The position numbers were made by a program, and so were the translations under genes. Under the pieces are notes generated by a model that saw nothing but the letters and a program-made list of their open reading frames with translations, had not been told where the DNA came from and searched no databases. DNA of 64,000 nucleotides from Streptomyces griseiscabiei (GTDB lineage Bacteria; Actinomycetota; Actinomycetes; Streptomycetales; Streptomycetaceae). Positions 1 through 64,000 of this stretch are shown here, in pieces. Where the stretch lies: NCBI RefSeq assembly GCF_020010925.1, contig NZ_JAGJBZ010000002.1:1178001-1242000 (forward strand), in the 5' to 3' direction. How positions within the stretch are numbered: position 1 is the first letter of the stretch; each line of letters begins with the position of its first letter.

Positions 1-2
1 TG

Positions 3-581
3 TCGTTGTCGGCCCACAAGTTCGGCGGGCCGCAGGGAGTCGGCGCCCTGTATGTGCGGCGTGGATCTCGGCTCCCGCACCGGCCGCTTCTTGTGGGTGG
101 CGGGCAGGAGCGGGGCTGGCGCGCGGGCACGCTGAACGTGGCGGGGATCATCGGCATGGGGGCGGCGGCCGACGCCGCGCGCCGCAATCTCGGCGAGGAG
201 GCCGAGCGGATTGCGGGCCTGCGTGACCGCCTTGAAAACCTCGTGACCGCGGCCCTGCCCGACTGCCGTATCAATGGCCGGCGCGATCAACGCCTGCCGG
301 GCGTGACGAGCATCACCTTCCCTGGTGTGCTTGCGGACGCGGTCCTGGCGGCTATGCCCGACGTCGCTGCCTCGGAGGGCAGCGCGTGCGCGTCCGGTGC
401 TCCCACGCCGAGCCATGTGCTCCTGGCGATGGGGCTGTCCCGGGCGGACGCCGACAGCACGATCCGCTTCTCGCTGGGCTACGCCACCACGAATGCCGAG
501 ATCGAGCACGCCGCCCACGCCGTCAATCGCGCCGTGACGCAGGTTCGTGCCGCGCTGGCCGCAGCCGATGGTCCTCGCTGA
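3..581 (+). CDS. sspA: SspA cysteine desulfurase, C-terminal part (cut by window edge)
   Basis: This is the C-terminal half of a class V aminotransferase-fold cysteine desulfurase. Such enzymes use PLP to take sulfur from L-cysteine as a persulfide and pass it on. The PLP-lysine motif SAHKFGGPQGVG lies at the very start, and the persulfide-forming cysteine sits in SEGSACASG. The N-terminal half lies outside the window. SspB-, SspC- and SspD-like genes follow directly, which makes it the sulfur donor of an Ssp DNA phosphorothioation system rather than a housekeeping IscS. The role comes from family and context; the motifs are seen directly. Confidence 0.88.
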   Translation, partial: SLSAHKFGGPQGVGALYVRRGSRLPHRPLLVGGGQERGWRAGTLNVAGIIGMGAAADAARRNLGEEAERIAGLRDRLENLVTAALPDCRINGRRDQRLPGVTSITFPGVLADAVLAAMPDVAASEGSACASGAPTPSHVLLAMGLSRADADSTIRFSLGYATTNAEIEHAAHAVNRAVTQVRAALAAADGPR

Positions 582-639
582 CCGTTATCCCGTTCACCAC
601 CTCGTGAGAGCAATCGCATTGGACACAGAAAGGTCCCGA

Positions 640-1746
640 ATGTCAGACAGCCGGCTTGGGGAAGCCGCCCATTTTGCCTTCGCGCGACACGAGACGTTCG
701 CGCCCCGCTTCGGCTGGCTGCACAAGGCGTACACGCAGGTCAAACGTGATCAGGGTGCGTTCCTCGCGGACGATGCGCCGGTGTTGTTCGGCGTGGGCAA
801 GAACATGGTCAACGCGATGCGCTACTGGTCGCGTGCGTTCAAGCTGACCCGCGAGCACTCGCCCGCGCAGCGCACGCAGGCCAAGTTCTCCTATCCCACC
901 TGGGAGGCCCGCTGGCTTCTCGACGAGGACGGTGCGGACCCGTATCTGGAGGAGAACGGCAGCCTGTGGCTGCTGCACTGGTGGCTGGTCTCTTCCCGTC
1001 CCGGGGCCAAGAGCCACGCGCCGGCCTGGTACACGGCCTTCCATCTGGCTCCGTTCTCCCGCTTCACGACTGCGGAGATGACGCAGGTGGTCACCCGGCA
1101 CGTGAACTTCTCCTACAACCGGAGCCCGGAAGAAGCGTCGATCGTCCGTGACGTCGACTGCCTCACCAAGATGTACGCGCGCAGCTCCCCGGAGAAGGCC
1201 GGTTCGCCGGGCAGCTACGAGGACTTGCTCGCCTGCCCCTTCCGCGATCTTGACCTGCTCACCTTTGTCGGGACGCGCGGCAAGCCCGAGTGGCAGTTCA
1301 CCAGCGGGCACCGGACCTCCCTGCCCGCCCGGGTCCTGGCCTACGCCTGCCTCGACTACGCCGCCAAGTTCTCCCGCCAGGCCAACTCGATCTCCGTGGC
1401 CCGTCTCGCCAACGAGCCGGGTTCCCCGGGGCGCGCCTTCCGCGTCCGGGAGAACGAGATCGTCAGTGCGCTGCAGAAGATCGCTGCCGATCACCCGAAG
1501 CTCGACCTGACCGAGGCCGTGGGACAGCGCAGCCTCGCCTTCACGGCCGACCCCTTCGAACTGGCCTGGGAAGTCCTCGACGAGCAGTACGACTTCGTCA
1601 CCCGCCGCCCCGGCTTCCCCACCCGCGACGAGTGGGCCGCCACGTTCCCCAATCTCGCCAAGGCCGAGCAGAAGGAACTCACCACGAAGGCCGCGGACAC
1701 TTCCGATTCCACCGAGACGCTCTTTGACGAGGAGAACGCCGCGTGA
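640..1746 (+). CDS. sspB: SspB, DUF4007-family phosphorothioation protein
   Basis: A protein of about 368 residues resembling DUF4007, the family of SspB in described SspABCD loci. There SspB is reported to act with SspC and SspD in placing sulfur in one DNA strand, possibly through a nicking step. I start it at ATG 640, where AGAAAGG lies about 7 bases upstream and the protein begins MSDSRLGEAAHF; an upstream in-frame ATG at 547 would overlap sspA. Its stop overlaps the sspC start (GTGA), so the two are translationally coupled. I see no signal peptide or membrane segment. The assignment rests on family resemblance plus strict gene order. Confidence 0.82.
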   Translation: MSDSRLGEAAHFAFARHETFAPRFGWLHKAYTQVKRDQGAFLADDAPVLFGVGKNMVNAMRYWSRAFKLTREHSPAQRTQAKFSYPTWEARWLLDEDGADPYLEENGSLWLLHWWLVSSRPGAKSHAPAWYTAFHLAPFSRFTTAEMTQVVTRHVNFSYNRSPEEASIVRDVDCLTKMYARSSPEKAGSPGSYEDLLACPFRDLDLLTFVGTRGKPEWQFTSGHRTSLPARVLAYACLDYAAKFSRQANSISVARLANEPGSPGRAFRVRENEIVSALQKIAADHPKLDLTEAVGQRSLAFTADPFELAWEVLDEQYDFVTRRPGFPTRDEWAATFPNLAKAEQKELTTKAADTSDSTETLFDEENAA

Positions 1747-4700
1747 CTACCGCAACCCCCACGCGGACCCCGAGCAGCACGTCGAGCGCCGCCCCGCAGT
1801 TCCCGGCCGGCATCGAACTCGTCGGCTCCCAGATGCGCTCCACCAACCTTGAGCGCGACGTCGAGGACGCCCTGCACGACCCCTACGTCGGCGCCCGGGC
1901 CGTCGACGTCCTGGAACGCATCGCGAGCGCGCTGGCCGACCAACGCCGCACCCGGGCCTGGTCGTTCACCGGCCCCTATGGCTCCGGCAAATCCACCCTG
2001 TCCAACATCATCGACGCTCTGCTGGGACGGGACACCGAGCGGCGCAGCGAGGCCGAGCGGATCCTCGGAGAGGCCAGTCCCGCCCTCGCTCACCGCCTTG
2101 CCGCAGCACGCGACGCCATCGCCTCCGAGGGATTCCTTGGCGGCGTGGCCACCGCGCGCCGGGAATCCGTCGTCGCCACGCTCTCCCGAGCCCTGCACAC
2201 CGCGGCGGCACGCCGCTGGGGCAAGCGCGTCCCGAAGGCCATCGCCTCCGCTCTGGAGGCGTGCGCCGATCCGGAGCGCGCCGGGGCCAAGGAGATTCTC
2301 GGCGCCGTCACGGCACTGACCGCAGGCGGTCAGCCTCTGCTCCTCGTGATCGACGAATTCGGCAAGACGCTGGAACACCTCGCCGGCCACAACGAGTTCG
2401 CCGACGCCCAGCACGACCTGTTCCTGCTGCAGGAACTTGCCGAGAAGGCGGCCGGCCCCAGCGGACTGCCCGTCTACCTGATGACCCTGCAGCACCTGTC
2501 GTTCATGGACTACGCCTCACGGTCCAGCGAACTCAAGACCCGCGAGTGGGCCAAGATCCAAGGGCGCTTCGAAGACATCACCTTCGTCCCCCACCACGGC
2601 GACTCCCTGCACCTGCTGCGCCGCCGCCTCGACCGCTCGGCCGTCACCACCGCGGGACAGGCCCTGATCACCGCACACGCCGAGACGTCCGCGGACATCT
2701 GGACGCGGCACGGTCTCGGCGTCCTGGCCGAACTCGGCCCCGACCACTTCGCGGACCTCTACCCGCTGCACCCGATCACGGCCCTCGCCGCGCCGATTCT
2801 CGCCGCTCAGATCGGCCAGCACGACCGCAGCCTGTCTGGCTTCCTCAACAGTGGAGAGCCCGACACCGTCCGTCACTCGCTGTCCCTGCACAGCAGCCAC
2901 AAGGCCGAGCACGCCAGCACGGTGCGGCTGCCGCAGCTGTGGGACTACTTCCTCAACTCCGGGCGCACCACTCTGCTCGCCTCCGCCAACGCGAGCCGGT
3001 GGATCGAGGTCGACTCGCGTATCCGGGACGCCAACGGACTCCCGGAAGCCGACCAGGACGTACTGAAGGCCATCGGTGTCCTCAATCTGATCGACTCCGA
3101 CGGGGCCCTCAGTGCCACCGCGCCGATGATCCACTTCGCGCTTCACGACCCCACCGCCGTCGCCGACGCCGGCGTCTTCACCGCGCTTAAGGAGCGGCTC
3201 GCCGACCTCGTCCGGCGAGGCTTCGTCGTGTATCGCGAGTTCAGCGGAGAATACCGGGTCTGGCAGGGCACCGACGTCGACATCGACGGACGGCTCAAGG
3301 ACATCATCAGCCACCTGAACGACGCGGCGGTCATCGACCGGCTCGGCAGCCTCGTCCCGCAAGCATTCGTGGCCAGCCGGCACAGTCAGGTCACCGGCAT
3401 GATGCGCGTGTTCTACACCGCGGTCAGCGGTCCCGAGACCGAGACCGTCACCGCCCCGGACGAACTGAGGGAGCCCGCCGACGGCCTGGTCGTCTTCCAC
3501 CTCGGCACCGAAACCGACCGGCCCGACGTCCACTCTCCCCTGCCGGTACTCGTTGGCACCACTCCCGACCCGGACATGGTGCTGACCAGGGCTACCTACC
3601 TCGTCGCCCTGAAGGAACTCAGCGACCAGCAGGACATCGACCACGTCGCCCGCCGCGAAGTCATGGAGCGGTTCGTGCAGGCAGAGGCCGAGCTGCTGGA
3701 ACGCCTGCAGGACGCCTTCTACCCGCCGTCCTCCGATGCCTCCTGGAGCCTGTGGCACAACGGGATCGCCCCCGGCGAAGAACCCGCAGCCTCCGCCCTC
3801 ACCGCCCGCAGCCTGAGCGGCCTGGTCAGCCTCGCCTGCGAATCGGTGTACCCCAACACCCCGCACATCCGCAACGAGATGCTCGGCCGCCACGTCCTGA
3901 CCAGCCAGGCCGCCCAGGCCCGCGGCATCCTGCTGACGGCCATGCTTGCCGCCTCGGGTGAGGAGAACCTCGGCCTGATCGGGTACAGAGCCGAACGGGC
4001 CATCTACAGCGGTGTCCTGGCCTACCTCGGCCTGCACCGTCAGAACGGCGTGGCCCAGGCCGAGAGCCAGCAAGAAAGCCTGCTCCCGTACGGCTTCTCC
4101 CCGCCCGGCGAGGGCCACGAGCACGCCCAGCCCGCCTGGAACGCTCTCAACGAGGTCCTGACCGGCGCCACCGACCGGGTCAGCATGGAAGACGTTGTCC
4201 GTATCCTGATGAGCCCGCCGTACGGGCTCAAGGCTGGCGTGGTCCCAGTCTTCCTGCTCCCGGCCTTGGTCATCCGCCGCCACGACATCGCCCTGTTCGA
4301 GGAAGGCACTTACCTCCCCCGCCTGACGATCGACGCGGTCGAGCGCCTCGTCAAGGGCCCCGCGCGTTTCGAGGTGAAGTACACGCCAGCCGGAGACGGC
4401 CAGCGCGGCAACGTCATCAAGAAACTGATGGTCTCGCTCGGCGTGGAGGCGCCGCGGTCCAAGGCCCTGCGCAACCCCGACCTCCTCGCCGTGGCCAGCG
4501 CCCTCATCACACGCGTGGCCGACCTGCATAAATACGCCCGCGCCACCAGGAACATCTCCGCGGACGCGAGCACCGTGCGCACGACGATCATCCGGGCATC
4601 GGACCCCGACGACCTGATCTTCCACGCGCTGCCGAAGGCCCTCGGCCTGCCCGAGATCCCCGCCCGCGCCCGCGTCAACGCGGAAGCGGCGAACACCTAC

Positions 4701-5318
4701 GTCGAGCGCCTCACCGCAGCAGCCGACGAACTCGTCGCCATCGACGGCCAGTTGCGCACCGAGGTCGTGCACGTCCTCGCACAGGAATTCCGTCTGCCGG
4801 CCGAACTGCCGCAGCTGCGCGCACAACTCGCTGCCCGTCTGCGAGGCTTCGCCGGCGCGGTGCTCACCCCGGAACTGCGGGGCTTCGTGGACTTCGTCCT
4901 CAGCGACAGCCTTGAGGACGAGGACTGGCTTGAGCCCATCGTCGTACGCCTGACCAACTCAGCCCTCGGCGACTGGGACGACCACGAAGCCAAGGTATTC
5001 CCGCAGAAGGCCCGGTCGATGGCTGCGGCCCTCGACCGAGTCGGGCACCTGCACCACGCCGGAAACGAGGCCGGGGGCCGGGAAGAGAAACTCGACGCGC
5101 AGTTGTTGACCTTGACGGACAGCGCCGGTGTGGAGCAGCGCACCCTGATCTACGTACCGGAACAGGCCCGCACCGAGGCCAACAGCCTCGCTGTCGACGT
5201 CCTGAAGCAGGCCGAAAAGGCTCTCGGACCGGACGGAGCGCGGATCCTGCTTGCGGCCCTCGCTCAGCGCGTAACCGATGCCGCGACAGCGGCGAGTGAA
5301 AGGAAGGCACAGGGATGA
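1743..5318 (+). CDS. sspC: SspC, large P-loop ATPase of the Ssp system
   Basis: A 1191-residue P-loop NTPase with Walker A GPYGSGKST at residues 77-85 and a Walker B-like LLLVIDEFGK near residue 200. The N-terminal tail is low in complexity and rich in Ser/Thr/Pro. In described Ssp systems SspC is the ATPase working with SspB and SspD in DNA modification. Size and position between the DUF4007 gene and the PP-loop sulfurtransferase gene fit this. Start GTG 1743 overlaps the sspB stop and the stop overlaps sspD, so sspBCD form one coupled operon. The minus strand also stays open over much of the gene, which is a GC-bias artefact. Confidence 0.82.
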   Translation: MTTATPTRTPSSTSSAAPQFPAGIELVGSQMRSTNLERDVEDALHDPYVGARAVDVLERIASALADQRRTRAWSFTGPYGSGKSTLSNIIDALLGRDTERRSEAERILGEASPALAHRLAAARDAIASEGFLGGVATARRESVVATLSRALHTAAARRWGKRVPKAIASALEACADPERAGAKEILGAVTALTAGGQPLLLVIDEFGKTLEHLAGHNEFADAQHDLFLLQELAEKAAGPSGLPVYLMTLQHLSFMDYASRSSELKTREWAKIQGRFEDITFVPHHGDSLHLLRRRLDRSAVTTAGQALITAHAETSADIWTRHGLGVLAELGPDHFADLYPLHPITALAAPILAAQIGQHDRSLSGFLNSGEPDTVRHSLSLHSSHKAEHASTVRLPQLWDYFLNSGRTTLLASANASRWIEVDSRIRDANGLPEADQDVLKAIGVLNLIDSDGALSATAPMIHFALHDPTAVADAGVFTALKERLADLVRRGFVVYREFSGEYRVWQGTDVDIDGRLKDIISHLNDAAVIDRLGSLVPQAFVASRHSQVTGMMRVFYTAVSGPETETVTAPDELREPADGLVVFHLGTETDRPDVHSPLPVLVGTTPDPDMVLTRATYLVALKELSDQQDIDHVARREVMERFVQAEAELLERLQDAFYPPSSDASWSLWHNGIAPGEEPAASALTARSLSGLVSLACESVYPNTPHIRNEMLGRHVLTSQAAQARGILLTAMLAASGEENLGLIGYRAERAIYSGVLAYLGLHRQNGVAQAESQQESLLPYGFSPPGEGHEHAQPAWNALNEVLTGATDRVSMEDVVRILMSPPYGLKAGVVPVFLLPALVIRRHDIALFEEGTYLPRLTIDAVERLVKGPARFEVKYTPAGDGQRGNVIKKLMVSLGVEAPRSKALRNPDLLAVASALITRVADLHKYARATRNISADASTVRTTIIRASDPDDLIFHALPKALGLPEIPARARVNAEAANTYVERLTAAADELVAIDGQLRTEVVHVLAQEFRLPAELPQLRAQLAARLRGFAGAVLTPELRGFVDFVLSDSLEDEDWLEPIVVRLTNSALGDWDDHEAKVFPQKARSMAAALDRVGHLHHAGNEAGGREEKLDAQLLTLTDSAGVEQRTLIYVPEQARTEANSLAVDVLKQAEKALGPDGARILLAALAQRVTDAATAASERKAQG

Positions 5319-6148
5319 CCGACGAAGCCGACACCCAGAAGGTCCGGCACGTTCTCGGTATCTCCGGCGGCAAAGACTCCTCAGCGCTCGCCGTCTACAT
5401 GCGCAACCGGGTCCCCGAGATGGAGTACTTCTTCTGCGACACGGGCGCCGAACTGCCCGAAACCTACGAGTACTTGAACCGGCTTGAGGCCGCCCTCGGC
5501 AAGTCCATCGTGCGGCTGAACGCCGACCGTGACTTCGACCACTGGATGGAGGTCTACCAGGGCACCCTGCCCAGCCCTCAGATGCGCTGGTGCACCAAGA
5601 ACCTCAAGATCAAGCCGCTGGAAGACTGGGTCGGCGACGACAAGGTCATCTCCTACGTCGCCATCCGGGCCGACGAGAACCGAATCGGCTACGTCAGCAC
5701 CAAGCCGAACATCGATGCCGTCTTCCCGTTCCGCGAGGAAGGCATCGACAAGGAAGGTGTCATGCGCATCCTCGACGAGGCAGGCATCGGTCTGCCCGGC
5801 TACTACGAGTGGCGCACACGCTCCGGCTGCTACTTCTGCTTCTTCCAGCGCAAGCACGAGTGGGTCGGCCTCAAGGAGCGCCACCCCGACCTGTACGACA
5901 AGGCCGTGGAGTACGAGGACAAGGTCCGCTTCCGGCACACCGCCATGAAGGGCCGCAACTACACGTGGTCTCAGGGCGAGTCGTTGCCGGAGCTGATAGA
6001 GCGCAAGGACGAGATCGAGGCCAAGCACGAGGCGGCTCTTGAGCGAGCGGCCAAGCGCATCAAGCCCAACCGCCCCTTGCTCGAGGTCCTTTCTGACGCG
6101 CTCGACTCAGACGACGACGAGGCCGGCTGCTCCGTCTGCCACCTCTGA
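5315..6148 (+). CDS. sspD: SspD, PAPS-reductase-like ATP pyrophosphatase
   Basis: A 277-residue PP-loop ATP pyrophosphatase of the PAPS-reductase family. The PP-loop SGGKDS is at residues 17-22. Cysteines lie in RWCTKNLK and GCYFCFF, and a CxxC (CSVC) ends the protein; these could hold an Fe-S cluster or carry sulfur. In Ssp systems SspD is thought to adenylate the DNA phosphate so that sulfur from SspA can be inserted, like DndC in the Dnd system. The start overlaps the sspC stop by four bases. A strong terminator hairpin follows 12 bases after the stop and ends the operon. Confidence 0.87.
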   Translation: MTDEADTQKVRHVLGISGGKDSSALAVYMRNRVPEMEYFFCDTGAELPETYEYLNRLEAALGKSIVRLNADRDFDHWMEVYQGTLPSPQMRWCTKNLKIKPLEDWVGDDKVISYVAIRADENRIGYVSTKPNIDAVFPFREEGIDKEGVMRILDEAGIGLPGYYEWRTRSGCYFCFFQRKHEWVGLKERHPDLYDKAVEYEDKVRFRHTAMKGRNYTWSQGESLPELIERKDEIEAKHEAALERAAKRIKPNRPLLEVLSDALDSDDDEAGCSVCHL

Positions 6149-6160
6149 CGCGCACCACAC

Positions 6161-6195
6161 ACAGCGGCCCCAGCATCTCGAGCTGGGGCCGCTGT
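6161..6195 (+). terminator. Rho-independent-type hairpin after sspD
   Basis: A perfect 14-bp inverted repeat (ACAGCGGCCCCAGC, 6161-6174, against 6182-6195) surrounds a 7-base loop just downstream of sspD. No T-tract follows, which is usual for Streptomyces terminators. It should separate the sspABCD message from sspE. Confidence 0.85.
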
Positions 6196-6771
6196 TGCAT
6201 TCCCGACTTCTAATCAAGTTTGTCCCGCTTGAGGTTGTGACCTAGCGCATCCTCTGTCCCCGGCCTCGTGATGGAACGCCGCGCACCCGCCCACGACAAG
6301 TCGAGATTCCCCGTGATGGAGTGACGCAACGTCACATGTGGGGCATGATGGGCGCGTGCCCGCTCCTGCTACCTCTGACGACCACTCATATGCCACCATG
6401 AGGGACGACTCACCCACGGGCGCGGATCGGCAACGGAGGGAAATCGGGGAATGGAAACTCGCGAGATTTTTGACGCGGAACCGTGTGAGTTTTTCAGTTC
6501 CTCAGTGAGCCCAGTCAGGGGCTCTATATTCCTCCGTGATAGTGCGCGTACACCTGAAAGTTGCCCGAGATCAGGTGGCTTCTCGGCGGTGTCGCGCACG
6601 GCCTTGAACGGCTTGCCGAGTTTGATTACTCGATCTGTTTCCTCGGTGCTGTAATCATGCTTTGCGACATCAACTACATTACCGTTGAGCCGAAATGCAG
6701 GTCGCAGGTCCCGTCCAAGGTGATTCCGCATCTGATCTGACCGAACCTGCTGGACGAAAAAGGGACTACGC
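6196..6771 (+). other. Spacer before sspE, no supported gene
   Basis: About 575 bases between the sspD terminator and the sspE ATG. The DNA is less GC-rich than its surroundings. The short open frames on both strands lack ribosome sites and recognisable protein features. It must hold the sspE promoter, but I could not place -35 and -10 boxes with confidence. Confidence 0.5.
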
Positions 6772-9228
6772 ATGCCTACGCAGGCCAAGGAAATATTCGA
6801 GGCGCAGAGTAAGAGTGTCCGCGAGTTGCTGTCTGACAATGGTCTGGGCCTCTACCTGCCGCCTTATCAGCGTCCGTACGGCTGGGGCAAAGACAAGGTC
6901 GAGAAATTGCTCGACGACACGCTGCATGGTCTCAAGAATCTAGGCAAGGCGCCGGACAGTTTCACCTTCTTGGGGACCGTCATCACCATCCATGACGTCA
7001 ACCACGTCACGGTGAAGCCAATCGTCAAGTCCGAGGTCCCGTCCAAGGTCCTTACTGTGATCGATGGTCAGCAGCGTTTGTCGAGCCTTCTTATCCTGCT
7101 GGTCGGCCTGCACAACCTCATTCGTCAGCGGGCATGGAAGGTCTTCAAGGGCAAGACGCCGGATCCGGCCGACAGTGCTCGGACTCACCTCTACTCGGAA
7201 ACGAGTGACATCCTGCAGATGCTTGCGGCGGCGTTCTATGAGCGAAAGAACTTCGGAAGTACGCCGATCTACCCGCGCCTCATTCGAGCCTTCGTGGATC
7301 AGTGGGCCAGGGACGAGAAGCTCAAGCAGTATGAGTCGCCGATCGCCAACCTTATTTACACGTACTCTTTGCTAGTCGATAGTGAGCCGGCAGAGTCTAA
7401 GCCGACGGACTTCAGGCCGACGGCGCGACAGAACGCGGGTGAAGGAGAAGGCGACCTCATCAAGAGGTTCAACGAGATCCGTACGGGGTTGACCAAGCTG
7501 TCGCAGCGAAAGTCCATCGAGGAGCTGGAGGATCTGCCGCCGCTAGCCACCCTTGCCACCAACATCGAGTTCCAGCGTGCGCTCTTCAACCACGAACTCG
7601 ACCCCGAGCTCTGCGCTTGGCTGGGGGAGTTGGAAGACGAGCCCGAGGCTGAGCTGATGCGACTCGTCATGTTTGCTGCCTATGGCTTGAACCGCATCGC
7701 TCTGACGGTCGTGCAAGGCAAGGACGAGGACTACGCCTTCACGATCTTCGAGTCGTTGAATACCACGGGCGAGCCTTTGACCGCCTTCGAGACCTTCCTC
7801 CCTCGGGTGGTGATGGCAGAGAAGATTCAGGACTACCAGGACTCGGACGCGCACGCGTACATGAAGGCGGTTCAGGGATACCTGGACCGTTTCGACGTCG
7901 GAGACAAGCTTCAGAACGCAACTCGAGACCTGCTGGTCACTTTCGCGTTGACAGAGACTGGGGAGAAGCTCTCCAAGCGCCTCCCGGATCAGCGGGTCTA
8001 CATGCGCGATACCTTTGAGCGCCACAAGGACTCGGCCGATGATCGAAGCGCGTACTTGCGCCATCTAAGCGACACGGCGGCCTTTGTCGGGAATGCCTGG
8101 GGGCCCGCGGCCAACGCTCCTCGCACGCTAGCTGGGCTAGAAGCCACTGCCATGACGGACACTGTGAAATTGTGTCTGGCCTTCCTCAATTCACTCAATC
8201 ACACCATTGCCATCGCGCCGCTCGTGCGCTTCTACTCTGAAGCTGTCCACGCGGACGAAGGGGAAGCGAGGACCGAGCGCATCGCCGAGTTCGAGAAGGC
8301 GATCAAGGCAATCACTGCCTTCACGGTCTTCTGGCGAGCAACCCGCCGCGGCACGGGCAACATCGACAGCCAGTACCGGGCGGTCATGGCCGGGGACTCA
8401 CTCACGGGCATTGGACCCCTAGCCCGGCAGTGGGCAGAGCCCGATGCTACGAAGCCCGATCCGATCGTCGACGCTGAGGCGTTGAAGAAGGAACTCGCGG
8501 AGCGTTTGTTGCACCCTAAGCTCGGCGGTGTCCAAAACTTGGCGTCGTTCCTGGCATCTGCTTCCGCGCTGCCGCTCTACAAAATTAGCCGCCCCCTGAC
8601 GCGTTTCCTGCTTCTGGCTGCATATCACGACACAACTGAAGATCTGGAGAATCCGGGACTGATTATCCAAGGCAAGGCGGGGGTCGCCTCCTGCTTCACC
8701 GCAGACGGTTGGGCGGACGAGCCGCACTTCACGATCGAACACATCGCACCACAGCAGGCCACGAGTGGGTGGGATGAGGAGTTCTACAGCGAGAAGGAGA
8801 CCGTCCACAAGCTGGGCAATCTGGTCCTGGCGCCAGGCGCTGCCAACGCGTCCCTCAGCTCGCGGCCTTGGAACGAGAAGAAGGTCTTGTATGCGGCACT
8901 CGGTGCCCCGACGGCCGACGACGGGAAGTCGATCCTCGACAGTTCTGGCTTGAATTTCGCGCAGGCGACTGAAGATCTAGCGGCCATGTCGCGCTACCTC
9001 CCGCACCTGCGGGCACTGGGGCAGCGTGAGGACAAGTGGGATCCGACGTTCATGGATCAGCGTGCTGACGTCCTCCTGCGTCTGGCCTACACGCGACTCA
9101 AAGGCTGGCTCGGCCTGGAGTTGTCTGAGGCTAGTGGTGATCCGGTGGTCAAGGTCGAGGATGTGGAGATCGAGAACGACGAGCTCGACGAGAGTGAGGA
9201 TGCCGGAGGAGCGGTTGGAACGGCGTAG
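6772..9228 (+). CDS. sspE: SspE, phosphorothioate-sensing DUF262/HNH defence effector
   Basis: An 818-residue protein with the GmrSD/SspE layout. The N-terminal DUF262 NTPase domain shows YQRPYGW at 32-38 and DGQQR at 98-102. The C-terminal DUF1524 HNH domain shows EHIAPQ near residue 657, followed by LGNLVL and a conserved Asn. In described Ssp systems SspE is activated by phosphorothioated host DNA through its NTPase domain and nicks phage DNA that lacks the mark. It has its own transcription unit behind a terminator and spacer. Base composition is a little less GC-rich than the genes downstream. Both domains appear intact. Confidence 0.9.
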   Translation: MPTQAKEIFEAQSKSVRELLSDNGLGLYLPPYQRPYGWGKDKVEKLLDDTLHGLKNLGKAPDSFTFLGTVITIHDVNHVTVKPIVKSEVPSKVLTVIDGQQRLSSLLILLVGLHNLIRQRAWKVFKGKTPDPADSARTHLYSETSDILQMLAAAFYERKNFGSTPIYPRLIRAFVDQWARDEKLKQYESPIANLIYTYSLLVDSEPAESKPTDFRPTARQNAGEGEGDLIKRFNEIRTGLTKLSQRKSIEELEDLPPLATLATNIEFQRALFNHELDPELCAWLGELEDEPEAELMRLVMFAAYGLNRIALTVVQGKDEDYAFTIFESLNTTGEPLTAFETFLPRVVMAEKIQDYQDSDAHAYMKAVQGYLDRFDVGDKLQNATRDLLVTFALTETGEKLSKRLPDQRVYMRDTFERHKDSADDRSAYLRHLSDTAAFVGNAWGPAANAPRTLAGLEATAMTDTVKLCLAFLNSLNHTIAIAPLVRFYSEAVHADEGEARTERIAEFEKAIKAITAFTVFWRATRRGTGNIDSQYRAVMAGDSLTGIGPLARQWAEPDATKPDPIVDAEALKKELAERLLHPKLGGVQNLASFLASASALPLYKISRPLTRFLLLAAYHDTTEDLENPGLIIQGKAGVASCFTADGWADEPHFTIEHIAPQQATSGWDEEFYSEKETVHKLGNLVLAPGAANASLSSRPWNEKKVLYAALGAPTADDGKSILDSSGLNFAQATEDLAAMSRYLPHLRALGQREDKWDPTFMDQRADVLLRLAYTRLKGWLGLELSEASGDPVVKVEDVEIENDELDESEDAGGAVGTA

Positions 9229-9344
9229 CTCCACAGGCCAGTTGGGCGTCGGAGTTCCCCAACAACGAAACGCAATACCAGCTTTGTGCCGATGGGTTCG
9301 GGCACCGCAGAGGCGAGGCCATGGACTGTCAGGGTGGTCAGCGA

Positions 9345-9540
9345 TGCCGGTCACGTCGGCGAGACGGTGCGGATCGAGGAGGGCCTGCTCGACGTAGCTG
9401 GCCGCAGCCGCGCGAAGTTACGCCACCGAGCTGAAGCTCTCCCTGGCGCTCGCCGACTACGCTCGCGGCAGCCGCGTCCACGTCGTCACCACCACCCGGC
9501 CCATGGCAGAGCTCGGACTGGCCGGCAGCGAACCGTAAGT
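9345..9540 (+). pseudogene. C-terminal gene fragment of unknown origin
   Basis: On the plus strand the last 130 bases or so read YATELKLSLALADYARGSR and onward to a TAA at about 9540, with codon use typical of real Streptomyces genes. No start or ribosome site fits, and the coding-like frame upstream (DAGHVGETVRIEEGLLD) is in a different frame. It looks like the tail of a lost or broken gene. I do not recognise the family. The 9229-9344 stretch before it shows nothing. Confidence 0.35.
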
Positions 9541-9565
9541 GATCTTCCGGCCCTGTCGGCCTTGG

Positions 9566-9999
9566 CTAGGGCCGGAACGCGGCGATCGCCGCCCGTACGT
9601 CTACCGCGTGTTCCCACTCCGTGTCGTACTCGCCCGAGGGCAGATGGCGGGTGCGTACAAGGGTGTCAGCCGCTTCGGCGACCGCGTCAGGCAGCGCGTA
9701 GATGCGGCGGAGCGGGGTGATGGGGCCGCGGGGAGGATCCGCTGGCATGGTCCGAGGAAGGCATAGGCCCAGCCGGAGTCCTCCTTCCAGGTGAGGCGGA
9801 TGCCTGCGGGGCGCACGGTACGGCTGATGTCCCAGCCGAGGACGAGGTACATCGTCTCGCCGTGTTCGCGGCCCGTGCGCTCGACACGGACGGCCCCCGG
9901 CGGGATGCCGCGCTCGGTGAGGGCCTGGTCTACGGCGCGGGCGTAGGGCCAGTGCGGCAGCAGCTCGTACGGCAGGAGTCCGGGCGGGTGGAGCGGCAT
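9566..9999 (-). pseudogene. DUF6292-like protein, frame broken near 9749
   Basis: The N-terminal part starts at ATG 9999 behind GGGAGG and reads to GWAYAFLGP. The C-terminal part (PADPPRGPITPLRRIYALPD to the stop at 9566) continues the same domain in another frame. One extra C in the run at about 9749 would join them into a protein of about 144 residues. The pattern, with a 'W..dsGWayaf' strand followed by a 'PLR.I.alPdaVA' helix, resembles the Streptomyces DUF6292 family, whose role is unknown. The break may be a sequencing error rather than a real mutation. Confidence 0.55.
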
Positions 10000-10031
10000 G
10001 TCCCTCGCCTCCCGGCGAGTCGGGGGCCGGT

Positions 10032-11042
10032 TCAGGAGGCGGGGCGCAGGCGGGTGGCGGCCGGGCCGATGGCGTCGGCGCCGAACTTGGCGCGGATGCG
10101 GTCGCTGACGGCCTCGGCGGTCAGGCGGGCCTCGCGTTCCCGGTCGAGGCTGATCTGCAGCGTGACCTGCCCGGCGTCGGCCAGGTCCTGGCCGGTGAGG
10201 GTGAGGCCGGTCAGGCGCCCGCGCTGGAGACCCGCGGCGTCCATCATCCGGTAGGCGAGGGTTCTGAGGTCCTCGTCGTGCCCGGAGGGCTCCGGGAGTC
10301 GGCGGGTGGTCTCCCACGTGCCGCCGCCGGCGAACCGGAGCGTCAGATGCAGGGCGCGGGCGGCCTGGTCGCGGTGGCGCAGGAGCTGCCCGAGCTGGAC
10401 CACCAGGCCGAGCAGGGCGGCGCGGACTTCGGCTCCGTCCAGTGTGTGCCGGGGGAAGGCGCAGCGGACCGCGGCGGAGGCTGGCAGGGAGCGCGGGGTG
10501 ACGGGGCGGGGGTCGATGCCGCGGGCCCGGTCGGCGGCGAGCCGCCCGGCGCGACCGCCCAGGAGTCGCTGGACGGTGGCGGTCGGCACCGCGGCCAGCA
10601 GGCCCACGCGGTCGATGCCGTACGCGCGCAGTACCTCCGCCTGCCGGGGGCCGATCCCGTGGAGGGTCTCGACCGGCAGCGGCCCCAGCCAGCCGGCGAC
10701 CTCCGCGGGCTCGACAACAAGGACGCCGCCGGGGGCCGGGACCTGCGCGGACGCGGTGGCCGCGATGCTGACACTCGGGCCGATGCCCACGCGGACGTCG
10801 ACACCGAGCCGGGAGATCGTACGGACCCGCAGGACCTCCCCCAGACGTCGGGAGTGAACGCCGTGGTAGCGCAAGGCCCCCTTCAGCTCCACGAGAGCGG
10901 CCGACGGAGGGAGCGCCTGGACGATCGGGGACAGCTCGGCCAGCTGCTCCAGAACCTGCCGGTAGACGTCTTCCCGCACCCTGTCCGGGCAGCGCACATG
11001 CATCACCGTCGACACTTCACGCACCCTTTCACCCGCGGTCAC
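10032..11042 (-). CDS. Y-family DNA polymerase homologue lacking catalytic acids (ImuB-like)
   Basis: The fold is that of a Y-family translesion polymerase: palm-like N-terminus, a helix-hairpin-helix segment (LHGIGPRQAEVLRAYGI) and a little-finger-like C-terminus. The usual D-x-D at the N-terminus is replaced by MHVRCPD, and the usual S-x-DE motif by LVELKGALRYHG, so both catalytic acid sites are missing. Catalytically dead Y-family proteins such as ImuB serve as adaptors for a mutasome. The start is uncertain: GTG 11042 follows GAGGAGGAGG, while ATG 11003 and ATG 11066 are alternatives. A LexA-type box lies 30 bases upstream. No ImuA or DnaE2 gene is in the window. Confidence 0.7.
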   Translation of the reverse strand: MTAGERVREVSTVMHVRCPDRVREDVYRQVLEQLAELSPIVQALPPSAALVELKGALRYHGVHSRRLGEVLRVRTISRLGVDVRVGIGPSVSIAATASAQVPAPGGVLVVEPAEVAGWLGPLPVETLHGIGPRQAEVLRAYGIDRVGLLAAVPTATVQRLLGGRAGRLAADRARGIDPRPVTPRSLPASAAVRCAFPRHTLDGAEVRAALLGLVVQLGQLLRHRDQAARALHLTLRFAGGGTWETTRRLPEPSGHDEDLRTLAYRMMDAAGLQRGRLTGLTLTGQDLADAGQVTLQISLDREREARLTAEAVSDRIRAKFGADAIGPAATRLRPAS

Positions 11043-11070
11043 GAGACCCACCTCCTCCTCATCCATGATA

Positions 11071-11086
11071 TCGAACTAGAATTCGA
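11071..11086. promoter_or_regulatory. LexA/SOS-type box between divergent genes
   Basis: TCGAACTAGAATTCGA matches the actinobacterial SOS box (TCGAAC-N4-GTTCGA) at all fixed positions but one. It lies in the short gap between the minus-strand Y-family gene and the plus-strand DUF6233 gene, where a DNA-damage control site is expected. Sequence match only; binding is inferred. Confidence 0.65.
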
Positions 11087-11130
11087 AGTGTGAGGGTTCA
11101 AGCCCTGCGACGAGGAACCTAGGACCGACC

Positions 11131-11469
11131 GTGCTCGATGACCTGCCTCCCGACCTGGCCCGGCTGCATACGCTGAGGGTCTGGCATCTGATGTGGGTAT
11201 CGCGCATCGAAACCAAGATCGCCGCTCTGGAAGAGCGGGAAGCCGAGGTCGCACGCGGCAGGCAGAGAAAGCCGGCGGAGCCGGACTGGCTCGTCGAGCT
11301 GGGCATCGGGGTCGGCCGCCCGGCCGTCGAGCTGCACGTCGGCGGCTGCTACGCCGCCGGAAAGCGACGCCGCCCCGTCGGCCGCGACGAAGCGCGACGA
11401 CTCCTCGCATCGGGCCTGCGCGCCTGCACACACTGCCGGCCCGACCAGCACCTCGGCATCCTGGAGTAA
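11131..11469 (+). CDS. DUF6233-family protein
   Basis: A 112-residue protein close to the Streptomyces DUF6233 family. It has a helical N-terminus (RVWHLMWVSRIETKIAALEE) and a C-terminal half with HVGGCYAAGKRRRP and ACTHCRPDQHLGIL. The conserved cysteines (GGC, CTHC) could bind a metal. Such genes recur on Streptomyces plasmids and in chromosomal accessory regions, and their role is unknown. It starts with GTG 11131 and is divergent from the Y-family gene, sharing its SOS-type control region. Confidence 0.75.
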   Translation: MLDDLPPDLARLHTLRVWHLMWVSRIETKIAALEEREAEVARGRQRKPAEPDWLVELGIGVGRPAVELHVGGCYAAGKRRRPVGRDEARRLLASGLRACTHCRPDQHLGILE

Positions 11470-11554
11470 GTCCCAGAGAGGGAGACGCACCTTCGCGAGC
11501 CGTATGCTGCCTCGCGGGCCGAGCGCGCCCATCACCCGGAACAGGACACCGCCG

Positions 11555-11758
11555 ATGACCACCATCACCGTGTCTCCGATCACCGAACCCGACCCGTCCG
11601 CGCTGGTCTGCCCCGGCGACCGGGTCGGTCTGTGCTCCGGCTGCCAACGCAAGACGCACAAGTACGGCGCTGGCGGGGCGCCCTTGTGTCAGTGGTGCCT
11701 CTCCCCTGTGCAGGACACATGGGGCGCGGCCGTGCGCTACGTCAACACCCGCCCGTAG
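11555..11758 (+). CDS. Small zinc-ribbon-like protein
   Basis: A 67-residue protein with two CxxC pairs (CSGCQRK and CQWC) 17 residues apart, the spacing of a small zinc ribbon. It starts at ATG 11555. It lies 85 bases after the DUF6233 gene on the same strand and may share its transcript. No close family recognised. Confidence 0.5.
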   Translation: MTTITVSPITEPDPSALVCPGDRVGLCSGCQRKTHKYGAGGAPLCQWCLSPVQDTWGAAVRYVNTRP

Positions 11759-11787
11759 CCCCCGGCACGTCCCAGAGCGTCGGCACT

Positions 11788-11910
11788 TCAGGCACTCCGC
11801 CTCGGCTTCCGGGTGGCCGCCCTTGCCGCGGTCCTCTTGGCCTGCGTCGCCTTCTTGGCCGTGGCGTTCTGGGAGCGCCACCATCGCCTGCCATCAGGAA
11901 TCCGCACCAC
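11788..11910 (-). CDS. Possible 40-residue very basic protein
   Basis: A short frame from GTG 11910 whose second half (KKATQAKRTAARAATRKPRR) is rich in Lys, Arg and Ala, like the tails of actinobacterial histone-like proteins. Codons after the first eight residues end in G or C as in real genes. A TTGAGG just upstream could be its ribosome site. The first codons overlap a 40-bp segment repeated at 12507. It could be a gene fragment. Confidence 0.35.
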   Translation of the reverse strand: MVRIPDGRRWWRSQNATAKKATQAKRTAARAATRKPRRSA

Positions 11911-11920
11911 CTCAACATGC
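11881..11920. repeat. 40-bp direct repeat, copy A
   Basis: This 40-bp segment matches 12507-12546 at 33 of 40 positions in the same orientation, including CACCTCAACATGC at the right end. On the minus strand both copies encode HVEV-x-RIP, so they may be leftovers of a duplicated gene. Confidence 0.5.
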
Positions 11921-12014
11921 CCGCTTGCGGGGGCATGACCCAGATATGCCAGGAACCCCGTCACGGGGTGACCTTGCCAGTGAGGGCGGTGACGCGACTG
12001 ACGGCGCCGCCGGG

Positions 12015-12341
12015 TTACCCCTGCCTCTTGATCCCGATCGCCGGGTTCAGGTCGTCCAGCTTGACCTTCAGGCCGGCCGGGGCATGCAGGAGCGCCGCCG
12101 CGATGAACGCCCCGTTCGAGACGTAAGTGCCGGTCGTGGTCTCCATTGCATGCTTGTGGGTGTACGAGGAGATCTCCCCTGGCGCATTGAGCCATGGCTG
12201 CTCAGCGATCCAGGCGTGGGCGGCCTGAACCTCGTCGAGCGTGACAGGCGTCGGGGCGAAGGCGCTGGGGCCGTAGCCGTTCCCGCTCAGCTGCGGGTGG
12301 GAGGCGGTGAGGGTGTCGATATCGGCCTGTGTCACGGTCAT
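12015..12341 (-). CDS. Conserved small protein of unknown function
   Basis: A 108-residue protein from ATG 12341 with AAGGAGAG about 6 bases upstream. The C-terminal half (SSYTHKHAMETTTGTYVSNG then AFIAAALLHA) has a pattern I associate with small proteins of actinobacterial mobile elements, where a Tyr-x-Ser-Asn-Gly turn is followed by a helix. I see no catalytic motif, signal peptide or membrane segment. Function unknown. Confidence 0.65.
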   Translation of the reverse strand: MTVTQADIDTLTASHPQLSGNGYGPSAFAPTPVTLDEVQAAHAWIAEQPWLNAPGEISSYTHKHAMETTTGTYVSNGAFIAAALLHAPAGLKVKLDDLNPAIGIKRQG

Positions 12342-12506
12342 ATCGGCTCTCCTTGTGGTTAGTCGGGCTGGGGCCATTGTGTCCCCATCTGCGGGGTGAC
12401 GTTTGCTGGGATTGGGTTGCTGGCCTCTGCGTCCTCGCGATCGTCCGCGACTGCGGGGCGGCATCTGGAACCGAAGTGCCCCTGGCGACCACACACGGTG
12501 ACGCCC

Positions 12507-12546
12507 CTATCGCCCGTCATAAGGAATACGCGGCACCTCAACATGC
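12507..12546. repeat. 40-bp direct repeat, copy B
   Basis: Partner of 11881-11920. Here the minus-strand reading ends in a stop soon after HVEVPRIPYDGR, so this copy looks decayed. The rest of the 12342-12579 gap shows no gene. Confidence 0.5.
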
Positions 12547-12579
12547 GCACCTACCGGGCTCCTCCTCCCGGACACGCTT

Positions 12580-13554
12580 CTACGAGTGGCTGGCGTCAGA
12601 CGGGTCGTCGGGGGCGAGGTCGGGGCGGAGCCGGTGCCAGGAGGGGTGGCGCAGGTATCCGGCTCGGGTGCGGGTGGTGTAGGTGATCTCGGCGACGAGG
12701 CGGGGCAGGACCCAGCGGGCTCCAAGCACTTTGGGGGCGGGGGCGAAGGGGCAGGTGGTCCAGGCGGCCACCGCGAGCAGGTCGGCGAGTCGGCGGCGTT
12801 CGTCGTCGCTCCAGCCGGTGCCGACCGATCCGATGTAGCGCAGCGGGCCGTCGCGGAGTTCGCCGAGGAGGACGGCGCCGGGCAGTCCGGCCAGTCGGCC
12901 GGTGCCGGGCACCCAGCCGCCGATGACGGCATCGGCGGTCTGTACATTTTTGATCTTGAGCCAGTCGCTGGAACGTACGCCCGGCCGGTAGGGCGAGGTG
13001 AGCCGTTTCGCGATCACGCCCTCCAGCCCGGCTTCCCGGGTCGCCCGAAGTGCGCTTGCGGCGTGGTCGACGACAGCCGCGGGCACCGACCAGGCCGGAC
13101 CGTGCAGGCCGAGGCCGGTCAGGGTCTGGCGGCGTTCGGTCCAGGGCAGGCTGGTGAGATCCCGACCGTCGAGGTAGAGCACGTCGAACACCACCAGGAG
13201 CACGGGTACCCGCAGTGCCAGGCGGGCGGCGCGGTCGGGGCTGTGCGCCAGGCCCATGCGGGACTGGAGGAGTTCGAAGTCGGGGCGGCCGTCCGTGTCC
13301 GTGGCGATGATCTCCCCGTCCAGCACCGCCGACCGGCCGCCGAGCGCGGCGGGCAGGCCGTGCAGCTCGGGGTAGGCGGCGGTGACCGCGTGTCCGCCCC
13401 GGGAGCGGATCGAGACCGTGCCGTCGCCGGGCAGGAAGGCCAGGGCGCGCTGGCCGTCCTGCTTGGTCTCCACCGCCCACCGTTCGTCGCCGCCGGGCAG
13501 CGGCAGACTCCCGGCGGAGGCGAGCATGGGTGCGAGGGCGGGAAGCGGGTCCAT
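12580..13554 (-). CDS. ATP-dependent DNA ligase (LigC/LigD-ligase type)
   Basis: An ATP-dependent DNA ligase of about 324 residues. Motif I KQDGQR carries the adenylated lysine at residue 31. Other ligase motifs follow: LDGEII, FDVLY, GVIAKR and WLKIKN. The OB-fold C-terminus (YIGSVGTGWSDDERRRL) is present. It is a free-standing ligase without polymerase or nuclease domains, like actinobacterial LigC or the ligase module of LigD, and could seal nicks in repair or end joining. ATG 13554 is chosen because the ligase similarity begins there; an in-frame ATG at 13605 is possible. Neither start has a strong ribosome site. Confidence 0.88.
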   Translation of the reverse strand: MDPLPALAPMLASAGSLPLPGGDERWAVETKQDGQRALAFLPGDGTVSIRSRGGHAVTAAYPELHGLPAALGGRSAVLDGEIIATDTDGRPDFELLQSRMGLAHSPDRAARLALRVPVLLVVFDVLYLDGRDLTSLPWTERRQTLTGLGLHGPAWSVPAAVVDHAASALRATREAGLEGVIAKRLTSPYRPGVRSSDWLKIKNVQTADAVIGGWVPGTGRLAGLPGAVLLGELRDGPLRYIGSVGTGWSDDERRRLADLLAVAAWTTCPFAPAPKVLGARWVLPRLVAEITYTTRTRAGYLRHPSWHRLRPDLAPDDPSDASHS

Positions 13555-13761
13555 GGGCCAGGTGTGGCCGCAGGCGGGTGCATCGTCACCTGAGCGGCCC
13601 GACATTACCCCGGACAGCCCCGCCGTCAGCGCTGCGGATCACCTTCGCCCGCGGCCCCCACGTAAGGGCTGAGGCGGGCGTCCGCGCGCCCGCTGGGAGT
13701 CGCATAGGCCGCGTTCCGAGGCTGATTCGGCGGGTCCCAGTCGGCGGACCGCTGGGGCGGC

Positions 13762-15123
13762 TCAGGCGCGGGTTCGTCGCGTGCCTCGTGCGGGAGGAGG
13801 GGGTGCGACCTGTGGGGTCGGGGAGGCGTGCGCGGGGCGTGCGGGGTGGGTGTGTCGTGTGCCGGTTGCGTGGGCGAGGGTCTCGGCGAGGCCGGCCAGC
13901 ATTGCGCTGGGGGTGGAGGGGGAGGCGGTGATGGTCCAGGTGGGGTGGTCGATGCTGGGGCCGGCCCAGATGGTCCAGGTGGCGAGGGTGCTGTTGGGCT
14001 GCTGCGCGGCGAAGGCGTCGAACTGGACGCCCGCGTCTGCGTCGGGGGACGTCCAGCGGATCCATCGGCCACTGACGGTGTGCTTCCATCCGGCGTCGGA
14101 GAGCGGCTGGGTGGCTGCCGTGACCGTCCACTCGTCCACCGGGGTGCCGATGACCGTGTCCCAGCCACTCCCGTCGGCGAGGTGGATGAGCAGATCCTGC
14201 AGCACGGGGGCGGGGGTGGTGCCGGTCGCGGTGAGGTGCCACATGCGGTCGGAGACGGGGGTCTCGTAGACGGCGACGGTCCAGGCGGTGTCACGGGGGT
14301 GGGTTTCGTGGACTCGCTCGATGCGCAAGGTCTGTGACTCGTGGATGGCGTGGGTCGTCTCGTCCGACCAGGTCCGCCACTTCTGGAACGTGCTGTGCGT
14401 GTCGAGGAAGGTGTCGAGGAGTGCGTCGTGGTCGCCGGTATCGGCCAGGTAGGCGGGGACGGTCTCCCGCGCTGTGCGGGATGGTTCGGGCTTGGCGGTG
14501 GTGACGTCGAAGACGGAGCGCGCTGCGATGGCGGCGCGTTCGGTATCCGTCAGGGGTGCCGGGCCGGGGCGCATCGAGGCTGCGTGGACCTTTTCGAAGG
14601 CTGCCAGCGCCTGGGCGGGTGAGTCGAAGGTGTCCGCGACCTGGCGCAGGTGGTCCTCGCCGTGGAGGTACACGGACGTGCCGCCCTGGTGGAGGTAAGT
14701 GCCGACCGCGACGGTGGTGTGGCCGTCGTGGGCGTGGGCGTGGATGAGGAGATGGCCGTGGCGGATGTCGTCGTGGATCTTCTGCGCCTGCTGGGACACC
14801 TCGCGGATCTCGCTGCGAGTGCACCAGGACATCGGGTAGTTCGGCCAGGTCCATTCCTCGTCGATGGCTTCCTGGAGCCGCGCGGTGATCTCGACGGTGA
14901 TGCCTTCGGCCCTCAGGTGTTTGGCCGCGTCGCCTGCCCAGTGGGGTTCTTCGTGATCGATGCGGGCCAGGACCAGCACGTTGGTGGCGGCGACGTGCCA
15001 GTCGGCGGCCTCCAGAGCGGTGAGGGCGATGTGGGCCTGTGTGCCGTTCAGGACGGCCTGCACGGCGCTGGGGTGGGTGGGGTGGGTGTCGAGGCGGACG
15101 TGGGCGTCGATGGCGGGAGTCAC
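13762..15123 (-). CDS. Protein with C-terminal DUF317-like domains
   Basis: A protein of about 453 residues. The N-terminal half is unassigned and includes a His-rich stretch near IHAHAHDGHTT. The C-terminal part carries paired DUF317-like units: a strand motif WTVAVYETP, then an A-P-V-L-x-D-L helix, then GWKHTVSGRWIRWTSPDADA. DUF317 proteins are found almost only in Streptomyces, often near conjugation genes, and have no known activity. The start is GTG 15123 with only a weak ribosome site. It lies just downstream of the DnaB-N/methyltransferase/PP-loop operon on the same strand. Confidence 0.7.
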   Translation of the reverse strand: MTPAIDAHVRLDTHPTHPSAVQAVLNGTQAHIALTALEAADWHVAATNVLVLARIDHEEPHWAGDAAKHLRAEGITVEITARLQEAIDEEWTWPNYPMSWCTRSEIREVSQQAQKIHDDIRHGHLLIHAHAHDGHTTVAVGTYLHQGGTSVYLHGEDHLRQVADTFDSPAQALAAFEKVHAASMRPGPAPLTDTERAAIAARSVFDVTTAKPEPSRTARETVPAYLADTGDHDALLDTFLDTHSTFQKWRTWSDETTHAIHESQTLRIERVHETHPRDTAWTVAVYETPVSDRMWHLTATGTTPAPVLQDLLIHLADGSGWDTVIGTPVDEWTVTAATQPLSDAGWKHTVSGRWIRWTSPDADAGVQFDAFAAQQPNSTLATWTIWAGPSIDHPTWTITASPSTPSAMLAGLAETLAHATGTRHTHPARPAHASPTPQVAPPPPARGTRRTRA

Positions 15124-15190
15124 GGTGGGGTCTCGTCTGTTCTGCCGGTGGCCGGACCCTTCGGCCCGGCCACCGGCGTGTGTGCGGGGG

Positions 15191-16318
15191 CTATCGGGTT
15201 GCTCGTGTGGAGCGGGCGGGGTGCGCGGCCGTGGTGGTCGGTGGGCCGGCGCGGGTGGTGACGGCCGGACGCCGCCGTTGGGGCGGGGTGGGTGAGGTGG
15301 CGTGCTGCCAGCGGGTGCGGACGGCGGCGATGTCGGCGAGGGCGCGTCGGGCGCCGACGACGAGCTGGAACGGGGTGTTCGCCGGGTCGCCTGTGTACGC
15401 CTCGATGCGCCGGCCGGTGTGCTCGGCGGTGGCCAGGAGGGAGCGGCGCAGGGCCCGTTCGCCCCAGCGCTCGATGGAACCGGCCGGTTCGGCCAGCATG
15501 CGCAGGACCTCGCCCGCCTCACGACCGTCGTCCAGCAGGCCGCGCTGCTGGGCCTCCCACAGGACGGTGACGGGGTCGACGGGCTCGCGTCGGTGGGCCA
15601 GGGCGGTCAGGCACTGCCACAGGCCGGCGTGCAACGGAAGGGTGAGGTCGCCGGGGAGCAGCCACCGTACGGCGCCGATCTCGCCGGGATAGGCCGTCGC
15701 GGTGGCGAGCAGGACTTGTTCCTCCTCGACGGCCTCCGCCGGGTCGTGCGCGGCGGGAGGCGGCGGTGGCGTGGTGCGGGGCAGCACGCCCGCGCGGGGC
15801 GGGAACCGGCCGGCGATGTCGTCCACGACCGCGGCGAGCGCGTCGGCCTCGGCGAGCACCGGCTGCACGGGATCGGGGAGGGAGATGCCGTGGACGGTGT
15901 GGACGAGGCGTTCGGCGGCTTTCCGTATTCGGCGGCGGGCGTGTTCGGCCTCGACCAGCCGGGCATAGGCCGGCGCGTGACGGGGCCGGGGGCAGACCTG
16001 CACGAGGGTGTGCAGGTAGGAGGCGGTCAGTGCGCGGGCGTGCTCGCGGGCGGCGTTGAGGACCGCGTTGAGCCAGCTGGTGTCCTGCGTGTGCTGGTTC
16101 GGGTCGGGGGCGGGCAGGACGCGGATTGCGTCGAACAGGGCGCCGTGCGCGTAGTTGGAGAACGAGTCGGATGTGATCCCGTCGACCTCGTGGAGGCGGT
16201 GGGGTTGGAGGAGGAGAGCGCCGAGGAGGGCCTGCTCGGCGTAGTACACGGGCTGCGGCGGATACGTGTCGGGCAGATCGTCGAGGTCGTCCACCGCATT
16301 GTCGGGGGTGGGGGGCAT
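15191..16318 (-). CDS. DnaB helicase N-terminal-domain-like protein
   Basis: A 375-residue protein with two segments resembling the helical N-terminal domain of the DnaB replicative helicase. The first begins YAEQALLGALLLQPHRL at about residue 26; the second lies at about 200-300 (LLPGDLTLPLHAGLWQCLTA). The RecA-like motor domain is absent, so it is not a helicase by itself. It could bind the replisome or primase, or act as a loading or inhibitor factor. Its ATG overlaps the methyltransferase stop, so it is translated as the third gene of that operon. Confidence 0.72.
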   Translation of the reverse strand: MPPTPDNAVDDLDDLPDTYPPQPVYYAEQALLGALLLQPHRLHEVDGITSDSFSNYAHGALFDAIRVLPAPDPNQHTQDTSWLNAVLNAAREHARALTASYLHTLVQVCPRPRHAPAYARLVEAEHARRRIRKAAERLVHTVHGISLPDPVQPVLAEADALAAVVDDIAGRFPPRAGVLPRTTPPPPPAAHDPAEAVEEEQVLLATATAYPGEIGAVRWLLPGDLTLPLHAGLWQCLTALAHRREPVDPVTVLWEAQQRGLLDDGREAGEVLRMLAEPAGSIERWGERALRRSLLATAEHTGRRIEAYTGDPANTPFQLVVGARRALADIAAVRTRWQHATSPTPPQRRRPAVTTRAGPPTTTAAHPARSTRATR

Positions 16319-17607
16319 CAGGCGGCCAGGGTGAAGTCGTCGGGGTCGAGGGGCACGCGCAGGTGGTCGGCGAGGAGGTGGGCGGCGAGCCGCGGGGGGA
16401 CGGCGTTGCCTATCTGGGAGAACTGCTGTCCCTTGTTGCCGGCCCAGGGGTAGTCGGCGGGGAAGGTCTGCAGCACGCCCGCTTCCCGGGCGGTGATCCG
16501 GATCGGCGCCGGGGACACGGGTGCCGCCACCCCCGTTGCATCCACCCGCGGAGTGCCGACCCGTTCAGCGATCCAGGCGCATTCGTTGGCGCGACGTCCG
16601 AAGAAAAGCGTCCCGGCCGGTTCCTCGATCGGTCTGACGGTGGCGTTGGCCTGGTTGTTGTTGCGCAGGGACCAGGCCCAGCGGTGTGCTTCGACCGTGA
16701 GGGCGGGGACGGGTGTGTCGGCCGGCTGGTTGCCGTGGACTCCGTGCGGGGCGGGCCGGCCGGTTCCTGCCCGGTGGGTCGTCGGGGCGTCCGTGTCGGG
16801 GCGGGGTGTCCAGGTGCCGCGGTCGCGGGCGTTGACCAGGGTCTTGCGGGAGCCGGAAGGGAAGGGTTCGGGGCCGCCTCCGGGTCCGCCGCCGGCGCAT
16901 ACGGTGGGGACGGGGCGGTCGGTGGCGCCCCAGCCGAGGGCCTGGGCCATGGACACCCAGCGGGCGCGGCCCGGCCCGAACAGCGACTCCGGTTCGGCGA
17001 CCGGGGCGTGGGTGGGCGCCGGGGGTTGGGCGGTGCGGGTCCGGGAGGCGATCAGGATCGCCCGCCGCCTGGTCTGGGGGACGCCGTAGTCGGCGGCATT
17101 GAGGATCCCGGTCCACACCGAGAACCCCCAGCCGCGCAGGACGGCCGCGTACTGCCGCCACAGCGGCAGCACGTCGGGGACCTCCTCCATGACCACCCAC
17201 TCCGGCTCCCCGGCCAGGTTGAGGGCATGGAGGTAGCGCATGGGCTCGGCGGCCAGGAGGGAGCGCTCGTCCGCGCACGCGCCGAGGAGCTGCTCGCGGG
17301 TGTCGCGTCCGGCGGCGAGGTCGGCGACGGCCTGGTGGACCAGCGGCTGGTCGACCAGCCCCAGGCGCTTGCCGGCCATGCTCCATGCCTGGCACGGAGG
17401 AGAGGCGATCAGCCCCAGGACACGGCCGGAGAAGATCCACGCCGGATAGGCGGCGACATCCGTCCGGATCGTCAACTGCCCAGCCGCAGACCGGGTCCTG
17501 CATGCCCACTCGTCCCACTCCAGGCCCACATCGCGGGCGCCGAGAACGGTGAGAGCGTGGCTCCAACCGCCGGGCCCGGCGAACAGATCGAGGATGATCC
17601 CCCTCAA
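16318..17607 (-). CDS. DNA (cytosine-5) methyltransferase
   Basis: A 429-residue C5-cytosine methyltransferase. Motif I is LDLFAGPGGWS at 6-16. The catalytic PCQ is at residues 71-73 within SPPCQAWS. Motif VI appears as MEEVPD, motif VIII as QTRRRAILIAS and motif X as IGNAVPPRLAAHLL. The long segment between VIII and X is the target-recognition region. No restriction endonuclease is adjacent, so it looks like an orphan or anti-restriction enzyme, though the coupled PP-loop gene is unusual. It starts at TTG 17607, overlapping the upstream stop by four bases (TTGA). Confidence 0.9.
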   Translation of the reverse strand: MRGIILDLFAGPGGWSHALTVLGARDVGLEWDEWACRTRSAAGQLTIRTDVAAYPAWIFSGRVLGLIASPPCQAWSMAGKRLGLVDQPLVHQAVADLAAGRDTREQLLGACADERSLLAAEPMRYLHALNLAGEPEWVVMEEVPDVLPLWRQYAAVLRGWGFSVWTGILNAADYGVPQTRRRAILIASRTRTAQPPAPTHAPVAEPESLFGPGRARWVSMAQALGWGATDRPVPTVCAGGGPGGGPEPFPSGSRKTLVNARDRGTWTPRPDTDAPTTHRAGTGRPAPHGVHGNQPADTPVPALTVEAHRWAWSLRNNNQANATVRPIEEPAGTLFFGRRANECAWIAERVGTPRVDATGVAAPVSPAPIRITAREAGVLQTFPADYPWAGNKGQQFSQIGNAVPPRLAAHLLADHLRVPLDPDDFTLAA

Positions 17608-18593
17608 GTGGCCAGCCCGAAGTCGTCCTGCACTGCCTCGACTTCACCCCGGCACGCCCACGGTGAACAGCCGTCGACGACTCCCTGCTCCAGCACCTCA
17701 AGTTCCGCTGCGGTGCCGGGGAGTTCGGGCTGCATCGCCGCCCGTTCGGCGGCGGTGACATGGTCGATGGGGGCCCGGCTGAGCGGGACGCGGGAGCGGT
17801 GGAGGAACGCCTCGCCGAGCAGCGGGTTGCCGGAGGCGTTCGCGCGGGCGTTGCCCTGACGGATCGCCGCGTCGAACGCGACCACGTCCGCCCATTCCCC
17901 GGGAGAGTTGTCACGGATATTCCGCCACTGCGCATTTCCGTGAAATGGGCATCCCAGGCAACTCGATTTCGGCGTGTTATCCAGGCCGATGGATTCGAGG
18001 TAGTGGAGGCATTCCGTGCGGGTCCAGCCGAGTTCGATGAGCGGGTGCCGGTTGCGCATGTACTGGACGTCGGCGTCCTTGGCCCGGTGGAACTCGTCCG
18101 TGGAGATTCCCACCCACTGCTCGACGAATGTACTCTTGGGGATGCGCTGCGGGTAGGGGTGGCCGAGGAGTTCCCGGACCTTCTTCTTAATTGGTTTTAT
18201 CTTGTATTCCCCGGTGCACTGGCGCCTGGTCATACCTGGTCTGCCGTCCTGGTTGAGGACATGCAGTGGCATGGAAGCGAAGCGGTGGTCCGGGTTCAGG
18301 GCGTCTTCTCGGATGTTTCCCGAGGAGACACGCAGAACGGGTATGCCAGCCGGTTCGGCTATCTCGCGTTCCAGGCGGTCCAGGTGGGAATAGACGGCCC
18401 TGGGTTCCCATCCTGTGTCGGCGAAGATCGCGTAGTCGACCTTCGGGAGAATGCCTTGGGCTGACAGGGCGAGCATAGCGCTGGACTGCACACCGGCGCC
18501 AAGAGAAATGATACGGAGGGCAGGTTCGGGCAAGAATGAATTCCAGTTCAGGGAAGGAAGGGAGTGCGGTGGCAGCGGATTTCCCGGGGACAC
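17604..18593 (-). CDS. PAPS-reductase-like PP-loop ATPase coupled to a C5 methyltransferase
   Basis: A protein of about 329 residues in the PAPS-reductase/adenine-nucleotide alpha-hydrolase superfamily. The modified PP-loop is SLGAGVQSSAM at residues 30-40. Cysteines sit in RRQCTGEYKIKPIKK and in SSCLGCPFHG, a pattern that could bind an Fe-S cluster or carry sulfur. It is not a close copy of SspD at 5315. It is translationally coupled to the C5 methyltransferase, which suggests a joint role in DNA modification, but no product is known. The GTG start at 18593 has no clear ribosome site; TTG codons shortly downstream are alternatives. Confidence 0.75.
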   Translation of the reverse strand: MSPGNPLPPHSLPSLNWNSFLPEPALRIISLGAGVQSSAMLALSAQGILPKVDYAIFADTGWEPRAVYSHLDRLEREIAEPAGIPVLRVSSGNIREDALNPDHRFASMPLHVLNQDGRPGMTRRQCTGEYKIKPIKKKVRELLGHPYPQRIPKSTFVEQWVGISTDEFHRAKDADVQYMRNRHPLIELGWTRTECLHYLESIGLDNTPKSSCLGCPFHGNAQWRNIRDNSPGEWADVVAFDAAIRQGNARANASGNPLLGEAFLHRSRVPLSRAPIDHVTAAERAAMQPELPGTAAELEVLEQGVVDGCSPWACRGEVEAVQDDFGLAT

Positions 18594-18755
18594 AGCGAGG
18601 CCGCGTTCGGTACCAGGAGAGCGAGGACTCCTCCTGGATCGCGGGGCGATGTGTGCCGTTGCGACGCCAAGGCGCTGCCGGCGGGTGGGAGCTGGAGGGC
18701 CGGGTGCCGGCAGCAGCTGGGCAGGGAGCCGTGCCGGTCAGTGGCCCGGCGGGCG

Positions 18756-19631
18756 TCAGCGCCGCGCGGAAGGTGCACGGGGCGTGCTGGGCTGTGGGGG
18801 TGCCGGCATCGTGTGCACGGAACCTGTGGGGGAAGGAGGCGTACGGCCCGGGGCGGGATCCGGCGGTGCGGGACTGGTGTGGCTGCGGCGGATGGTGAGG
18901 AACTGCCCGCTGGTGCCGTGGGGTTCGACGCCGAGGATGTGGTCGCCGGGCTGCAGTTGTGCGGTGGTGATGCGCAGCAGGTCGGGCTCGGGGTGCTCCT
19001 CGGGGTGGGGGGTCCATCCCAGGCTGGTCAGTACGGCTTCGAGTGGCAGTTGGTGCTGGTGGATGCGGTGGCGCAGGTCGCCGGCGGGGATCTGGGTGTG
19101 GCGTGCCCAGTCTTCGAGTCCCATGCTCAGCCCGAAGGCGCGGTGCGGGAGGCCCGTGCCCAGGGTGGAGCGCTCGTGCGGTTCCTGGGTGATGGCCTGT
19201 TCGGGGTCCCAGCCCTGGAGCAGGCGGCGGCGGAGTGTGGCGTACGCGCAGGCGGCACGGGCATCGACCGCCCAGTGGCTGAGGGGCTTCGTCTCGCCGA
19301 ACGCGGTGACGTGCAGGGTGAAATGGGGTCCGTCGCCGCCCTTGCTCAGTGCTTCGCCGAACGTCATGCCCGACCTTTTGATCCGGCCGTAGAGCGTGTG
19401 GTAAGCGATGCCGCTCTGGTCGGCCCAGCCGCGCAGTGAGAGCGTCCGCCCTGCGTGGGTGAAGGTCATGTCCGGTCTGTCGTGGCGGGGTGTGGTGAGG
19501 GCTGCTTCGGGGTCCCACCTCAGCGCCAGTCGGGTACGGAGGGCTTCGTGGTTGACGGCACAGCGTTCGTCGGCCGCCCACGCGCGGAGCGTCTTCGACT
19601 GTCCGAACGCGGTGATCAGCCCGCGGGCCAG
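18756..19631 (-). CDS. Protein with repeated HTH-like units
   Basis: A protein of about 290 residues built from at least four repeats of a roughly 40-residue pattern: L-x-x-WA, a short turn, a residue set like 'xxLRxRL', then GW-x-PE-x-A. Examples are LRAWAADERCAVNHEALRTR and LSHWAVDARAACAYATLRRR. Such repeats resemble small DNA-binding helix-turn-helix units seen in phage and actinobacterial proteins. The start cannot be fixed: no ATG, GTG or TTG lies in frame near the first repeat, and the given boundary is a CTG. The beginning overlaps the end of the hydrolase gene upstream. The frame stays open to 20816, but that part is a shadow of the hydrolase. Confidence 0.6.
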   Translation of the reverse strand: MARGLITAFGQSKTLRAWAADERCAVNHEALRTRLALRWDPEAALTTPRHDRPDMTFTHAGRTLSLRGWADQSGIAYHTLYGRIKRSGMTFGEALSKGGDGPHFTLHVTAFGETKPLSHWAVDARAACAYATLRRRLLQGWDPEQAITQEPHERSTLGTGLPHRAFGLSMGLEDWARHTQIPAGDLRHRIHQHQLPLEAVLTSLGWTPHPEEHPEPDLLRITTAQLQPGDHILGVEPHGTSGQFLTIRRSHTSPAPPDPAPGRTPPSPTGSVHTMPAPPQPSTPRAPSARR

Positions 19632-20638
19632 TTCCCAGTCGTAGCGGTCGGTGCGCCGGCTCTCGGGCTGGTGGGTACGCCCTGGTGCGGGCTTCTCGGG
19701 AGGAGGGATGGCAGGTCCTTCGGGCGGTGGGAGTCGGAGGGCGGCCCAGCGGCGAGGCGTGCGATGCGGGCGCTGATGAGTGCGTGGTGGCGGACGGGCA
19801 GGCGGTGGGTGGTGCTGGGCAGGATCTCCAGGCGGGCGACGGTCAGATGGCTGGCCAGGTGTGCGGTGTGTGCGGCGGGGATGTGCCGGTCGTCCGCACC
19901 GGCCATCAGCAGCAACTGCCCACCGAGCCGCTCCAGTACGGAAAGGTGGCGGGCCCGGTAGCGGCGCAGCGACTGCCAGAGCGCGGCGAGATCGGCGGTG
20001 GGGGTGTGGCGTACGCCGTCGCGGCACGGCGGCGGACCGTCGTGCGGCCCGGTGCCGGCGTGTGGGGTGAGGGTGTGGCGGTGGGTGTCCGGTAGTCGGC
20101 GCCGTACGCGGTCCACGGTCTGGGGTGCGTGGGTGCAGGTCAGGGCGGTGAGGCTGCGTCCGGCGGCGAGCAGGAGGGCGCGCGGGCTCCGGCCGGTCAG
20201 GACGCTGGTGCCGTGGGCGGTGGCCGACAGCAGCACCATGCCCCGGATCCGGGGCAGGAGCGAGGGGTGCAGAGCGGCGAGTTCCTGCAGGACGAGGGCG
20301 CCCAGGGAGTGGCCGGCGAGCACCAGCGGTCCGGTGGGGGCGAGCGCGTCGAGGACGTGGTGGAGGTCGTCGGCGAGCTGGGCGACGGTCAGCGGGGCTC
20401 GGCCGCGCGGGGTGTGGCCGTGTGCGCGCTGGTCGTGGCGCAGCACGGCGTGGCCCAGGCCGGTCAGGTGCCGGGTGTGCAGGCGCCACAGGTCCGCGGT
20501 GACCGACGCGCCGTGCACCAGCACGATCACCGCTCCGTCGGACCGTGGGCGGGCCGGGGTGTCGCGGTAGACGGCCAACGGGGTGCCGTCGGCGGCGGGG
20601 ACCGACAACACCTCCGTGGAGGAAGTCGGATTGAGCAC
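19616..20638 (-). CDS. Alpha/beta hydrolase
   Basis: A 340-residue alpha/beta-hydrolase-fold protein. The oxyanion region is VLVHGASVTADLWR, the nucleophile elbow is AGHSLGALVL (Ser), an acid candidate lies in LMAGADDRHI and a late His in STTHRLPV. It resembles lipase or peroxidase-type hydrolases with no clear substrate. I start it at GTG 20638 with GGGAG 7 bases upstream; a frame further upstream to 21124 is not coding. The C-terminal tail is low in complexity and overlaps the HTH-repeat gene. Confidence 0.75.
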   Translation of the reverse strand: MLNPTSSTEVLSVPAADGTPLAVYRDTPARPRSDGAVIVLVHGASVTADLWRLHTRHLTGLGHAVLRHDQRAHGHTPRGRAPLTVAQLADDLHHVLDALAPTGPLVLAGHSLGALVLQELAALHPSLLPRIRGMVLLSATAHGTSVLTGRSPRALLLAAGRSLTALTCTHAPQTVDRVRRRLPDTHRHTLTPHAGTGPHDGPPPCRDGVRHTPTADLAALWQSLRRYRARHLSVLERLGGQLLLMAGADDRHIPAAHTAHLASHLTVARLEILPSTTHRLPVRHHALISARIARLAAGPPSDSHRPKDLPSLLPRSPHQGVPTSPRAGAPTATTGNWPAG

Positions 20639-20706
20639 GGAGGGACTCCCGGGAGAAGGTACGAGGCCGGGCGTGTGCCGCCCACCCGGCTGAGGGGCGA
20701 AGCCGG

Positions 20707-21558
20707 TCAGCGAGCACCCCTGACTGCCCGTGATGCTGCTGTGAGCTTCGGTGGGCAGGGCGTGGATGGTGTCGCGGTGCGGGCGGGTGTGTGGTGGGCC
20801 AGAGCACGCCGCCCATTGGGGGTGACGGCGATGCGTCGGCCCTGGTGTCGGGTGGCGGCGGTGGGGTGCTCCACTACGCGGACGAGGCCACGCCACTGCA
20901 GCGCCCGGAACGTGGCGATGTTGATCCGGGCACCGCTGGTGTTCAGGATCGCCTGGAGGGTGTCGCGTCGGCCGGTCACGTAGAGGGTGCCGCCCTGCTC
21001 CGACAGCGCACGGAGCGTGGCGTACTGGAAATCGGTGATCTTCCGTACGGGGGCGGCCAGTTCCGGATGACTCGTCAGGTCTGCCGTGATGCCGGTGAGT
21101 GCCCGGGACAAGGATGTGGGGCACAGGTCGAGTGCCCCGGCCGCATCGTCCAGATACTCGGCCAGGCCGGTGCTGGCTGTCTGATGGTGTGTCTCGCGGG
21201 CAGCGGTCTCGTCCGCTGCGGGGCGGTGGGGGATGGTGATGGTGTCGGAGGAGTTGCCGTATGCCACGTCGGCGAGGGTGCTGGCGGAGCGGGAGGCGTG
21301 GGCTGCTGCGGCGGCCAGCGCGTTGAGGGTGGGGCGGCTGCCGGAGAGGGTGCGGTAGTGGCTGCTGTCGAGGACGGTCAGCCGTGCCAGGGTCTGGGCG
21401 ACCAGCTGGTGGATCTGGCGGATCCTGGGGGCGAGCCGGTGCAGAGCGTCGCTTCCCGGCATCACATCGAGGCTCTGGACCTCGGTGTGAAGAAGGTCAG
21501 CATCGGCTGCGAGCCGCGTGAGGTGGCCGGTCTCGGCGGACAGGTCGATCCGATCCAT
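20707..21558 (-). CDS. Winged-helix protein with helical N-terminus
   Basis: A 283-residue protein. The N-terminal half is helical and rich in Ala and Leu. The C-terminal part (KITDFQYATLRALSEQGGTL through ATFRALQWRGLVRVVEHPT and ITPNGRRAL-like VTPNGRRALAHH) has the layout of a winged-helix domain. It starts at ATG 21558. A role in regulation within the element is inferred only from this fold. The N-terminal part recalls the helical proteins at 22.2-22.8 kb. Confidence 0.6.
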   Translation of the reverse strand: MDRIDLSAETGHLTRLAADADLLHTEVQSLDVMPGSDALHRLAPRIRQIHQLVAQTLARLTVLDSSHYRTLSGSRPTLNALAAAAAHASRSASTLADVAYGNSSDTITIPHRPAADETAARETHHQTASTGLAEYLDDAAGALDLCPTSLSRALTGITADLTSHPELAAPVRKITDFQYATLRALSEQGGTLYVTGRRDTLQAILNTSGARINIATFRALQWRGLVRVVEHPTAATRHQGRRIAVTPNGRRALAHHTPARTATPSTPCPPKLTAASRAVRGAR

Positions 21559-21597
21559 GGTGCTCCGGGAGAAGAAGAGGAGAAAGAAGGGGGCCGG

Positions 21598-22200
21598 TCA
21601 GCGGTGGCGGCGGCGGTGGCGGGTCTGGTCCGGTGGGAGCGGTGTTGGCGTGGCCGCGGGGCGCGAGGACGGGGGCGGGATGTCCTGCACGGTTGGGATA
21701 CCGAGGCCGACGCGCACGGGGATGCCGCAAGAGTGGAGGTGGGTCTCGGCACGGACGAGCGCGTTCACAGCGTCGTGTTCGCTCAGTCCGGCGGGCAGCG
21801 TGTACTCGCGTGATGCCTCTGCGGGGGCGAAGCCGTTCTGGGCGAGGACCTCGCTCGCGCGGTCCGTGCGGGCGGTGGCGGTGACCGTCCCGTCGTGGAA
21901 CCGAACCACCGCCTCGTACGGGGCACCGTCGGCGCTGGCGTGGCGGGTGGTCCAGGCGAGGTCGACGAGGTCCATGGTGTGGGCCATGAGTCCGTAGGCG
22001 GCGATGCCTGCGCGTTCGTGTGCGTCCTCGGCGGTCTCGGGCGGCAGGAGGTAGAGGGTGCGGCCCTCAAGTGTCCGCGTGGTGAACCCTGCACCGGTCA
22101 GGATGCGGGCGGCGTTGCGGATCGGCCGGTTGACGACAAGGAAGGTCCAGCCGTCGTCGGTCGAGCCGATGAAGATGTCGTGGTGGTCGGTGACGGCCAT
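21598..22200 (-). CDS. Small accessory protein carrying the recurrent GF module
   Basis: A 200-residue protein from ATG 22200. Residues 25-70 (AARILTGAGFTTRTLEGRTL and LYLLPPE) match a short module found in at least six other proteins of this window: a helix, an A-G-F turn, and a strand ending Y-x-L. A second, degenerate copy may lie in SEVLAQNGFAPAEASREYTL. The tail is basic and Pro-rich. No known family or activity. Confidence 0.55.
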   Translation of the reverse strand: MAVTDHHDIFIGSTDDGWTFLVVNRPIRNAARILTGAGFTTRTLEGRTLYLLPPETAEDAHERAGIAAYGLMAHTMDLVDLAWTTRHASADGAPYEAVVRFHDGTVTATARTDRASEVLAQNGFAPAEASREYTLPAGLSEHDAVNALVRAETHLHSCGIPVRVGLGIPTVQDIPPPSSRPAATPTPLPPDQTRHRRRHR

Positions 22201-22235
22201 GGAGTTCCGGGTGGTCGGTGCGGGGGAGTTGGGGT

Positions 22236-22764
22236 TCAGCGGGTTGCTGCGCGTGCTGCGGTCGCGGCCGGGCGCGGGGTGGTGGGTGCCGGGAGGCGTG
22301 GTCGGCCGAAGGTGGCGGCGAGGTGGCGGGATCGACGTACAGTTCGGCGGTCGTCAGGGCATCAGGGGCGCCGAGGGCGGTCAGGTTCTGTGCGAGGGGC
22401 ACGCGGTTGCCGGCTTCCGCCAGGGACGGGCTGTCGCCCTGGCGGGGGACTCCGGCGCGGGTGTCGTCGATGATGTCCACGGCGATCCGGAGGTAGCCGG
22501 CGGCGTCGGTGGCCAGCTGGGCGAGTTGCTGCACCCGCGCGTACACGGGCGGATCACGCGGCTGCGGTACATCGGCCGGGCGTTGAGGACGTTCACGATG
22601 TACAGCGCCGACTCGGCCAGATGCTGGGTGAGGTCGGTGTGGTGGGTGAGGGCGGTGGCGGGGCCGGAGGTGCCCAGGTGTATCCCGGCCAGGGCGTCGT
22701 TGTGCCGGGTGAAGTCGGCGGCCGGCAGCAGAAGGTGTTCGGCCGGCGCGGTCGGGTTGGTCAT
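22236..22764 (-). pseudogene. Helical small protein with one or two frame breaks
   Basis: It begins MTNPTAPAEHLLLPAADF at ATG 22764 and reads through LNARPMYRS. The protein then continues in another frame as VYARVQQLAQLATDAAGYLR. One more C in the run at 22547-22549 would restore it. Near 22340 the best coding frame shifts again, to one ending AATAARAATR at a stop at 22236. The restored product would be a helical bundle of about 175 residues of unknown function. Confidence 0.5.
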
Positions 22765-22795
22765 CGCGGGTGGAGGGCCCTGTTCGGTGGCGGGG

Positions 22796-23518
22796 TCAGC
22801 GGCGGCGGAAGGCATGGCCGAGCTGGGCGGCGGCGTGGTGCAGGTGTGGATTCACGGCGGCTGCCCGGACCGGGGTGATGAGCGCCTCGTCCAGGCTCTG
22901 CACGAGGTGGGGAACGTCACCGAAGACGCGCTCGACCGGCGTGGGCGTGGCGAGGTGGGTGAAGAACTGAGCGACGAGCCGCTCGGGGGTGTCTTGCGTG
23001 AAGGCGGCATACCAGTGAGTGTCGAAGCCCCCGTGCACGTGGTGCCGGAATCGCCACGGGGTCTCCTCCCCCACGATGTGCTTCAGATGGCAGTAGCCGT
23101 CCGGCGAGGCGAAGGTGTCACCCTCGCGAGTCCAGTGGTTCAGGTCGGCGATCTGCGCCAGGGGAGTGGCGGTGAGCGGGATCCGGTCGATGTGGCGGTC
23201 GTCGCCGAGCAGCTGGGGCAGGGTCTGGGCGACGGCGGCGATGGCCTCGATCGGGGTCTGCCGGGTGAACCGGGCCTCCCAGAACGGCTCGTGGTGCGCG
23301 ACGGTCCACCAGTGACCGTGGGGCTCTCGGGGGTCGAAGCTCACGAACGTGCTGCCGTCGGGGCTGTCGAGGCGGATGCGTCCGCTCGCGCGCTCGTGCT
23401 CGTAAGGCCAGCCGAACAGGTGGATCAGCGGGCCCACCGCATCGGTGAGCCGGTCGCCCGCACCCGCCAGATAGCGCGGGGAGACCAGGACCCGGTCCTG
23501 CGCCGTGAAAGGCGTCAC
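22796..23518 (-). CDS. DUF317-family protein
   Basis: A protein of about 240 residues with two DUF317-like halves, each with a strand region around a WW or WYAAF motif (GHWWTVAHHEPFWEARFTRQ and HWYAAFTQDTPERLVAQFF) followed by a helix. GTG 23518 overlaps the upstream stop (GTGA), so it is translationally coupled. DUF317 proteins are plasmid- and conjugation-associated in Streptomyces, with no known activity. Confidence 0.78.
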   Translation of the reverse strand: MTPFTAQDRVLVSPRYLAGAGDRLTDAVGPLIHLFGWPYEHERASGRIRLDSPDGSTFVSFDPREPHGHWWTVAHHEPFWEARFTRQTPIEAIAAVAQTLPQLLGDDRHIDRIPLTATPLAQIADLNHWTREGDTFASPDGYCHLKHIVGEETPWRFRHHVHGGFDTHWYAAFTQDTPERLVAQFFTHLATPTPVERVFGDVPHLVQSLDEALITPVRAAAVNPHLHHAAAQLGHAFRRR

Positions 23519-23850
23519 CGGCAAGCTCCTGGTATCGCGGGCGGTGTGGAGGCGGCCTTCGAGGGCGCCGTCGCCAGGTCAGTGATCTGCATGGAGAGCT
23601 CCGGGACGGTGAAGGGGACGAACGAGCGTGTTGCGAGGGGCTGGGGGCGGGCGTTGTCCGGCGGTGCCGTAGGTGTCTGGCTGGGGTGAGTGCTTGGCGA
23701 CGATCGCGACCGCGCGCGGATGCCTGTCTCGGCGGCGTCGACCGCGAAGATCTGCCCTGCGGGCGGCGGGTGGTGGCGGTGCCAGGTCCGTACGAACTCC
23801 TTCGCCTGGAGGGAGCGGACCGGTACCAGGTGCAGCGGGGTGTCGCTCAC
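23515..23850 (-). pseudogene. XF1762-like protein, frame broken inside
   Basis: It begins at GTG 23850, overlapping the coupling-protein stop. The N-terminus LQAKEFVRTWHRHHPPPAGQ matches the start of XF1762-type proteins. The next expected block (AVAIVAKHSPQPDTYG) is in a different frame, and the C-terminus (LATRSFVPFTVPELSMQITD) is back in the first. One missing G at 23710-23711 and one extra at 23643-23647 would explain this. It is much shorter than usual family members. Homopolymer sequencing errors are the simplest cause. Confidence 0.5.
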
Positions 23851-25643
23851 GCGGCCGTCTCGAAGTCGGACTGCGGTGGCGTGTGCTTCGCGACGGCGCG
23901 GGCGGTGATCGCTTGCGAGGCGCGGGAGGATGCCGCGGACAGTTCCTGCGCGCCGGGTTCCGTGTACCAGGGGCGAAGGTCGAGCATGGCGGCGCGCAGG
24001 CCGGTGGCGAAGACGAGGGCGGTGCCCTTGGGCAGGGCGCGGATCGCGTCGGCGGGCAGGATCCGCTCCTGCCGCATCGATACCGATGTCGACTTGCCCG
24101 ACTCGGAGACGGAGGTGGAGGTGGTCTCCACGTCGTGGTCGCCGATGAGGCGGGAGAGTTTGTCGGCGAAGTCGGGGTCGTCGATGCCGGAGCCGATGAC
24201 CTTGACCGTGCTCGCGGACCACATGGCGTCCATGCCCGCGTCTCCCCACACCTTCTGCCCCTGCCGGTAGGACTGCAGGATCGTGATCGGGATGATTCCG
24301 CGCGAGCCCAAGTGGGAGTACAGGTCGGGGAGATCGGAGATCTTGCAGACGTTGGCGGCCTCGTCGAGGATCGCGAGCATGGGCGGGTCCAGGCGTCCGC
24401 CGGCACGCTCGGCCTGGGCGGTCGCGGCCCGCATCACCGAGTCCGCGCACGCCGCGATCAGCGCACTGGCGCCGCCGCCGCCGTCCTTCGACAGCAGGTA
24501 CAGGGTGTCGGTGCCGACGACGAACTCGGACGGGACGAACTCCCGCACGCCCGGCTGGGGGGTGACCCAGGCGGCGATCTCGCTGTTCAGGAGCGCGGCG
24601 GCGTACTGGCGGGCGGTTTCGTAGATGCCGTCCCGGGTTTCGGGTGGGCCTTCGACGGTGCCCTTGAGCTGGGATGCGACCGCGCTGAAGCCGTGGTCGC
24701 GGAGGATGTCGAGCGGGGTGCGGTCGGCGGGGAACGCCAGCCACTGCATGACGTCGGTGATGGGCCGGTCGTCCAGGGCGGCGGCGAGGAACAGCTGGGA
24801 GAGGATGTTGGACCCGGCCTTGGACCAGAAGTCCCCCTGCTGGGAGGCGTCCACCGACGCGGCCAGGAAGTGCCCGGCCAGCCGCCCGGCGCCGTCGAGG
24901 GTTTTCGCGTCCGCGAGCGGGTTCCACCACATCGTCCGTTCGACGTGCGCGATCTGCTGCGGGTCCATCGACCACACCCGCCCGACGCCGGCGCGGGCGT
25001 CGACGGTGGCGGTGAAGGCGTCGCCGGCGGCCTTGTTACTGGTCAGGAGGACCGGGCCGGGGGCGTTGAGGATTGAAGGGATGGCCAGCGAGGTGGTCTT
25101 GCCCGAGCGGGGCGCCATGATGGCGACGGCTACGTCCTCGTAGCCCATGCGTACCTCGTGCCGGGTGCCCTGCAGATTGCCCAGCAGGATGCCGGTGTCG
25201 GAGGCGTCGATGTGCTTGGCGTTCTTCAGGCTCGGGCGCAGGGAGCGGGCTTTGGCGGTGATCGCCTTGGCCATCAGCGGTTCGATGTCCCGGGCCTTGG
25301 CCATGCCGGTGACCTTCTTCTTCCGGCCGCCACCGTGGTTGTGCCGCGACCAGACGACCGTGATGGTCACGGCGAGGGCGACCAGCACGGTGACGGGGAG
25401 GATGCGGGCCCCTATGAGCAGGGGTGTTTCCCCGACGGACGGCCAGAGCTGTTCGGGGCGCAGCAGTGCGTCGATCGGCTGATAGGGGGCCCAGGGCCCG
25501 GAGTCGGTGATCCGGCTGGTGAGGTTGCCGGTCAGCCAGGCGAGGTTGGACAGGGGGACGACGACGGCGAGTACGCCGAGGAGGGCCTTGAAGGCGAGGT
25601 CATAGCCGTCGCTGCTGTGCGGGCTGGTCGAAGAGTTCGGCAA
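23847..25643 (-). CDS. VirD4/TraG-type type IV coupling ATPase
   Basis: A 598-residue membrane-anchored coupling ATPase. Two transmembrane segments lie at about 18-38 and 78-98. Walker A APRSGKTTS is at 176-184 and Walker B PMLAILDEAANV at about 418. The VirD4/TraG family brings substrate DNA-protein complexes to a type IV secretion channel. Known TraB/FtsK-type translocators of small Streptomyces plasmids look different, so this element uses the VirD4-like route. The stop overlaps the next start. It lies some 20 kb from the VirB4-like ATPase on the same strand. Confidence 0.88.
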   Translation of the reverse strand: MPNSSTSPHSSDGYDLAFKALLGVLAVVVPLSNLAWLTGNLTSRITDSGPWAPYQPIDALLRPEQLWPSVGETPLLIGARILPVTVLVALAVTITVVWSRHNHGGGRKKKVTGMAKARDIEPLMAKAITAKARSLRPSLKNAKHIDASDTGILLGNLQGTRHEVRMGYEDVAVAIMAPRSGKTTSLAIPSILNAPGPVLLTSNKAAGDAFTATVDARAGVGRVWSMDPQQIAHVERTMWWNPLADAKTLDGAGRLAGHFLAASVDASQQGDFWSKAGSNILSQLFLAAALDDRPITDVMQWLAFPADRTPLDILRDHGFSAVASQLKGTVEGPPETRDGIYETARQYAAALLNSEIAAWVTPQPGVREFVPSEFVVGTDTLYLLSKDGGGGASALIAACADSVMRAATAQAERAGGRLDPPMLAILDEAANVCKISDLPDLYSHLGSRGIIPITILQSYRQGQKVWGDAGMDAMWSASTVKVIGSGIDDPDFADKLSRLIGDHDVETTSTSVSESGKSTSVSMRQERILPADAIRALPKGTALVFATGLRAAMLDLRPWYTEPGAQELSAASSRASQAITARAVAKHTPPQSDFETAA

Positions 25644-25769
25644 GGGCAGGATTTCCAGGTCAAGGAAGGGCTGGGCAGCGCATGCGGTATGGCGGCTGCG
25701 GAGTGCGGCGCGGTAGGACAGATGCGGACATCTCCCGATGCAGGAGGGGACCGGACGCGAGGGGGCTGG

Positions 25770-26534
25770 TCAGCGGGTGCGACGGAGAGGCAGCCGCGTG
25801 GTGGACGGCGGTTGTGCGGCGGGCGATCCGTCGGCGAGGCGGCGGGCGCGGGCCTCGGCGATGCGTGTGTCGAGGAGCGTCTGCTCGGCGTCGAAGTCGT
25901 AGGAGGTCGGGCTGGTGCGCGTATAGGGCGCGCATTTGTACAGCGGGGTGCCGATGGCCATCCGGGGCAGCGGGGCGTCGGAGGCGAGGCTGCGGGTGAA
26001 GGCGGCGACGACGTCGGGCGGAGTGTCGGCGCTGAACGCGGCTGTCCACCACTCGAACCCGTCGACCGTGCAGTCGGCACGCCACCGCACGAAGCCGGGT
26101 TTGGCCGTGGGATCGTCGCTGACGTGGACCAGACCGTCCGGAGACACGACGCTGAGACCATCAGCCTCCGCAACGGTCCATCCCGTCTCCCGCAACGGGC
26201 CGAGAACATCGCTGTCGGGCACGGAGACCGGCTCCAGCATGGCCTCGACGACGGTGGTGACGTACTCGACCGGCAGGTGCCCTCCGAGCACCGCCGCGCC
26301 GCCGCCCCGGCCGTTGACGGAGGCGGTGCACAGGCTCCAGGTCCAGGCATACCGGCGGTCGAGGGCGACAGCCGATCGACCGTCGGGACTGTGCAGGACG
26401 GTGTGCTGGTCGATCCTGGACACATCTCGCCAGCCATGGCCGTGCCGCAGCCACTCGGTCAGCTGCTCCCAGGCCCCGCCTCCCACGAGATAGCCGGGAG
26501 CCGCCAGGACGTAGGGGACGGCGGTGTGGGACAT
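25770..26534 (-). CDS. DUF317-family protein
   Basis: A 254-residue protein with a clear DUF317 pattern: YLVGGGAWEQLTEWLRHGHG, then a strand pair around AWTWSLCTASV, a short helix, and a repeat of the unit with EWWTAAFSADTPPDVVAAF. It starts at ATG 26534 with AGGAG five bases upstream. It belongs to the DUF317 series that runs from 22.8 to 29.3 kb just around the coupling-protein gene. Confidence 0.8.
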   Translation of the reverse strand: MSHTAVPYVLAAPGYLVGGGAWEQLTEWLRHGHGWRDVSRIDQHTVLHSPDGRSAVALDRRYAWTWSLCTASVNGRGGGAAVLGGHLPVEYVTTVVEAMLEPVSVPDSDVLGPLRETGWTVAEADGLSVVSPDGLVHVSDDPTAKPGFVRWRADCTVDGFEWWTAAFSADTPPDVVAAFTRSLASDAPLPRMAIGTPLYKCAPYTRTSPTSYDFDAEQTLLDTRIAEARARRLADGSPAAQPPSTTRLPLRRTR

Positions 26535-26655
26535 GTGCTCCTGTGAAACGGGGTTGGGCGGGGCGGGTTCACCCCCGCACGACGGGATGGCGGAACGGAG
26601 CCGCAGTGCGGGCGGCGGGCGCGTCCGGCGTGTTCTGCTGAAGGTGAGCGCAGGG

Positions 26656-27180
26656 TCACTTCCGGGCCGGGGCCCGCCGGTCGGCGGCAGAAGTCGTGGC
26701 CTGGACCGGCGCGGGCGCCAGGGGCGAAGGGGCTTTGCGGGCGGCGGTGTTGATCTCGCGGAGTGTGTGGCCGTGGGAGGCCCAGTCGTCGAGGTAGCTC
26801 CACGATTCGGCGTGGTACGCGGCGAGGGCGTCGTCGAAGACCGGGGTGCCGGGCGTGGCCGTGGCGGGGAGGGCGTCCCGGGTTTCCCGCCACTGCTGGT
26901 GGAGTTCTTCGAGTCGGTCGAGGCCGGCGTGCAGGACACCCAGCTGGTAGACCCAGCGGCTCTGCACGGCGCCTGCGGGCAGGCGGCCCAGTTGGGTCTC
27001 CGCGGTGGCCAGCAGGTGACGGGCGCCGTGGCGGAGCGGCTCGAACGCCTCGGCGGTGTCGGCGTCGCGACGGCTGGCGCGCAGGCCGTAGGCGTGGTCG
27101 TCGTGGGGCCATCCGTCGAGGTCGGTGTGTTCGTCGGTGTAGGCGTCCCAGGCGTCGAGGATCTTCTTGCTGTCGCTCAC
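26656..27180 (-). CDS. Helical protein of unknown function
   Basis: A 174-residue, mostly helical protein starting MSDSKKILDAWDAYTDEH at GTG 27180. No known motif, signal peptide or membrane segment. It is sandwiched between two DUF317 genes and is probably cotranscribed with them. The 26535-26655 gap holds nothing recognisable. Confidence 0.6.
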   Translation of the reverse strand: MSDSKKILDAWDAYTDEHTDLDGWPHDDHAYGLRASRRDADTAEAFEPLRHGARHLLATAETQLGRLPAGAVQSRWVYQLGVLHAGLDRLEELHQQWRETRDALPATATPGTPVFDDALAAYHAESWSYLDDWASHGHTLREINTAARKAPSPLAPAPVQATTSAADRRAPARK

Positions 27181-27252
27181 GTAGCGGTCGAGGTGACGCA
27201 GGAGGCGGCGGTGTGCGCGGTGATCGGAGGGAATCAGGGGAGTCCTGTCGGT

Positions 27253-28083
27253 TCAGCGGCGGGCGGCCGGCGGGGAGGCGCGGGTGTGGGCCGTGGCCGG
27301 GGCCGGTGCGGGGTTCGTCTGCTGCCGGCGGGCGGAGCGGGCCCGCGCGCGCAGCGAGGCGATACGCGCGGTGTGCGCGTCGACCACCTGCTCGGGGCTC
27401 CGTCGGCTCGGTTCCTTGACGGCGCTGTGGTGGGCGGTGCGGTCGAACATCCCGCGCTGGAGCGGGCTGTTGTCGGTCAGTACGGTGAGGAACGATGCGG
27501 CTAGGCGGGCGGGGACGCGCTCGTCGAGGAAGGCGTGCCAGATACGCGGGCCGGGGTAGCGTCCGTGGCCGGGCTCGCGGGTCTCGACGTGCCAGGACGG
27601 CCGCTCGTGGAATTCGCTCAGCGGGCGCCGTTCGATGTGGCACATGGCGTCCGGTGAGTGTGCCGTGTCGTCGGAGTCGCGGTGCCAGCCCGCCGCCGTC
27701 ACCGGCTGCCACGGGTCCGTTTGGCGAGGCGGGGGCGGGGCGATGAGGGCGTCGGTGAAGCCGGCCAGGACCTCGGCGGGTACGAGTTCACCGAACTCTG
27801 CGTACCAGCCCGGCTCGCTGCCGGTGGGTTCGGCCCGCAGCCGCCACCACGCGGAGGTGGCGGGCTGCGGATCGAACTGGAGGCTGTGATGGAGATCGGG
27901 GCTGCGCAGGACGATCTCGGCGCTCAACGGGTCGGAGACCGTACTCCATCCGGCGGCGGCCAGGCCGTGGGTGATGTGCCGGGCGTCGCCGGGGCCGGCG
28001 AGGTGGCGGGGGCTGGTGTCGAAGGGGATCTGCCAGGCGTGCTTGTCGGCGAACTGGGCGAGTTGCCGCTCGCTCACCGGCAT
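27253..28083 (-). CDS. DUF317-family protein
   Basis: A 276-residue protein with two DUF317 units, the first around HITHGLAAAGWSTVSDPLSA and a WW strand (AWWRLRAEPTGSEPGWYAEF), the second around GWHRDSDDTAHSPDAMCHIE and PRIWHAFLDERVP. The start is ATG 28083. A basic, Ala/Arg-rich tail ends it. Its first codons overlap the end of the upstream gene by 10 bases. Confidence 0.8.
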   Translation of the reverse strand: MPVSERQLAQFADKHAWQIPFDTSPRHLAGPGDARHITHGLAAAGWSTVSDPLSAEIVLRSPDLHHSLQFDPQPATSAWWRLRAEPTGSEPGWYAEFGELVPAEVLAGFTDALIAPPPPRQTDPWQPVTAAGWHRDSDDTAHSPDAMCHIERRPLSEFHERPSWHVETREPGHGRYPGPRIWHAFLDERVPARLAASFLTVLTDNSPLQRGMFDRTAHHSAVKEPSRRSPEQVVDAHTARIASLRARARSARRQQTNPAPAPATAHTRASPPAARR

Positions 28084-28430
28084 CGGCTGCCCTCCGGTAT
28101 GGCCGGGGAGGTGTTCTTGAGGAGGGTGCGCAGGTCGTCGAGGGTGTAGTGGAGGGTGTGCTGGTCGGACTGTTCCCACGCGGCGGTGCGCAACTCGTCG
28201 ACCAGGCGGCGCAGACCGGCGGTGCGGGGAGTGTCCGGGTGCTCCTGGACTGCGCGGGCCAGGGCGCGCAGGGTGTCGCCGAACTGGACGGGGATGCCCG
28301 TGTACTCGTCCAGCAGCGGTTCGACCAGGGCGAGCGCCACGCTCGGGTCGGGGGCGTCGCGCAGGTACTCAGTGAGCCGGGACAAGGTCTCGGTGGCGGT
28401 GCGGAGGTCGTCCATGGTCGGGGCGGGCAC
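28074..28430 (-). CDS. Small helical protein
   Basis: A 118-residue protein from GTG 28430 with AAGGAG right upstream. It is mostly helical (ATETLSRLTEYLRDAPDPSV, then HTLHYTLDDLRTLLKNTSP) with no known motif. It sits between two DUF317 genes and overlaps the downstream one by 10 bases, so it is part of that operon. Confidence 0.6.
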   Translation of the reverse strand: MPAPTMDDLRTATETLSRLTEYLRDAPDPSVALALVEPLLDEYTGIPVQFGDTLRALARAVQEHPDTPRTAGLRRLVDELRTAAWEQSDQHTLHYTLDDLRTLLKNTSPAIPEGSRCR

Positions 28431-28461
28431 AAGGCTCCTTGGAGAGGCGTGAAGGGGCGGG

Positions 28462-29262
28462 TCAACGGCGGGCGCGTGCACCGGGGTTGGTGTAGGGGCG
28501 GGCAGTGGTGCGGGGGCGGCCGGACGCCTGGGCTCCGCGAGCCCAGGTGGCGGCGCGGGCGGCGTGGACGCGCGCCTGCTGCCAGGCGCCGAGCTGGGAG
28601 GGGAGGACGGAGACGGAAGTGGTGCGGATCCGCGCGCTGAACGGGACGCGCCCGCGGGGCCGCATGACGGGCTCGGGACTGGCGAGGGCGTCGGAGAAGG
28701 CTTGGACCAGGTGCATGGGCGTGGTCGCGGTGAACGTCGCGTTCCAGCCGTTACCCTGCTCGTCCCGGGCCCCGGACCACCACAGGGCCTGACCGTCCGG
28801 GTCGTGACGGAACTGCATCCACGCCGCCCCGTCGGGGCTCGTGGCACCGAAGTATCCGTCGCGGCGGCTGGGCTTCCAGCGCTGCTCCCGCAGCGGGGCC
28901 CAGACGTCGGGGGCGTGCGCGGCGCGGGGGCGGGTGAGGGCGTCGGTGAGTCCGGCGACGATCTCCACCGGGGTCTGCCGGCCCAGCGACACCGTCCACG
29001 CCTCCTGGTGCGCGGTGGCCTTGCTGTGGATCGTCCAACCGCCGGGCAGGACATGGGGGTTGTAGCCGATGCGGATCGTGCGGTCGGGGCTGTCGAGGAC
29101 GAGCGGTCCGTTGCGCCGGGATCTGTCCTGCCAGCCGCTCGCCCGCAGGAACTCCGAGACGTGCCGCAGGTCGCCGCCGCCCGCCAGGGCGCGGGGCTGG
29201 ACGAGGTAGTGCTGCTCGGCCTCCTCGCCGGGCCCCCACCCTTGCGCCTTCTGTCGCTTCAC
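28462..29262 (-). CDS. DUF317-family protein
   Basis: A 266-residue DUF317 protein. The first unit runs from HYLVQPRALAGGGDLRHVSE to GGWTIHSKATAHQEAWTVSL; the second includes ALWWSGARDEQGNGWNATFT and TPMHLVQAFSDALASP. The tail is Arg/Ala-rich. ATG 29262 overlaps the stop of the upstream gene by four bases. Confidence 0.8.
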   Translation of the reverse strand: MKRQKAQGWGPGEEAEQHYLVQPRALAGGGDLRHVSEFLRASGWQDRSRRNGPLVLDSPDRTIRIGYNPHVLPGGWTIHSKATAHQEAWTVSLGRQTPVEIVAGLTDALTRPRAAHAPDVWAPLREQRWKPSRRDGYFGATSPDGAAWMQFRHDPDGQALWWSGARDEQGNGWNATFTATTPMHLVQAFSDALASPEPVMRPRGRVPFSARIRTTSVSVLPSQLGAWQQARVHAARAATWARGAQASGRPRTTARPYTNPGARARR

Positions 29263-29621
29263 CGGTGGCGCCGTACGACGAGCGGGGAGGCGGGCCGGGT
29301 GTGGAGGCGCTGGAGGGTGTCGGTGTGCTCGTCGAGGTCCAGGCCGATGTCATGGAGTTCGTTGGCGGCCCGGCCGAGAGCGAGCCACACCTCTGCGGGC
29401 AGGGAGCCCTCTTCGGCCTGGGTCTTGGCGAAGTAGCTGCCGGTGATCACGAGGTGGGTGAAGCGGCCGAGGACTCCGTCCTCGGGGTCCAGGACGCGGG
29501 CGATGATCTGCGTGGCCTCACGGGACGGCAACATCGAGAGGCGGTCGGCGAGTTCGCTGAGGCGGCGGGCGATCTCGTCGGCCAGCCGGTCCGGGGCCGG
29601 GTTCGGGGCGGGGTGGGGCAT
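29259..29621 (-). CDS. Small helical protein
   Basis: A 120-residue helical protein (LADEIARRLSELADRLSMLP, GRFTHLVITGSYFAKTQAEE). No known family, signal or membrane segment. It is coupled to the DUF317 gene downstream. The start is ATG 29621. Confidence 0.6.
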   Translation of the reverse strand: MPHPAPNPAPDRLADEIARRLSELADRLSMLPSREATQIIARVLDPEDGVLGRFTHLVITGSYFAKTQAEEGSLPAEVWLALGRAANELHDIGLDLDEHTDTLQRLHTRPASPLVVRRHR

Positions 29622-29645
29622 GGTCCTCCGGGGCGGGGTTGAGGA

Positions 29646-29807
29646 TCAGTGGTGGTGGCGGTGGCCGAACCGTCGTGCCGTGTCGAGACCGGCCTCGGGG
29701 TGTTCACCGGGCGGCGGGACGATCCGGTGGGGGCTGGTGGGGATACAGGAGCGTAGATAGCGGCGGAACAGGGCTGTGGCGAGGCAGGGGGTGAGGTGGC
29801 GGGACAT
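29646..29807 (-). CDS. Possible 53-residue protein
   Basis: A short frame from ATG 29807 (MSRHLTPCLATALFRRYLRS) ending in a His-rich tail. Nearly every codon ends in G or C, as in the real genes around it. No ribosome site is visible. The stretch from here to 29983 shows no other gene. Confidence 0.4.
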   Translation of the reverse strand: MSRHLTPCLATALFRRYLRSCIPTSPHRIVPPPGEHPEAGLDTARRFGHRHHH

Positions 29808-29983
29808 CGGCGGGGGCGTGTGCGGTACTACGGGTGCTCCGGTTCGCTGATGGAGTTCGAGGGTGCCGGCAGATGCCGGGGATGGTGACGGCGCGCAGCG
29901 CGGTGAACCCGGGGGCTCGACTCCGGGAAGCGAACGGAAGGCCCCGCTCCGCACCGTTGCGCGCACGGTCCTCCGGACGGGCT

Positions 29984-30325
29984 CTAGCCCGCGAGTTGGA
30001 GCAGCATGTCCTTGCGGATCCAGCCGTAAGTGCCGGCCTTCAGGCCGCTCTTGGACCGGCTGGTGAGCTTCGTGTGATACCAGGAGCCGTTGCCGCAGTA
30101 GACCCGGAGGTCATCGCCGTCGTACAGCAGGCCCTTGCTCGCGTACGCCGTGCTCGGGCCGGTGCGGTAGTTGATCCCGTTGCCGTCGACGACGGCGTTG
30201 TGGTCGGCGACGTTGTAGGTGCAGGAGGGCGTGGCGGCTGATGCGGTCGGCGCCAGCGCGGCGGCCGTGCCGCCGAGGAGGGTGACCGACAGGGCGACGG
30301 TGGCGAGGCGGCGTAGGGCAGTCAT
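29984..30325 (-). CDS. Secreted SH3-like-domain protein
   Basis: A 113-residue protein with a Sec signal peptide (LATVALSVTLLGGTAAALAP, cleavage likely after TASA). The mature part has a bacterial SH3-like pattern: NYRTGPSTAYASKGLLYDGD then a C-x-G-N-G-S-W-Y strand and GTYGWIRKDML. Two cysteines may form a disulfide. Such domains bind cell-wall peptides. It starts at ATG 30325 behind GGAGAG. It could be a small cell-surface protein carried by the element. Confidence 0.72.
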   Translation of the reverse strand: MTALRRLATVALSVTLLGGTAAALAPTASAATPSCTYNVADHNAVVDGNGINYRTGPSTAYASKGLLYDGDDLRVYCGNGSWYHTKLTSRSKSGLKAGTYGWIRKDMLLQLAG

Positions 30326-30404
30326 CAGGATGTGTGTCTCTCCGGGATGTCGAGGGGCGCTGTGCAGGTGAAGGGGCGCTCGGTGAGGGTGTGCATGTCC
30401 GAGG

Positions 30405-30611
30405 TCAGCGGCTGCGGGATGCCGGGGTCTGGACACTGCTCGGCGGAGCGGTGGCGCCCGTCGGAAGCGGGGTGCGGGCGGCGTGATTGCGGGCGTGGAG
30501 GATGACGTCGCTGGCCTGGCTCATGGACTCGGTGCACTTCCTCAGCCGCGCGAGGGTCCTTGGTGACGGTGACGTACTCCAGCACCAAGAAGACGGGTCC
30601 TTCACCGTCAT
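30405..30611 (-). pseudogene. Small helical protein with two compensating frame breaks
   Basis: ATG 30611 overlaps the upstream stop (ATGA), so the start is fixed by coupling. After MTVKDP the best coding frame shifts to VFLVLEYVTVTKD, then back at LARLRKCTESMSQASDVILH. One more C in the run at 30595-30597 and one fewer at 30554-30556 give a smooth protein of about 68 residues. Two opposite errors in 45 bases suggest sequencing error. Confidence 0.5.
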
Positions 30612-31366
30612 CGCGTCCGGCCAGCCGGCGTACGGGTACCGGCTGTGACCGGCGGCGTCGCGGCGGGGGCGGCGGTGGGCGATGTCCGGCCGACGGGGTG
30701 CTGGAGGGCGGTGCCAATGCCGAGCGTGTCCAGCTGCGGGCCGATCTCGCGCAGGGCGAGTGCCTGGGCCTGGGTGTCGTCACCGTGGAGGCGATAGATG
30801 CCGCTGTGCGGGTCCTGGACGAAGCCGTGGGCGAGGAGGACCGCATCGGCACGGTCGTCGACGGGGGCGGTGGCGATGCTGCCGTCCGGCTGCCAGGTCA
30901 GGACCAGCCGGTCCGGCTGGGAGGACCGGCCGCCACCCAGGGCATGGTGGCGGACCTGGGCGAGCGCCCGGTTGTAGCGGGCGAGCAGGTCACCGGCTAT
31001 CTGCTCGGCGCTCAGGAACGGATCGTCGGCCAGGGCGATGCCGTTCGGCTCGGGGACCGAGCGGTACGCCTCGCCGGGCAGGGCTCGGGGAGCGACGGCG
31101 GCGATGAGGAAGCCCTCGCGGGCGCCCGGCCGGTCCAGCAGGACGAGCTGGGCGCCGTCCGGGCGGTTCAGAACGATGGCCTGCTGCAGCGGGTGCTCGG
31201 CAAGACGGGCGGCGACCAGGTCCAGGTCCCAGATCCGGTCGGCGAGTTCGGCGAGATCGTCCTTGGCATCCGGCGGCAGGCGCAAAGTGGTCCAGGCGCC
31301 GGGGAGTTCACCGGCGAGGACGTCGGCGTACGAGGCGAGGCGCTCGGAGATGTCGTGATCGTGCAT
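30608..31366 (-). CDS. Two-part accessory protein, paralogue of the gene at 42001
   Basis: A 252-residue protein from ATG 31366 with AAGGA upstream. It aligns along its length with the 262-residue protein at 42001-42789: LAGELPGAW, a block near AIVLNRPDGAQLVLLDRPGA, FLIAAVAPRALPGEAYRSVP, NGIALADDP, LVLTWQPDGSIATAPV, and the C-terminal GF module (LLAHGFVQDPHSGIYRL). No catalytic motif or known family. Its stop overlaps the next start. Confidence 0.62.
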   Translation of the reverse strand: MHDHDISERLASYADVLAGELPGAWTTLRLPPDAKDDLAELADRIWDLDLVAARLAEHPLQQAIVLNRPDGAQLVLLDRPGAREGFLIAAVAPRALPGEAYRSVPEPNGIALADDPFLSAEQIAGDLLARYNRALAQVRHHALGGGRSSQPDRLVLTWQPDGSIATAPVDDRADAVLLAHGFVQDPHSGIYRLHGDDTQAQALALREIGPQLDTLGIGTALQHPVGRTSPTAAPAATPPVTAGTRTPAGRTR

Positions 31367-31388
31367 GGTGTCCTTGGGGAAGTGGGAA

Positions 31389-32084
31389 TCAGCGGCGCGG
31401 TCCGGCAGCCGCCGGGGGCGGTGGGGCCGGGAGGGTGCGCGGCGGGGGAGGGCAGGCGCACACGGCGGAGCGCTCGCGCTCGGCGGCGGGCACCTCACCG
31501 GTGCAGGTGCGGCGAGCGGGGTGTTGGGCGTGCCGGTCGGCCAGCTCGTTGCGGGTGTGCACGAGGCCGGTGCGGATGACGCTCAGGTACGCGTCGGCGA
31601 GGTGGCGCAGCCGCCGGGCGGTGTACGGGTCGGCCGGTGCGCCGAGTCCGTCGTGGAAGTCGGCGGTGGCGGTGAGGACTTCCTCCAGCGCGGCGAGGAA
31701 ACCGTCATGGGCGGCGGTCAGCTCGGTCAGGGCGTCGGCAGCCTCGTCCGAGGTGACGGCCGCGCGGATGCGCTCGGCGAGGTGGGCGACCGGTGAGGCG
31801 AGCGGCGGATGGCTGGCCGGGCGGGCGTCGGTGTCGAAAGCCGTGTCGCAGTCGACGTGATACCCGGCGGCCCGCAGACGGGCGACCGCGTCGGTGCCGA
31901 GACGCCTCTCGTCGTCCTGGGTGAGGCCGACCGGGGCGCGGTGGTAGGTCTCGTGGAGACGGACGACGGCGATGAAACCCGCGCGCTGCAGGACGCTGTG
32001 CGCCTCAACGTCCCCGCCACGAGCGAGGAGTTCACCGGAGTGAGGGTCGCGGCGGACGTCCAGGAAACGGTCGGTACGGGGCAA
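31389..32084 (-). CDS. Accessory protein with N-terminal GF module and helical tail
   Basis: A protein of about 231 residues from TTG 32084 with AGGAGAG upstream. The N-terminal 90 residues hold the recurrent module (SVLQRAGFIAVVRLHETYHR, then AVARLRAAGYHVDCDTAFDT). The rest is helical with a Pro/Arg-rich tail. Same-strand neighbours are close, so it is likely in one long transcript. No gene is seen in 32085-32353. Confidence 0.58.
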   Translation of the reverse strand: MPRTDRFLDVRRDPHSGELLARGGDVEAHSVLQRAGFIAVVRLHETYHRAPVGLTQDDERRLGTDAVARLRAAGYHVDCDTAFDTDARPASHPPLASPVAHLAERIRAAVTSDEAADALTELTAAHDGFLAALEEVLTATADFHDGLGAPADPYTARRLRHLADAYLSVIRTGLVHTRNELADRHAQHPARRTCTGEVPAAERERSAVCACPPPPRTLPAPPPPAAAGPRR

Positions 32085-32353
32085 AGAGACGTCTCTCCTA
32101 GGGTGATCGGCCGGTGGTGTCTGGGGCGGCGGGCGGTGCGGCGGCGATACGGCCGGTGCGCCGGTCGTCGTCCGCACCCGGCGGTGAACGGATCCTCAAA
32201 GCAAGGGTCTTTGAGGCGCTCGGCCCAGCGGACGGACATCCGGGGTGTCCGGGCCTGTGGGTGACGACCGTGTTCTCCGTGAGGCCCTCGTTCGTCGAGA
32301 CCAGCGGCCCTGCGAGTGCCCTGGACTGCGGGGCCGCTCGTGAGGGCGGGGTG

Positions 32354-32779
32354 TCACCGGCCGTTTCGGATGTCGGCGATGTGGACGAGCTGGCCCAGGG
32401 CGGTGGTGGTGTACCAGCCGCAGTCGATCAGCTCCTCGCGGCCGGCGAACCGCGTACGGAGGGTGTCCTCCATGGCCCGCAGGTGGATCAGGCAGTCCGG
32501 GCAGCGGCGAGAGAGGTGCACGAGGTAGCGGGGGTGGGCGGTGATGTAGGACTGGGCTCCGCCGGTCGCGTCGTACAGCCGCCAGCCGTCCTCGTCGGTC
32601 GGGGTGTGCCAGGACGGGGCTACGACGCGCATCGCGTCTCCCCACAGTTCTCCACCAGCGACCCCCTTCACGACGATGACGGTGTCACCGGTCTGGAAGT
32701 GCTGGTGGGTGATGTCCCGGGCGGGCGTGAGCGGGTCGGGCGTGGGCGCAAAGGCAGAGGTGGGTGGGGGCTGGGACAT
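32354..32779 (-). CDS. Protein of unknown function, first gene after operator
   Basis: A 141-residue protein from ATG 32779 with GGAAGGA upstream. Features are a beta-rich N-terminal half (GDTVIVVKGVAGGELWGDAM) and a central CPDC pair (RRCPDCLIHLRAMEDTLRTR) that could bind a metal. Function unknown. It lies directly downstream of the palindromic operator at 32834-32854, so it is probably the first gene of a regulated minus-strand transcript. Confidence 0.6.
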   Translation of the reverse strand: MSQPPPTSAFAPTPDPLTPARDITHQHFQTGDTVIVVKGVAGGELWGDAMRVVAPSWHTPTDEDGWRLYDATGGAQSYITAHPRYLVHLSRRCPDCLIHLRAMEDTLRTRFAGREELIDCGWYTTTALGQLVHIADIRNGR

Positions 32780-32833
32780 GGGTTCCTTCCACGCGATGGG
32801 TGGCGGGGTGGGAGGAACAATGGTCCGTAGGAA

Positions 32834-32854
32834 CGCCGGTTTGGCTAACCGGCG
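32834..32854. promoter_or_regulatory. Operator-like palindrome, copy 2 of 4
   Basis: A 21-bp perfect palindrome with 8-bp arms CGCCGGTT and AACCGGCG around a 5-bp centre, 55 bases before the minus-strand start at 32779. The same sequence, together with conserved flanks (a CATA-CCG block on one side, CGGACC on the other), occurs at 57252 in the other orientation. Its position before genes on both strands suggests a repressor or partition-protein site. Confidence 0.6.
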
Positions 32855-33221
32855 CTTCCCGGCTATGTTCCCTCGCCACCAGCGCAGCCGGCTCCGTGTA
32901 CCGCACTCCGCCCCGGTAGTTGCGTCGAGGAGTTCGAGCAGGTCAGAGGCTTCCTTGGCGTCACGGACAGCTTCGAAGCCCGCGAAAAGAACGCCTGCCC
33001 TCAAGCGTCTCCTGCTGTGCCGAGGCGAAGCTCCGGCATAGTCGGCTCACCGCGTTTCATGCAGCTGGGGGCTTGTGCTCGGTGGGCTTCGCCGTCACAC
33101 CGCCCGGGGGCGCGAGGGAGCGTTGCGTGCCCGGCGGGTGCACGCCCCACGGCAGGGTGAACCGGGCCGAGCACCGGGCGTGTCACCGTGCCCGGCTGAC
33201 GGCGGCCGATATCCCAGCAAC
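32855..33221. other. Regulatory gap between divergent units
   Basis: About 365 bases between the operator at 32834 and the secreted HNH nuclease at 33222. On the minus strand a TTG at 33004, with GGAGA upstream, opens a frame (AGVLFAGFEAVRDAKEASDL) that runs into the operator. It could be a remnant or leader, but I do not call it a gene. Confidence 0.35.
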
Positions 33222-33899
33222 ATGAAGACTTTGCGCATCGCGCTGGCCGGCATTCTGACCGTGTCAGCCCTGGCCCTGGCCGCACCCGCCTCCCCCGCCG
33301 TGGCGGCGCCGGGCGAGACCGTCACCGCCTCTCTGTCCGACCTCATCACCGCTCTCCCCGTCCACGGCGAGGGCCCCCGCGACGGCTACTCGCGCGAGCA
33401 GTTCCGGCACTGGATCGACGCCGACCGCGACGGATGCCACACCCGAAATGAAGTCCTTTTGCACGAGGCGATCGTGGCGCCGGAGGTGACCGGCCGCTGC
33501 AGCATCACCGCAGGCACCGGCCAGTGGTGGTCCTGGTACGACGAGACCACCCAGACCGACAAGGAGCAGGTCGACATCGACCACATGGTCCCGCTGGGCG
33601 AGGCATGGGACTCCGGGGCCGCAGCCTGGAGTGCGACCGAACGCCGTGACTACGCCAACGACCTCGACGACGAACGCAGCCTCCTCGCGGTACGGGACAG
33701 CGTCAACCAGTCCAAGGCCGATCGCGACCCCGGCGAGTGGATGCCGCCCGCGGCATCCGCGACCTGCCGCTACATCGCCGACTGGGTCACGGTGAAGACG
33801 CGCTGGGGCCTCACCGCCGACCCGGCCGAGCACGCGGCGATCACCCGGATCGCCGGCGGCTGCGACGACCCCCTGATCACCGTCACCCACGCCCGCTGA
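33222..33899 (+). CDS. Secreted HNH nuclease (DUF1524 type)
   Basis: A 225-residue protein with a Sec signal peptide (IALAGILTVSALALAAPASP, cleavage probably near AVAA). The mature part is an HNH/DUF1524 nuclease: VDIDHMVPLGEAWDSGAAAW carries the D-H pair, and VNQSKADRDPGEWMPP carries the Asn and downstream residues. Such secreted nucleases are common in Streptomyces and may degrade external DNA. ATG 33222 is chosen because it begins the signal peptide. It is a lone plus-strand gene within the minus-strand cluster. Confidence 0.82.
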   Translation: MKTLRIALAGILTVSALALAAPASPAVAAPGETVTASLSDLITALPVHGEGPRDGYSREQFRHWIDADRDGCHTRNEVLLHEAIVAPEVTGRCSITAGTGQWWSWYDETTQTDKEQVDIDHMVPLGEAWDSGAAAWSATERRDYANDLDDERSLLAVRDSVNQSKADRDPGEWMPPAASATCRYIADWVTVKTRWGLTADPAEHAAITRIAGGCDDPLITVTHAR

Positions 33900-34010
33900 A
33901 GCCACGGTTCGCAGGCGCGCAGTCGGCGCCCTCGAACCGGTCGGTGGCCCTGAACGGGGCCTCTCCCCGTTTGATAGCGGTCAGTCAGCGGTCCAACCGG
34001 CAACCTTTCC

Positions 34011-34116
34011 CCGAAGTGCCGCTACCTGGCCGAGCACGTGGCCGTCAGGCTCGGCTGGGCTCTGAGTGCGGACCCGGCCGAGCAGACCGCGATGCGCGGT
34101 GTTGCCGACGTGTGTC
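34011..34116 (+). pseudogene. Remnant of a second HNH nuclease C-terminus
   Basis: The plus-strand translation (KCRYLAEHVAVRLGWALSAD, then PAEQTAMRGVADVC) matches the end of the secreted HNH nuclease just upstream (CRYIADWVTVKTRWGLTADP, AEHAAITRIAGGC). No HNH core or start remains. It is a partial duplication or recombination scar about 110 bases after the intact gene. The rest of the 33900-34209 gap shows nothing. Confidence 0.65.
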
Positions 34117-34209
34117 CCCGGCGGGCGGAGTCGGCTTCGGTGAAGCCCGTGCGCCCGCCGTCGGTGGGAGACGGCTGCAGCGGACGCTGCAGACCGGCCG
34201 CAGGCTGCT

Positions 34210-34707
34210 CTACCGGTACGGGTTTTCGGTACCGCGGTCGCCGTCGGTTGCGGCGTCGAGGAGTTCGGGCAGATCGGTGCCGTCGGCGTCCCTCTGGTCG
34301 ATCCACCAACCGGCGCGGGTGACGGCACGGGCTTTCTCCTCCAGCTCCGCCCAGTCCGCCTCGTCCCAACTCCCTTCCACGACCAGTGCGGTGTGTGCGG
34401 CCGTCATCAGCTGATGACGCGAGCGCTCGCCCCAGTCCAGGGCCCTCTCGGGGCCTTCCAACTGAGGCATGTCGAACTGGGTGGCCCAGGCGAGGGCTGC
34501 TTCCTGTTCGGCGGCGCGCTTGGTCGCCAGCCATTCCTCCTTGGATTCGGTGTCGGTGTCGCGTGCCGCCTTCCAGCAGTCGGTGCAGTCACGTTCCTGC
34601 AGCCAGCGGGCGAAGGAGGCACGCCGGTCGGCGGGACGGTCGGACAGATCATGTTCACGTTCGTGCCCACAGCGGTGGACGATGGTCCAGGTCTTACGGA
34701 TTGCCAC
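34210..34707 (-). CDS. Small protein with possible zinc site
   Basis: A 165-residue protein starting MAIRKTWTIVHRCGHEREHD at ATG 34707. A CGH-x3-H group followed by RDCTDCWKAARD gives four candidate metal ligands. The rest is helical and acidic with several Trp (SWDEADWAELEEKARAVTRA). Family not recognised. It lies just downstream of the VWA/MoxR pair on the same strand. Confidence 0.6.
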   Translation of the reverse strand: MAIRKTWTIVHRCGHEREHDLSDRPADRRASFARWLQERDCTDCWKAARDTDTESKEEWLATKRAAEQEAALAWATQFDMPQLEGPERALDWGERSRHQLMTAAHTALVVEGSWDEADWAELEEKARAVTRAGWWIDQRDADGTDLPELLDAATDGDRGTENPYR

Positions 34708-34741
34708 GTGGTTGTTCCTGCTTTCTGTCTTCTGTGTCGTC

Positions 34742-36541
34742 TCAGCGTGTCCTGCGGATGGCGTCTGTGGCCGCCGTGGCGATGGCGGCGGGAGCGCTGG
34801 AGGGCTGGGGAAGGTGCAGCAAGGTGGTCCCCGGCAAGTGGCGGGACTTCGCGGTGAGGGTGAGCTGGAGTACGGCGCAGCCGACGGTCGTGAGCTGCTT
34901 GACGCGGGTGACGGCTTGCGCGGTTTCGTCGGGGGTGTAGACGGCGTCGGTGACGATCACGAGAAGGCGGCCGGTGCCGGGGCGGCTGAGTTCGAGGCCG
35001 TGGTCGAGCGCGTCCAGGGCGTTGGCGAGGTTGTGACTGCGCCCGTTGGCGCCGAACGTGGTCACGCGCTCCGGTGCCCGGTGGGTGGGTCGGGTCAGTG
35101 CGGTCAGATGCGTGTCGTAGGCGATGGTGGCGGTGCGGGAGTCGGGGTCGGTCAGGGCTGCTGCGCGTGCCACGATCCAGGCAGCGGACGCGACGGGCGC
35201 GCAGGCGGCACGCATGGAGCCGGAGACGTCGACGGCGATACCCACACGCAGCGGTGGGGTGGGGGAGTTCCGGCGGCGGGTGCGGGTGAACGGTTCCGCG
35301 GTGGGCACCGAACCGGCCGCGCGCTGAGCGTCGCGGGCGAGGGCCGCGCGCATGTTGAGGTGGCCGGGCGGGGTGGGGCTGGTGGTCCGCTCCTCGGTCC
35401 GCTCGCGGTAGGCGGCGGCACGCAGAGCGCGGCTCAGGCGCGCGGCGGCACTCTGCTCGGCGGCGGTGGGCCTGCGGGTGCCGGTGACCGGGTTGCTGTA
35501 GGGCGCCGGTGTGCCGTCGGGGGTGACGGTGGCGCTGCCGGAGTTGAAGACGGAACTCGCGGTGGCGGCGGCCTGGCGTCGCCGACTGGCCTGCTGGGCA
35601 CGGTCGTTGGCCTGTGCCCTTGATCGGGTGGCGATGGCGTTGGCCGCTGCGGCCTGTGCCGCGAGGTCGGCGGCGTCGGTGGCTGCCGCGCTGTCCATGA
35701 CGGCCCCCACGGCGCCGGACAGCAGATCGGTGAGGTTCTGCGGCAAGGGCAGGGCGGGGGCTGCGGTGTCCAGAGCGTCGCACCATTCTTGGGCGTGCGC
35801 GAGCATGGTCGTGGCGTCGTGGTCGGCACACTGGTGGGCTGCGGTCCAGATGCGGGTGAGTGTGGCCAGCAGGTCGGCGCCCAGCACCTTTTTGCACAGA
35901 TCGGCGACGGCCCGGCTCTCGCCGGCGTCCAGGATGCCGACGTCACGGCGGCCGAGGACCAGGGCCGCCACGGCGGCGGCGTGCTCGATGCCTTTAAGGG
36001 TGGGGTGAGCGATGTCGGGCATGACCAGGGTTCGGGCACTGGTGCGCAGGTACATGCGGTCCGTGGGCCGCCGGTTCAAGTGTGCGCCTTCGACACGGCT
36101 CTCCTCCAGCAGGAGCGCGGCCTCGACGACCCGGGGGTCCGCTCCGGCAGGCGCCGTCCAGACGGAGTGGGCCGCGTGCGCGGCCTCGTGGACGAACACG
36201 CCCCAGGCGGCGGGATACCGCTCCTCGTCGCCCACGATCCGCGGATGGATCTCGTGGGGCTGAAGCGGGGCGAACAGGGCGGCGTCGAACTCGACCTCAC
36301 CCAGAGTGGGGAAATAGGCGGCCGGTGCACCGCTGCGCGTGCCGGGGCGGCAGGTGACGAGGAGGTCCTGGCGGCCGGAGAGGGCGACGAGCCGGTCGCC
36401 GAGTTCGGCTCCCACGCGCACCCAAGCGTTGGGGGAGGAACGGGGGAGCGCGGGCGGGGCGCCGTCGTCGTCCCATCGCGCGAGGTCGGCGTCGTCGTCC
36501 GGCGTGGTGGTGGGGGACTGGACGTGGTGGTGGGCGCTCAT
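34742..36541 (-). CDS. HExxH plus von Willebrand A protein, partner of MoxR ATPase
   Basis: A 599-residue protein combining two parts. The N-terminal third has a zinc-protease-like HEAAH at residues 118-122 with downstream Glu (LLLEESRVEGAHL). The C-terminal third is a VWA domain with the MIDAS motif DVSGSM near residue 440 and a later TD-A metal-binding region. The middle is Ala/Gln-rich. CobT-like and other VWA proteins work with MoxR/CobS AAA+ ATPases to remodel targets or insert metals. Its ATG overlaps the ATPase stop, so the two are made together. The joint function here is unknown. Confidence 0.75.
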   Translation of the reverse strand: MSAHHHVQSPTTTPDDDADLARWDDDGAPPALPRSSPNAWVRVGAELGDRLVALSGRQDLLVTCRPGTRSGAPAAYFPTLGEVEFDAALFAPLQPHEIHPRIVGDEERYPAAWGVFVHEAAHAAHSVWTAPAGADPRVVEAALLLEESRVEGAHLNRRPTDRMYLRTSARTLVMPDIAHPTLKGIEHAAAVAALVLGRRDVGILDAGESRAVADLCKKVLGADLLATLTRIWTAAHQCADHDATTMLAHAQEWCDALDTAAPALPLPQNLTDLLSGAVGAVMDSAAATDAADLAAQAAAANAIATRSRAQANDRAQQASRRRQAAATASSVFNSGSATVTPDGTPAPYSNPVTGTRRPTAAEQSAAARLSRALRAAAYRERTEERTTSPTPPGHLNMRAALARDAQRAAGSVPTAEPFTRTRRRNSPTPPLRVGIAVDVSGSMRAACAPVASAAWIVARAAALTDPDSRTATIAYDTHLTALTRPTHRAPERVTTFGANGRSHNLANALDALDHGLELSRPGTGRLLVIVTDAVYTPDETAQAVTRVKQLTTVGCAVLQLTLTAKSRHLPGTTLLHLPQPSSAPAAIATAATDAIRRTR

Positions 36542-37743
36542 CGCGAGCGGCCCCGGTGTGCGGCGACGGTGCTGCCCGGTGGCTGCCGGCCGGCTGAGGC
36601 GGGGAGCTGTTTGCCGAGGGTGAGGGGAGCGATCTTCTTGACGCCGACAGTCTTGATGATGGCGGCGGCGACGGCGTCGCGATCCTCCTCAGGGGCGATG
36701 CCGACGAGGTTCGCGAGCGCGGCTTTGGTGCCGAGGACGGCCTCGGTCTTCTGGTAGCTGAGCAGTTCCCGCAGTTGGGGGGCCCAGCCCAGCTCGCCGA
36801 GTTCGACCTGGTGGGCGAGGTGTCGGGCGACCCGGACGACCCGGGCATCGATCCTCAGCGCGTTGGCGAGGTCATAGTCCGTGCCGATCTGGATCTGCAC
36901 GCTGAACCGGGACGACAGCGCTTCCGTCAACACCGCGCCGTGGACGCCGGGATTGTGGCCCGCGACCACGTAGAAGCCCGGCTCGGCCTTGATGGTCTCG
37001 CCCTTGTGGGCCTTGACCTGGATCTGCCTGCGCCCGTCCATCGCGGGATACAGCGCCGCCAGGACCTTCGGTGAGATCAAGGTGGCATCGTCGATCAGCA
37101 GGGCGCGGCCCTCGGTCATCGCGGTGACCAGCGGACCGTACTGGAAGACGTAACCTCCGCCGTCGGCCTGCGTGTACTCGCCGATCAGGTCCCCGACCGT
37201 GGTGTCGCCGTCACCGGCGACGGTGAGCAGGTCCTCGAACGCCGCCTCCACCAACGACGTTTTACCGGTGCCCGGAGGGCCGTAGAGCAGCACCGGCACG
37301 TCGGCGTCGCGCAGCCGATTCAACGCCTCGACGTCGGGCAGATCGGCCAGCTCCCGGGGGTGGTAGACCTGGCCCCCCGCGCGGCGGATCGGGCCGGTCC
37401 GCCTGGGCGTGGCTGCTGCGGGAATGGTCGTGCGGGCCGTGGCCGCCTGGGCGCGGGGAGCGTGAGTGCCCGGTGGGCTGATCACAGCGGTCTGCGCGGC
37501 TGCGGCGGTCTTCGCGTTCGCGCGGAACTCCGGTTGCCCCCTTCCGCCTTGGTCGGCCTCGCCGCGTCGCACCAGGGTGAGGGCGGCGTTGCGGACGGCG
37601 CCGTGGGAGTGGCCCAGCTGCCTGGCCATGTCCCCGATGGTGAGCGTGTCCGCCGGCCGGTCGGCCAGCAGTCGGGCCACCTTGGCCCGTAGTTCGCCGC
37701 CCTTGGTACGCGCTGGACTGGCAGGCGTTCCGGGAGTGGTCAA
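36538..37743 (-). CDS. MoxR/CobS-like AAA+ ATPase with N-terminal winged helix
   Basis: A 401-residue AAA+ ATPase. An N-terminal winged-helix-like segment (LTIGDMARQLGHSHGAVRNA) is followed by a linker and the ATPase core: Walker A GPPGTGKT at 155-162, Walker B RALLIDDAT at about 208, sensor region VVAGHNPGVHGAVLTEALSS and arginine finger SRF. It is closest to the CobS/MoxR class. The HTH fusion is unusual. It starts at TTG 37743 with AAGGA about 8 bases upstream. Together with the VWA protein it forms a chaperone-like pair. Confidence 0.82.
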   Translation of the reverse strand: MTTPGTPASPARTKGGELRAKVARLLADRPADTLTIGDMARQLGHSHGAVRNAALTLVRRGEADQGGRGQPEFRANAKTAAAAQTAVISPPGTHAPRAQAATARTTIPAAATPRRTGPIRRAGGQVYHPRELADLPDVEALNRLRDADVPVLLYGPPGTGKTSLVEAAFEDLLTVAGDGDTTVGDLIGEYTQADGGGYVFQYGPLVTAMTEGRALLIDDATLISPKVLAALYPAMDGRRQIQVKAHKGETIKAEPGFYVVAGHNPGVHGAVLTEALSSRFSVQIQIGTDYDLANALRIDARVVRVARHLAHQVELGELGWAPQLRELLSYQKTEAVLGTKAALANLVGIAPEEDRDAVAAAIIKTVGVKKIAPLTLGKQLPASAGRQPPGSTVAAHRGRSR

Positions 37744-37755
37744 AACGAGGATCCT

Positions 37756-38123
37756 TCAACAGGTACGGGTGCGGGCGGGGTTGGCGATGCGCTGGAGAGG
37801 CCGGCGGCGCTGGGAGCGGGTCACGGACTGTGCCGACATCGGCGAACGGACCGGCCGGGGCGTACCGTCGGCGCTCATCGGCCGGCCGAGGGCTCGGCCC
37901 AGGGGCACGAGGCGGCGGGCGACGAGCAGCTCGCTGGCTGCCGAGCAGGCCCGTGCGTCCGCTCCGTACCGGGTTCCGTCGCTCGGCAGGCGCAGCCGGG
38001 CGTCTCTTCGAAGCCGGCCTGGAGCAGGATCCGCCGGGCTGCCAAGTTGTAGCCGGTGGTGGTGATCTCGCCGGTGATGGCGTGCCGGATCGGTATGAAC
38101 GGCTCTGCTGGTGCTTCGGGCAA
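37756..38123 (-). pseudogene. GF-module protein, frame broken near 37995
   Basis: It starts at TTG 38123 behind AGGAG and reads AITGEITTTGYNLAARRILL, QAGFEETPG. The expected continuation (RLPSDGTRYGADARACSAAS, ELLVARRLVPLGRALG) lies in another frame. One extra C at about 37995 joins them into a protein of about 122 residues, and the stop is at 37756. It is the same module family as the genes at 39451 and 39783. Confidence 0.55.
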
Positions 38124-38263
38124 TGCGGATCTCCTATCGGTGGTGGCGGGAAAGCGGCGGTGTTGGGCGAAGGCGAGGCGGGCCGAGCCCGGAGCTTCCA
38201 GCACATCAACGGTGCGTGGCTGGACCACGAACGAGGGATGGAGGGGTAGCCGAAGAGGCGGCT

Positions 38264-39448
38264 CTAGCGGTGCCGCGCGGGTGCTGGGCCGCGGGCGGGA
38301 GGTGCGGGAGGGGTTGTGCCTGGGGCCGGGCGCGGGCGGATCCGCAGGGTGGGGGTGCGGTGGGGCGGCAGGACCGAGACGCTCGCGCCGAGGTCCTCGG
38401 CCGTCTCGCGCACTTCCTGGGTGAGGAAGTCGAGGTGCCGGCCCAGAGCGGCGAGCTGAGCGGCGACCTGCCGACCGCCGACGGTGTCCAGGGCATTCGC
38501 GAACTGCCCTGCCGTTGCCAGGAGTTCCTGGAGACGGACCAGCGGGCCCGCCTGATAGCCGTGCTGGGTGGCGGTGAGCAGGGCCTCGGCGACCTCACCC
38601 GCCGCTCGCGCTTCGGAGACGTCGCAGATCAGTTCCTGCACGGATACCTCGGGTGCGGGCTCCGGGCGGTCGAGCGGGGAGACGTCCGGGCGCAGTACGC
38701 CCGGCGGGACCGGAGACGGCAGGGCACGGTGGGCGACGCCTTCGTCGGCGTAGTGGCCGATCACCTGCCATCCCGGCGCGTGAGGATCGCCGGACGCAGC
38801 GACCACGACCGAGGAGTCGCCCTCGGCCAGGTGGGCGAGGGTGATGGACCGGCCGTCGGCCGCGTACCACGACTCGAGCAACTCCAGCTCACCCCGCCGC
38901 TGCGCCGCGTGGGCCATGTCGGTCCACCGCCGCTGTTCCTCGTCGGTCAGCGGGATCTCACGGTGTTTGTCGGGGTCGGTGATCTCGGTGGCGAGGTAGC
39001 TGTGGTCCGCCCAGAAGCCGAGGTGCGGCCATGCCGCCTGCTGCTGGGCGCGTTCGGCGGGGGAGCCGGGCTCGGCGGGCTGGCTGAGGATCTTCGCGAT
39101 CTCGGTGTGGGAGGCGGCGAGATGGTCGAGCTGGGCCTGCCAGGCGGTGGTGTGCCGGGCGGGCGGCAGCGCATCGAGGACCCGGCGGGCTGCGGCGAGC
39201 AGATCGTCGGCATACGGGAACAGGTACGTGGCGTACGCCTGGAGGGCTGCCTGGTCGCGGTGGGCGAGGGCGGTGGCTGCGGTGGCGTGGCGGACGGTGC
39301 GCCCGTGGCGGTCGCGGGTGACGTCGAGCGCGGTCTCGCTCTCACGGCCGATGCGCTTCATGCGCAGCCGGAACTCGTGTGCGGTCGCCGCGAGTTCACG
39401 CAGGGTGGAAGGGGGTGTGCGGGGGATCGGCTGCTCCTTGGCGGTCAT
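38264..39448 (-). CDS. Large helical protein of unknown function
   Basis: A 394-residue protein from ATG 39448. It is mostly helical and includes long coiled regions (LRELAATAHEFRLRMKRIGR and a late LAALGRHLDFLTQEVRETAE). The middle has a beta-like part (SWYAADGRSITLAHLAEGDS). The C-terminus is Pro-rich. No recognised motif, signal or membrane segment. It is tightly linked to the small module genes upstream. Confidence 0.58.
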   Translation of the reverse strand: MTAKEQPIPRTPPSTLRELAATAHEFRLRMKRIGRESETALDVTRDRHGRTVRHATAATALAHRDQAALQAYATYLFPYADDLLAAARRVLDALPPARHTTAWQAQLDHLAASHTEIAKILSQPAEPGSPAERAQQQAAWPHLGFWADHSYLATEITDPDKHREIPLTDEEQRRWTDMAHAAQRRGELELLESWYAADGRSITLAHLAEGDSSVVVAASGDPHAPGWQVIGHYADEGVAHRALPSPVPPGVLRPDVSPLDRPEPAPEVSVQELICDVSEARAAGEVAEALLTATQHGYQAGPLVRLQELLATAGQFANALDTVGGRQVAAQLAALGRHLDFLTQEVRETAEDLGASVSVLPPHRTPTLRIRPRPAPGTTPPAPPARGPAPARHR

Positions 39449-39450
39449 GG

Positions 39451-39786
39451 TCAGCGGCGTGTCCGGTGTCCTGTCGGCGCGTCCGGCGCCGGCCGGGCGA
39501 CCGGAGGCGAGGGTGTGGGCCGGCCCGGGGACGGGATCTGGAGGTCGGGGTCGAGGTGGACGGGGTAGCGGGCTGCACTCAGCATCTCGGCGGCCCAGGA
39601 CGCGTGACGGTTCTCCCAGTCGCGCCCGAGGTCGAAGGGCAGCCGGACCCACTGCCCCCGAAGGGCGGAGAAGGTCATGAACCCGGCCCGGGCCAGGAGC
39701 CGCGCGGCGAACTCGTCGTAGGCGCCTTCGACTTCGACCTCACCACCCGGACCGCGCAGGATACGGATCGGCGCGGCGGTGTTCAT
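39451..39786 (-). CDS. Small GF-module protein
   Basis: A 111-residue protein starting MNTAAPIRILRGPGGEVEVE. Residues 20-75 form the recurrent module (FAARLLARAGFMTFSALRGQ, then a strand and AAEMLSAARYPVHLDPDL). ATG 39786 overlaps the upstream stop by four bases. The tail is Pro-rich. Confidence 0.6.
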   Translation of the reverse strand: MNTAAPIRILRGPGGEVEVEGAYDEFAARLLARAGFMTFSALRGQWVRLPFDLGRDWENRHASWAAEMLSAARYPVHLDPDLQIPSPGRPTPSPPVARPAPDAPTGHRTRR

Positions 39787-40208
39787 CGGCCCCGTCCCTG
39801 GCGGGGGAGCGACGTGGTGACGGTGAACGCAGGAGGCGCGGAAGTACCTCGGGCCAGGGCGGTGATGCGCGAGGGAAGCCGTGCTGCGGCCCGTGCGATG
39901 CGCGAGCGCCGCTCGGCCCGGTCGTTACCGGCCGACGGCGGTGCGGGAGCCGGTGCGGGGCCGGGGCCGAGTGCGCTGTCGGCCTGTACGGCGTAGCCGA
40001 GGGTGCGCAGGTCGCGGACGGCCTGGCGGGTGCGGCGCACTCCGTCGCGGTCGGGGTCGGTAAGCCGGTACAGCCCCGGGGAGAAGGGGACGGGCTCGAA
40101 CTGCTCGCGGGTCAGAAACCATTCGGCCAGATGCGGGGTGAAGGTCGGGCCGGCGGTGGCGATGTAGCCGTGCTCGGGGTCGGTACGGAAGCGGAAGTGG
40201 TGGAACAG
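39783..40208 (-). CDS. Small GF-module protein, start uncertain
   Basis: The coding part is clear from about 40208: FHHFRFRTDPEHGYIATAGP, FTPHLAEWFLTREQFEPVPF, then SPGLYRLTDPDRDGVRRTRQ and AVRDLRTLGYAVQADSALGP. No ATG, GTG or TTG lies in frame between this and the stop upstream. CTG 40208 has GAGGA about 7 bases before it and is the best candidate. It is the clearest example of the module: helix, Y-x-L strand, helix, GY-x-V-x-x-D. Confidence 0.55.
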   Translation of the reverse strand: MFHHFRFRTDPEHGYIATAGPTFTPHLAEWFLTREQFEPVPFSPGLYRLTDPDRDGVRRTRQAVRDLRTLGYAVQADSALGPGPAPAPAPPSAGNDRAERRSRIARAAARLPSRITALARGTSAPPAFTVTTSLPRQGRGR

Positions 40209-40222
40209 AGACGGATCCTCAT

Positions 40223-40531
40223 CTACGGGTCACCGGCGTGGAGCCGGAGGCTCGGGTGGGCGTCGCACGGCGGGGGCGCCGAGGCAAGGGTGGTGCCGGG
40301 CAGTGCCCGGGTGGGGCCGGCGGGTTCAGCCGCGCGGGCGATGCGTACGAAGGAATCGCGCTCGGTGAGCCACGTTTCGATGGCCGGCACCGCCTCCAGC
40401 CCGAGCCGGACGCGTACCTCCTTCGGCGGCTGCACGCGGGCGGCGGGCTGGACGGAGACAGGGAGGTTGCTGCGGCGCCAGGTGTCGAATGCCGCATGGC
40501 TGGGGGCCAGCGCCTCACTCAGCCGCGCCAC
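40223..40531 (-). CDS. Small protein of unknown function
   Basis: A 102-residue protein from GTG 40531. The reading frame stays coding-like upstream (LLHQCRATLADGSTDAAIVA), back to the stop of the next gene at 40621, so the true start may be a non-ATG codon near 40590. Features are a short Trp-containing helix (HAAFDTWRRSNLPVSV) and VRVRLGLEAVPAIETWLTER. No family recognised. Confidence 0.5.
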   Translation of the reverse strand: MARLSEALAPSHAAFDTWRRSNLPVSVQPAARVQPPKEVRVRLGLEAVPAIETWLTERDSFVRIARAAEPAGPTRALPGTTLASAPPPCDAHPSLRLHAGDP

Positions 40532-40618
40532 GATCGCGGCGTCGGTAGAACCGTCCGCGAGCGTGGCACGGCACTGGTGGAGCAGGCAGGGCGCGTGGGT
40601 GAGGGTGGCTCGACAGGC

Positions 40619-41146
40619 TCAGCGGCGGGCGGGCTGCCGGGACTGCGGGGTGGTGGCCGGCTGGGTCGGCGGCCTGGATGCTTGTGGTGCGGACGGCCGG
40701 GACGGTGCGGATGCCTCGCGCAGGGCTGTGGCGGTGTCACGGAGGCGGAAGCGGGCGGTGACACAGTGCTCGGCCGCCAGGGTCCGCAGTATCTGGGGGT
40801 CGCTGCGCAGGTGGGAGGGGATGGGTTTCCCTGTCCCTTCGCGCTGGAAGCCGGTCGTGGCGTAGGCCAGGGCTTCGGTGAGGGTGTGCAGGGCGTGCGC
40901 GATGCCGGCGGTGGCCGTGGCGAGCTGGACCAGGGTGGCGCGCTCGGACGGGTGGACCGTCTCGGGTGCGGTGAACCGGGCCTGGGCGCGTTCGACGGTG
41001 CGCTGCAGGTGGTGGGCCAGCACGCTGATGTCGTCGGCGAGCGCGACCGGATCGACGGCCTCGGGCGTGGACGGAACCCGGTCGGCGAGCCCGTCCAGGC
41101 GCCGCGCCAGACGGTCGAGCGTCCTCGGTGTGACGGATGAGGGCAT
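40619..41146 (-). CDS. Helical small protein
   Basis: A 175-residue, mostly helical protein (LDRLARRLDGLADRVPSTPE, then DISVLAHHLQRTVERAQARF) with a Pro/Ser-rich tail. It starts at ATG 41146, overlapping the upstream stop. It resembles in style the bundle proteins at 41431 and 47579, which may share a fold. Function unknown. Confidence 0.58.
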   Translation of the reverse strand: MPSSVTPRTLDRLARRLDGLADRVPSTPEAVDPVALADDISVLAHHLQRTVERAQARFTAPETVHPSERATLVQLATATAGIAHALHTLTEALAYATTGFQREGTGKPIPSHLRSDPQILRTLAAEHCVTARFRLRDTATALREASAPSRPSAPQASRPPTQPATTPQSRQPARR

Positions 41147-41364
41147 CAGATCACCTCGGCTGCTTGCATACTCGCCACGCCGTGCGGGTCTGGGTGGCGG
41201 TGATGACGGTGGACGTCGTCGGTGAAGAACGCGGCGTAGGGCAGGGGGCCGCTGTCCCAGATCCGGTTGCTGGCCGGATCGTCGGCGGTGAGCACCCGCG
41301 TGGGGGAGGGCTGCCAGCCGGGCAGCCGGTCGGCGAGCGCGTGGGCGAACTCGGTTATGTGCAA
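41146..41364 (-). CDS. Truncated paralogue of the two-part accessory family
   Basis: A protein of about 72 residues whose start (FAHALADRLPGWQPSPTRVL, NRIWDSGPLPYAAFFTDD) matches the N-terminus of the 262-residue protein at 42001 (FATALARRLPGGTW and GLLWDAGPARSALLD). The remaining two thirds, including the GF module, are missing. TTG 41364 with GAGGA upstream is the likely start. It may be a remnant still read through coupling to the next gene. Confidence 0.5.
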   Translation of the reverse strand: MHITEFAHALADRLPGWQPSPTRVLTADDPASNRIWDSGPLPYAAFFTDDVHRHHRHPDPHGVASMQAAEVI

Positions 41365-41430
41365 CGGCGGTTCCTCGGGCAACGGCCGGAGACGTCGAGG
41401 GGGATGGGGAAGGCTCCGGGGTGTGAGCGG

Positions 41431-41928
41431 CTAGCGGGTACGGGATGTGGAAGCTGTGGCGGCGGGGGGTGTGCGGACCGGGAACGTGTGCGGGGTCGTG
41501 CGGGTGTCGGCGGTGGCCCGCAGTTCCTTCGCGGCGCGGGCCAGATGCATACGGACTTCGCCCATGCGCTCCGCGAGCGCCTGCTGCACGGCGATGGTCG
41601 CCCGGTCGCGGGCGGGACCTCTCGGCTGGTGGGTGAGGTCGGCGAGGTGGCCGAGGTGGTGGACGGCGGCGCCGAGGGCGGCGAGCGCGGCACCGGTGGG
41701 TGCGGCGGCTGAGGCGAGCGCCAGAGCGGTGCCGCGGCCGGCGGTGGTGACCCGGCTCGGGTAGCGGACGGCGGCCCGGTGGCGGACGGCATGCTCCCCG
41801 GCGAGGTAGCCGAGCAGGTGGGCGAGGTGGCGGATCTCGTCGTCGAGGATCTCGCTCACTGCCGGATCCGGGCCGATCCGGTCGGGGAGCGGCAGGTGAT
41901 CGGCGACGGTGTCGAGCCGGTCGGCCAC
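41431..41928 (-). CDS. Helical small protein
   Basis: A 165-residue helical protein from GTG 41928 (VSEILDDEIRHLAHLLGYLA, AALGAAVHHLGHLADLTHQP, VQQALAERMGEVRMHLARAA). The frame stays coding-like upstream to a CTG at 41970 (SESDLDQRLLLHF) with GGGAG six bases before it, so the true start may be there. Function unknown. Confidence 0.55.
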   Translation of the reverse strand: MADRLDTVADHLPLPDRIGPDPAVSEILDDEIRHLAHLLGYLAGEHAVRHRAAVRYPSRVTTAGRGTALALASAAAPTGAALAALGAAVHHLGHLADLTHQPRGPARDRATIAVQQALAERMGEVRMHLARAAKELRATADTRTTPHTFPVRTPPAATASTSRTR

Positions 41929-42000
41929 GAAGTGCAGCAGCAGGCGCTGGTCAAGATCGGACTCGGACAGCGGGAACTCCCGAGTGCAGGGGTGGAGGGG

Positions 42001-42789
42001 CTATCGCCTTACGGTGGGCGGCGGTTGCGCGGGCCGCAGCGGTAGGCCGGGCCCGGTCGGGTGCGGGCGGGATGGCGGGGCGGGGATGTCCGGGGTGGCG
42101 TGGCGGAAGTCGACGCCGATGCCCTGGGCAGTCAGCAGGCGGATGACGCTCTGGAGAAGCAGGGCACGCTCGGCGTCGGAGGCGGCGGTCAGCACGAACG
42201 CGCACTGGTCCAGGTCATAGGTGAAGCGGCAGCCGTACAACACCATGTGGGCGTCGGCGGGCACCGAACCGTACGGTGCTCCGACCACGCCGTCGGGATA
42301 CCAGATGAGGGTGAGGGACCGGGTGACTGCCGGAGCCGGCGGACGGTGAGGCGGCTCGGGCCGGGCACGGGCATCGCGGCGTACGGCCTCCAGAGCCCAC
42401 AGATAGCGGGGCAGCAGTCGGCGCGAGACGGCGTAGGCGGCACGGACCGGATCGTTGGGGACGCTGATGCCCATCGGTTCGTCCACCACGCTCAAGTTGT
42501 GTTGCTGAACGCCCTCGGGCTTCAGCGCCGCCACCAGGAACCGGCGCGGACGGCTCGGCCGTACGGTGACGGAGAGCTGCGTACCGCCGGGTCCGTGGAG
42601 CACGGCGCTGTGCCCGAGAGGGTGGTCCAACAGCGCGGAGCGGGCGGGCCCGGCGTCCCACAGCAGACCAGCGGCGGGCCACTGGTCCTCGAAGGTGGCG
42701 AACGTCTGCTCCTGGCTGCGCCAGGTGCCGCCGGGCAGACGGCGGGCGAGAGCGGTGGCGAAGCCGGGCAGGCCGGTGTGCTGGGGCAT
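42001..42789 (-). CDS. Two-part accessory protein with C-terminal GF module
   Basis: A 262-residue protein from ATG 42789 and paralogue of the one at 30608. Shared blocks are FATALARRLPGGTW, FLVAALKPEGV, MGISVPNDPVRAAY, RYLWALEAVRRDARARPEPP, LTLIWYPDGVVGAPYGSV, then the module MVLYGCRFTYDLDQCAFVL and LLTAQGIGVDFRHATPD. The N-terminal part is also found alone in the truncated gene at 41146. Function unknown. Confidence 0.6.
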   Translation of the reverse strand: MPQHTGLPGFATALARRLPGGTWRSQEQTFATFEDQWPAAGLLWDAGPARSALLDHPLGHSAVLHGPGGTQLSVTVRPSRPRRFLVAALKPEGVQQHNLSVVDEPMGISVPNDPVRAAYAVSRRLLPRYLWALEAVRRDARARPEPPHRPPAPAVTRSLTLIWYPDGVVGAPYGSVPADAHMVLYGCRFTYDLDQCAFVLTAASDAERALLLQSVIRLLTAQGIGVDFRHATPDIPAPPSRPHPTGPGLPLRPAQPPPTVRR

Positions 42790-42807
42790 GGTGTCCTGGC
42801 GGGGTAG

Positions 42808-43236
42808 TCAGTGGGTGCGGCCGGTGGAGGGTCCGCTGTTCGGGGCTGCCGGGGCCGGGAGCCCGGGCGAGCGCCTGCCGGCCTCGGCCGTGGAGTGCCG
42901 TCGGGTGTGGGGCTGCGGCGGTGCGAGGGCCTTGAGACGGTCGACCGTGAGATGCAGGTCCTCGCCGAGGGCGCGCACCGTGGCGGCGGCCTCCTGGAGA
43001 TCGTCGTGCAGGTCGAAGCCGTCGTCGGCCTCGGACTCCTTGGCCTTCTCGGCTGCTGCCTCGAAGAACTCGGCGAGGCGTTCCAGGAGACCGTCGGTCG
43101 GTTCCAGAATGTGATCGACATACTGGGCGGCTGTCTCGAACGACTCGGTGGCGTTGAGCCGGTCGGTCAGGTCCAGGACGATGCGGCCATAGACGTAGTG
43201 GCTGGTCGGGTCGGTGGGAGTGCGGGGCTGGGTCAT
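42808..43236 (-). CDS. Acidic helical protein
   Basis: A 142-residue protein from ATG 43236. The centre is a long acidic helical region, possibly a coiled coil (DGLLERLAEFFEAAAEKAKE, DDLQEAAATVRALGEDLHLT). Function unknown. Its ATG overlaps the upstream stop, which couples it to the DpdA-like gene. Confidence 0.55.
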   Translation of the reverse strand: MTQPRTPTDPTSHYVYGRIVLDLTDRLNATESFETAAQYVDHILEPTDGLLERLAEFFEAAAEKAKESEADDGFDLHDDLQEAAATVRALGEDLHLTVDRLKALAPPQPHTRRHSTAEAGRRSPGLPAPAAPNSGPSTGRTH

Positions 43237-43934
43237 CGGCGCCTTCTCGGTGTCGTGGCGGGTGGTGGGGGCGGCAGGGGTGTGGCGGTGAGGGTGCCGA
43301 CGAGGGAGGGGCGGCTGTCGAGTTCGTCGATCCACCGCAGGAGCCGGGGCAGGTTCTTGTCGGGCCCGTACGCCAGATACGTTCCGTCGGCGCTGTCGCA
43401 GCCGAACCACTCGGCGATCCCCAGACGGGTGCGGGAGTTGACGCGTCCCATGTGCACGGCCTTGCCGCGCGCCTTCGCCTCACGGGCCAGCCGCTCCGCG
43501 ACCGCGCCGAGCTTCCATTCCGTCGATCCGGCGAGGAACAGGACGTCGAAGGCGTCCCACGGCAGCAGCCCGGGCTCCTCGCACCCGTCCTGCGCCGCGT
43601 AGGCGGCGGGGACGTCGAGGGCGCGGATGCGAGCCAGCCACGGCAGCGACTCCGTGAGGGTGCCCGCCGCGTCGAACGGCTGGTCCGGGGCGAGCGCCCA
43701 CAGACAGCGGTCGGGCCCGTACCGGTGGACGGTCCGGCTCAGCCAGTCGAACCATGCCTTCGCGCCGGGCCAGTAGCGGCCCTTGCCGTCGCTGCCGAAC
43801 TTGGAGTTGTCACAGGCGTACAGGGCGCCGTCGGGGATCCGGGCGCCTTGGGCCGGGGTGGTCATGCAGCCGATCCGTCCGGCGCTCATCGCCGCCCGTA
43901 TCTCAGGCCCCGACGGTGTGCCGAGGTACAGCAC
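43233..43934 (-). CDS. DpdA-like (TGT-superfamily) candidate
   Basis: A 233-residue protein. It begins MLYLGTPSGPEIRAAM, then has YACDNSKFGSDGKG, LAPDQPFDAAGTL, a VLFLAGSTEWKLGAVAERLA block and HMGRVNSRTRLGIAEWFGCD followed by SADGTYLAYG. The order of a GG(A)S-xx-WK loop, an H-x-GRVNS turn and a late G-x-DS-x-DG recalls TIM-barrel transglycosylases of the TGT/DpdA kind, which exchange guanine for 7-deazaguanine in tRNA or DNA. The TGT zinc site is not seen. No preQ0-synthesis genes are in the window. The enzymatic call is tentative; the protein itself is surely real. Confidence 0.6.
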   Translation of the reverse strand: MLYLGTPSGPEIRAAMSAGRIGCMTTPAQGARIPDGALYACDNSKFGSDGKGRYWPGAKAWFDWLSRTVHRYGPDRCLWALAPDQPFDAAGTLTESLPWLARIRALDVPAAYAAQDGCEEPGLLPWDAFDVLFLAGSTEWKLGAVAERLAREAKARGKAVHMGRVNSRTRLGIAEWFGCDSADGTYLAYGPDKNLPRLLRWIDELDSRPSLVGTLTATPLPPPPPATTPRRRR

Positions 43935-44092
43935 AGGGCACCAGGCGAACGGTGAGGCGGGCCGTCATCGGGCCAGCCCCGAAGCCGTCGGAGGGATGAG
44001 GAGCGGAGACGGCAGCTCACGGACATCTTGCCGACGGGGTCGTGAGCTCACTGTCGGCTGGGCGGGATGCCCAGTCCCGCAGATCATGGAAG

Positions 44093-44599
44093 TCATGGTC
44101 CGAACAACTCGCCCTGGTCGGTGTGGCCTTCGCTCCAGCCGAAGACAGTGCGTTCGAGGTCTCCGAGGTGGACGAGGTCGGTGTGGGTCCGGAAGGCGTC
44201 GAGGACGTCGTCGGTGTAGTCCTGGATCTCGTTGTCCGCCAGGTCGACGCGGGCCCGGTTCTTTCGGGAGAGCCGGCGCCATTCCAGGACGTCGGAGTCG
44301 GTGGCGCGGTCCATCCAGACCCAGATGCCGTTGCCCAGCTTGATGACGTCCTGGGGGTGGAAGAGGCGCCCGGTCCGTCTGCGGCGGGGGTTGCGCTGTT
44401 CGCCGAAGCCGGTGACCAGGCTGTGGGCGAGTCGGTCCAGCGCGGCGGCCCTGATACGGGGGTCGAGGTCCTCGCGCACGAGTTGCTCGCGCACCGTATC
44501 GGTGAGGCGGCGTCTGTGGAAGCGGCCGGTGGCGTCGGTGAGCGCGACGGCGCTCTGCTCGACGAGGTGCTGCAGACGGATCTCGGCGGGGGAGGTCAC
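44093..44599 (-). CDS. Protein of unknown function after ParB
   Basis: A 168-residue protein whose start overlaps the ParB-like stop. It is helical with a central basic part (GEQRNPRRRRTGRLFHPQDV) and a Trp-rich turn (IKLGNGIWVWMDRATDSDVL). It may be a partner of the ParB-like protein by coupling. No family recognised. The 43935-44092 gap holds nothing clear. Confidence 0.55.
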   Translation of the reverse strand: MTSPAEIRLQHLVEQSAVALTDATGRFHRRRLTDTVREQLVREDLDPRIRAAALDRLAHSLVTGFGEQRNPRRRRTGRLFHPQDVIKLGNGIWVWMDRATDSDVLEWRRLSRKNRARVDLADNEIQDYTDDVLDAFRTHTDLVHLGDLERTVFGWSEGHTDQGELFGP

Positions 44600-45411
44600 G
44601 GCAGGTCACGCTCCTGCCAGACCTGGTCCATCTCGGCCAGCGCGGTCATGGCGTGCGCGATGATCTCGCGGGTGATGGGGGTTCCGCTGGCGTACTCGGG
44701 GTCGTAGCGGCCGAACGTACGGGTGCCGCGGGCCTGGGCGAGGGGCGGCACCACCTCGTCCAGCAGCCGGGTGGCCACCCGCCGCTGCCGCTTGTCCTCC
44801 TCCACGCGCTCGGTGCGCTCCGCCCACGCGCCGGTCAGGGTCAGGGCGCCCTCGACGACCCGGTCGGCCAGCTCGGGGTCCTCCTCCCGCAGCCGGGCGA
44901 GCTGGACCTCCGCGGAGTTGGCCTTGGCCTTGTTCTCCCGGGCGACGGCGTACGCCTCGTCCAAGCCCATGGCGCCGCTGATCACTGGGTCCACGAGGTC
45001 GGGCGCGTGCTGCAGAACGGTGCTCGCGCGCCCCATCACGGCCAGGGCGACGCCGAGCTGTTCCGCAACGGAACGCGCTGTCTGTTCCGAGCCGGAACGG
45101 CCGCCATTTTCCGAAACGGAACGGGCCTTGACCGTGATCATCGCGGACTGCCCCTTGGTCAGGCTGCGGCGCCGGAGATTGACCGACAGGACGTAGACGT
45201 CGGGGGTGTCGCCCTCGAAGGTGACGAAGACCGGTTCCATGCCGGCGCGTTCGCACGCGGTGAGCCGGCCGCGTCCGTCGAGGACGCGTCCTTGGCGGTC
45301 GAGGACGATGGGCTGCAGGAGCCCGTTCTCCTGGATGTCGTGGGCGAGGGCAGCCAGATCGTCCTCATCGAGCAGCGGGATGAGCGAGGCGGTCGGGTGT
45401 GATTCGATGAT
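44596..45411 (-). CDS. ParB-like nuclease/partition-family protein, start codon unclear
   Basis: The N-terminal part is a ParB/Srx-type domain: LIPLLDEDDLAALAHDIQEN, GLLQPIVLD, then the ParB box GRVLDGRGRLTACERAG and VYVLSVNLRRRSLTKGQSAM. Helical segments follow. ParB proteins bind centromere sites or act as regulators. No ATG, GTG or TTG is in frame between the upstream stop and this domain; GGAGAC is followed by ATC codons at about 45411, and the first ATG (45240) would delete the ParB box. Either a rare start or a base error is likely. No ParA gene is near. Confidence 0.72.
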   Translation of the reverse strand: MIESHPTASLIPLLDEDDLAALAHDIQENGLLQPIVLDRQGRVLDGRGRLTACERAGMEPVFVTFEGDTPDVYVLSVNLRRRSLTKGQSAMITVKARSVSENGGRSGSEQTARSVAEQLGVALAVMGRASTVLQHAPDLVDPVISGAMGLDEAYAVARENKAKANSAEVQLARLREEDPELADRVVEGALTLTGAWAERTERVEEDKRQRRVATRLLDEVVPPLAQARGTRTFGRYDPEYASGTPITREIIAHAMTALAEMDQVWQERDLP

Positions 45412-45426
45412 GTCTCCGTGGCTTCA

Positions 45427-45444
45427 ATTTATGCTTATTTATGC
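45427..45444. repeat. Two ATTTATGC direct repeats, one helical turn apart
   Basis: ATTTATGC occurs at 45427-45434 and 45437-45444, spaced by 10 bases, in an AT-rich island between the VirB4-like stop and the ParB-like gene. In a region this GC-rich it stands out. It may be a protein-binding site or part of the ParB-gene promoter. Confidence 0.45.
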
Positions 45445-45449
45445 GGGAT

Positions 45450-46961
45450 TCAGTGCATGCGGGCGTCGGTGTCGAACAGCGCCAGCTCGCGGGGGTGGAG
45501 TTGATGTTGGACGATGAAAGATCGTCCGGCGACGCGCCAGAGCCCTCGTCCGCGGTTGAGGTGGGCGATGGCCTGGCTCTCGACCGAGGTCAGGCCCAAC
45601 AGGGATGCGGCGGCGTGGAGCTGGTCGGTCTCCTGCCGGTAGATGATGCGGGTGGAGCAGTCGGCGAGGAGGCCCTCGGCGAGGGCGCGGCCTTGTGATC
45701 CGGCGTCGCCGGCAGTGAGCAGGTCGGACAGGCGGTGGATGACCATGAGGTTGGCGATGCCGAGTCCGCGGCTGAGTTTCCACTGGGACTGCATGCGCTG
45801 GAGGAGTCCGGGGTGGCGCATGAGGCGCCAGGCTTCGTCGTAGACGATCCACCGTCGGCCGCCGTCGGGGTCGGTGAGGGCGGATTCCATCCAGGCGGAG
45901 GCGCAGGTCATGGCGAGGACGAGGGCGGTGTCGTCGCCGGAGCCGCCGAGCCTGGACAGGTCGATGGTGAGCATCGGGCTGCTGGGGTCGAAGGCGACGG
46001 TGGACGGGGCGTCGAACATGCCGGCCAGGTCACCGCGGACGAGGCGGCGCATGGCGTGGGCCAGGTCGCGGGCGGCGTCGCCGAGTTGGCCCGCCATCAT
46101 CCGGGCGGCTTCGTCGAGTACGACGGGGTTGTTGAGGGTGGCGGCGACGTCCCCGAGGACCGGGGTGCGCCCGGTGGCGGCGGCGTGGGTGACGACGGTG
46201 TCGAGGGCGATGTCCAGGGCGGTGTGCTCCATCGGCATCAGGTCCCGTCCCAGAACCGTCCGGGCCAGGGAGCCGAGCAGGAGCAGGCGCCGTTTGCGGA
46301 TCTCGCCGGCCCAGTCGGCCTCCGCCACACTCTCCGGGCGCGGGGCCGCGTCCAGGGGGTTGAGCCGTCCGGGCAGACCGGGGCCGAGTGCGACGGACCG
46401 GCCGCCGAGGGCTTCGGCCACCGGTGTCCACTCGCCCTTGGGGTCGCATGGGACGTATACGCGGTAGCCGAAGGCCACCGAGCGCAGCGCGAAGGACTTG
46501 GCGAGGGCGCTCTTGCCCTGTCCGATCACTCCGGCGAGCAGCAGGTTCGGGTTGGTGAACCCCTCGACCTTGCCGTACAGGGCGAAGGGGTCGAAGACGA
46601 AGGATGCCTCGGCGTGGACGTCGCGGCCGATGTAGATGCCCTCGGCGCCGAGTCCGCCCTCGGCGAGGAAGGGATACGCGCCGGAGGCGGTGGCCGTGGT
46701 CATACGGTGGGCAGGCAGCTTGAGCCTGTTTCCCCGTGCCGAGGCGGGGCCGGGGCGTCCGCCGGGCGGATGGACGGGGGGCGGCATGTCCTGCCCGCCT
46801 CCGGTGGTCCCGGCCGGGGCGGTGGATGCGGCGCGGGCCTTGGCGACGGCTTCGGCGGCTTGCCGGCGGGCGGCCTTGCGGCTGGCGCGGTCGGTGCCGT
46901 GCGGGGTGAACAGCGGGCTGGCGCTGGCGCGTCGGGGGCCTCGTACGGGCCGGTGGGTCAT
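45450..46961 (-). CDS. VirB4-type type IV secretion ATPase
   Basis: A 503-residue ATPase of the VirB4/TraC/TrbE kind. It has an N-terminal basic, Ala/Pro-rich region, then GIYIGRDVHAEASFVFDPFA, Walker A AGVIGQGKSA at about 143-152 and Walker B RWIVYDEAW at about 376-384, followed by the LMVIHRLSDL sensor region. The large N-terminal domain of classic VirB4 is missing; in these actinobacterial clusters it is probably supplied by the SCO6880-type protein at 48120. It energises the conjugation channel at the inner face of the membrane. Confidence 0.87.
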   Translation of the reverse strand: MTHRPVRGPRRASASPLFTPHGTDRASRKAARRQAAEAVAKARAASTAPAGTTGGGQDMPPPVHPPGGRPGPASARGNRLKLPAHRMTTATASGAYPFLAEGGLGAEGIYIGRDVHAEASFVFDPFALYGKVEGFTNPNLLLAGVIGQGKSALAKSFALRSVAFGYRVYVPCDPKGEWTPVAEALGGRSVALGPGLPGRLNPLDAAPRPESVAEADWAGEIRKRRLLLLGSLARTVLGRDLMPMEHTALDIALDTVVTHAAATGRTPVLGDVAATLNNPVVLDEAARMMAGQLGDAARDLAHAMRRLVRGDLAGMFDAPSTVAFDPSSPMLTIDLSRLGGSGDDTALVLAMTCASAWMESALTDPDGGRRWIVYDEAWRLMRHPGLLQRMQSQWKLSRGLGIANLMVIHRLSDLLTAGDAGSQGRALAEGLLADCSTRIIYRQETDQLHAAASLLGLTSVESQAIAHLNRGRGLWRVAGRSFIVQHQLHPRELALFDTDARMH

Positions 46962-47010
46962 GGCAGGACGGCTTTCAGACGGCGGTGATCACGGCGCGGA
47001 GGGTTGTGGA

Positions 47011-47553
47011 TCACACGGTCGGTGAGGCGCTGAACAGGTGCTTCCAGTACCCGCGCCCGTCGTTGTTCCAGTCCAGGCGCAGTTCACCGTCGGCCAGTGC
47101 ACGGCTGGAGCCGATCGTGTAGCTGAGGACGGGAGTGGTGTAGCTGTTGTTGTAGTTGGCGTCGGAGCCGCTGCTCTCCAGCCGCGACTCGATGCCGTAG
47201 TACTTCTTCGACTTCTTCACCGGGTCGGTGCCCGCCTGCGACTTCTTGACCTGCAGGTTGAAGTAGGCGCCGTCGAGGATGGTGCTGTCGTCGGCGTAGG
47301 TGTAAGCCGGACCGTCCCAGCTGAGCTTGGCGTACGTGGAGACGGTGGAGCCGGAGCGCTTGGCGCACAGGCGGACGGTGACGTCCCAGTTGTCGGCCCA
47401 CGGGCCCGAGTAGGCGGGATCGTCGATCGACTTGGTGCTGGTGGTGCACCGGTAGTCGGCGGCGGCGGCCGGGTTGGCGGTCGCGAGGGCGGCGGAGGCG
47501 ACGAGCGCGGCGGCTATGGCCGCGGTGGTGGTGGAGCGCTTCACGGTGCGCAT
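47011..47553 (-). CDS. Secreted protein of unknown function
   Basis: A 180-residue protein with a Sec signal peptide (TTTAAIAAALVASAALATAN, cleavage near AAA). The mature part is Tyr/Ser/Asp-rich and beta-like, with two cysteines (YRCTTSTKS and VRLCAKRSG) that may form a disulfide. No family recognised. Lying among T4SS genes, it could be a surface or channel component, but that is only position-based. Confidence 0.62.
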   Translation of the reverse strand: MRTVKRSTTTAAIAAALVASAALATANPAAAADYRCTTSTKSIDDPAYSGPWADNWDVTVRLCAKRSGSTVSTYAKLSWDGPAYTYADDSTILDGAYFNLQVKKSQAGTDPVKKSKKYYGIESRLESSGSDANYNNSYTTPVLSYTIGSSRALADGELRLDWNNDGRGYWKHLFSASPTV

Positions 47554-47578
47554 GCAGGGCCCTTTCGGCGAGGTGGGG

Positions 47579-48043
47579 TTACTGGCTGCAGGTGGTGGTG
47601 TGGCCGTGCGGCGGTGTGTGGAGGTCGGTGGGGGTGGTGGTGCGGCGGATGGTGTGTCCGCAGGAGAGGTGGCGCTGGCAGATGGTCAGTACGGGCGGTC
47701 CCTCCGGCAGCCGTTCGGGCCGGCACCCTGCTTCTGGGATCTCCTCGTGTGCGGGTGGCAGGAGGTGGAAGGCGTCGTGGGTGGCGGCGGTGGCCTGCCA
47801 CAGCCGCAGGTGGGCGGTGGCGAGGTGCCGTCCCGCTGCCGGATGGGGCGGGCGGGTTGTCTCGGCGAGCTGGTTGAGCAGCTGAAGCAGCGCGGCGAGG
47901 TGGGCGTGGATCAGATCGAGATGGACGCGATCTGCCGCAGGAGCGGGGCCGGTTCGGGCCGGTGCGCGATGGTGGTGGCGCAGCCCGGCGGACGCGGCGC
48001 GAAGGTAGGGGTGCGCCTCGCTGGCGGGGGAAGAAGAGGTCAA
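47579..48043 (-). CDS. DUF6238-family protein
   Basis: A 154-residue protein close to the Streptomyces DUF6238 family: HPYLRAASAGLRHHHRAPAR, a helix HLAALLQLLNQLAETTRPPH and WQATAATHDAFHLLPPAHEE. The C-terminal tail has CQRHLSCGHTIRR, a possible metal-binding cluster. The role is unknown; family members occur in Streptomyces plasmid and conjugation clusters. Confidence 0.72.
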   Translation of the reverse strand: MTSSSPASEAHPYLRAASAGLRHHHRAPARTGPAPAADRVHLDLIHAHLAALLQLLNQLAETTRPPHPAAGRHLATAHLRLWQATAATHDAFHLLPPAHEEIPEAGCRPERLPEGPPVLTICQRHLSCGHTIRRTTTPTDLHTPPHGHTTTCSQ

Positions 48044-48119
48044 AGAGAAGGTCCTTCCTGCCTGATGGCAGGACTGTGTCGATCAGATGCGGTCGGGCGG
48101 TACCAGGCCGGACGGGTGG

Positions 48120-49592
48120 TCACAGTGCGGTGCGGGCCAGGGGCAGTGCGCCGAGGGTGAAGGCGTCCGGTTGTTGAAAGTTCAGGCGGCGCAGGTCGAC
48201 TTGGGCGGTGACGGCGGCAGTCTCGATCTGCGCGCAGGCCGCGTCCAGGAGAGCGTCGGTCTCGGCGGAGACGGTGAGCAGACCGGTCAGGGCCACGTCG
48301 GCGTGGCCGGCGATCAGCTGTCGCTCACGCTGTTTGACGTCGGCGTACTCGACGGAGTCGGCTTCGGAATCGACCTGCCCGCGGCGGGCGCGTTCGTTGG
48401 CGTCGGCGATGATCGCGGCCTTCTTGCGCTGGACATCGCGCAGTGCGGACTCCAGCTGCTGGGGCGCGTAGATGAGGGAGAGGGTGCGCCGGACGCCGGC
48501 GGTGAACATCAGCTGGTGCAGGAACCCGGCGTGGGTTTCGGTGCGGGGCCAGTTCTCGATCCAGTAGGTGGCGTGCCGGGCGGTGTCGGTGGCGAGGCGG
48601 TCGTACTCCTCGACCTGGACGACGGGCCCGGCCGCTGCCGGGTCGGCCTCGGCGCGTCCGGAGGTGGACCATTGCTGCAGGCCGGCCAGGGCCTTGGGGT
48701 CGTAGGCGGTGCGGATGACGGCGGCGATCTCCCGCGCGGTCAGCCAGCCGGTGACCGTCAGTCCGGCGCTGCGGGCGGCCTGAGCGATGGCTGAGGTGGT
48801 CTGCTCCATGACCGTGAACGCTCCGGGAAGGCCCCCGCCGGCCTGGCTGATGAGGCGCTTGGCGGCCTTGAGGTCCAGGGAGATCGCCAGATATGCCTCG
48901 TGCGGGGCGGCGGCCGGGCCTGCGGATGCGACCAGTTCGGAGTACACCTGGCCCGCGACGGGGGTGTGTGGGTGTCCTTGGCGGGTCCAGTGGCGGGTGA
49001 GGGTGTCGCCGGAGTCGGGGACGGTGCGTTCCAGGACCTGCACGGTGGCGACGTGCCCGGTCCGGGCGATGCCCGCGAGGGCTCGGCCCCAGCCGGTGAC
49101 GTTGTGGTTCTGGGTGGCGGCGTCGAGCAGGGCGAAGGCGCGGGAGGAGACGCGGGCGACGGCCGTCAGGGTCTGGCGGTGCGGGTCGTGGACGGCGGCG
49201 GCGCCGTTGGCGGAGTCGCCGGGGGTGACCACGCGTAGTGAGGCGGCGGTGCCGGGCAGGTGCAGGGTGCCGTCCTGGCGGGGGCGGGAGACGGGCCGGG
49301 CGAGCCACAGCGTCTGGCCGGTGCGGCGGCGCAGTGTGTAGCGCAGGACGATTGGCGCCCAGTCGATCAGCGGCCGGCCGTGGCGGCGCACGGCCACCAG
49401 CGCGACGACCGCAGCCCACGCGGGGGCCAGTGCGAGGGCGCCGAGGAGTCCGGTCGACACCACGGTGATCAGCAGCAGCGCCAAAGTACAGCTGACCAGG
49501 ACGAGTTGGGGCAGGGTGAGGCCGAGGAGGATGCCGCGGCGGGACCGGTGGGGGAACTTCACCGTGACCGGCGCGACGGAGAGATCAGACAA
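48120..49592 (-). CDS. SCO6880-type T4SS membrane protein
   Basis: A 490-residue protein of the SCO6880 family, conserved in actinobacterial conjugation-like clusters. The N-terminus (RSRRGILLGLTLPQLVLVSC then two membrane segments at about 25-70) anchors it. The soluble part resembles the N-terminal domain of VirB4-type ATPases but lacks Walker motifs. It probably works with the VirB4-like ATPase at 45450. It starts at TTG 49592. Confidence 0.83.
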   Translation of the reverse strand: MSDLSVAPVTVKFPHRSRRGILLGLTLPQLVLVSCTLALLLITVVSTGLLGALALAPAWAAVVALVAVRRHGRPLIDWAPIVLRYTLRRRTGQTLWLARPVSRPRQDGTLHLPGTAASLRVVTPGDSANGAAAVHDPHRQTLTAVARVSSRAFALLDAATQNHNVTGWGRALAGIARTGHVATVQVLERTVPDSGDTLTRHWTRQGHPHTPVAGQVYSELVASAGPAAAPHEAYLAISLDLKAAKRLISQAGGGLPGAFTVMEQTTSAIAQAARSAGLTVTGWLTAREIAAVIRTAYDPKALAGLQQWSTSGRAEADPAAAGPVVQVEEYDRLATDTARHATYWIENWPRTETHAGFLHQLMFTAGVRRTLSLIYAPQQLESALRDVQRKKAAIIADANERARRGQVDSEADSVEYADVKQRERQLIAGHADVALTGLLTVSAETDALLDAACAQIETAAVTAQVDLRRLNFQQPDAFTLGALPLARTAL

Positions 49593-49679
49593 AGGGGGCT
49601 GGTCCTGAGGGGCGCGGGTGGGTCCCCGGGGGCGGGAGGCGATCGGCGCCTCCCGCCCCCGAGGGGTTCGGGCGGATGG

Positions 49680-51041
49680 TCACGGGCCGGTCGGGGACGG
49701 CGGTGAGGATGCCGCGTTACTGGTCCCGGTGGTCTGCGAACTGGAGGACGGCGGGGTGCCTTGCGGCGGCGGGGTCGTGGTCGGTGGCGCGGACCGCCAT
49801 GTGTCGGCCGGACCGGCTGTGGAGCCGCCTGCTGCCGGGCTGCCGCCGACCTGGGAGCTGGTGTCGTCGGTGACGCTGGTCGGCGGGGGCTGCACGGCCT
49901 TCTCCAGATCAGACTTGAAGTCGCCGCCAGGCGGGGCACCGGTCCCGTTGCTCGGAGAACCCTCCTGGCCTGTGTCAGCGTCGCTCGGGCCGGAAGCGAT
50001 GTCGCCGGGGAAGCCGCCGTCCGCGATGGCGTCCGGGCCTTGAGGGGCCGCACCGGCGCCTGCTGCGGCGCCGCCGGTCGCGGCGGTGGCGGCCATCGCG
50101 GCTGCCTTCTTTGCGGCTCGTTCGACGTGCTGCTTGGCCAGCTGGGCACCGGCGCCGCCGGCACGGTGAAGGGACTCTCCGTCGGATCCTTCGGCTGCCC
50201 AGTGGACGAACTTGAAGGTCGCGTACGGGCAGAGCAGGACGAGGATCATGATGACGATGCCGGCGAGGACGTCGGCGAGCGCGGCCAGACCGTCCTTCGA
50301 TTCGGTCTTGCCCATCGCGGCGATGCCGAGCACGAAGATGATCGTCATCAACAGCTTGGAGACGACGAGGGTGGCGGTGGCCTCGATCCAGCCCCTGCGC
50401 CAGCGGCGGGCGACTTCCCAGCCTCCGCCGGCCCCGGCGAACACGGCGAGGGTGACCATGACGAGGATGCCGACCTTGCGGACCATCATCACGCCCCAGT
50501 ACAGGACAGCTCCGAGGGCTGCTCCAAGGGAGGCGAAGACGGCGACGAGCCAGCCCATCGCCGACAGTCCGGGGAGCGCGGCGACCTTGATGATGCGGCG
50601 GACGGCGGAGGCGATGTCCAGGTTCGCGGCCCTGAACAGTCCGGCGGACAGAGCGTCGACCACTTCGATGGCGACGGTGGTCAGGGCGATGGCGGCGAAC
50701 GCGAAGATCACACCTGATGCGGTGCCGGTGAACGCCTGGGTGAGGGCCTGGCCGTCGCGGCGGATCGCGGCGCGGACGAGCTGGGCGCAGAACGTGGCCA
50801 CCAGGACGACCAGGCCGATGGGCAGGATCGTCTCGTAGTTGTCGCGGAACCAGGCGGCGTTGAGGTCGACGCGGGTGGTGGAGTCGACTGCCGTGGCGGC
50901 GAGGTCGGCCGAGGTGGCGGCGAGTTCGCCGGCGCTCTTGGCCATCCAGTCGCCGATCGCCTTGCCGGGGTCGGAGGCGAAATCCACGGCTTCCCCGACC
51001 ATGCAGACCGTACTTGCGAGAGGGAGATCACAAAACCCCAT
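49680..51041 (-). CDS. VirB6/TrbL-like polytopic membrane protein
   Basis: A 453-residue protein with at least five or six membrane segments between residues 70 and 270 (for example LPIGLVVLVATFCAQLVRAA, IFAFAAIALTTVAIEVVDAL, LAALADVLAGIVIMILVLLC). A long Pro/Ser/Thr/Gly-rich tail follows. This layout is that of VirB6/TrbL-type channel proteins of type IV secretion systems. It starts at ATG 51041. Confidence 0.78.
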   Translation of the reverse strand: MGFCDLPLASTVCMVGEAVDFASDPGKAIGDWMAKSAGELAATSADLAATAVDSTTRVDLNAAWFRDNYETILPIGLVVLVATFCAQLVRAAIRRDGQALTQAFTGTASGVIFAFAAIALTTVAIEVVDALSAGLFRAANLDIASAVRRIIKVAALPGLSAMGWLVAVFASLGAALGAVLYWGVMMVRKVGILVMVTLAVFAGAGGGWEVARRWRRGWIEATATLVVSKLLMTIIFVLGIAAMGKTESKDGLAALADVLAGIVIMILVLLCPYATFKFVHWAAEGSDGESLHRAGGAGAQLAKQHVERAAKKAAAMAATAATGGAAAGAGAAPQGPDAIADGGFPGDIASGPSDADTGQEGSPSNGTGAPPGGDFKSDLEKAVQPPPTSVTDDTSSQVGGSPAAGGSTAGPADTWRSAPPTTTPPPQGTPPSSSSQTTGTSNAASSPPSPTGP

Positions 51042-51059
51042 GCGGGACTCTCCTTTCGG

Positions 51060-51746
51060 TCAGGGGGCGACGTTCGGGGCGATGGCGACGAGCGAGCAGT
51101 CGGACGAGGGCCGGCACTGCACGGCGAGGGTGAGAGAGCGGTCCTCCGCGCCCTGGCCGCCCTTCGCCCAGCGAATCGTCTGCTTGCCGGTGACGGTCAC
51201 GGCGTAGATGTACGCCTCGGTGATCGCCGAAGGATCATCGGCAAAAGCCTGCTTGAACGCACTCGGGTAATGGCCCTCGGCGACGATGGCGGCGGCGTTC
51301 TGCTGCTGATCGGCCATCCGTGCCCACAGCGCCGGGGTGGGCATCTGCGCGGAGACCGAGGCCCAGTCGCTGTACTCGCCCTCCTTCGTCATCCACGCCT
51401 GCATGCCGACGAGTTGCTGGGCGTGGCTGGTGGAGCGGGTGTCGTAGGACCAGAGCATCCCGGCGGCAGCCCTGGCGAACACGAGCGGATCGGAGACTCG
51501 CGGGGGCTGCGGTACCGACCCGTTCCCAGTGGCCGGTCGCCCGGTGTTGCCCGAGGAAGCCGGAGCGGGCGACGAGGGAGCAGGGCCGCTGGTGGAGGAG
51601 GCGTGCGGTTCGCCGCGGCCGGTGAGGTAGGCGGTCGCTGCGGCGACGGCGAGCAGGCAGGTCAGTGCGAGGGCGATCAGAGTGATGCGACGGTTCGCCG
51701 ACCAGCCGGCGCCGTAACGCGACAGGGCGAAGGGCGGTTTGCGCAT
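51060..51746 (-). CDS. VirB8/TcpC-like single-pass membrane protein
   Basis: A 228-residue protein from ATG 51746. A short basic cytoplasmic tail (MRKPPFALSRYGAGWSANRR) is followed by one transmembrane segment (ITLIALALTCLLAVAAATAY), a Pro/Ser linker and an outer domain of about 140 residues with VFARAAAGMLWSYDTRSTSH. The layout is that of VirB8 or TcpC, which bridge inner and outer parts of the channel. Sequence-level assignment is weak. The start overlaps the stop of the gene before it. Confidence 0.62.
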   Translation of the reverse strand: MRKPPFALSRYGAGWSANRRITLIALALTCLLAVAAATAYLTGRGEPHASSTSGPAPSSPAPASSGNTGRPATGNGSVPQPPRVSDPLVFARAAAGMLWSYDTRSTSHAQQLVGMQAWMTKEGEYSDWASVSAQMPTPALWARMADQQQNAAAIVAEGHYPSAFKQAFADDPSAITEAYIYAVTVTGKQTIRWAKGGQGAEDRSLTLAVQCRPSSDCSLVAIAPNVAP

Positions 51747-52057
51747 CAGCGGACCTGGGAGCCGAGAGCGGAGAAGAACGCGACGATGCCGTTGGCGGCA
51801 CCGAGGCCGAGCGCGGCACCGGCCGCGACCACCGCGCCCTTCTTCCCGTTCGCCTCGGCCTGGTGGCCACCGCTGTGGTGGCCCCATGCCCAGACGCCGA
51901 GGGAGACGGCGAGTGCGCCGACCACGGCCACGATGCCGAACAGGTTGATGCTGTTGACCACGTTCTTCAGCACGGACAGGCCCGGCAGCCCGCCCCCCTT
52001 GGGAGAGATGCCCGGGTCGTAGGCGAGCTGGATGACGTGGTCGGCGAGGAAAGTCAT
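51746..52057 (-). CDS. Small two-segment membrane protein (pilin- or VirB3-like)
   Basis: A 103-residue protein with two hydrophobic segments, INLFGIVAVVGALAVSLGVW and a C-terminal Gly/Ala-rich one (VVAAGAALGLGAANGIVAFF). In such clusters a protein of this kind acts as a pilin or VirB2/VirB3-like component. It starts at ATG 52057, between the NlpC-type hydrolase and the VirB8-like gene. Confidence 0.6.
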   Translation of the reverse strand: MTFLADHVIQLAYDPGISPKGGGLPGLSVLKNVVNSINLFGIVAVVGALAVSLGVWAWGHHSGGHQAEANGKKGAVVAAGAALGLGAANGIVAFFSALGSQVR

Positions 52058-52156
52058 GGGGATGGTGAGACTCCTTGCATGCCCAGGCCCCAAGAGGGCC
52101 TGGGCAGAGGGGAAGAACGAGAAAGAGGTGAGGGCGAGGCGCGGGAGGGGCCGGCG

Positions 52157-53263
52157 TCAGATGACGCGGCGCGCCGCCAGGACGGCCCAGTCCTTGATCG
52201 CGGTGATCCGGACGGGCTTGGACGTGCGCGGGGCCTCGATCACGAGGCCCTCGCCGAGGTACATGCCCACGTGCTCGGGACGGGCAGCGCTGCCGCGGCT
52301 GAAGATCAGGTCGCCGGGCTTCAGGGCCTTGGCAGAGACGGCCTTGCCCTCATTGACCTGGGTGTAGGTCGTGCGGGTGAGGGTGACACCGGCGTGCGCG
52401 TATGCCTGCTGCATCAGGCTGGAGCAGTCGCAGCGGCCCATGGGGTCCGCGCCGCGAGGGTTGGTGCAGGAGCCGCCCCACTGATACAGCGTGCCGAGCT
52501 GCTGCATCGCCCAGACGATCGCCTTCCGGGCACGAGGGTCGGTCCCTGCGGGGATCTCGTAGCCTTTCGGGACGGCGCCTTCGGGGATCCGTCCGAAGGA
52601 CGAACCATCGTCCGTCGTGCATTGGGGCGCTGAAGGCGTGGCCTCGGTGTCGTCCTTGTCGGCGGAGGGGAAGGTTCCGGCGATGGCCTTCTGCAGCGCG
52701 GTCGCGAGCGGTTCCCACGGCGCGTACGCGTCCGGATACCTGGACATCTGCACGGCCTGGGCCGCCTGCGTGAGCGTCATCTGCTGCCAGCCGCTCACCT
52801 CAAGGAGCGCCTTGTAGAAGCGTTCGCTCGCGTAGACGGGGTCGCGGATCTGCTCAGGTGTGCCCCAGCCCTGCGAGGGGCGCTGCTGGAACAGACCGAG
52901 CGAGTCGAGGTCCCCAGAGGAGAGGTTGCGCAGCCTGGACTCCTGCATCGCCGTCGCGAGCGCGATGATCTGGCCCTTCTTGGGCACGTCGAGGCTGATG
53001 CCGGTGGCGACGATGGTCGCCGCGTGGGGGATCTGGATCTCGGGCAGGGCGAGGCCCTCGATGTGGACGTCCTTGCCGGAGGAACCGTCGAGGATCTCGG
53101 TCACCTGCTCGCTGACCTTGTCCGTATCGGGGCTGGACAGGCACTGGAGGGCGGAACTTGCGCCCTGGGAGGCTTCGCTGGAGGAGGCCATCAGCATCGC
53201 GGCGCCGCCGAGGAGGAACGGGCACAGGACGACGACGCCGATGCCGGCGGCGAGGGCCTTCAA
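52157..53263 (-). CDS. Lytic transglycosylase-like and NlpC/P60 cell-wall hydrolase
   Basis: A protein of about 368 residues. An N-terminal hydrophobic segment (GIGVVVLCPFLLGGAAMLMA) exports or anchors it. The middle part (IALATAMQESRLRNLSSGDL, LGLFQQRPSQGWGTPEQI) resembles a lysozyme-like transglycosylase with the Glu in MQES. The C-terminus is an NlpC/P60 endopeptidase with Cys in GRCDCSSLMQQAYAHAG and His in EHVGMYLG. It should open the cell wall for the T4SS channel. The start is uncertain: TTG 53263 is in frame, but GAAGGA lies before TTG 53322 in another frame, so a base may be missing near 53317. Confidence 0.83.
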   Translation of the reverse strand: MKALAAGIGVVVLCPFLLGGAAMLMASSSEASQGASSALQCLSSPDTDKVSEQVTEILDGSSGKDVHIEGLALPEIQIPHAATIVATGISLDVPKKGQIIALATAMQESRLRNLSSGDLDSLGLFQQRPSQGWGTPEQIRDPVYASERFYKALLEVSGWQQMTLTQAAQAVQMSRYPDAYAPWEPLATALQKAIAGTFPSADKDDTEATPSAPQCTTDDGSSFGRIPEGAVPKGYEIPAGTDPRARKAIVWAMQQLGTLYQWGGSCTNPRGADPMGRCDCSSLMQQAYAHAGVTLTRTTYTQVNEGKAVSAKALKPGDLIFSRGSAARPEHVGMYLGEGLVIEAPRTSKPVRITAIKDWAVLAARRVI

Positions 53264-53565
53264 CCGGTGCGACCCTCTCGGGTGCCGGGGCTTTCGGGCA
53301 GGGGTGGGTGACGAGGCGTCAAGGACGTGTCCTTCGGGAAGCGGTGTCCGGAGTGCCGCGCGGCGCGGGGAGGCGTGGTGGAAGGGAACGCGGCGGCCGG
53401 TGGTGGGCGATGAGAGCGGTCCGGCGCAGGCGAGTTGCCGCTCGCCGAGCGGGCCGGAGCTGCGAGTCAGGTGTGCCGGGGCAGTGGAACCTCCGTGAGA
53501 CGGGGGAGAGGGAAATGTGCCAGCGGCGGTGTGCGCCGGGCGGTTGAAAAACTGTAGGACCGGAT

Positions 53566-53584
53566 CGCCGGTCGACCAAAAAAC
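53566..53584 (+). promoter_or_regulatory. Operator-like element, copy 3 of 4
   Basis: CGCCGGTCGACCAAAAAAC, with GGAT just upstream, matches the left arm and centre of the perfect palindrome at 57252 but has lost the right arm. It is oriented like the plus-strand methyltransferase gene about 200 bases downstream. Confidence 0.5.
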
Positions 53585-53622
53585 TGGTGTGAGGTATCGG
53601 ATTCCGGCACATGGCAGACCGC

Positions 53623-53640
53623 TTTTTTGGCTGACCGGCG
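53623..53640 (-). promoter_or_regulatory. Operator-like element, copy 4 of 4
   Basis: On the minus strand this reads CGCCGGTCAGCCAAAAAA, again the left arm and centre of the palindrome. It points towards the minus-strand NlpC/T4SS unit. Copies 3 and 4 are thus arranged back to back in one divergent promoter region. Confidence 0.5.
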
Positions 53641-53785
53641 TTATCCGTCTACGGTTTTCGGACTCCCCCTTTGCTCTTCCCCGGTCTGCGGCCTTGGGCT
53701 TCTGCACGCCCAATTCCTGTCCGCGGGGTGTCTGCTGTGCGATGGGGGTTCTCCCGCACTCTCCCACCCGAATCGGGGTACCTCT

Positions 53786-54541
53786 TTGTCTTTTTCCCTG
53801 CATCAAGGCGACGCGCTCAGCGTTCTCGCCGGCCTCCCGGACGACTGCGTCGACTCGGTCATCACCGACCCGCCGTACAACTCCGGGGGGCGGACCGCGA
53901 AGGAGCGCACCTCCCGCAGCGCGAAGCAGAAGTACACCTCCGCCGACGCCGATCACGGCCTGGCCGATTTCACCGGCGAGAACATGGACCAGCGCTCCTA
54001 CGGCTTCTGGCTCACCCAGATCATGACCGAGGCCCAGCGGCTGACGACGACGGGCGGGACGGCTCTGCTGTTCACCGACTGGCGCCAGCTTCCCGTCACC
54101 ACCGACGCGATCCAGGCGGCCGGCTGGCTGTGGCGAGGGGTGCTGGCCTGGCACAAGCCGCAGGCCAGGCCCCAGAAGGGCCGGTTCACGCAGAACTGCG
54201 AGTTCATCGTCTGGGCGTCCAACGGGCCCTTGGACGCCTCCCGCAACGCCGTCTACCTGCCGGGCCTCTACAGCGCTTCGCAGCCCTCGGGCGCCAAGCG
54301 TCAGCACATCACGCAAAAGCCCGTCGAGGTGATGCGCGAGCTGGTCAAGATCTCCCCTCCCGGCGGTACCGTCCTCGACTTCTGCGCCGGGTCCGGCTCC
54401 ACCGGTGTCGCCGCGCTGCTGGAAGGCCGCGACTTCATCGGAGTGGAGAAGACCAAGCACTACGCCTCCGTCGCGAATGAGCGGCTCGCGGAGACCGTCC
54501 GACAGACCCTCACCCAGGACGACGTCGTCCTGACCGCCTGA
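53786..54541 (+). CDS. Beta-class DNA methyltransferase
   Basis: A 251-residue amino-methyltransferase. The catalytic motif IV TDPPYNSGGR comes first (near residue 29) and the AdoMet-binding motif I (VLDFCAGSGSTGVAALLEGR) comes near the C-terminus, the beta-class order of N6-adenine/N4-cytosine enzymes. ITQKPVE precedes motif I as usual. DPPY is commoner in adenine enzymes. It has no endonuclease partner next to it and may protect the element from host restriction. TTG 53786 is chosen because the domain begins right after it (LHQGDALSVLAGLPDD). Confidence 0.88.
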   Translation: MSFSLHQGDALSVLAGLPDDCVDSVITDPPYNSGGRTAKERTSRSAKQKYTSADADHGLADFTGENMDQRSYGFWLTQIMTEAQRLTTTGGTALLFTDWRQLPVTTDAIQAAGWLWRGVLAWHKPQARPQKGRFTQNCEFIVWASNGPLDASRNAVYLPGLYSASQPSGAKRQHITQKPVEVMRELVKISPPGGTVLDFCAGSGSTGVAALLEGRDFIGVEKTKHYASVANERLAETVRQTLTQDDVVLTA

Positions 54542-54603
54542 GTCAATGCCGTTTTGCTGAGCACTTCAGTTTTTCCCCGGCTTCGAGGAGGCCCGTCTTT
54601 TCC

Positions 54604-55260
54604 ATGCCCGAATCCGTAGAACCCCACGATGATGGGGAGTTGGAGCCGATCAGGATTCCGGATACTCACCTCGAAGGAATCGAGGCACGAGTCCGGAAGC
54701 TGATGGAGCAGTCCGCCGAGCAGGCCCAGCAGCTCGACCATCTCGCCACCGGGCCGGCTCCACGCCCGTCACCGTTCGCCGCGTTCGGTATGCCGGGGCT
54801 CGGCGGACCCGCACTTTCCGTTCCGCCCGAGCCGCGCCCGATTCTGGAGCTGGAGGGGGAGGAGTACGAGGACGAACTGGACGCCCTGAGCGACTGGGTC
54901 GACGACTTCCTGATGCCGGTGTACGGGGCCGAGGTCACCACGGCGGCGCCCTGGTGCCCGCAGTGGCAGGAGCACGACGCCGTCGTGGCCTGGCTCCACG
55001 CGCTCTGGCTCGCCTACCAGCAGCACAAGGACCCCGAGGCCGGCCTGAGCGGATTGCTCGTGTGGCACCGGGACTTCCTCACCCACGCCATCACGGCGGT
55101 CCGGGCGCCCGACGGTCCGCTGTCGGCGTGCATGACCTCACCGGAACGGCCCGCACACCGGATCCTGCCCGGACCGCCGCCCTCGGCCCGCACGAAGGAG
55201 ACGGGCACGGCCGGGGCGGTGACGCCGGGCTCCGGTGAGCCGGACGAGCCGACGTCATGA
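54604..55260 (+). CDS. DUF4913-like protein
   Basis: A 218-residue protein from ATG 54604. The centre (LSDWVDDFLMPVYGAEVTTA, APWCPQWQEHDAVVAWLHAL, LLVWHRDFLTHAITAVRAPD) fits the DUF4913 pattern of W-C-x-x-W, helix and a final D-G-P-x-x-x-C. DUF4913 proteins are frequent on actinobacterial plasmids with unknown role. The C-terminal tail is Pro/Thr-rich. Its stop overlaps the next start (ATGA). Confidence 0.7.
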   Translation: MPESVEPHDDGELEPIRIPDTHLEGIEARVRKLMEQSAEQAQQLDHLATGPAPRPSPFAAFGMPGLGGPALSVPPEPRPILELEGEEYEDELDALSDWVDDFLMPVYGAEVTTAAPWCPQWQEHDAVVAWLHALWLAYQQHKDPEAGLSGLLVWHRDFLTHAITAVRAPDGPLSACMTSPERPAHRILPGPPPSARTKETGTAGAVTPGSGEPDEPTS

Positions 55261-55736
55261 GCCCGGGGCAGCCGGCGTTCGGCCTCAGCTTCGATCCCCG
55301 GGCCCTGACCGACCTTCTCCAGGCCCCCGGCGACATCCGCGACCTGACCCTGTCGTATCTCCAGGAGGTGGTGAACGCCGAGCGGTTCGGCATCAAACTG
55401 ACCGGTGACCTGGAGGGTCACCGCAAGCTGCTCGTGGACTCCCGCAAGGAATGGCGGGTCGTCTACACCGTGCGCCCCGCTCCGCCGACGTCCGCGCACC
55501 ACCACGACATCCATGTCGTGGCCGTACGGCCACGGGCGGGCAACGACGTCTACGACACCGTCGGCCAGCGACTGGGCATGACCCGTCGGCCCCTGAGCGC
55601 CCGCACCCACGCTGCCCGCTCCCGCCCCCCACAGCTCACCGCCCGCGGGCCCGCGCCGAAGCCGGGACCGCCGCCCACCACACTGCCGGGTCTGCCACGC
55701 CCCGCCCAGGCTTCCTCGCCGCGCCACACTCGATGA
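55257..55736 (+). CDS. RelE/ParE-like protein
   Basis: A 159-residue protein. Residues 8-110 have a RelE/ParE-like pattern: FDPRALTDLLQAP, a helix, GIKLTGDLEGHRKLLVDSRK, then EWRVVYTV and a late HVVAVRPRAGNDVYDTVGQR. RelE-type toxins cut or block translation or gyrase. No antitoxin-like gene is adjacent, and the DUF4913 gene upstream does not look like one, so toxin activity is doubtful. The tail is Pro/Arg-rich. Confidence 0.6.
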   Translation: MSPGQPAFGLSFDPRALTDLLQAPGDIRDLTLSYLQEVVNAERFGIKLTGDLEGHRKLLVDSRKEWRVVYTVRPAPPTSAHHHDIHVVAVRPRAGNDVYDTVGQRLGMTRRPLSARTHAARSRPPQLTARGPAPKPGPPPTTLPGLPRPAQASSPRHTR

Positions 55737-55754
55737 CACCAGGAGCACCCGCCC

Positions 55755-56450
55755 ATGCCTGAACCCACGCCGACACCGGCCCGGCGTGCGGTCTCCCCGC
55801 TCGACCACCGCCTCGAAGCCGTCACCGGCCACGACATCGACACCCTGTGGACCTACCGCGACCGGGGCATCCTCGACGAGCCGCACGCCCACCTCGTCGA
55901 CCGGCACCGGGAGCTGGCCCAGGCCCAGACCGGCGTCACCTTCCACCTCCGTCTCCTCAACCGCCTGTCCAGCGGCGAGTTCGACGTCGACGACGCCCTG
56001 TTCACGCGCATCGACCGCACCGTGGACCAGTTGGAGGAAGCCACCGCCGTACGGGACGTCGCTGCCCGGCACGTGCTCGCCGCCCTGGAACCCGTCGAGG
56101 CCGCCGCAGCGGCCTTGACATCCGGCGCGAAGCCGCTCTCGACGGACGACCATGCCGTACTGCTCGCCATCGCCGGCGGAGCCAAGCTCCACGAACACCT
56201 GCTGACCGGCCGGCTGTCCATCACCGCTGCCTCCGGCACCCGCATCCCTCACGCAAAACTCCAGCGGCTGGAGGACGCCGGGCTGGCCGTCCGGGACACC
56301 ACCCACCCCGTGCACGCCGGCCAGCCGGTCGCGCTCACCGATGCCGGACGCGCCGCGCTCCTCGCCGCCCGCCGGACCCCCACCGCCCCGGCGCCGAAGG
56401 TCCCGCAGCAGCCCGGCACACCGCCCTCCACCCCGGCGCAGCGACGCTGA
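55755..56450 (+). CDS. Helical protein with C-terminal winged helix
   Basis: A 231-residue protein from ATG 55755. The N-terminal 120 residues form a helical bundle similar to the small proteins at 57561-58910 (HLRLLNRLSSGEFDVDDALF, then ATAVRDVAARHVLAAL). The C-terminal part (TRIPHAKLQRLEDAGLAVRD, VALTDAGRAAL) has the look of a winged-helix domain. It may link that helical family to DNA binding. Confidence 0.58.
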   Translation: MPEPTPTPARRAVSPLDHRLEAVTGHDIDTLWTYRDRGILDEPHAHLVDRHRELAQAQTGVTFHLRLLNRLSSGEFDVDDALFTRIDRTVDQLEEATAVRDVAARHVLAALEPVEAAAAALTSGAKPLSTDDHAVLLAIAGGAKLHEHLLTGRLSITAASGTRIPHAKLQRLEDAGLAVRDTTHPVHAGQPVALTDAGRAALLAARRTPTAPAPKVPQQPGTPPSTPAQRR

Positions 56451-56470
56451 ACCCCACCGAAAGGCCCTTG

Positions 56471-57211
56471 TTGTCTCCCACCGAACCGGCGCCGCCCCGC
56501 AAGCCCATCCCTCACGTCGACTTCGCCCTGGACGACTTCGCCGCCGACGAGGAGATGTACCGCGACTTCTACCGCAAGGTCGCCGTCAACGAGGACATGC
56601 TCGTCCCCCTCGCCGAACACCACAGTGGCGGGCACAGTTACTACGTCCTGTTCGACCGTACCGCCACCTGGGGCCACCCCGGCATGGCGCAGGTGCTCGC
56701 CGTCCATCTGCAACGAGACCGTGAGAAGCGGACGTTCACCTTCGACCACGCCCGCCTGCCGCTGCCCGCGATGGCACAGTCCTGGCTCATCCACCGCGGC
56801 TGCCCGCCCGACGCTGTTGGCCTCAGCCCCACGCTAGGCCCGCCGCCGGCGGACGAGGCCACGCGCGCGCTGGAGCGGCGCCTCGCTGGCGACGGCGACC
56901 GCTACGCCATGGGCTACTCGTATACGAGCGACAACCCGGACGACATGGTCACCGTCGTGGCCCTACGAGCCCCGGACGAGCGAGCCCCCTCCCCGTTCCG
57001 CGTCCTGGTGGAGGAGGTCGACACCGAAGCCTGGACCCACACCCTGCGCGAGGGCGGCTTCACCACGGTGGATGAGGCACTGCAGTGGTGCAACGACCGG
57101 CTCACCGGCGAGGCAGGCCCTCTCCCATCGGTCCGCCCGGCAACCGCGGCCGTCCGTCCGGCCGGTGCAGCACATCCCCCTGCCTCACGTCCGCCCGGCC
57201 GCTCGCGCTGA
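56471..57211 (+). CDS. Protein of unknown function
   Basis: A protein of about 246 residues from TTG 56471 with AAAGG upstream. Features are an acidic N-terminal region (FALDDFAADEEMYRDFYRKV), LAVHLQRDREKRTFTFDHAR, SWLIHRGCPPDAVGLSPT and EAWTHTLREGGFTTVDEALQ. No known family. It closes the plus-strand group that starts with the DUF4913 gene. Confidence 0.55.
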   Translation: MSPTEPAPPRKPIPHVDFALDDFAADEEMYRDFYRKVAVNEDMLVPLAEHHSGGHSYYVLFDRTATWGHPGMAQVLAVHLQRDREKRTFTFDHARLPLPAMAQSWLIHRGCPPDAVGLSPTLGPPPADEATRALERRLAGDGDRYAMGYSYTSDNPDDMVTVVALRAPDERAPSPFRVLVEEVDTEAWTHTLREGGFTTVDEALQWCNDRLTGEAGPLPSVRPATAAVRPAGAAHPPASRPPGRSR

Positions 57212-57251
57212 GCGCCACGGGCGACGAGAGCGGCGAAACATAACCGACGAT

Positions 57252-57272
57252 CGCCGGTTAGCCAAACCGGCG
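57252..57272. promoter_or_regulatory. Operator-like palindrome, copy 1 of 4
   Basis: A 21-bp perfect palindrome (8-bp arms CGCCGGTT and AACCGGCG) identical, as its reverse complement, to 32834-32854, with conserved flanks on both sides. It lies about 290 bases before the plus-strand gene at 57561. The rest of the 57212-57560 gap holds no supported gene. Confidence 0.6.
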
Positions 57273-57560
57273 ATTCTCCGGACCCTTAAACAGCCGCCGG
57301 GGACAACCCCGCAGCGCCAATCCATGCAATCCCCATGCCTTTGCGGAGGGTTCTTCCCCATGCGCTCCACCCGAGTTGCCGTATCCGCCGCGCACTCGCA
57401 CTGCCGGTCCTGTCCGCAACGCCCGTGAGCGCGGTCCCCGCAGCCGCCACCTCAATGCAAACACCCTGCCCGGAACACAGGGATCCGGCCGCGGCTGAAG
57501 TCCCGGTTACGGCCGCCCCTCACCTACCCGCATCGACCTTTCAGAACAGGAGAATTCCCT

Positions 57561-58037
57561 TTGTCCGACGGCATATCCGATGACGCCGAGGATGTCGTGG
57601 GCGTGCTCACCGAGCAGATCGAGCGACGCTTCGAGATGAGTATGAGCGAACTGACCGCGGCCGTTGCCGCGGCGCCGGACGCGAACCCCGCAGCCACCGA
57701 CATCGTCAAGTGGCACGCGCTCCTCACCGAGTCCCAGGCGGCGCTCGACCGCGCCGAGGACGACCTCCTCGCCGTGCTCCAGACACAGCCCCGTGAGGTC
57801 GACGGCCCGACACTGGACGTTGCACACCGCGTCAATACGGCTGTGACCGCGCGGGACGGGCGTGCCCTGGTCGTGCGCTGGCTCCTCGACCCCGACGCTC
57901 CGGGCAAGACGGGCCTTGCCGCCGAACGACTGGCCCGCCTCAGTCGTGGGTCCCGTCCCGGCCCGGCTGTGCCCACCAGCGCGCCGGCCTCCCGGCCTGC
58001 GGCGGCGCCCGCCACTGGCCGAGGAGTCTTGCGGTGA
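57561..58037 (+). CDS. Small helical protein, first of three paralogues
   Basis: A 158-residue helical protein from TTG 57561 with AGGAGA upstream. It starts DAEDVVGVLTEQIERRFEMS and includes KWHALLTESQAALDRAEDDL and VNTAVTARDGRALVVRWLLD. The spacing of helices and the ARD-x-x-A motif match the next two genes, so these arose by duplication. Function unknown. The stop overlaps the next start. Confidence 0.58.
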   Translation: MSDGISDDAEDVVGVLTEQIERRFEMSMSELTAAVAAAPDANPAATDIVKWHALLTESQAALDRAEDDLLAVLQTQPREVDGPTLDVAHRVNTAVTARDGRALVVRWLLDPDAPGKTGLAAERLARLSRGSRPGPAVPTSAPASRPAAAPATGRGVLR

Positions 58038-58477
58038 GCGTGAGCGACAAGCCCTGCAGTCACGACGGCCGGCTCGGGGAAGTATTCGGCGTCCCGGTCG
58101 CTGAGCTGTACCGGATGGCCGTCGGCCCGGACGCCTCCGCCGCCCTGACCCGGGCGCTGGAGATGCGCTCGTTCCTGGCCCTGGCCGAGGAACAGGTCGC
58201 CCGGATCTGCACGCGCGTGCACGAGGCGATGGCGCCGAAGCGCGACATGGACGATCTGTCCGCAGACCAGTTGCGGATGGACGCGCAGTGGCTGGAGGCG
58301 GCGCTCAGCGCCCGCGACGGCTATCGCACCGCCCTCGACGACCTCCTGCGCACCATGCCGCCGCCCGGCCGGCGGAGCCGCCCGGTCACCACAAACCAGC
58401 AGACGATCACCACCACCCTGCCTCCCGCCACCGCCGTCCCGGCACCTCAGCGTGCCGGGACAGCCCGGGGGAGCTGA
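58034..58477 (+). CDS. Small helical protein, second of three paralogues
   Basis: A 147-residue protein from GTG 58034. It aligns with its neighbours: FGVPVAELYRMAVGPDASAA, LALAEEQVARICTRVHEAMA, and LEAALSARDGYRTALDDLLR with the ARD-type motif. The tail is Pro/Thr-rich. Function unknown. Confidence 0.58.
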   Translation: MSVSDKPCSHDGRLGEVFGVPVAELYRMAVGPDASAALTRALEMRSFLALAEEQVARICTRVHEAMAPKRDMDDLSADQLRMDAQWLEAALSARDGYRTALDDLLRTMPPPGRRSRPVTTNQQTITTTLPPATAVPAPQRAGTARGS

Positions 58478-58479
58478 CC

Positions 58480-58910
58480 GTGAAAGACCCCGCCGATTGC
58501 CCCACCCCACGTCCGCCCAGATCGGCTCCCGCATCGAGGAGTTGTACGGCGCGTCGCTGACCGACCTTGACGCCCACGCCCAGGACCAGCCCCCCGGCAT
58601 GCTCGCCGCCCTCCTGGCCGCTCACCACGCGCTCGCCCTTGCCGAGCAGACCATCACTGTCCACCGCGAGCGCCTTGGGCAATTGGTCCATCCCGAACGG
58701 CAGATCAGCGCCTTCGAGGTGGTCCACATCGTCGACTGCGCCCGCCGCCTCTCCGAAGCCGTCGCCGTCCGCGACACCCAGGCCGTCACCACCCAAGCGG
58801 TCCTGCAGAGCCTCGGCCGCACCAACGCGCCGGCACCGCCCACCGCTTCGACGCCTTGCGCTGTTCCCGCTGCGCCTGTGCCGACGGTGAGCACTGTCCC
58901 GAGCCGCTGA
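58480..58910 (+). pseudogene. Small helical protein, third paralogue, frame broken near 58502
   Basis: GTG 58480, behind GGGGGAGC, reads VKDPADCP; the rest of the protein (HPTSAQIGSRIEELYGASLT through LALAEQTITVHRERLGQLVH and EAVAVRDTQAVTTQAVLQSL) is in another frame. One extra C in the run at 58501-58503 restores a protein of about 143 residues. The homology with its two upstream neighbours shows that the downstream frame is real. Confidence 0.52.
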
Positions 58911-58952
58911 CCGATCGGGTCCCAGCCCTTTCTCATCCAGGAGTTCCCCCCT

Positions 58953-59801
58953 TTGGCCACCACCGGTCTGCCACCCGCCGTCGACGCCGACGTCGCCCGG
59001 GTCACCGAAACCCTCCACATGATCACCCCGCGCTGGAACGTGCGGATCCTGCTGGCCCTGAACGAGCCTCCGCAGCGCTACACGCAGATCGCGGCCAATC
59101 TGCCGTTTCTCCACAGCGGCCAACTGCACCCCAAGATCCGCTCGCTGTGCGACGCCGGCCTCATCGAGCGCACCGAGCACTCCGCCCACCACGTCACCTA
59201 CCATCTCGCCCAGCGGGGCCGTCAACTCCTGCCGGTGTTGGCGGCAATCGCCGCCTGGGCCGAGGAGCACCTGGAGAAGCCGGAGCAGCCGCTGTCCGCG
59301 ATCGAGCAGATCGAGGACAGCCTCACCCTCCTCACCCGCCGACAGGCCCCCGCGATCCTGTGGGTGCTCAAGGCACGCCAGGAAGCCAGCGCCCGGGCCC
59401 TGGCCAGCATCGTCATCCCCGACGGCTACTGGACCAGCATCTACCCGCCGCTGCGCCAGCTCATCGACGACGGCCTGGTGGTGACCGCGGGCAAGGGCCG
59501 GCCCTACCGTCTCTCGCCGGGCGGCGACGGACTCGGTCATGTCTTCGGCGCGCTGTCGATGTGGGCAGCTGGACGACCCGTGGACAAAGCGGCGCGGCAC
59601 CCGCTGTGGGGCCGACCGGAACCCAGCGCCACGACCCCTGCGGGGAGGTGGATCAGCCACCAGAGCCGTCCTGCGGCCCGCTCCGCCCGTCCGGCACCCT
59701 CCGAGCGCCGCCCCACCTGGCAGTCGGGCGACCTGTTCTCCCACTCCACGCCCGCTCGTCCGACACCGGCTCTGCCGGCGGCCTCTGGAGTCCGCCGATG
59801 A
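58953..59801 (+). CDS. HxlR-type regulator with two winged-helix units
   Basis: A 282-residue protein from TTG 58953 with AGGAG upstream. The first half is an HxlR/MarR-like winged helix (ITPRWNVRILLALNEPPQRY, LHPKIRSLCDAGLIERTEHS, YHLAQRGRQLLPVLAAIAAW). The second half (ITRRQ-like LLTRRQAPAILWVLKARQEA, SIYPPLRQLIDDGLVVTAGK) looks like another copy. HxlR regulators act as dimers, and here both units are in one chain. It heads a group with a second winged-helix gene and an MFS transporter and is likely their regulator. Confidence 0.75.
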   Translation: MATTGLPPAVDADVARVTETLHMITPRWNVRILLALNEPPQRYTQIAANLPFLHSGQLHPKIRSLCDAGLIERTEHSAHHVTYHLAQRGRQLLPVLAAIAAWAEEHLEKPEQPLSAIEQIEDSLTLLTRRQAPAILWVLKARQEASARALASIVIPDGYWTSIYPPLRQLIDDGLVVTAGKGRPYRLSPGGDGLGHVFGALSMWAAGRPVDKAARHPLWGRPEPSATTPAGRWISHQSRPAARSARPAPSERRPTWQSGDLFSHSTPARPTPALPAASGVRR

Positions 59802-60280
59802 TGCCCGTACTTTCTCTCCGGCAGGTGCAGGCCGCGAGCATGGAGCTGTCCTCGGCCGGGCTGATTCGCCTGGTGAGCGAGATCGACGACCACGGGGCCA
59901 TCCCGCCCCGCACGCTGGCGTGCACGCTCGCCGATCTCACCCGGGCCCAGATCCGGGAGGCGATCGGGCATGCGGACCGGCTGGGGCTCCTGGACCGCTC
60001 GCCTGCCGGACTCGGGCTCACCCCCGCCGGAAGGGACCTCGCCGACCTCTACGACGCCACCGCCCGCTGGGCCCGGCGCCACAACCACCCGGCACCGCTC
60101 TGTGACTTCGCCGAGCGGATCCGCCATACCCTCGCCGTGCTGGCGGAGACATCCGCGGACCCTCGCCCCACCGAGGGCGAGGCTGATGCCGAGTTCGGCC
60201 GTGTCCAGCGGCTGCTCGCCGAGTGGATCCGCACGCACCGGCCCCGGCAGGTCTGCGGCGATCCCGGCATGGCCGCGTGA
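59798..60280 (+). CDS. Winged-helix protein
   Basis: A 160-residue protein from ATG 59798, overlapping the upstream stop. LACTLADLTRAQIREAIGHA, then DRLGLLDRSPAGLGLTPAGR, form a winged-helix-like DNA-binding unit; the C-terminal part is helical (DFAERIRHTLAVLAETSADP). It is probably a regulator or partner of the two-unit HxlR protein. Its stop overlaps the MFS start. Confidence 0.62.
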   Translation: MMPVLSLRQVQAASMELSSAGLIRLVSEIDDHGAIPPRTLACTLADLTRAQIREAIGHADRLGLLDRSPAGLGLTPAGRDLADLYDATARWARRHNHPAPLCDFAERIRHTLAVLAETSADPRPTEGEADAEFGRVQRLLAEWIRTHRPRQVCGDPGMAA

Positions 60281-61500
60281 CGCCGGACGCCGTGGCCCTT
60301 TCGGCGGCCGGTCTCAGACGCCGGATCTATCTGCCCCGAGGGGCGGATGCCGCCGCGTTCGCGATGACCACCTACGGCATCCCCCTGCTCGTCCTGGCCA
60401 TCACCGGCTCGGCGGCCCTGACCGGACTGGCCTTCGCGCTGGAGTGGCTCCCGCGCATCGGGGCGTTCACCGTGGCCGGCACGCTCGTCGACCGCTACGG
60501 CACGGCACTCATCTTCCGTGCCGCCTGCCTCGCGCGGGCCCTGGCCGTGCTCGCCGCCGTCGTCGTCCTCACTGCCCTGGACGCTGGAACGACGGCGGCG
60601 ACGGTCACGGTGATGCTGCTCGCCGCTACGAGCGGGGTCCTCACCGAGTTCAGTTTCGTCGCGGCGGAAACCGCCGGAGCCGAGGCGAGCCGGATGGCCG
60701 GGGACGGGGCGCACCGGGTGCAGTCCGTGCTGATCGGGATCGACCAGACCGCCACCCTGGCCGGACCGGCGGTCTCCGGGCTGCTGCTGGAGCACGGCGG
60801 ACCGGCCGCCATGCTCGGTGCCCTCGCGGGCCTGTCGCTCCTCGCCGCCGCTCTCGGCCCCCGCACGGGCATGGCGCCGGTCGGCGTGGCTGCCATGCGG
60901 GGGCTGCGGGCGGGCTGGGCGACACTGGGTTCGCTGCCGCACCTTGCCTGGCTGGTGGGCGCACTGGTCGTCTCCAACACCGCGATCGCGCTCCTGCACG
61001 CGGCCGTCCCGGTCGTCATCGTCACCGAGCTGGACCACTCCAGCGCGGATGCCGGACTCATCTGGTCCGCCGCAGCCGTCGCCTCCCTGCTCGCCATCAC
61101 CGCATCCCGCCGCGCCATCGACCGATGGGGGCTGTGGCCGGTCGGCGCCGTCGCCGCAACCCTCGCAGCCGCAGCGACGTTCGCCGTCGCCCACGCCGAC
61201 ACCTACCGCGGCTACCTGCTGCTGATCGCCGTCGTGATGGCCGGCGAGGGGAGCCTCACGGTCGTCCTGCGCACCCTGCGCTCCCGCCTGATCCCACCCG
61301 AGGCGTTCGCCAGCACCCTCGCCGTGACGATCCTGCTGCTCCTGCTGCCCTTCCCCGCCGCCGGCCTGCTCGTCGCCGCCGTCCCGCCCGCCCAGCTCGG
61401 GCACGCCCTCACCATCGCCGCCGCCGCCCAGGCCCTCGGCTTCGCGGTCGCCTTCGCCCGCCTGCGCACCCTGCCCCCGCCACCCACCTCACCGGCCTGA
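60277..61500 (+). CDS. MFS transporter
   Basis: A 407-residue protein with 10 to 12 membrane segments and an MFS-type layout: TYGIPLLVLAITGSAALTGL, a loop GTLVDRYGTALIFRAACLAR resembling the GxxxDRxG motif between helices 2 and 3, and many Ala/Leu-rich segments. Such proteins export drugs or metabolites. The substrate is unknown. GTG 60277 overlaps the upstream stop, tying it to the winged-helix regulators. Confidence 0.82.
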   Translation: MTPDAVALSAAGLRRRIYLPRGADAAAFAMTTYGIPLLVLAITGSAALTGLAFALEWLPRIGAFTVAGTLVDRYGTALIFRAACLARALAVLAAVVVLTALDAGTTAATVTVMLLAATSGVLTEFSFVAAETAGAEASRMAGDGAHRVQSVLIGIDQTATLAGPAVSGLLLEHGGPAAMLGALAGLSLLAAALGPRTGMAPVGVAAMRGLRAGWATLGSLPHLAWLVGALVVSNTAIALLHAAVPVVIVTELDHSSADAGLIWSAAAVASLLAITASRRAIDRWGLWPVGAVAATLAAAATFAVAHADTYRGYLLLIAVVMAGEGSLTVVLRTLRSRLIPPEAFASTLAVTILLLLLPFPAAGLLVAAVPPAQLGHALTIAAAAQALGFAVAFARLRTLPPPPTSPA

Positions 61501-61532
61501 CCCACCCCGGTACGAGAGGACCCTTCACGCTC

Positions 61533-61856
61533 ATGCCCACCCTCACGCAGCCCGCACTGCCCTGCCGTGACCTCCCGCACCACGATGCGCGGCCCACGAT
61601 CACCCAGCAGTTCCATGCCTTCGACGCCGGCCACCCCTGGGTGTACCGGGCCCTGGAACAGCTCGTTGTCCAGCGCCTTGCGACCGGTGCGACACGGGTC
61701 GGCATGAAGGCCCTGTTCGAGGCCCTGCGCTGGCGCCACCCGCACGGCGTCAAGGGCCTCAACAACAACTACACCGCCCTCTACGCCAGACGGCTGCTCG
61801 ACGCGCACCCGCAGTGGGCCAGCGTCATCGAGGTTCGCCGTCGGCGCAGTACGTGA
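61533..61856 (+). CDS. Small conserved phage/plasmid-type protein
   Basis: A 107-residue protein from ATG 61533 with GAGAGG upstream. It reads TITQQFHAFDAGHPWVYRAL, then MKALFEALRWRHPHGVKGLN, NNYTALYARRLLDAHPQWAS. This F-x-A-F-x-x-x-(N/H)PWVY plus LNNxY-x-x-x-YAR pattern is one I associate with small proteins in bacteriophage and accessory DNA. Function unknown. Confidence 0.65.
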   Translation: MPTLTQPALPCRDLPHHDARPTITQQFHAFDAGHPWVYRALEQLVVQRLATGATRVGMKALFEALRWRHPHGVKGLNNNYTALYARRLLDAHPQWASVIEVRRRRST

Positions 61857-61908
61857 CCACCGGCCCGCATACCCCGGACCTCCGCCAGATCATTTGAGGA
61901 GCCCTGTT

Positions 61909-62169
61909 TTGTCCGACCGCCCTGTCGTTCTCACCGTGGCCGGCATGGGAGCCGAGGCATATCGCCGCTATGGCCTTGAGTCCATGGCCGCCGCCCGTGA
62001 CGTCGTCTTGATCACCGGTGATGAGCCCTCGTGGGAAGTGCCGTTCATCCGGGACCGCGTGGTCGTGCCCGACCCCACCGGCCAGTCGGCACTGTCCGCC
62101 GCCGGCCGGACCTTCGACGTGGTACCCCATCAGGTGGGCCGGGACACGGGGACGGATCTGCTCGGATGA
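61909..62169 (+). CDS. Short protein, possibly N-terminal fragment of an ATP-grasp enzyme
   Basis: An 86-residue protein from TTG 61909 with GAGGAG upstream. VLTVAGMGAEAYRRYGLESM and VVLITGDEPSWEVPFIRDRV look like the N-terminal domain of some ATP-grasp ligases, but the ATP-binding and catalytic domains are absent. The stop overlaps the MFS start. It may be a trimmed remnant or an independent small protein. Confidence 0.45.
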   Translation: MSDRPVVLTVAGMGAEAYRRYGLESMAAARDVVLITGDEPSWEVPFIRDRVVVPDPTGQSALSAAGRTFDVVPHQVGRDTGTDLLG

Positions 62170-63323
62170 AGACGGCACCCGTGACTATCCGCCGCAGCCG
62201 CGTCCTGCTGACCGGCTACTTCTTCGGTCTCGGCGTGGTGATGGCCATCTTCGGCGCCCGGATGCCGGCCGTTCAGCAGGCCGCCCACCTGAGCACCGCC
62301 CGCCTCGCCTTGGTGCTGCTGGCCGCCGCGCTCGGCATGGTCGCCGGACTCCAGGCCGCGGGCCGACTCGCCCGGCCGGAGCGCCTTCCAGCACTGCTCA
62401 CCTCGGGCGCCACCAGCCTCGCCGGATGCCTCGCCCTCCTGGGCCAAGGCGACACACTGCCGATGCTGCTCACCGCCGCCCTCGCGTTCGGTATCGCGCA
62501 CGGTGTCCTGGACGTGGCCGTCAACTCCGCCGCAGTGCGCTGCCAGAACGCCGCCGGCAGACCCATCATGTCCTCCCTCCACGCCGCCTACTCCATCGGC
62601 GCGCTCGCGGGAGCCGCACTGGCCGCCGCCACCGCCCACACCACGCACAGCACCCTCTTCCTCGCCACCGGCCTCGCCCTCACCTGCGCCACGCTCGCAG
62701 CCGCCACCGCGACCCGATCCCTGGACGGCTCCGATGAACCGCCCGAATCGGCGGGCCTTCCACCGAGCCGGACGCGGCCGGCACTTTCCTCCACACGACT
62801 GTGGCTGCTGGGCGCCCTGGCGGCCTCGTGCCTGCTGGGAGAGGGAGCGGCAGCCGACTGGGCCGCCGTCCACCTGCACAGCCTGGATGCATCGACGGCC
62901 GTCAGCGCAACGGCGTTCGCGCTCTACAGCGCGGCGATGGCGCTCGGACGGCTCACCGGCGACCGGCTCACCGCAGCTTTCGGCACCCCCGCGGTTGTAC
63001 GGGCCGGCGGGATCCTCGCCGCAGCCGGACTCACCGCCGGCGTCGTCACCACCAGCACGCCGGCGGCCCTGACCGGCTGGGCCCTGTTCGGGCTCGGCCT
63101 GTCCATCACCGTGCCCTGCCTGATCACGGCCGCAGGCGTCGGTGGCCCTCGGGCCGTGGCCACGGTCTCCGTCACCGGCTACCTCGGCCTGCTCGCCGGA
63201 CCCGCCCTCATCGGCGCCCTCGCCACCCTCACCACCTTGTCCACGGCACTGCTGCTGCCCGCCCTCCTCGCCGCAACCGTCGCCGCCCTCGCCCCCAAAG
63301 CCCTGGAGAAACCCACCCCGTGA
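62166..63323 (+). CDS. MFS transporter (second)
   Basis: A 385-residue protein with about 12 membrane segments. The first half (VLLTGYFFGLGVVMAIFGAR, FGIAHGVLDVAVNSAAV) resembles YbjJ/FucP-type MFS proteins, in which a D-x-x-x-N motif lies in the fourth helix region. The substrate is unknown. ATG 62166 overlaps the previous stop, and its own stop overlaps the HAD start, so the three are coupled. Confidence 0.83.
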   Translation: MKTAPVTIRRSRVLLTGYFFGLGVVMAIFGARMPAVQQAAHLSTARLALVLLAAALGMVAGLQAAGRLARPERLPALLTSGATSLAGCLALLGQGDTLPMLLTAALAFGIAHGVLDVAVNSAAVRCQNAAGRPIMSSLHAAYSIGALAGAALAAATAHTTHSTLFLATGLALTCATLAAATATRSLDGSDEPPESAGLPPSRTRPALSSTRLWLLGALAASCLLGEGAAADWAAVHLHSLDASTAVSATAFALYSAAMALGRLTGDRLTAAFGTPAVVRAGGILAAAGLTAGVVTTSTPAALTGWALFGLGLSITVPCLITAAGVGGPRAVATVSVTGYLGLLAGPALIGALATLTTLSTALLLPALLAATVAALAPKALEKPTP

Positions 63324-63964
63324 CCCACACATCCACCTCCCCGACCGGCGTGGACGCCGTGATCCTCGACTACAACGGCGTCATCGGCCTCCAGCCCAGT
63401 ACGGCCATGTGGACCCGCCTCGCCGACCTCGCCGAATGGCCCGACGGACACCTCCCCTCCTTCCAGACAGTCTTCTGGCACGCCCGTGACCGCTACGACG
63501 CGGGCGAACTGAGCGACCTCGCCTACTGGGCCACCGTGCTCGGACACCACCCCGGCCCACGCTGGCTGCGCACCCTGCGCGACGCCGACACCGCCATGTG
63601 GACCCGCACCGACCCACACGTCCTTGACACCCTGTACCGCGCCCGCGCCGCCGGGCTGCCGATGGTGCTGCTCTCCAACGCGCCCGCCCACCTCAGCAAC
63701 GTCCTGGACGTTACCGACTGGCGGCGCGAGCTGATGGACGACGCCCTCTACTCGGCCCGCCTGGGCCTGTGCAAGCCGCATCCGGCCGCGTACGAACACG
63801 CCCTGGCCGCCACCGGCGTCACCAACCCCGAACGCGTGCTGTTCGTCGACGACCGCGACGACAACTGCCAGGCCGCCGCCGACCTGGGCCTGCGCACGCT
63901 CCACTACACCGGCCAGCCCACCGACCTGGCCGAACAGTTGCTCCCCGCCCTCACCGGTTCCTGA
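63320..63964 (+). CDS. HAD-superfamily hydrolase
   Basis: A 214-residue HAD hydrolase. Motif I is ILDYNGVIG, with Asn where the usual second Asp stands. Motif II is VLLSNAP, motif III is the Lys in CKPHPAAYEHA and motif IV is VLFVDDRDDN. HAD proteins of this subfamily remove phosphate from small molecules. GTG 63320 overlaps the MFS stop. The Asn in motif I may lower or change phosphatase activity. The last 36 bases of the window after the gene show nothing. Confidence 0.82.
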   Translation: MTHTSTSPTGVDAVILDYNGVIGLQPSTAMWTRLADLAEWPDGHLPSFQTVFWHARDRYDAGELSDLAYWATVLGHHPGPRWLRTLRDADTAMWTRTDPHVLDTLYRARAAGLPMVLLSNAPAHLSNVLDVTDWRRELMDDALYSARLGLCKPHPAAYEHALAATGVTNPERVLFVDDRDDNCQAAADLGLRTLHYTGQPTDLAEQLLPALTGS

Positions 63965-64000
63965 GCACGCGCCCTGCCGCTCATCGCCCAGCCGTGCTCC

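Follow-up and report, generated by a model that had tools for sequence, protein, structure and literature searches.

A 21-bp dyad common to a Streptomyces ICE and small mobilizable elements is a putative operator

Introduction

In the closest described systems, mobilizable elements carry sequences that are recognised by a regulator or partition protein of their helper. According to the part of the report available to us (PMC4207636), AcaCD boxes are common to IncA/C plasmids and the small mobilizable elements (IMEs) SGI1 and MGIVmi1, where AcaCD was demonstrated to be an activator and one motif lies upstream of helper units and, in unrelated IMEs, of xis, rep and mobilization genes. The available portion of a second report (PMC10954446) describes parS mimics in SGI1. 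The repeat is inverted, 22 bp long and conserved in the flank on one side; it has many copies in the helper and two in SGI1, and ParB binding was demonstrated. In Streptomyces plasmids, the SpdA/sps system includes sps, a 12-bp palindrome (CGTCACGTGACG) in or near spdA (PMC4170104, available in part).

We analyzed a 64,000-nucleotide stretch of the Streptomyces griseiscabiei genome (hereafter the window), which carries two copies of a 21-bp dyad. As with helper-regulator boxes of the AcaCD/SetCD type, the same motif is found in an ICE and in IMEs, upstream of excision and mobilization genes. Compared with AcaCD boxes as covered by the text available to us, the Streptomyces site is a 21-bp dyad with a one-sided flank, belongs to a T4SS ICE, exists in two arm forms, and has a putative regulator only. 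It shares with sps, within the same limits, the character of a conserved mobile-element palindrome with an element-encoded recogniser (here proposed), but differs from it in sequence and layout; and it departs from the SGI1 parS mimics, as described in the accessible part of that report, in that a search of the C-to-D intervals in four site-bearing ICEs brought up no conserved ParB.

Results

Two full sites with a common flank

Sites C and D carry the identical 21-mer CGCCGGTTTGGCTAACCGGCG on opposite strands, together with a common flank of the form TTGGCT-17 bp-TATGTT (Table 1). When up to three mismatches are allowed, a 29-bp pattern of site plus flank gives three matches, namely sites C and D and position 53627 (two mismatches), and none in 100 dinucleotide shuffles. 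A preliminary description had presented both sites as perfect palindromes with conserved flanks. The shared 21-mer and flank are indeed present, but "perfect" is slightly too strong, as nine of the ten base pairs around the dyad centre are complementary, the exception being a T..T two bases from it. Among 200 collected sites, the base seven pairs out from the centre is complementary in 189, and the block after the core varies like a -10 element (TATGTT in 138, otherwise TATATT, TACCTT, TACAAA and others). The layout is polar: a dyad, a fixed spacing and a conserved block, with the conserved flank on one side only. A hairpin was considered and rejected, since the bases beyond the core do not covary among the 32 non-redundant sites of a first search in which the core was fixed. 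The arm forms that were found later do change on both sides of the dyad.

Table 1. Coordinates of sites, promoter-like elements and genes in the window
Feature	Position	Strand	Remark
TraG/TraD-type coupling protein of the ICE	23847..25643	-	
F12, first gene beyond site C on the side away from TATGTT	32354..32779	-	no hit in Pfam or NCBIfam
Site C, 21-bp dyad core, CGCC..GGCG form	32834..32854	+	other ICEs have it at the same place with respect to F12 and F9
TATGTT block of site C	32864..32869	+	17 bp after TTGGCT; block conserved among sites
F9, ends beside site C in other ICEs	34210..34707	-	here 1.35 kb off
ParB-like ORF, unlikely binder	~44596..45381	-	TIGR00180 E 1.2e-4, below curated cut-off
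Promoter-like TTGGTC-17-TACAGT ("half-copy" 1), toward NlpC/P60 gene	53551..53579	-	not a dyad copy
Promoter-like TTGGCT-17-TACGGT ("half-copy" 2), toward N4/N6 DNA methylase gene	53627..53655	+	not a dyad copy
TATGTT block of site D	57237..57242	-	fixed distance from core
Site D, 21-bp dyad core identical to site C	57252..57272	-	in other ICEs, flanked by the end of F33 and the start of F13
F13, first recognised gene of unit after site D	57561..58037	+	
F37, second gene of unit after site D	58034..58477	+	
F22, third gene of unit after site D	58452..58910	+	
HxlR-like protein, two winged-helix domains, candidate binder (inferred)	58953..59801	+	PF01638; structure model

Back-to-back half-copies of the dyad had also been proposed at 53566 and 53623, as further members of one regulon. 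Both score under the low cut-off of 12 of a 63-column site matrix, on which the five true sites found in a 240-kb stretch reach 69-86. In the equivalent intergenic region of eight other ICE loci from six genomes, both sides retain TTGGTC and a -10-like block, but the GACCGGCG of the window is replaced by GTCGGC on the plus side or by AACCGCC-like variants on the minus side. The resemblance to a half-site is therefore not conserved, and these elements are rejected as dyad copies and find no support as regulon members; judging from their sequence, they are predicted divergent promoters of T4SS operons.

Position of the sites in the host ICE and in its relatives

The window is part of a ~177-kb T4SS ICE bearing four sites, which are found close to its two ends and flanking the T4SS module, two per orientation; a site-matrix scan combined with a relaxase match placed none at the ICE's own relaxase module. 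The assignment as a T4SS ICE relies on the coupling protein, the relaxase match, a 22-bp direct repeat, and an integrase recognised by reading only. The SCO6880/6881 families score above their curated cut-off in the ICE and the VirB4 models below theirs, and no tRNA was found at the ICE ends.

The same gene boundaries, B, C, D and E, recur as site positions across different ICEs. Class B lies upstream of the ICE integrase, class C at the F12/relaxase-like unit, class D upstream of the unit encoding the HxlR-like protein, and class E near the other ICE end between convergent genes; G038 and G012 have a site at an extra gene boundary (D2). Sites of classes A, C, D and K are close upstream of genes, and some sites adjoin an FtsK/TraB-like translocase gene.

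Distribution of the motif

The dyad core is present in 45 of 150 genomes of the genus and absent from 105 (reversed control: 0). Sites occur in ICEs and in IMEs, often next to integrases, with an integrase-like family-F0 gene at most 4.5 kb from 47 of 88 sites. Different element types within one genome carry the common site, and those of ICEs and IMEs coexist in one genome. The motif thus recurs outside the window, though mostly next to integrase-like genes, relaxase modules and the recurrent ICE gene boundaries; frequent copies at random positions would have spoken against the link first proposed. Four Streptomyces records matched in a plasmid search, of which two are small, circular and carry ICE-type genes, and a phage collection gave no match; two viral contigs with an 18-mer were taken as chance matches, the flanks being missing. 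In the open-access literature (subscription journals being outside its coverage), the letters of the motif, searched in six forms, appeared only in work on another subject, and nothing joined Streptomyces, HxlR and a conjugative element.

The motif lies upstream of int or of XRE/xis/int, with the E sites as the exception. In IMEs it is located between the XRE/xis/int side and the rep-mob operon, and a second copy, where seen, adjoins the 3' end of the relaxase gene. Paired IME sites do not have identical centres in L108 and L211, which led us to discard site-specific recombination at inverted sites.

Two arm forms that change together

The sites exist in two main arm forms, CGCC..GGCG and CCCC..GGGG. 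Near HxlR-like genes, 30 of 32 clusters of at least two sites each are uniform in arm form among the matches listed, against a mean of 11.6 and a maximum of 21 of 32 in 20,000 shuffles of the same matches; the two mixed clusters among them are G013 and G234. G424 likewise has a mixed D site. These shuffles overstate the evidence, because the arm forms track the HxlR-like tree with few changes, which implies few independent switches. G057 and G233 have one ICE of each form apiece, each uniform among the matches listed, and the cause must therefore be sought in the element and not in the host.

The five ICE sites of G038 and the five ICE-type sites of G012, the latter dispersed over the chromosome, are all exactly CCCCGGTTTGGCTGACCGGGG, with a flank identity between different sites of just 0.51 and 0.58, respectively. 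More generally, flanks of sites within one genome are 0.40-0.73 identical, and identity ends at the 21-mer. When the flanks of G038 and G012 are compared with those of CGCC..GGCG ICEs, E, D and B are slightly closer to their own class and C is not.

This joint change of the arms at the sites of an ICE supports the earlier suggestion of one common trans-acting factor, whose binding is predicted, and an element-encoded DNA-binding protein would be the simplest cause. The proposed tying of about 25 kb into one regulon keeps its link, but its reach would be wider, with four sites over the ~177-kb ICE plus separate IMEs.

Candidate binders

The HxlR-like protein encoded downstream of site D is a tentative candidate, and we consider it less likely than not to be the binder. 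Its HxlR domain (PF01638) scores 61.6 bits against a cut-off of 20.8, and a structure model has two winged-helix domains in one 282-aa chain. Domain 1 matches HxlR-family regulators (HxlR, YodB, HypR) in sequence and also in fold, the latter at modest E-values (above 0.001); the candidate differs from them by its length and second winged-helix domain, as the matched HxlR chains have about 90-170 residues. The gene is found in 62 of 295 genomes of the genus, and a D-type dyad lies 1.4-2.0 kb upstream of 36 of 40 HxlR-like loci. Against this candidate, 31 of the 45 site-bearing genomes of the 150-genome set are outside the list of 62. The arm forms are separated by many HxlR-like residues besides the recognition helix, and G047 was dropped as a link between HxlR and operator, given that G354 and G050 have nearly the same helix but another centre.

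The ParB-like protein, named as a possible binder in the preliminary description, is an unlikely one as judged by homology: tblastn with its ORF gave no match between C and D in the site-bearing ICEs G107, G104, G038 and G047, and the part 44596-45240 matched only one (L208) of 27 loci taken as IMEs. MobC was rejected, as its identity between IMEs falls to about 30% and its recognition strand differs while the site is unchanged.

Discussion

We propose, with a probability of about 0.6, that the dyad is a putative operator of an ICE regulon, copied by IMEs and recognised by an element-encoded binder. The 21-bp dyad would be the core of a control site of ~55-60 bp, recognised by the ICE family's own DNA-binding protein. 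On the TATGTT side the core would cover the -35 position, and on the other side it lies close upstream of the next gene, so that binding should switch several units together, by repression or activation. Through the copied site, the regulator of a helper ICE would act on IMEs too. By analogy, the best reading of the IME sites is that these elements may have copied the ICE operator as SGI1 copied AcaCD and parS boxes. Several observations count against an operator: the E sites lie between convergent genes, with no obvious gene to control; two of the 32 clusters are mixed; the ICE-type sites of G012 are dispersed over its chromosome; both arm forms occur together in three of six readable IME pairs among the matches listed; and no site is present at the ICE relaxase module. 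A strict matching of form between IME and ICE, seen in G012, does not hold for the hybrid IMEs in G093 and G110. Possibly, though this is doubtful, one ICE family uses two operator codes, with a lineage-specific regulator for each, and certain IMEs would be bilingual, keeping a site of each code and thereby open to triggering by a helper of either lineage.

The scattered intergenic dyads, some of them between convergent genes (E), the one-sided conserved flank and the copies in IMEs would also suit partition sites, bound by an ICE-encoded centromere-binding protein and mimicked by IMEs, and the SGI1 parS mimics, as presented in the available part of that report, offer a precedent in number and architecture. 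We regard this as improbable, though it is the most credible of the alternatives: the ParB-like ORF is missing from the C-to-D intervals of the four other ICEs, no ParA was recognised among the genes read, and sites of four classes sit close upstream of genes. A little less credible still is an immunity of IME type, in which the small XRE repressor beside the IME site would bind it and the ICE sites would be cross-immune copies. XRE F6, which has an HTH_3 domain, does start at the A site in many IMEs, but no relative of it turned up within the ICE at E <= 0.01, its helix is almost unchanged where the IME carries CCCC..GGGG sites, and the XRE gene is on the other side of the site in G046 and G076; F6 was accordingly set aside as the common binder.

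That the dyad and TATGTT are the inverted repeat and nic site of an origin of transfer for shared MobA-type relaxases is very unlikely. The polar layout would fit, the IME relaxases (PF03432) are related to that of the ICE, and K sites touch the relaxase gene; however, an origin would be expected as one site in one orientation near the relaxase, whereas one ICE has four sites in both orientations, none of them at its relaxase module, the block varies as a -10 element does, and sites are also found beside the translocase gene. We give hardly any weight to an ordinary operator of a host regulator: its appeal is that different element types in one genome have a common site, but the core is missing from 105 of 150 genomes of the genus, and both arm forms coexist in G057 and in G233, each uniform per ICE among the matches listed. 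Equally negligible is the idea that gene conversion or transposition keeps the copies of a repeated palindrome alike in the absence of any binder. Many intergenic copies and their joint sequence change could be explained in this way, but not the end of identity at the 21-mer beside poorly alike flanks, nor the location of copies at the same gene boundaries in different ICEs.

If the dyad is indeed an operator of the ICE regulon, one sequence would point to the satellites that may be under the control of a Streptomyces ICE, and the arm forms would offer dozens of sequenced examples of two regulator/operator specificities that diverged in nature. One DNA-binding protein may thereby connect the behaviour of several mobile elements.

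Two copies of a conserved site in the window

The 21-mer CGCCGGTTTGGCTAACCGGCG is present twice in the window, at 32834-32854 (+) and 57252-57272 (-), in both cases with TATGTT 17 bp beyond TTGGCT. A 29-bp pattern, allowed up to three mismatches, matches the window three times, the third match being at 53627; 100 dinucleotide shuffles gave no match. The preliminary description had these two as perfect palindromes with conserved flanks: the repeated 21-mer and the fixed distance of TATGTT hold, but only 9 of the 10 pairs of the palindrome are complementary. Of the four features reported there, these two are real, and are predicted to be part of an element-wide and cross-element recognition site, while the other two, taken for half-copies of the palindrome, are ordinary promoters. 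Window 53551-53655 contains two divergent promoter-like sequences, one directed towards an NlpC/P60 gene and one towards a DNA methylase gene. In an alignment with the corresponding region at eight other loci of integrative conjugative elements (ICEs), from six genomes, each side retains TTGGTC and a -10-like block, while ACCGGCG is not conserved; these are predicted conserved divergent promoters and not copies of the dyad. The arrangement TTGGTC-17-TAC(A/T)GTTTTTG lies between the T4SS and DNA methylase operons in nine ICE loci, including that of the window.

The site consensus is cAAT..TCcg.ag.ATCGCCGGTTTGGnTAACCGGCGATCnnnSGGCTATGTTsCGCC. Among 200 distinct sites, selected for TA in the block and including some that were read from each side, 138 have TATGTT as the block, against TATATT in 13, TACCTT in 7, TACAAC in 7 and TACAAA in 6, the rest being others; the five central bases are variable (TGGCT 95, TGGGT 18, TGGTT 15, TGGCC 15, and others), and complementarity at the position seven pairs out holds in 189.

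The host ICE and its sites

The window, at 1178001-1242000 of contig C2 in a 10.6-Mb genome (G000), lies in a stretch of ~177 kb with a 22-bp direct repeat at either end (1158846 and 1336156). This element encodes a T4SS coupling protein and SCO6880/SCO6881-family genes, with VirB4-like matches below curated cut-offs. A matrix built from 32 non-redundant sites and scanned over 240 kb identified five sites, with scores of 69-86 (see table); four more matches above 12 fall at these same places on the opposite strand, and three mononucleotide shuffles gave no match.

Sites and mobility genes in and beside the host ICE (coordinates on G000:C2)
Feature	Position	Strand	Location	Basis
Site E	1160100	+	inside ICE	matrix
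Site C	1210845	+	inside ICE	matrix
Site D	1235261	-	inside ICE	matrix
Site B1	1333958	-	inside ICE	matrix
Site B2	1336374	-	just outside ICE, by another xis/int pair	matrix
MobA-type relaxase match	1266807-1267637		inside ICE	
Integrase-like gene	1334462-1335856		inside ICE	

Directly beyond the ICE repeat, the further xis/int pair and the dyad belonging to it (G000:C2:1336374-1338916) read as a tandem element or remnant. A rep-MobC-MobA module resembling a small mobilizable element (IME) lies within the ICE without an adjoining dyad (L145, G000:C2:1265928-1273055). A full chromosomal site at G000:C5:128242 (L023), between methyltransferase-like and PstS-like genes and with no integrase-like gene recognised nearby, is a putative orphan or remnant. 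Site C is separated from the end of gene family F9 by ~1.35 kb (window 32860-34209), compared with ~40 bp in other ICEs, pointing to an insertion adjoining an intact site. The relaxase-like F3', intact beside site C in other ICEs, is present only in fragments at window 32180-32331; the protein has no Pfam match, and by reading lacks the HIH motif. Window 547-9228, encoding a DUF4007 protein, a large AAA-like protein, a GmrSD-type restriction protein and a protein reading like a PAPS-reductase family member, is likely a defence island.

Taxonomic spread and gene neighbourhood

The 18-bp core CGGTTTGGNTAACCGGCG, with 17 of its bases specified, is carried by 45 of 150 genomes of the genus, and its reversed control by none. 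Across the order it was found in 49 of 197 genomes, all of the window's genus, and in none of 16 from five other genera. A scan of named genomes gave at least 120 stretches; among 80 listed, 79 are from Streptomyces and one from Kitasatospora. Allowing up to three mismatches over 29 specified bases, the pattern is present in 63 of the 150 genus genomes.

Sites were classed by their neighbouring genes. Class A belongs to IMEs, with XRE/xis/int genes on the left and rep, MobC and MobA genes on the right (PF03432, PF05713, PF01381), and class K sits between a small gene and the relaxase gene's 3' end. Class B is upstream of the ICE integrase, class C between F9 and F12, class D between F33 and F13, and class E, with seven sites, in the gap where F16 and another gene converge. 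A gene of family F0, recognised as integrase-like by reading and not by profile, lies within 4.5 kb of 47 of 88 sites examined, with few exceptions on the left side and strand; an FtsK/TraB-type translocase-like gene, also called by reading, is near four sites. The TATGTT sides face each other in the ICE pairs C/D and E/B, as in the A/K pair of two IMEs (L108 and L211).

Joint change of arm forms within ICEs

The arms of the palindrome take two main forms, CGCC..GGCG and CCCC..GGGG. G038 has five ICE sites in a stretch of 180 kb; named from neighbouring genes as E, C, D2, D and B, they are all exactly CCCCGGTTTGGCTGACCGGGG. The same five classes are scattered over the chromosome of G012, where, in addition, an IME K site carries CCCCGGTTTGGCTGACCGGGG and an IME A site differs by one centre base. 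Flanks of different sites within one genome have a mean identity of 0.51 (G038) and 0.58 (G012), and those of same-class sites are 0.67-0.92 identical between the two genomes.

Arm forms were also compared near the gene for an HxlR-like protein (window 58953-59801, +). Among the matches listed, at least 59 of the 62 genomes with this gene have a strict-pattern site. We considered 37 HxlR-like places; within 200 kb, 32 of them have two or more listed sites, which come to 102. Arm form is uniform in 30 of these 32 clusters among the matches listed (21 CGCC..GGCG, 9 CCCC..GGGG; G013 and G234 are mixed), versus a mean of 11.6 and a maximum of 21 in 20,000 shuffles. G057 and G233 each contain one ICE of each form. 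A common regulator, as proposed earlier, gains good support from the inheritance pattern of the sites, in the form of a putative binder encoded by the element.

A candidate binder

This HxlR-like protein of 282 aa is the product of the fourth gene after site D and is present in 62 of 295 genus genomes (E <= 1e-25). Its predicted model has two winged-helix domains (mean pLDDT 80.7, residues 227-282 poor); domain 1 is similar in sequence to YdzF, YodB and HxlR, and its fold resembles HxlR-type chains with E-values above 0.001. A D-type dyad lies 1.4-2.0 kb upstream in 36 of 40 fetched loci (19 CCCC..GGGG; 12 CGCC..GGCG, counting those with one base changed; 1 TCCC..GGGA; and 4 in which the two arms differ in form); among these 40, none was found at L412, L426 and L436, and L434 is truncated.

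Among CGCC..GGCG ICEs the recognition region of domain 1 hardly varies, and in the others it is different. As many other positions also differ between the arm-form groups, and the HxlR-like tree needs few label changes for arm form, this is a correlation along lineages. Of the 45 core-bearing genomes from the 150-genome search, 14 are among the 62 with the HxlR-like gene; the other 31 fit satellites awaiting a helper, and equally another binder.

IME pairs and known parallels

A precedent is SpdA/sps, in which a palindrome of Streptomyces plasmids is recognised by a protein that the plasmid encodes, according to an excerpt of the published account (PMC4170104). A word search of two published accounts of Streptomyces ICEs returned no term beginning with 'palindrom'. 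As described in excerpts on SGI1, this element has AcaCD sites upstream of xis and S004/rep (PMC4207636), and two mimics of IncC parS, a 22-bp inverted repeat whose flank is conserved on one side (PMC10954446). Because the anatomy of the Streptomyces site resembles, as far as these excerpts go, both the AcaCD sites and the parS mimics, we retain both an operator and a partition function as readings.

Both sites are readable in six IME pairs, leaving out G024, G077 and G149 (degenerate arms) and G006; pairing in G093, G110 and G384 follows distance and orientation. Three pairs carry the same arm form on both sites (G029, with one outer base changed, G384 and G046), and three carry one site of each (G076, G093 and G110). 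In contrast to the ICEs, these mixed pairs are the ground for a possible reading of some IMEs as bilingual, which would answer a helper ICE of either lineage.
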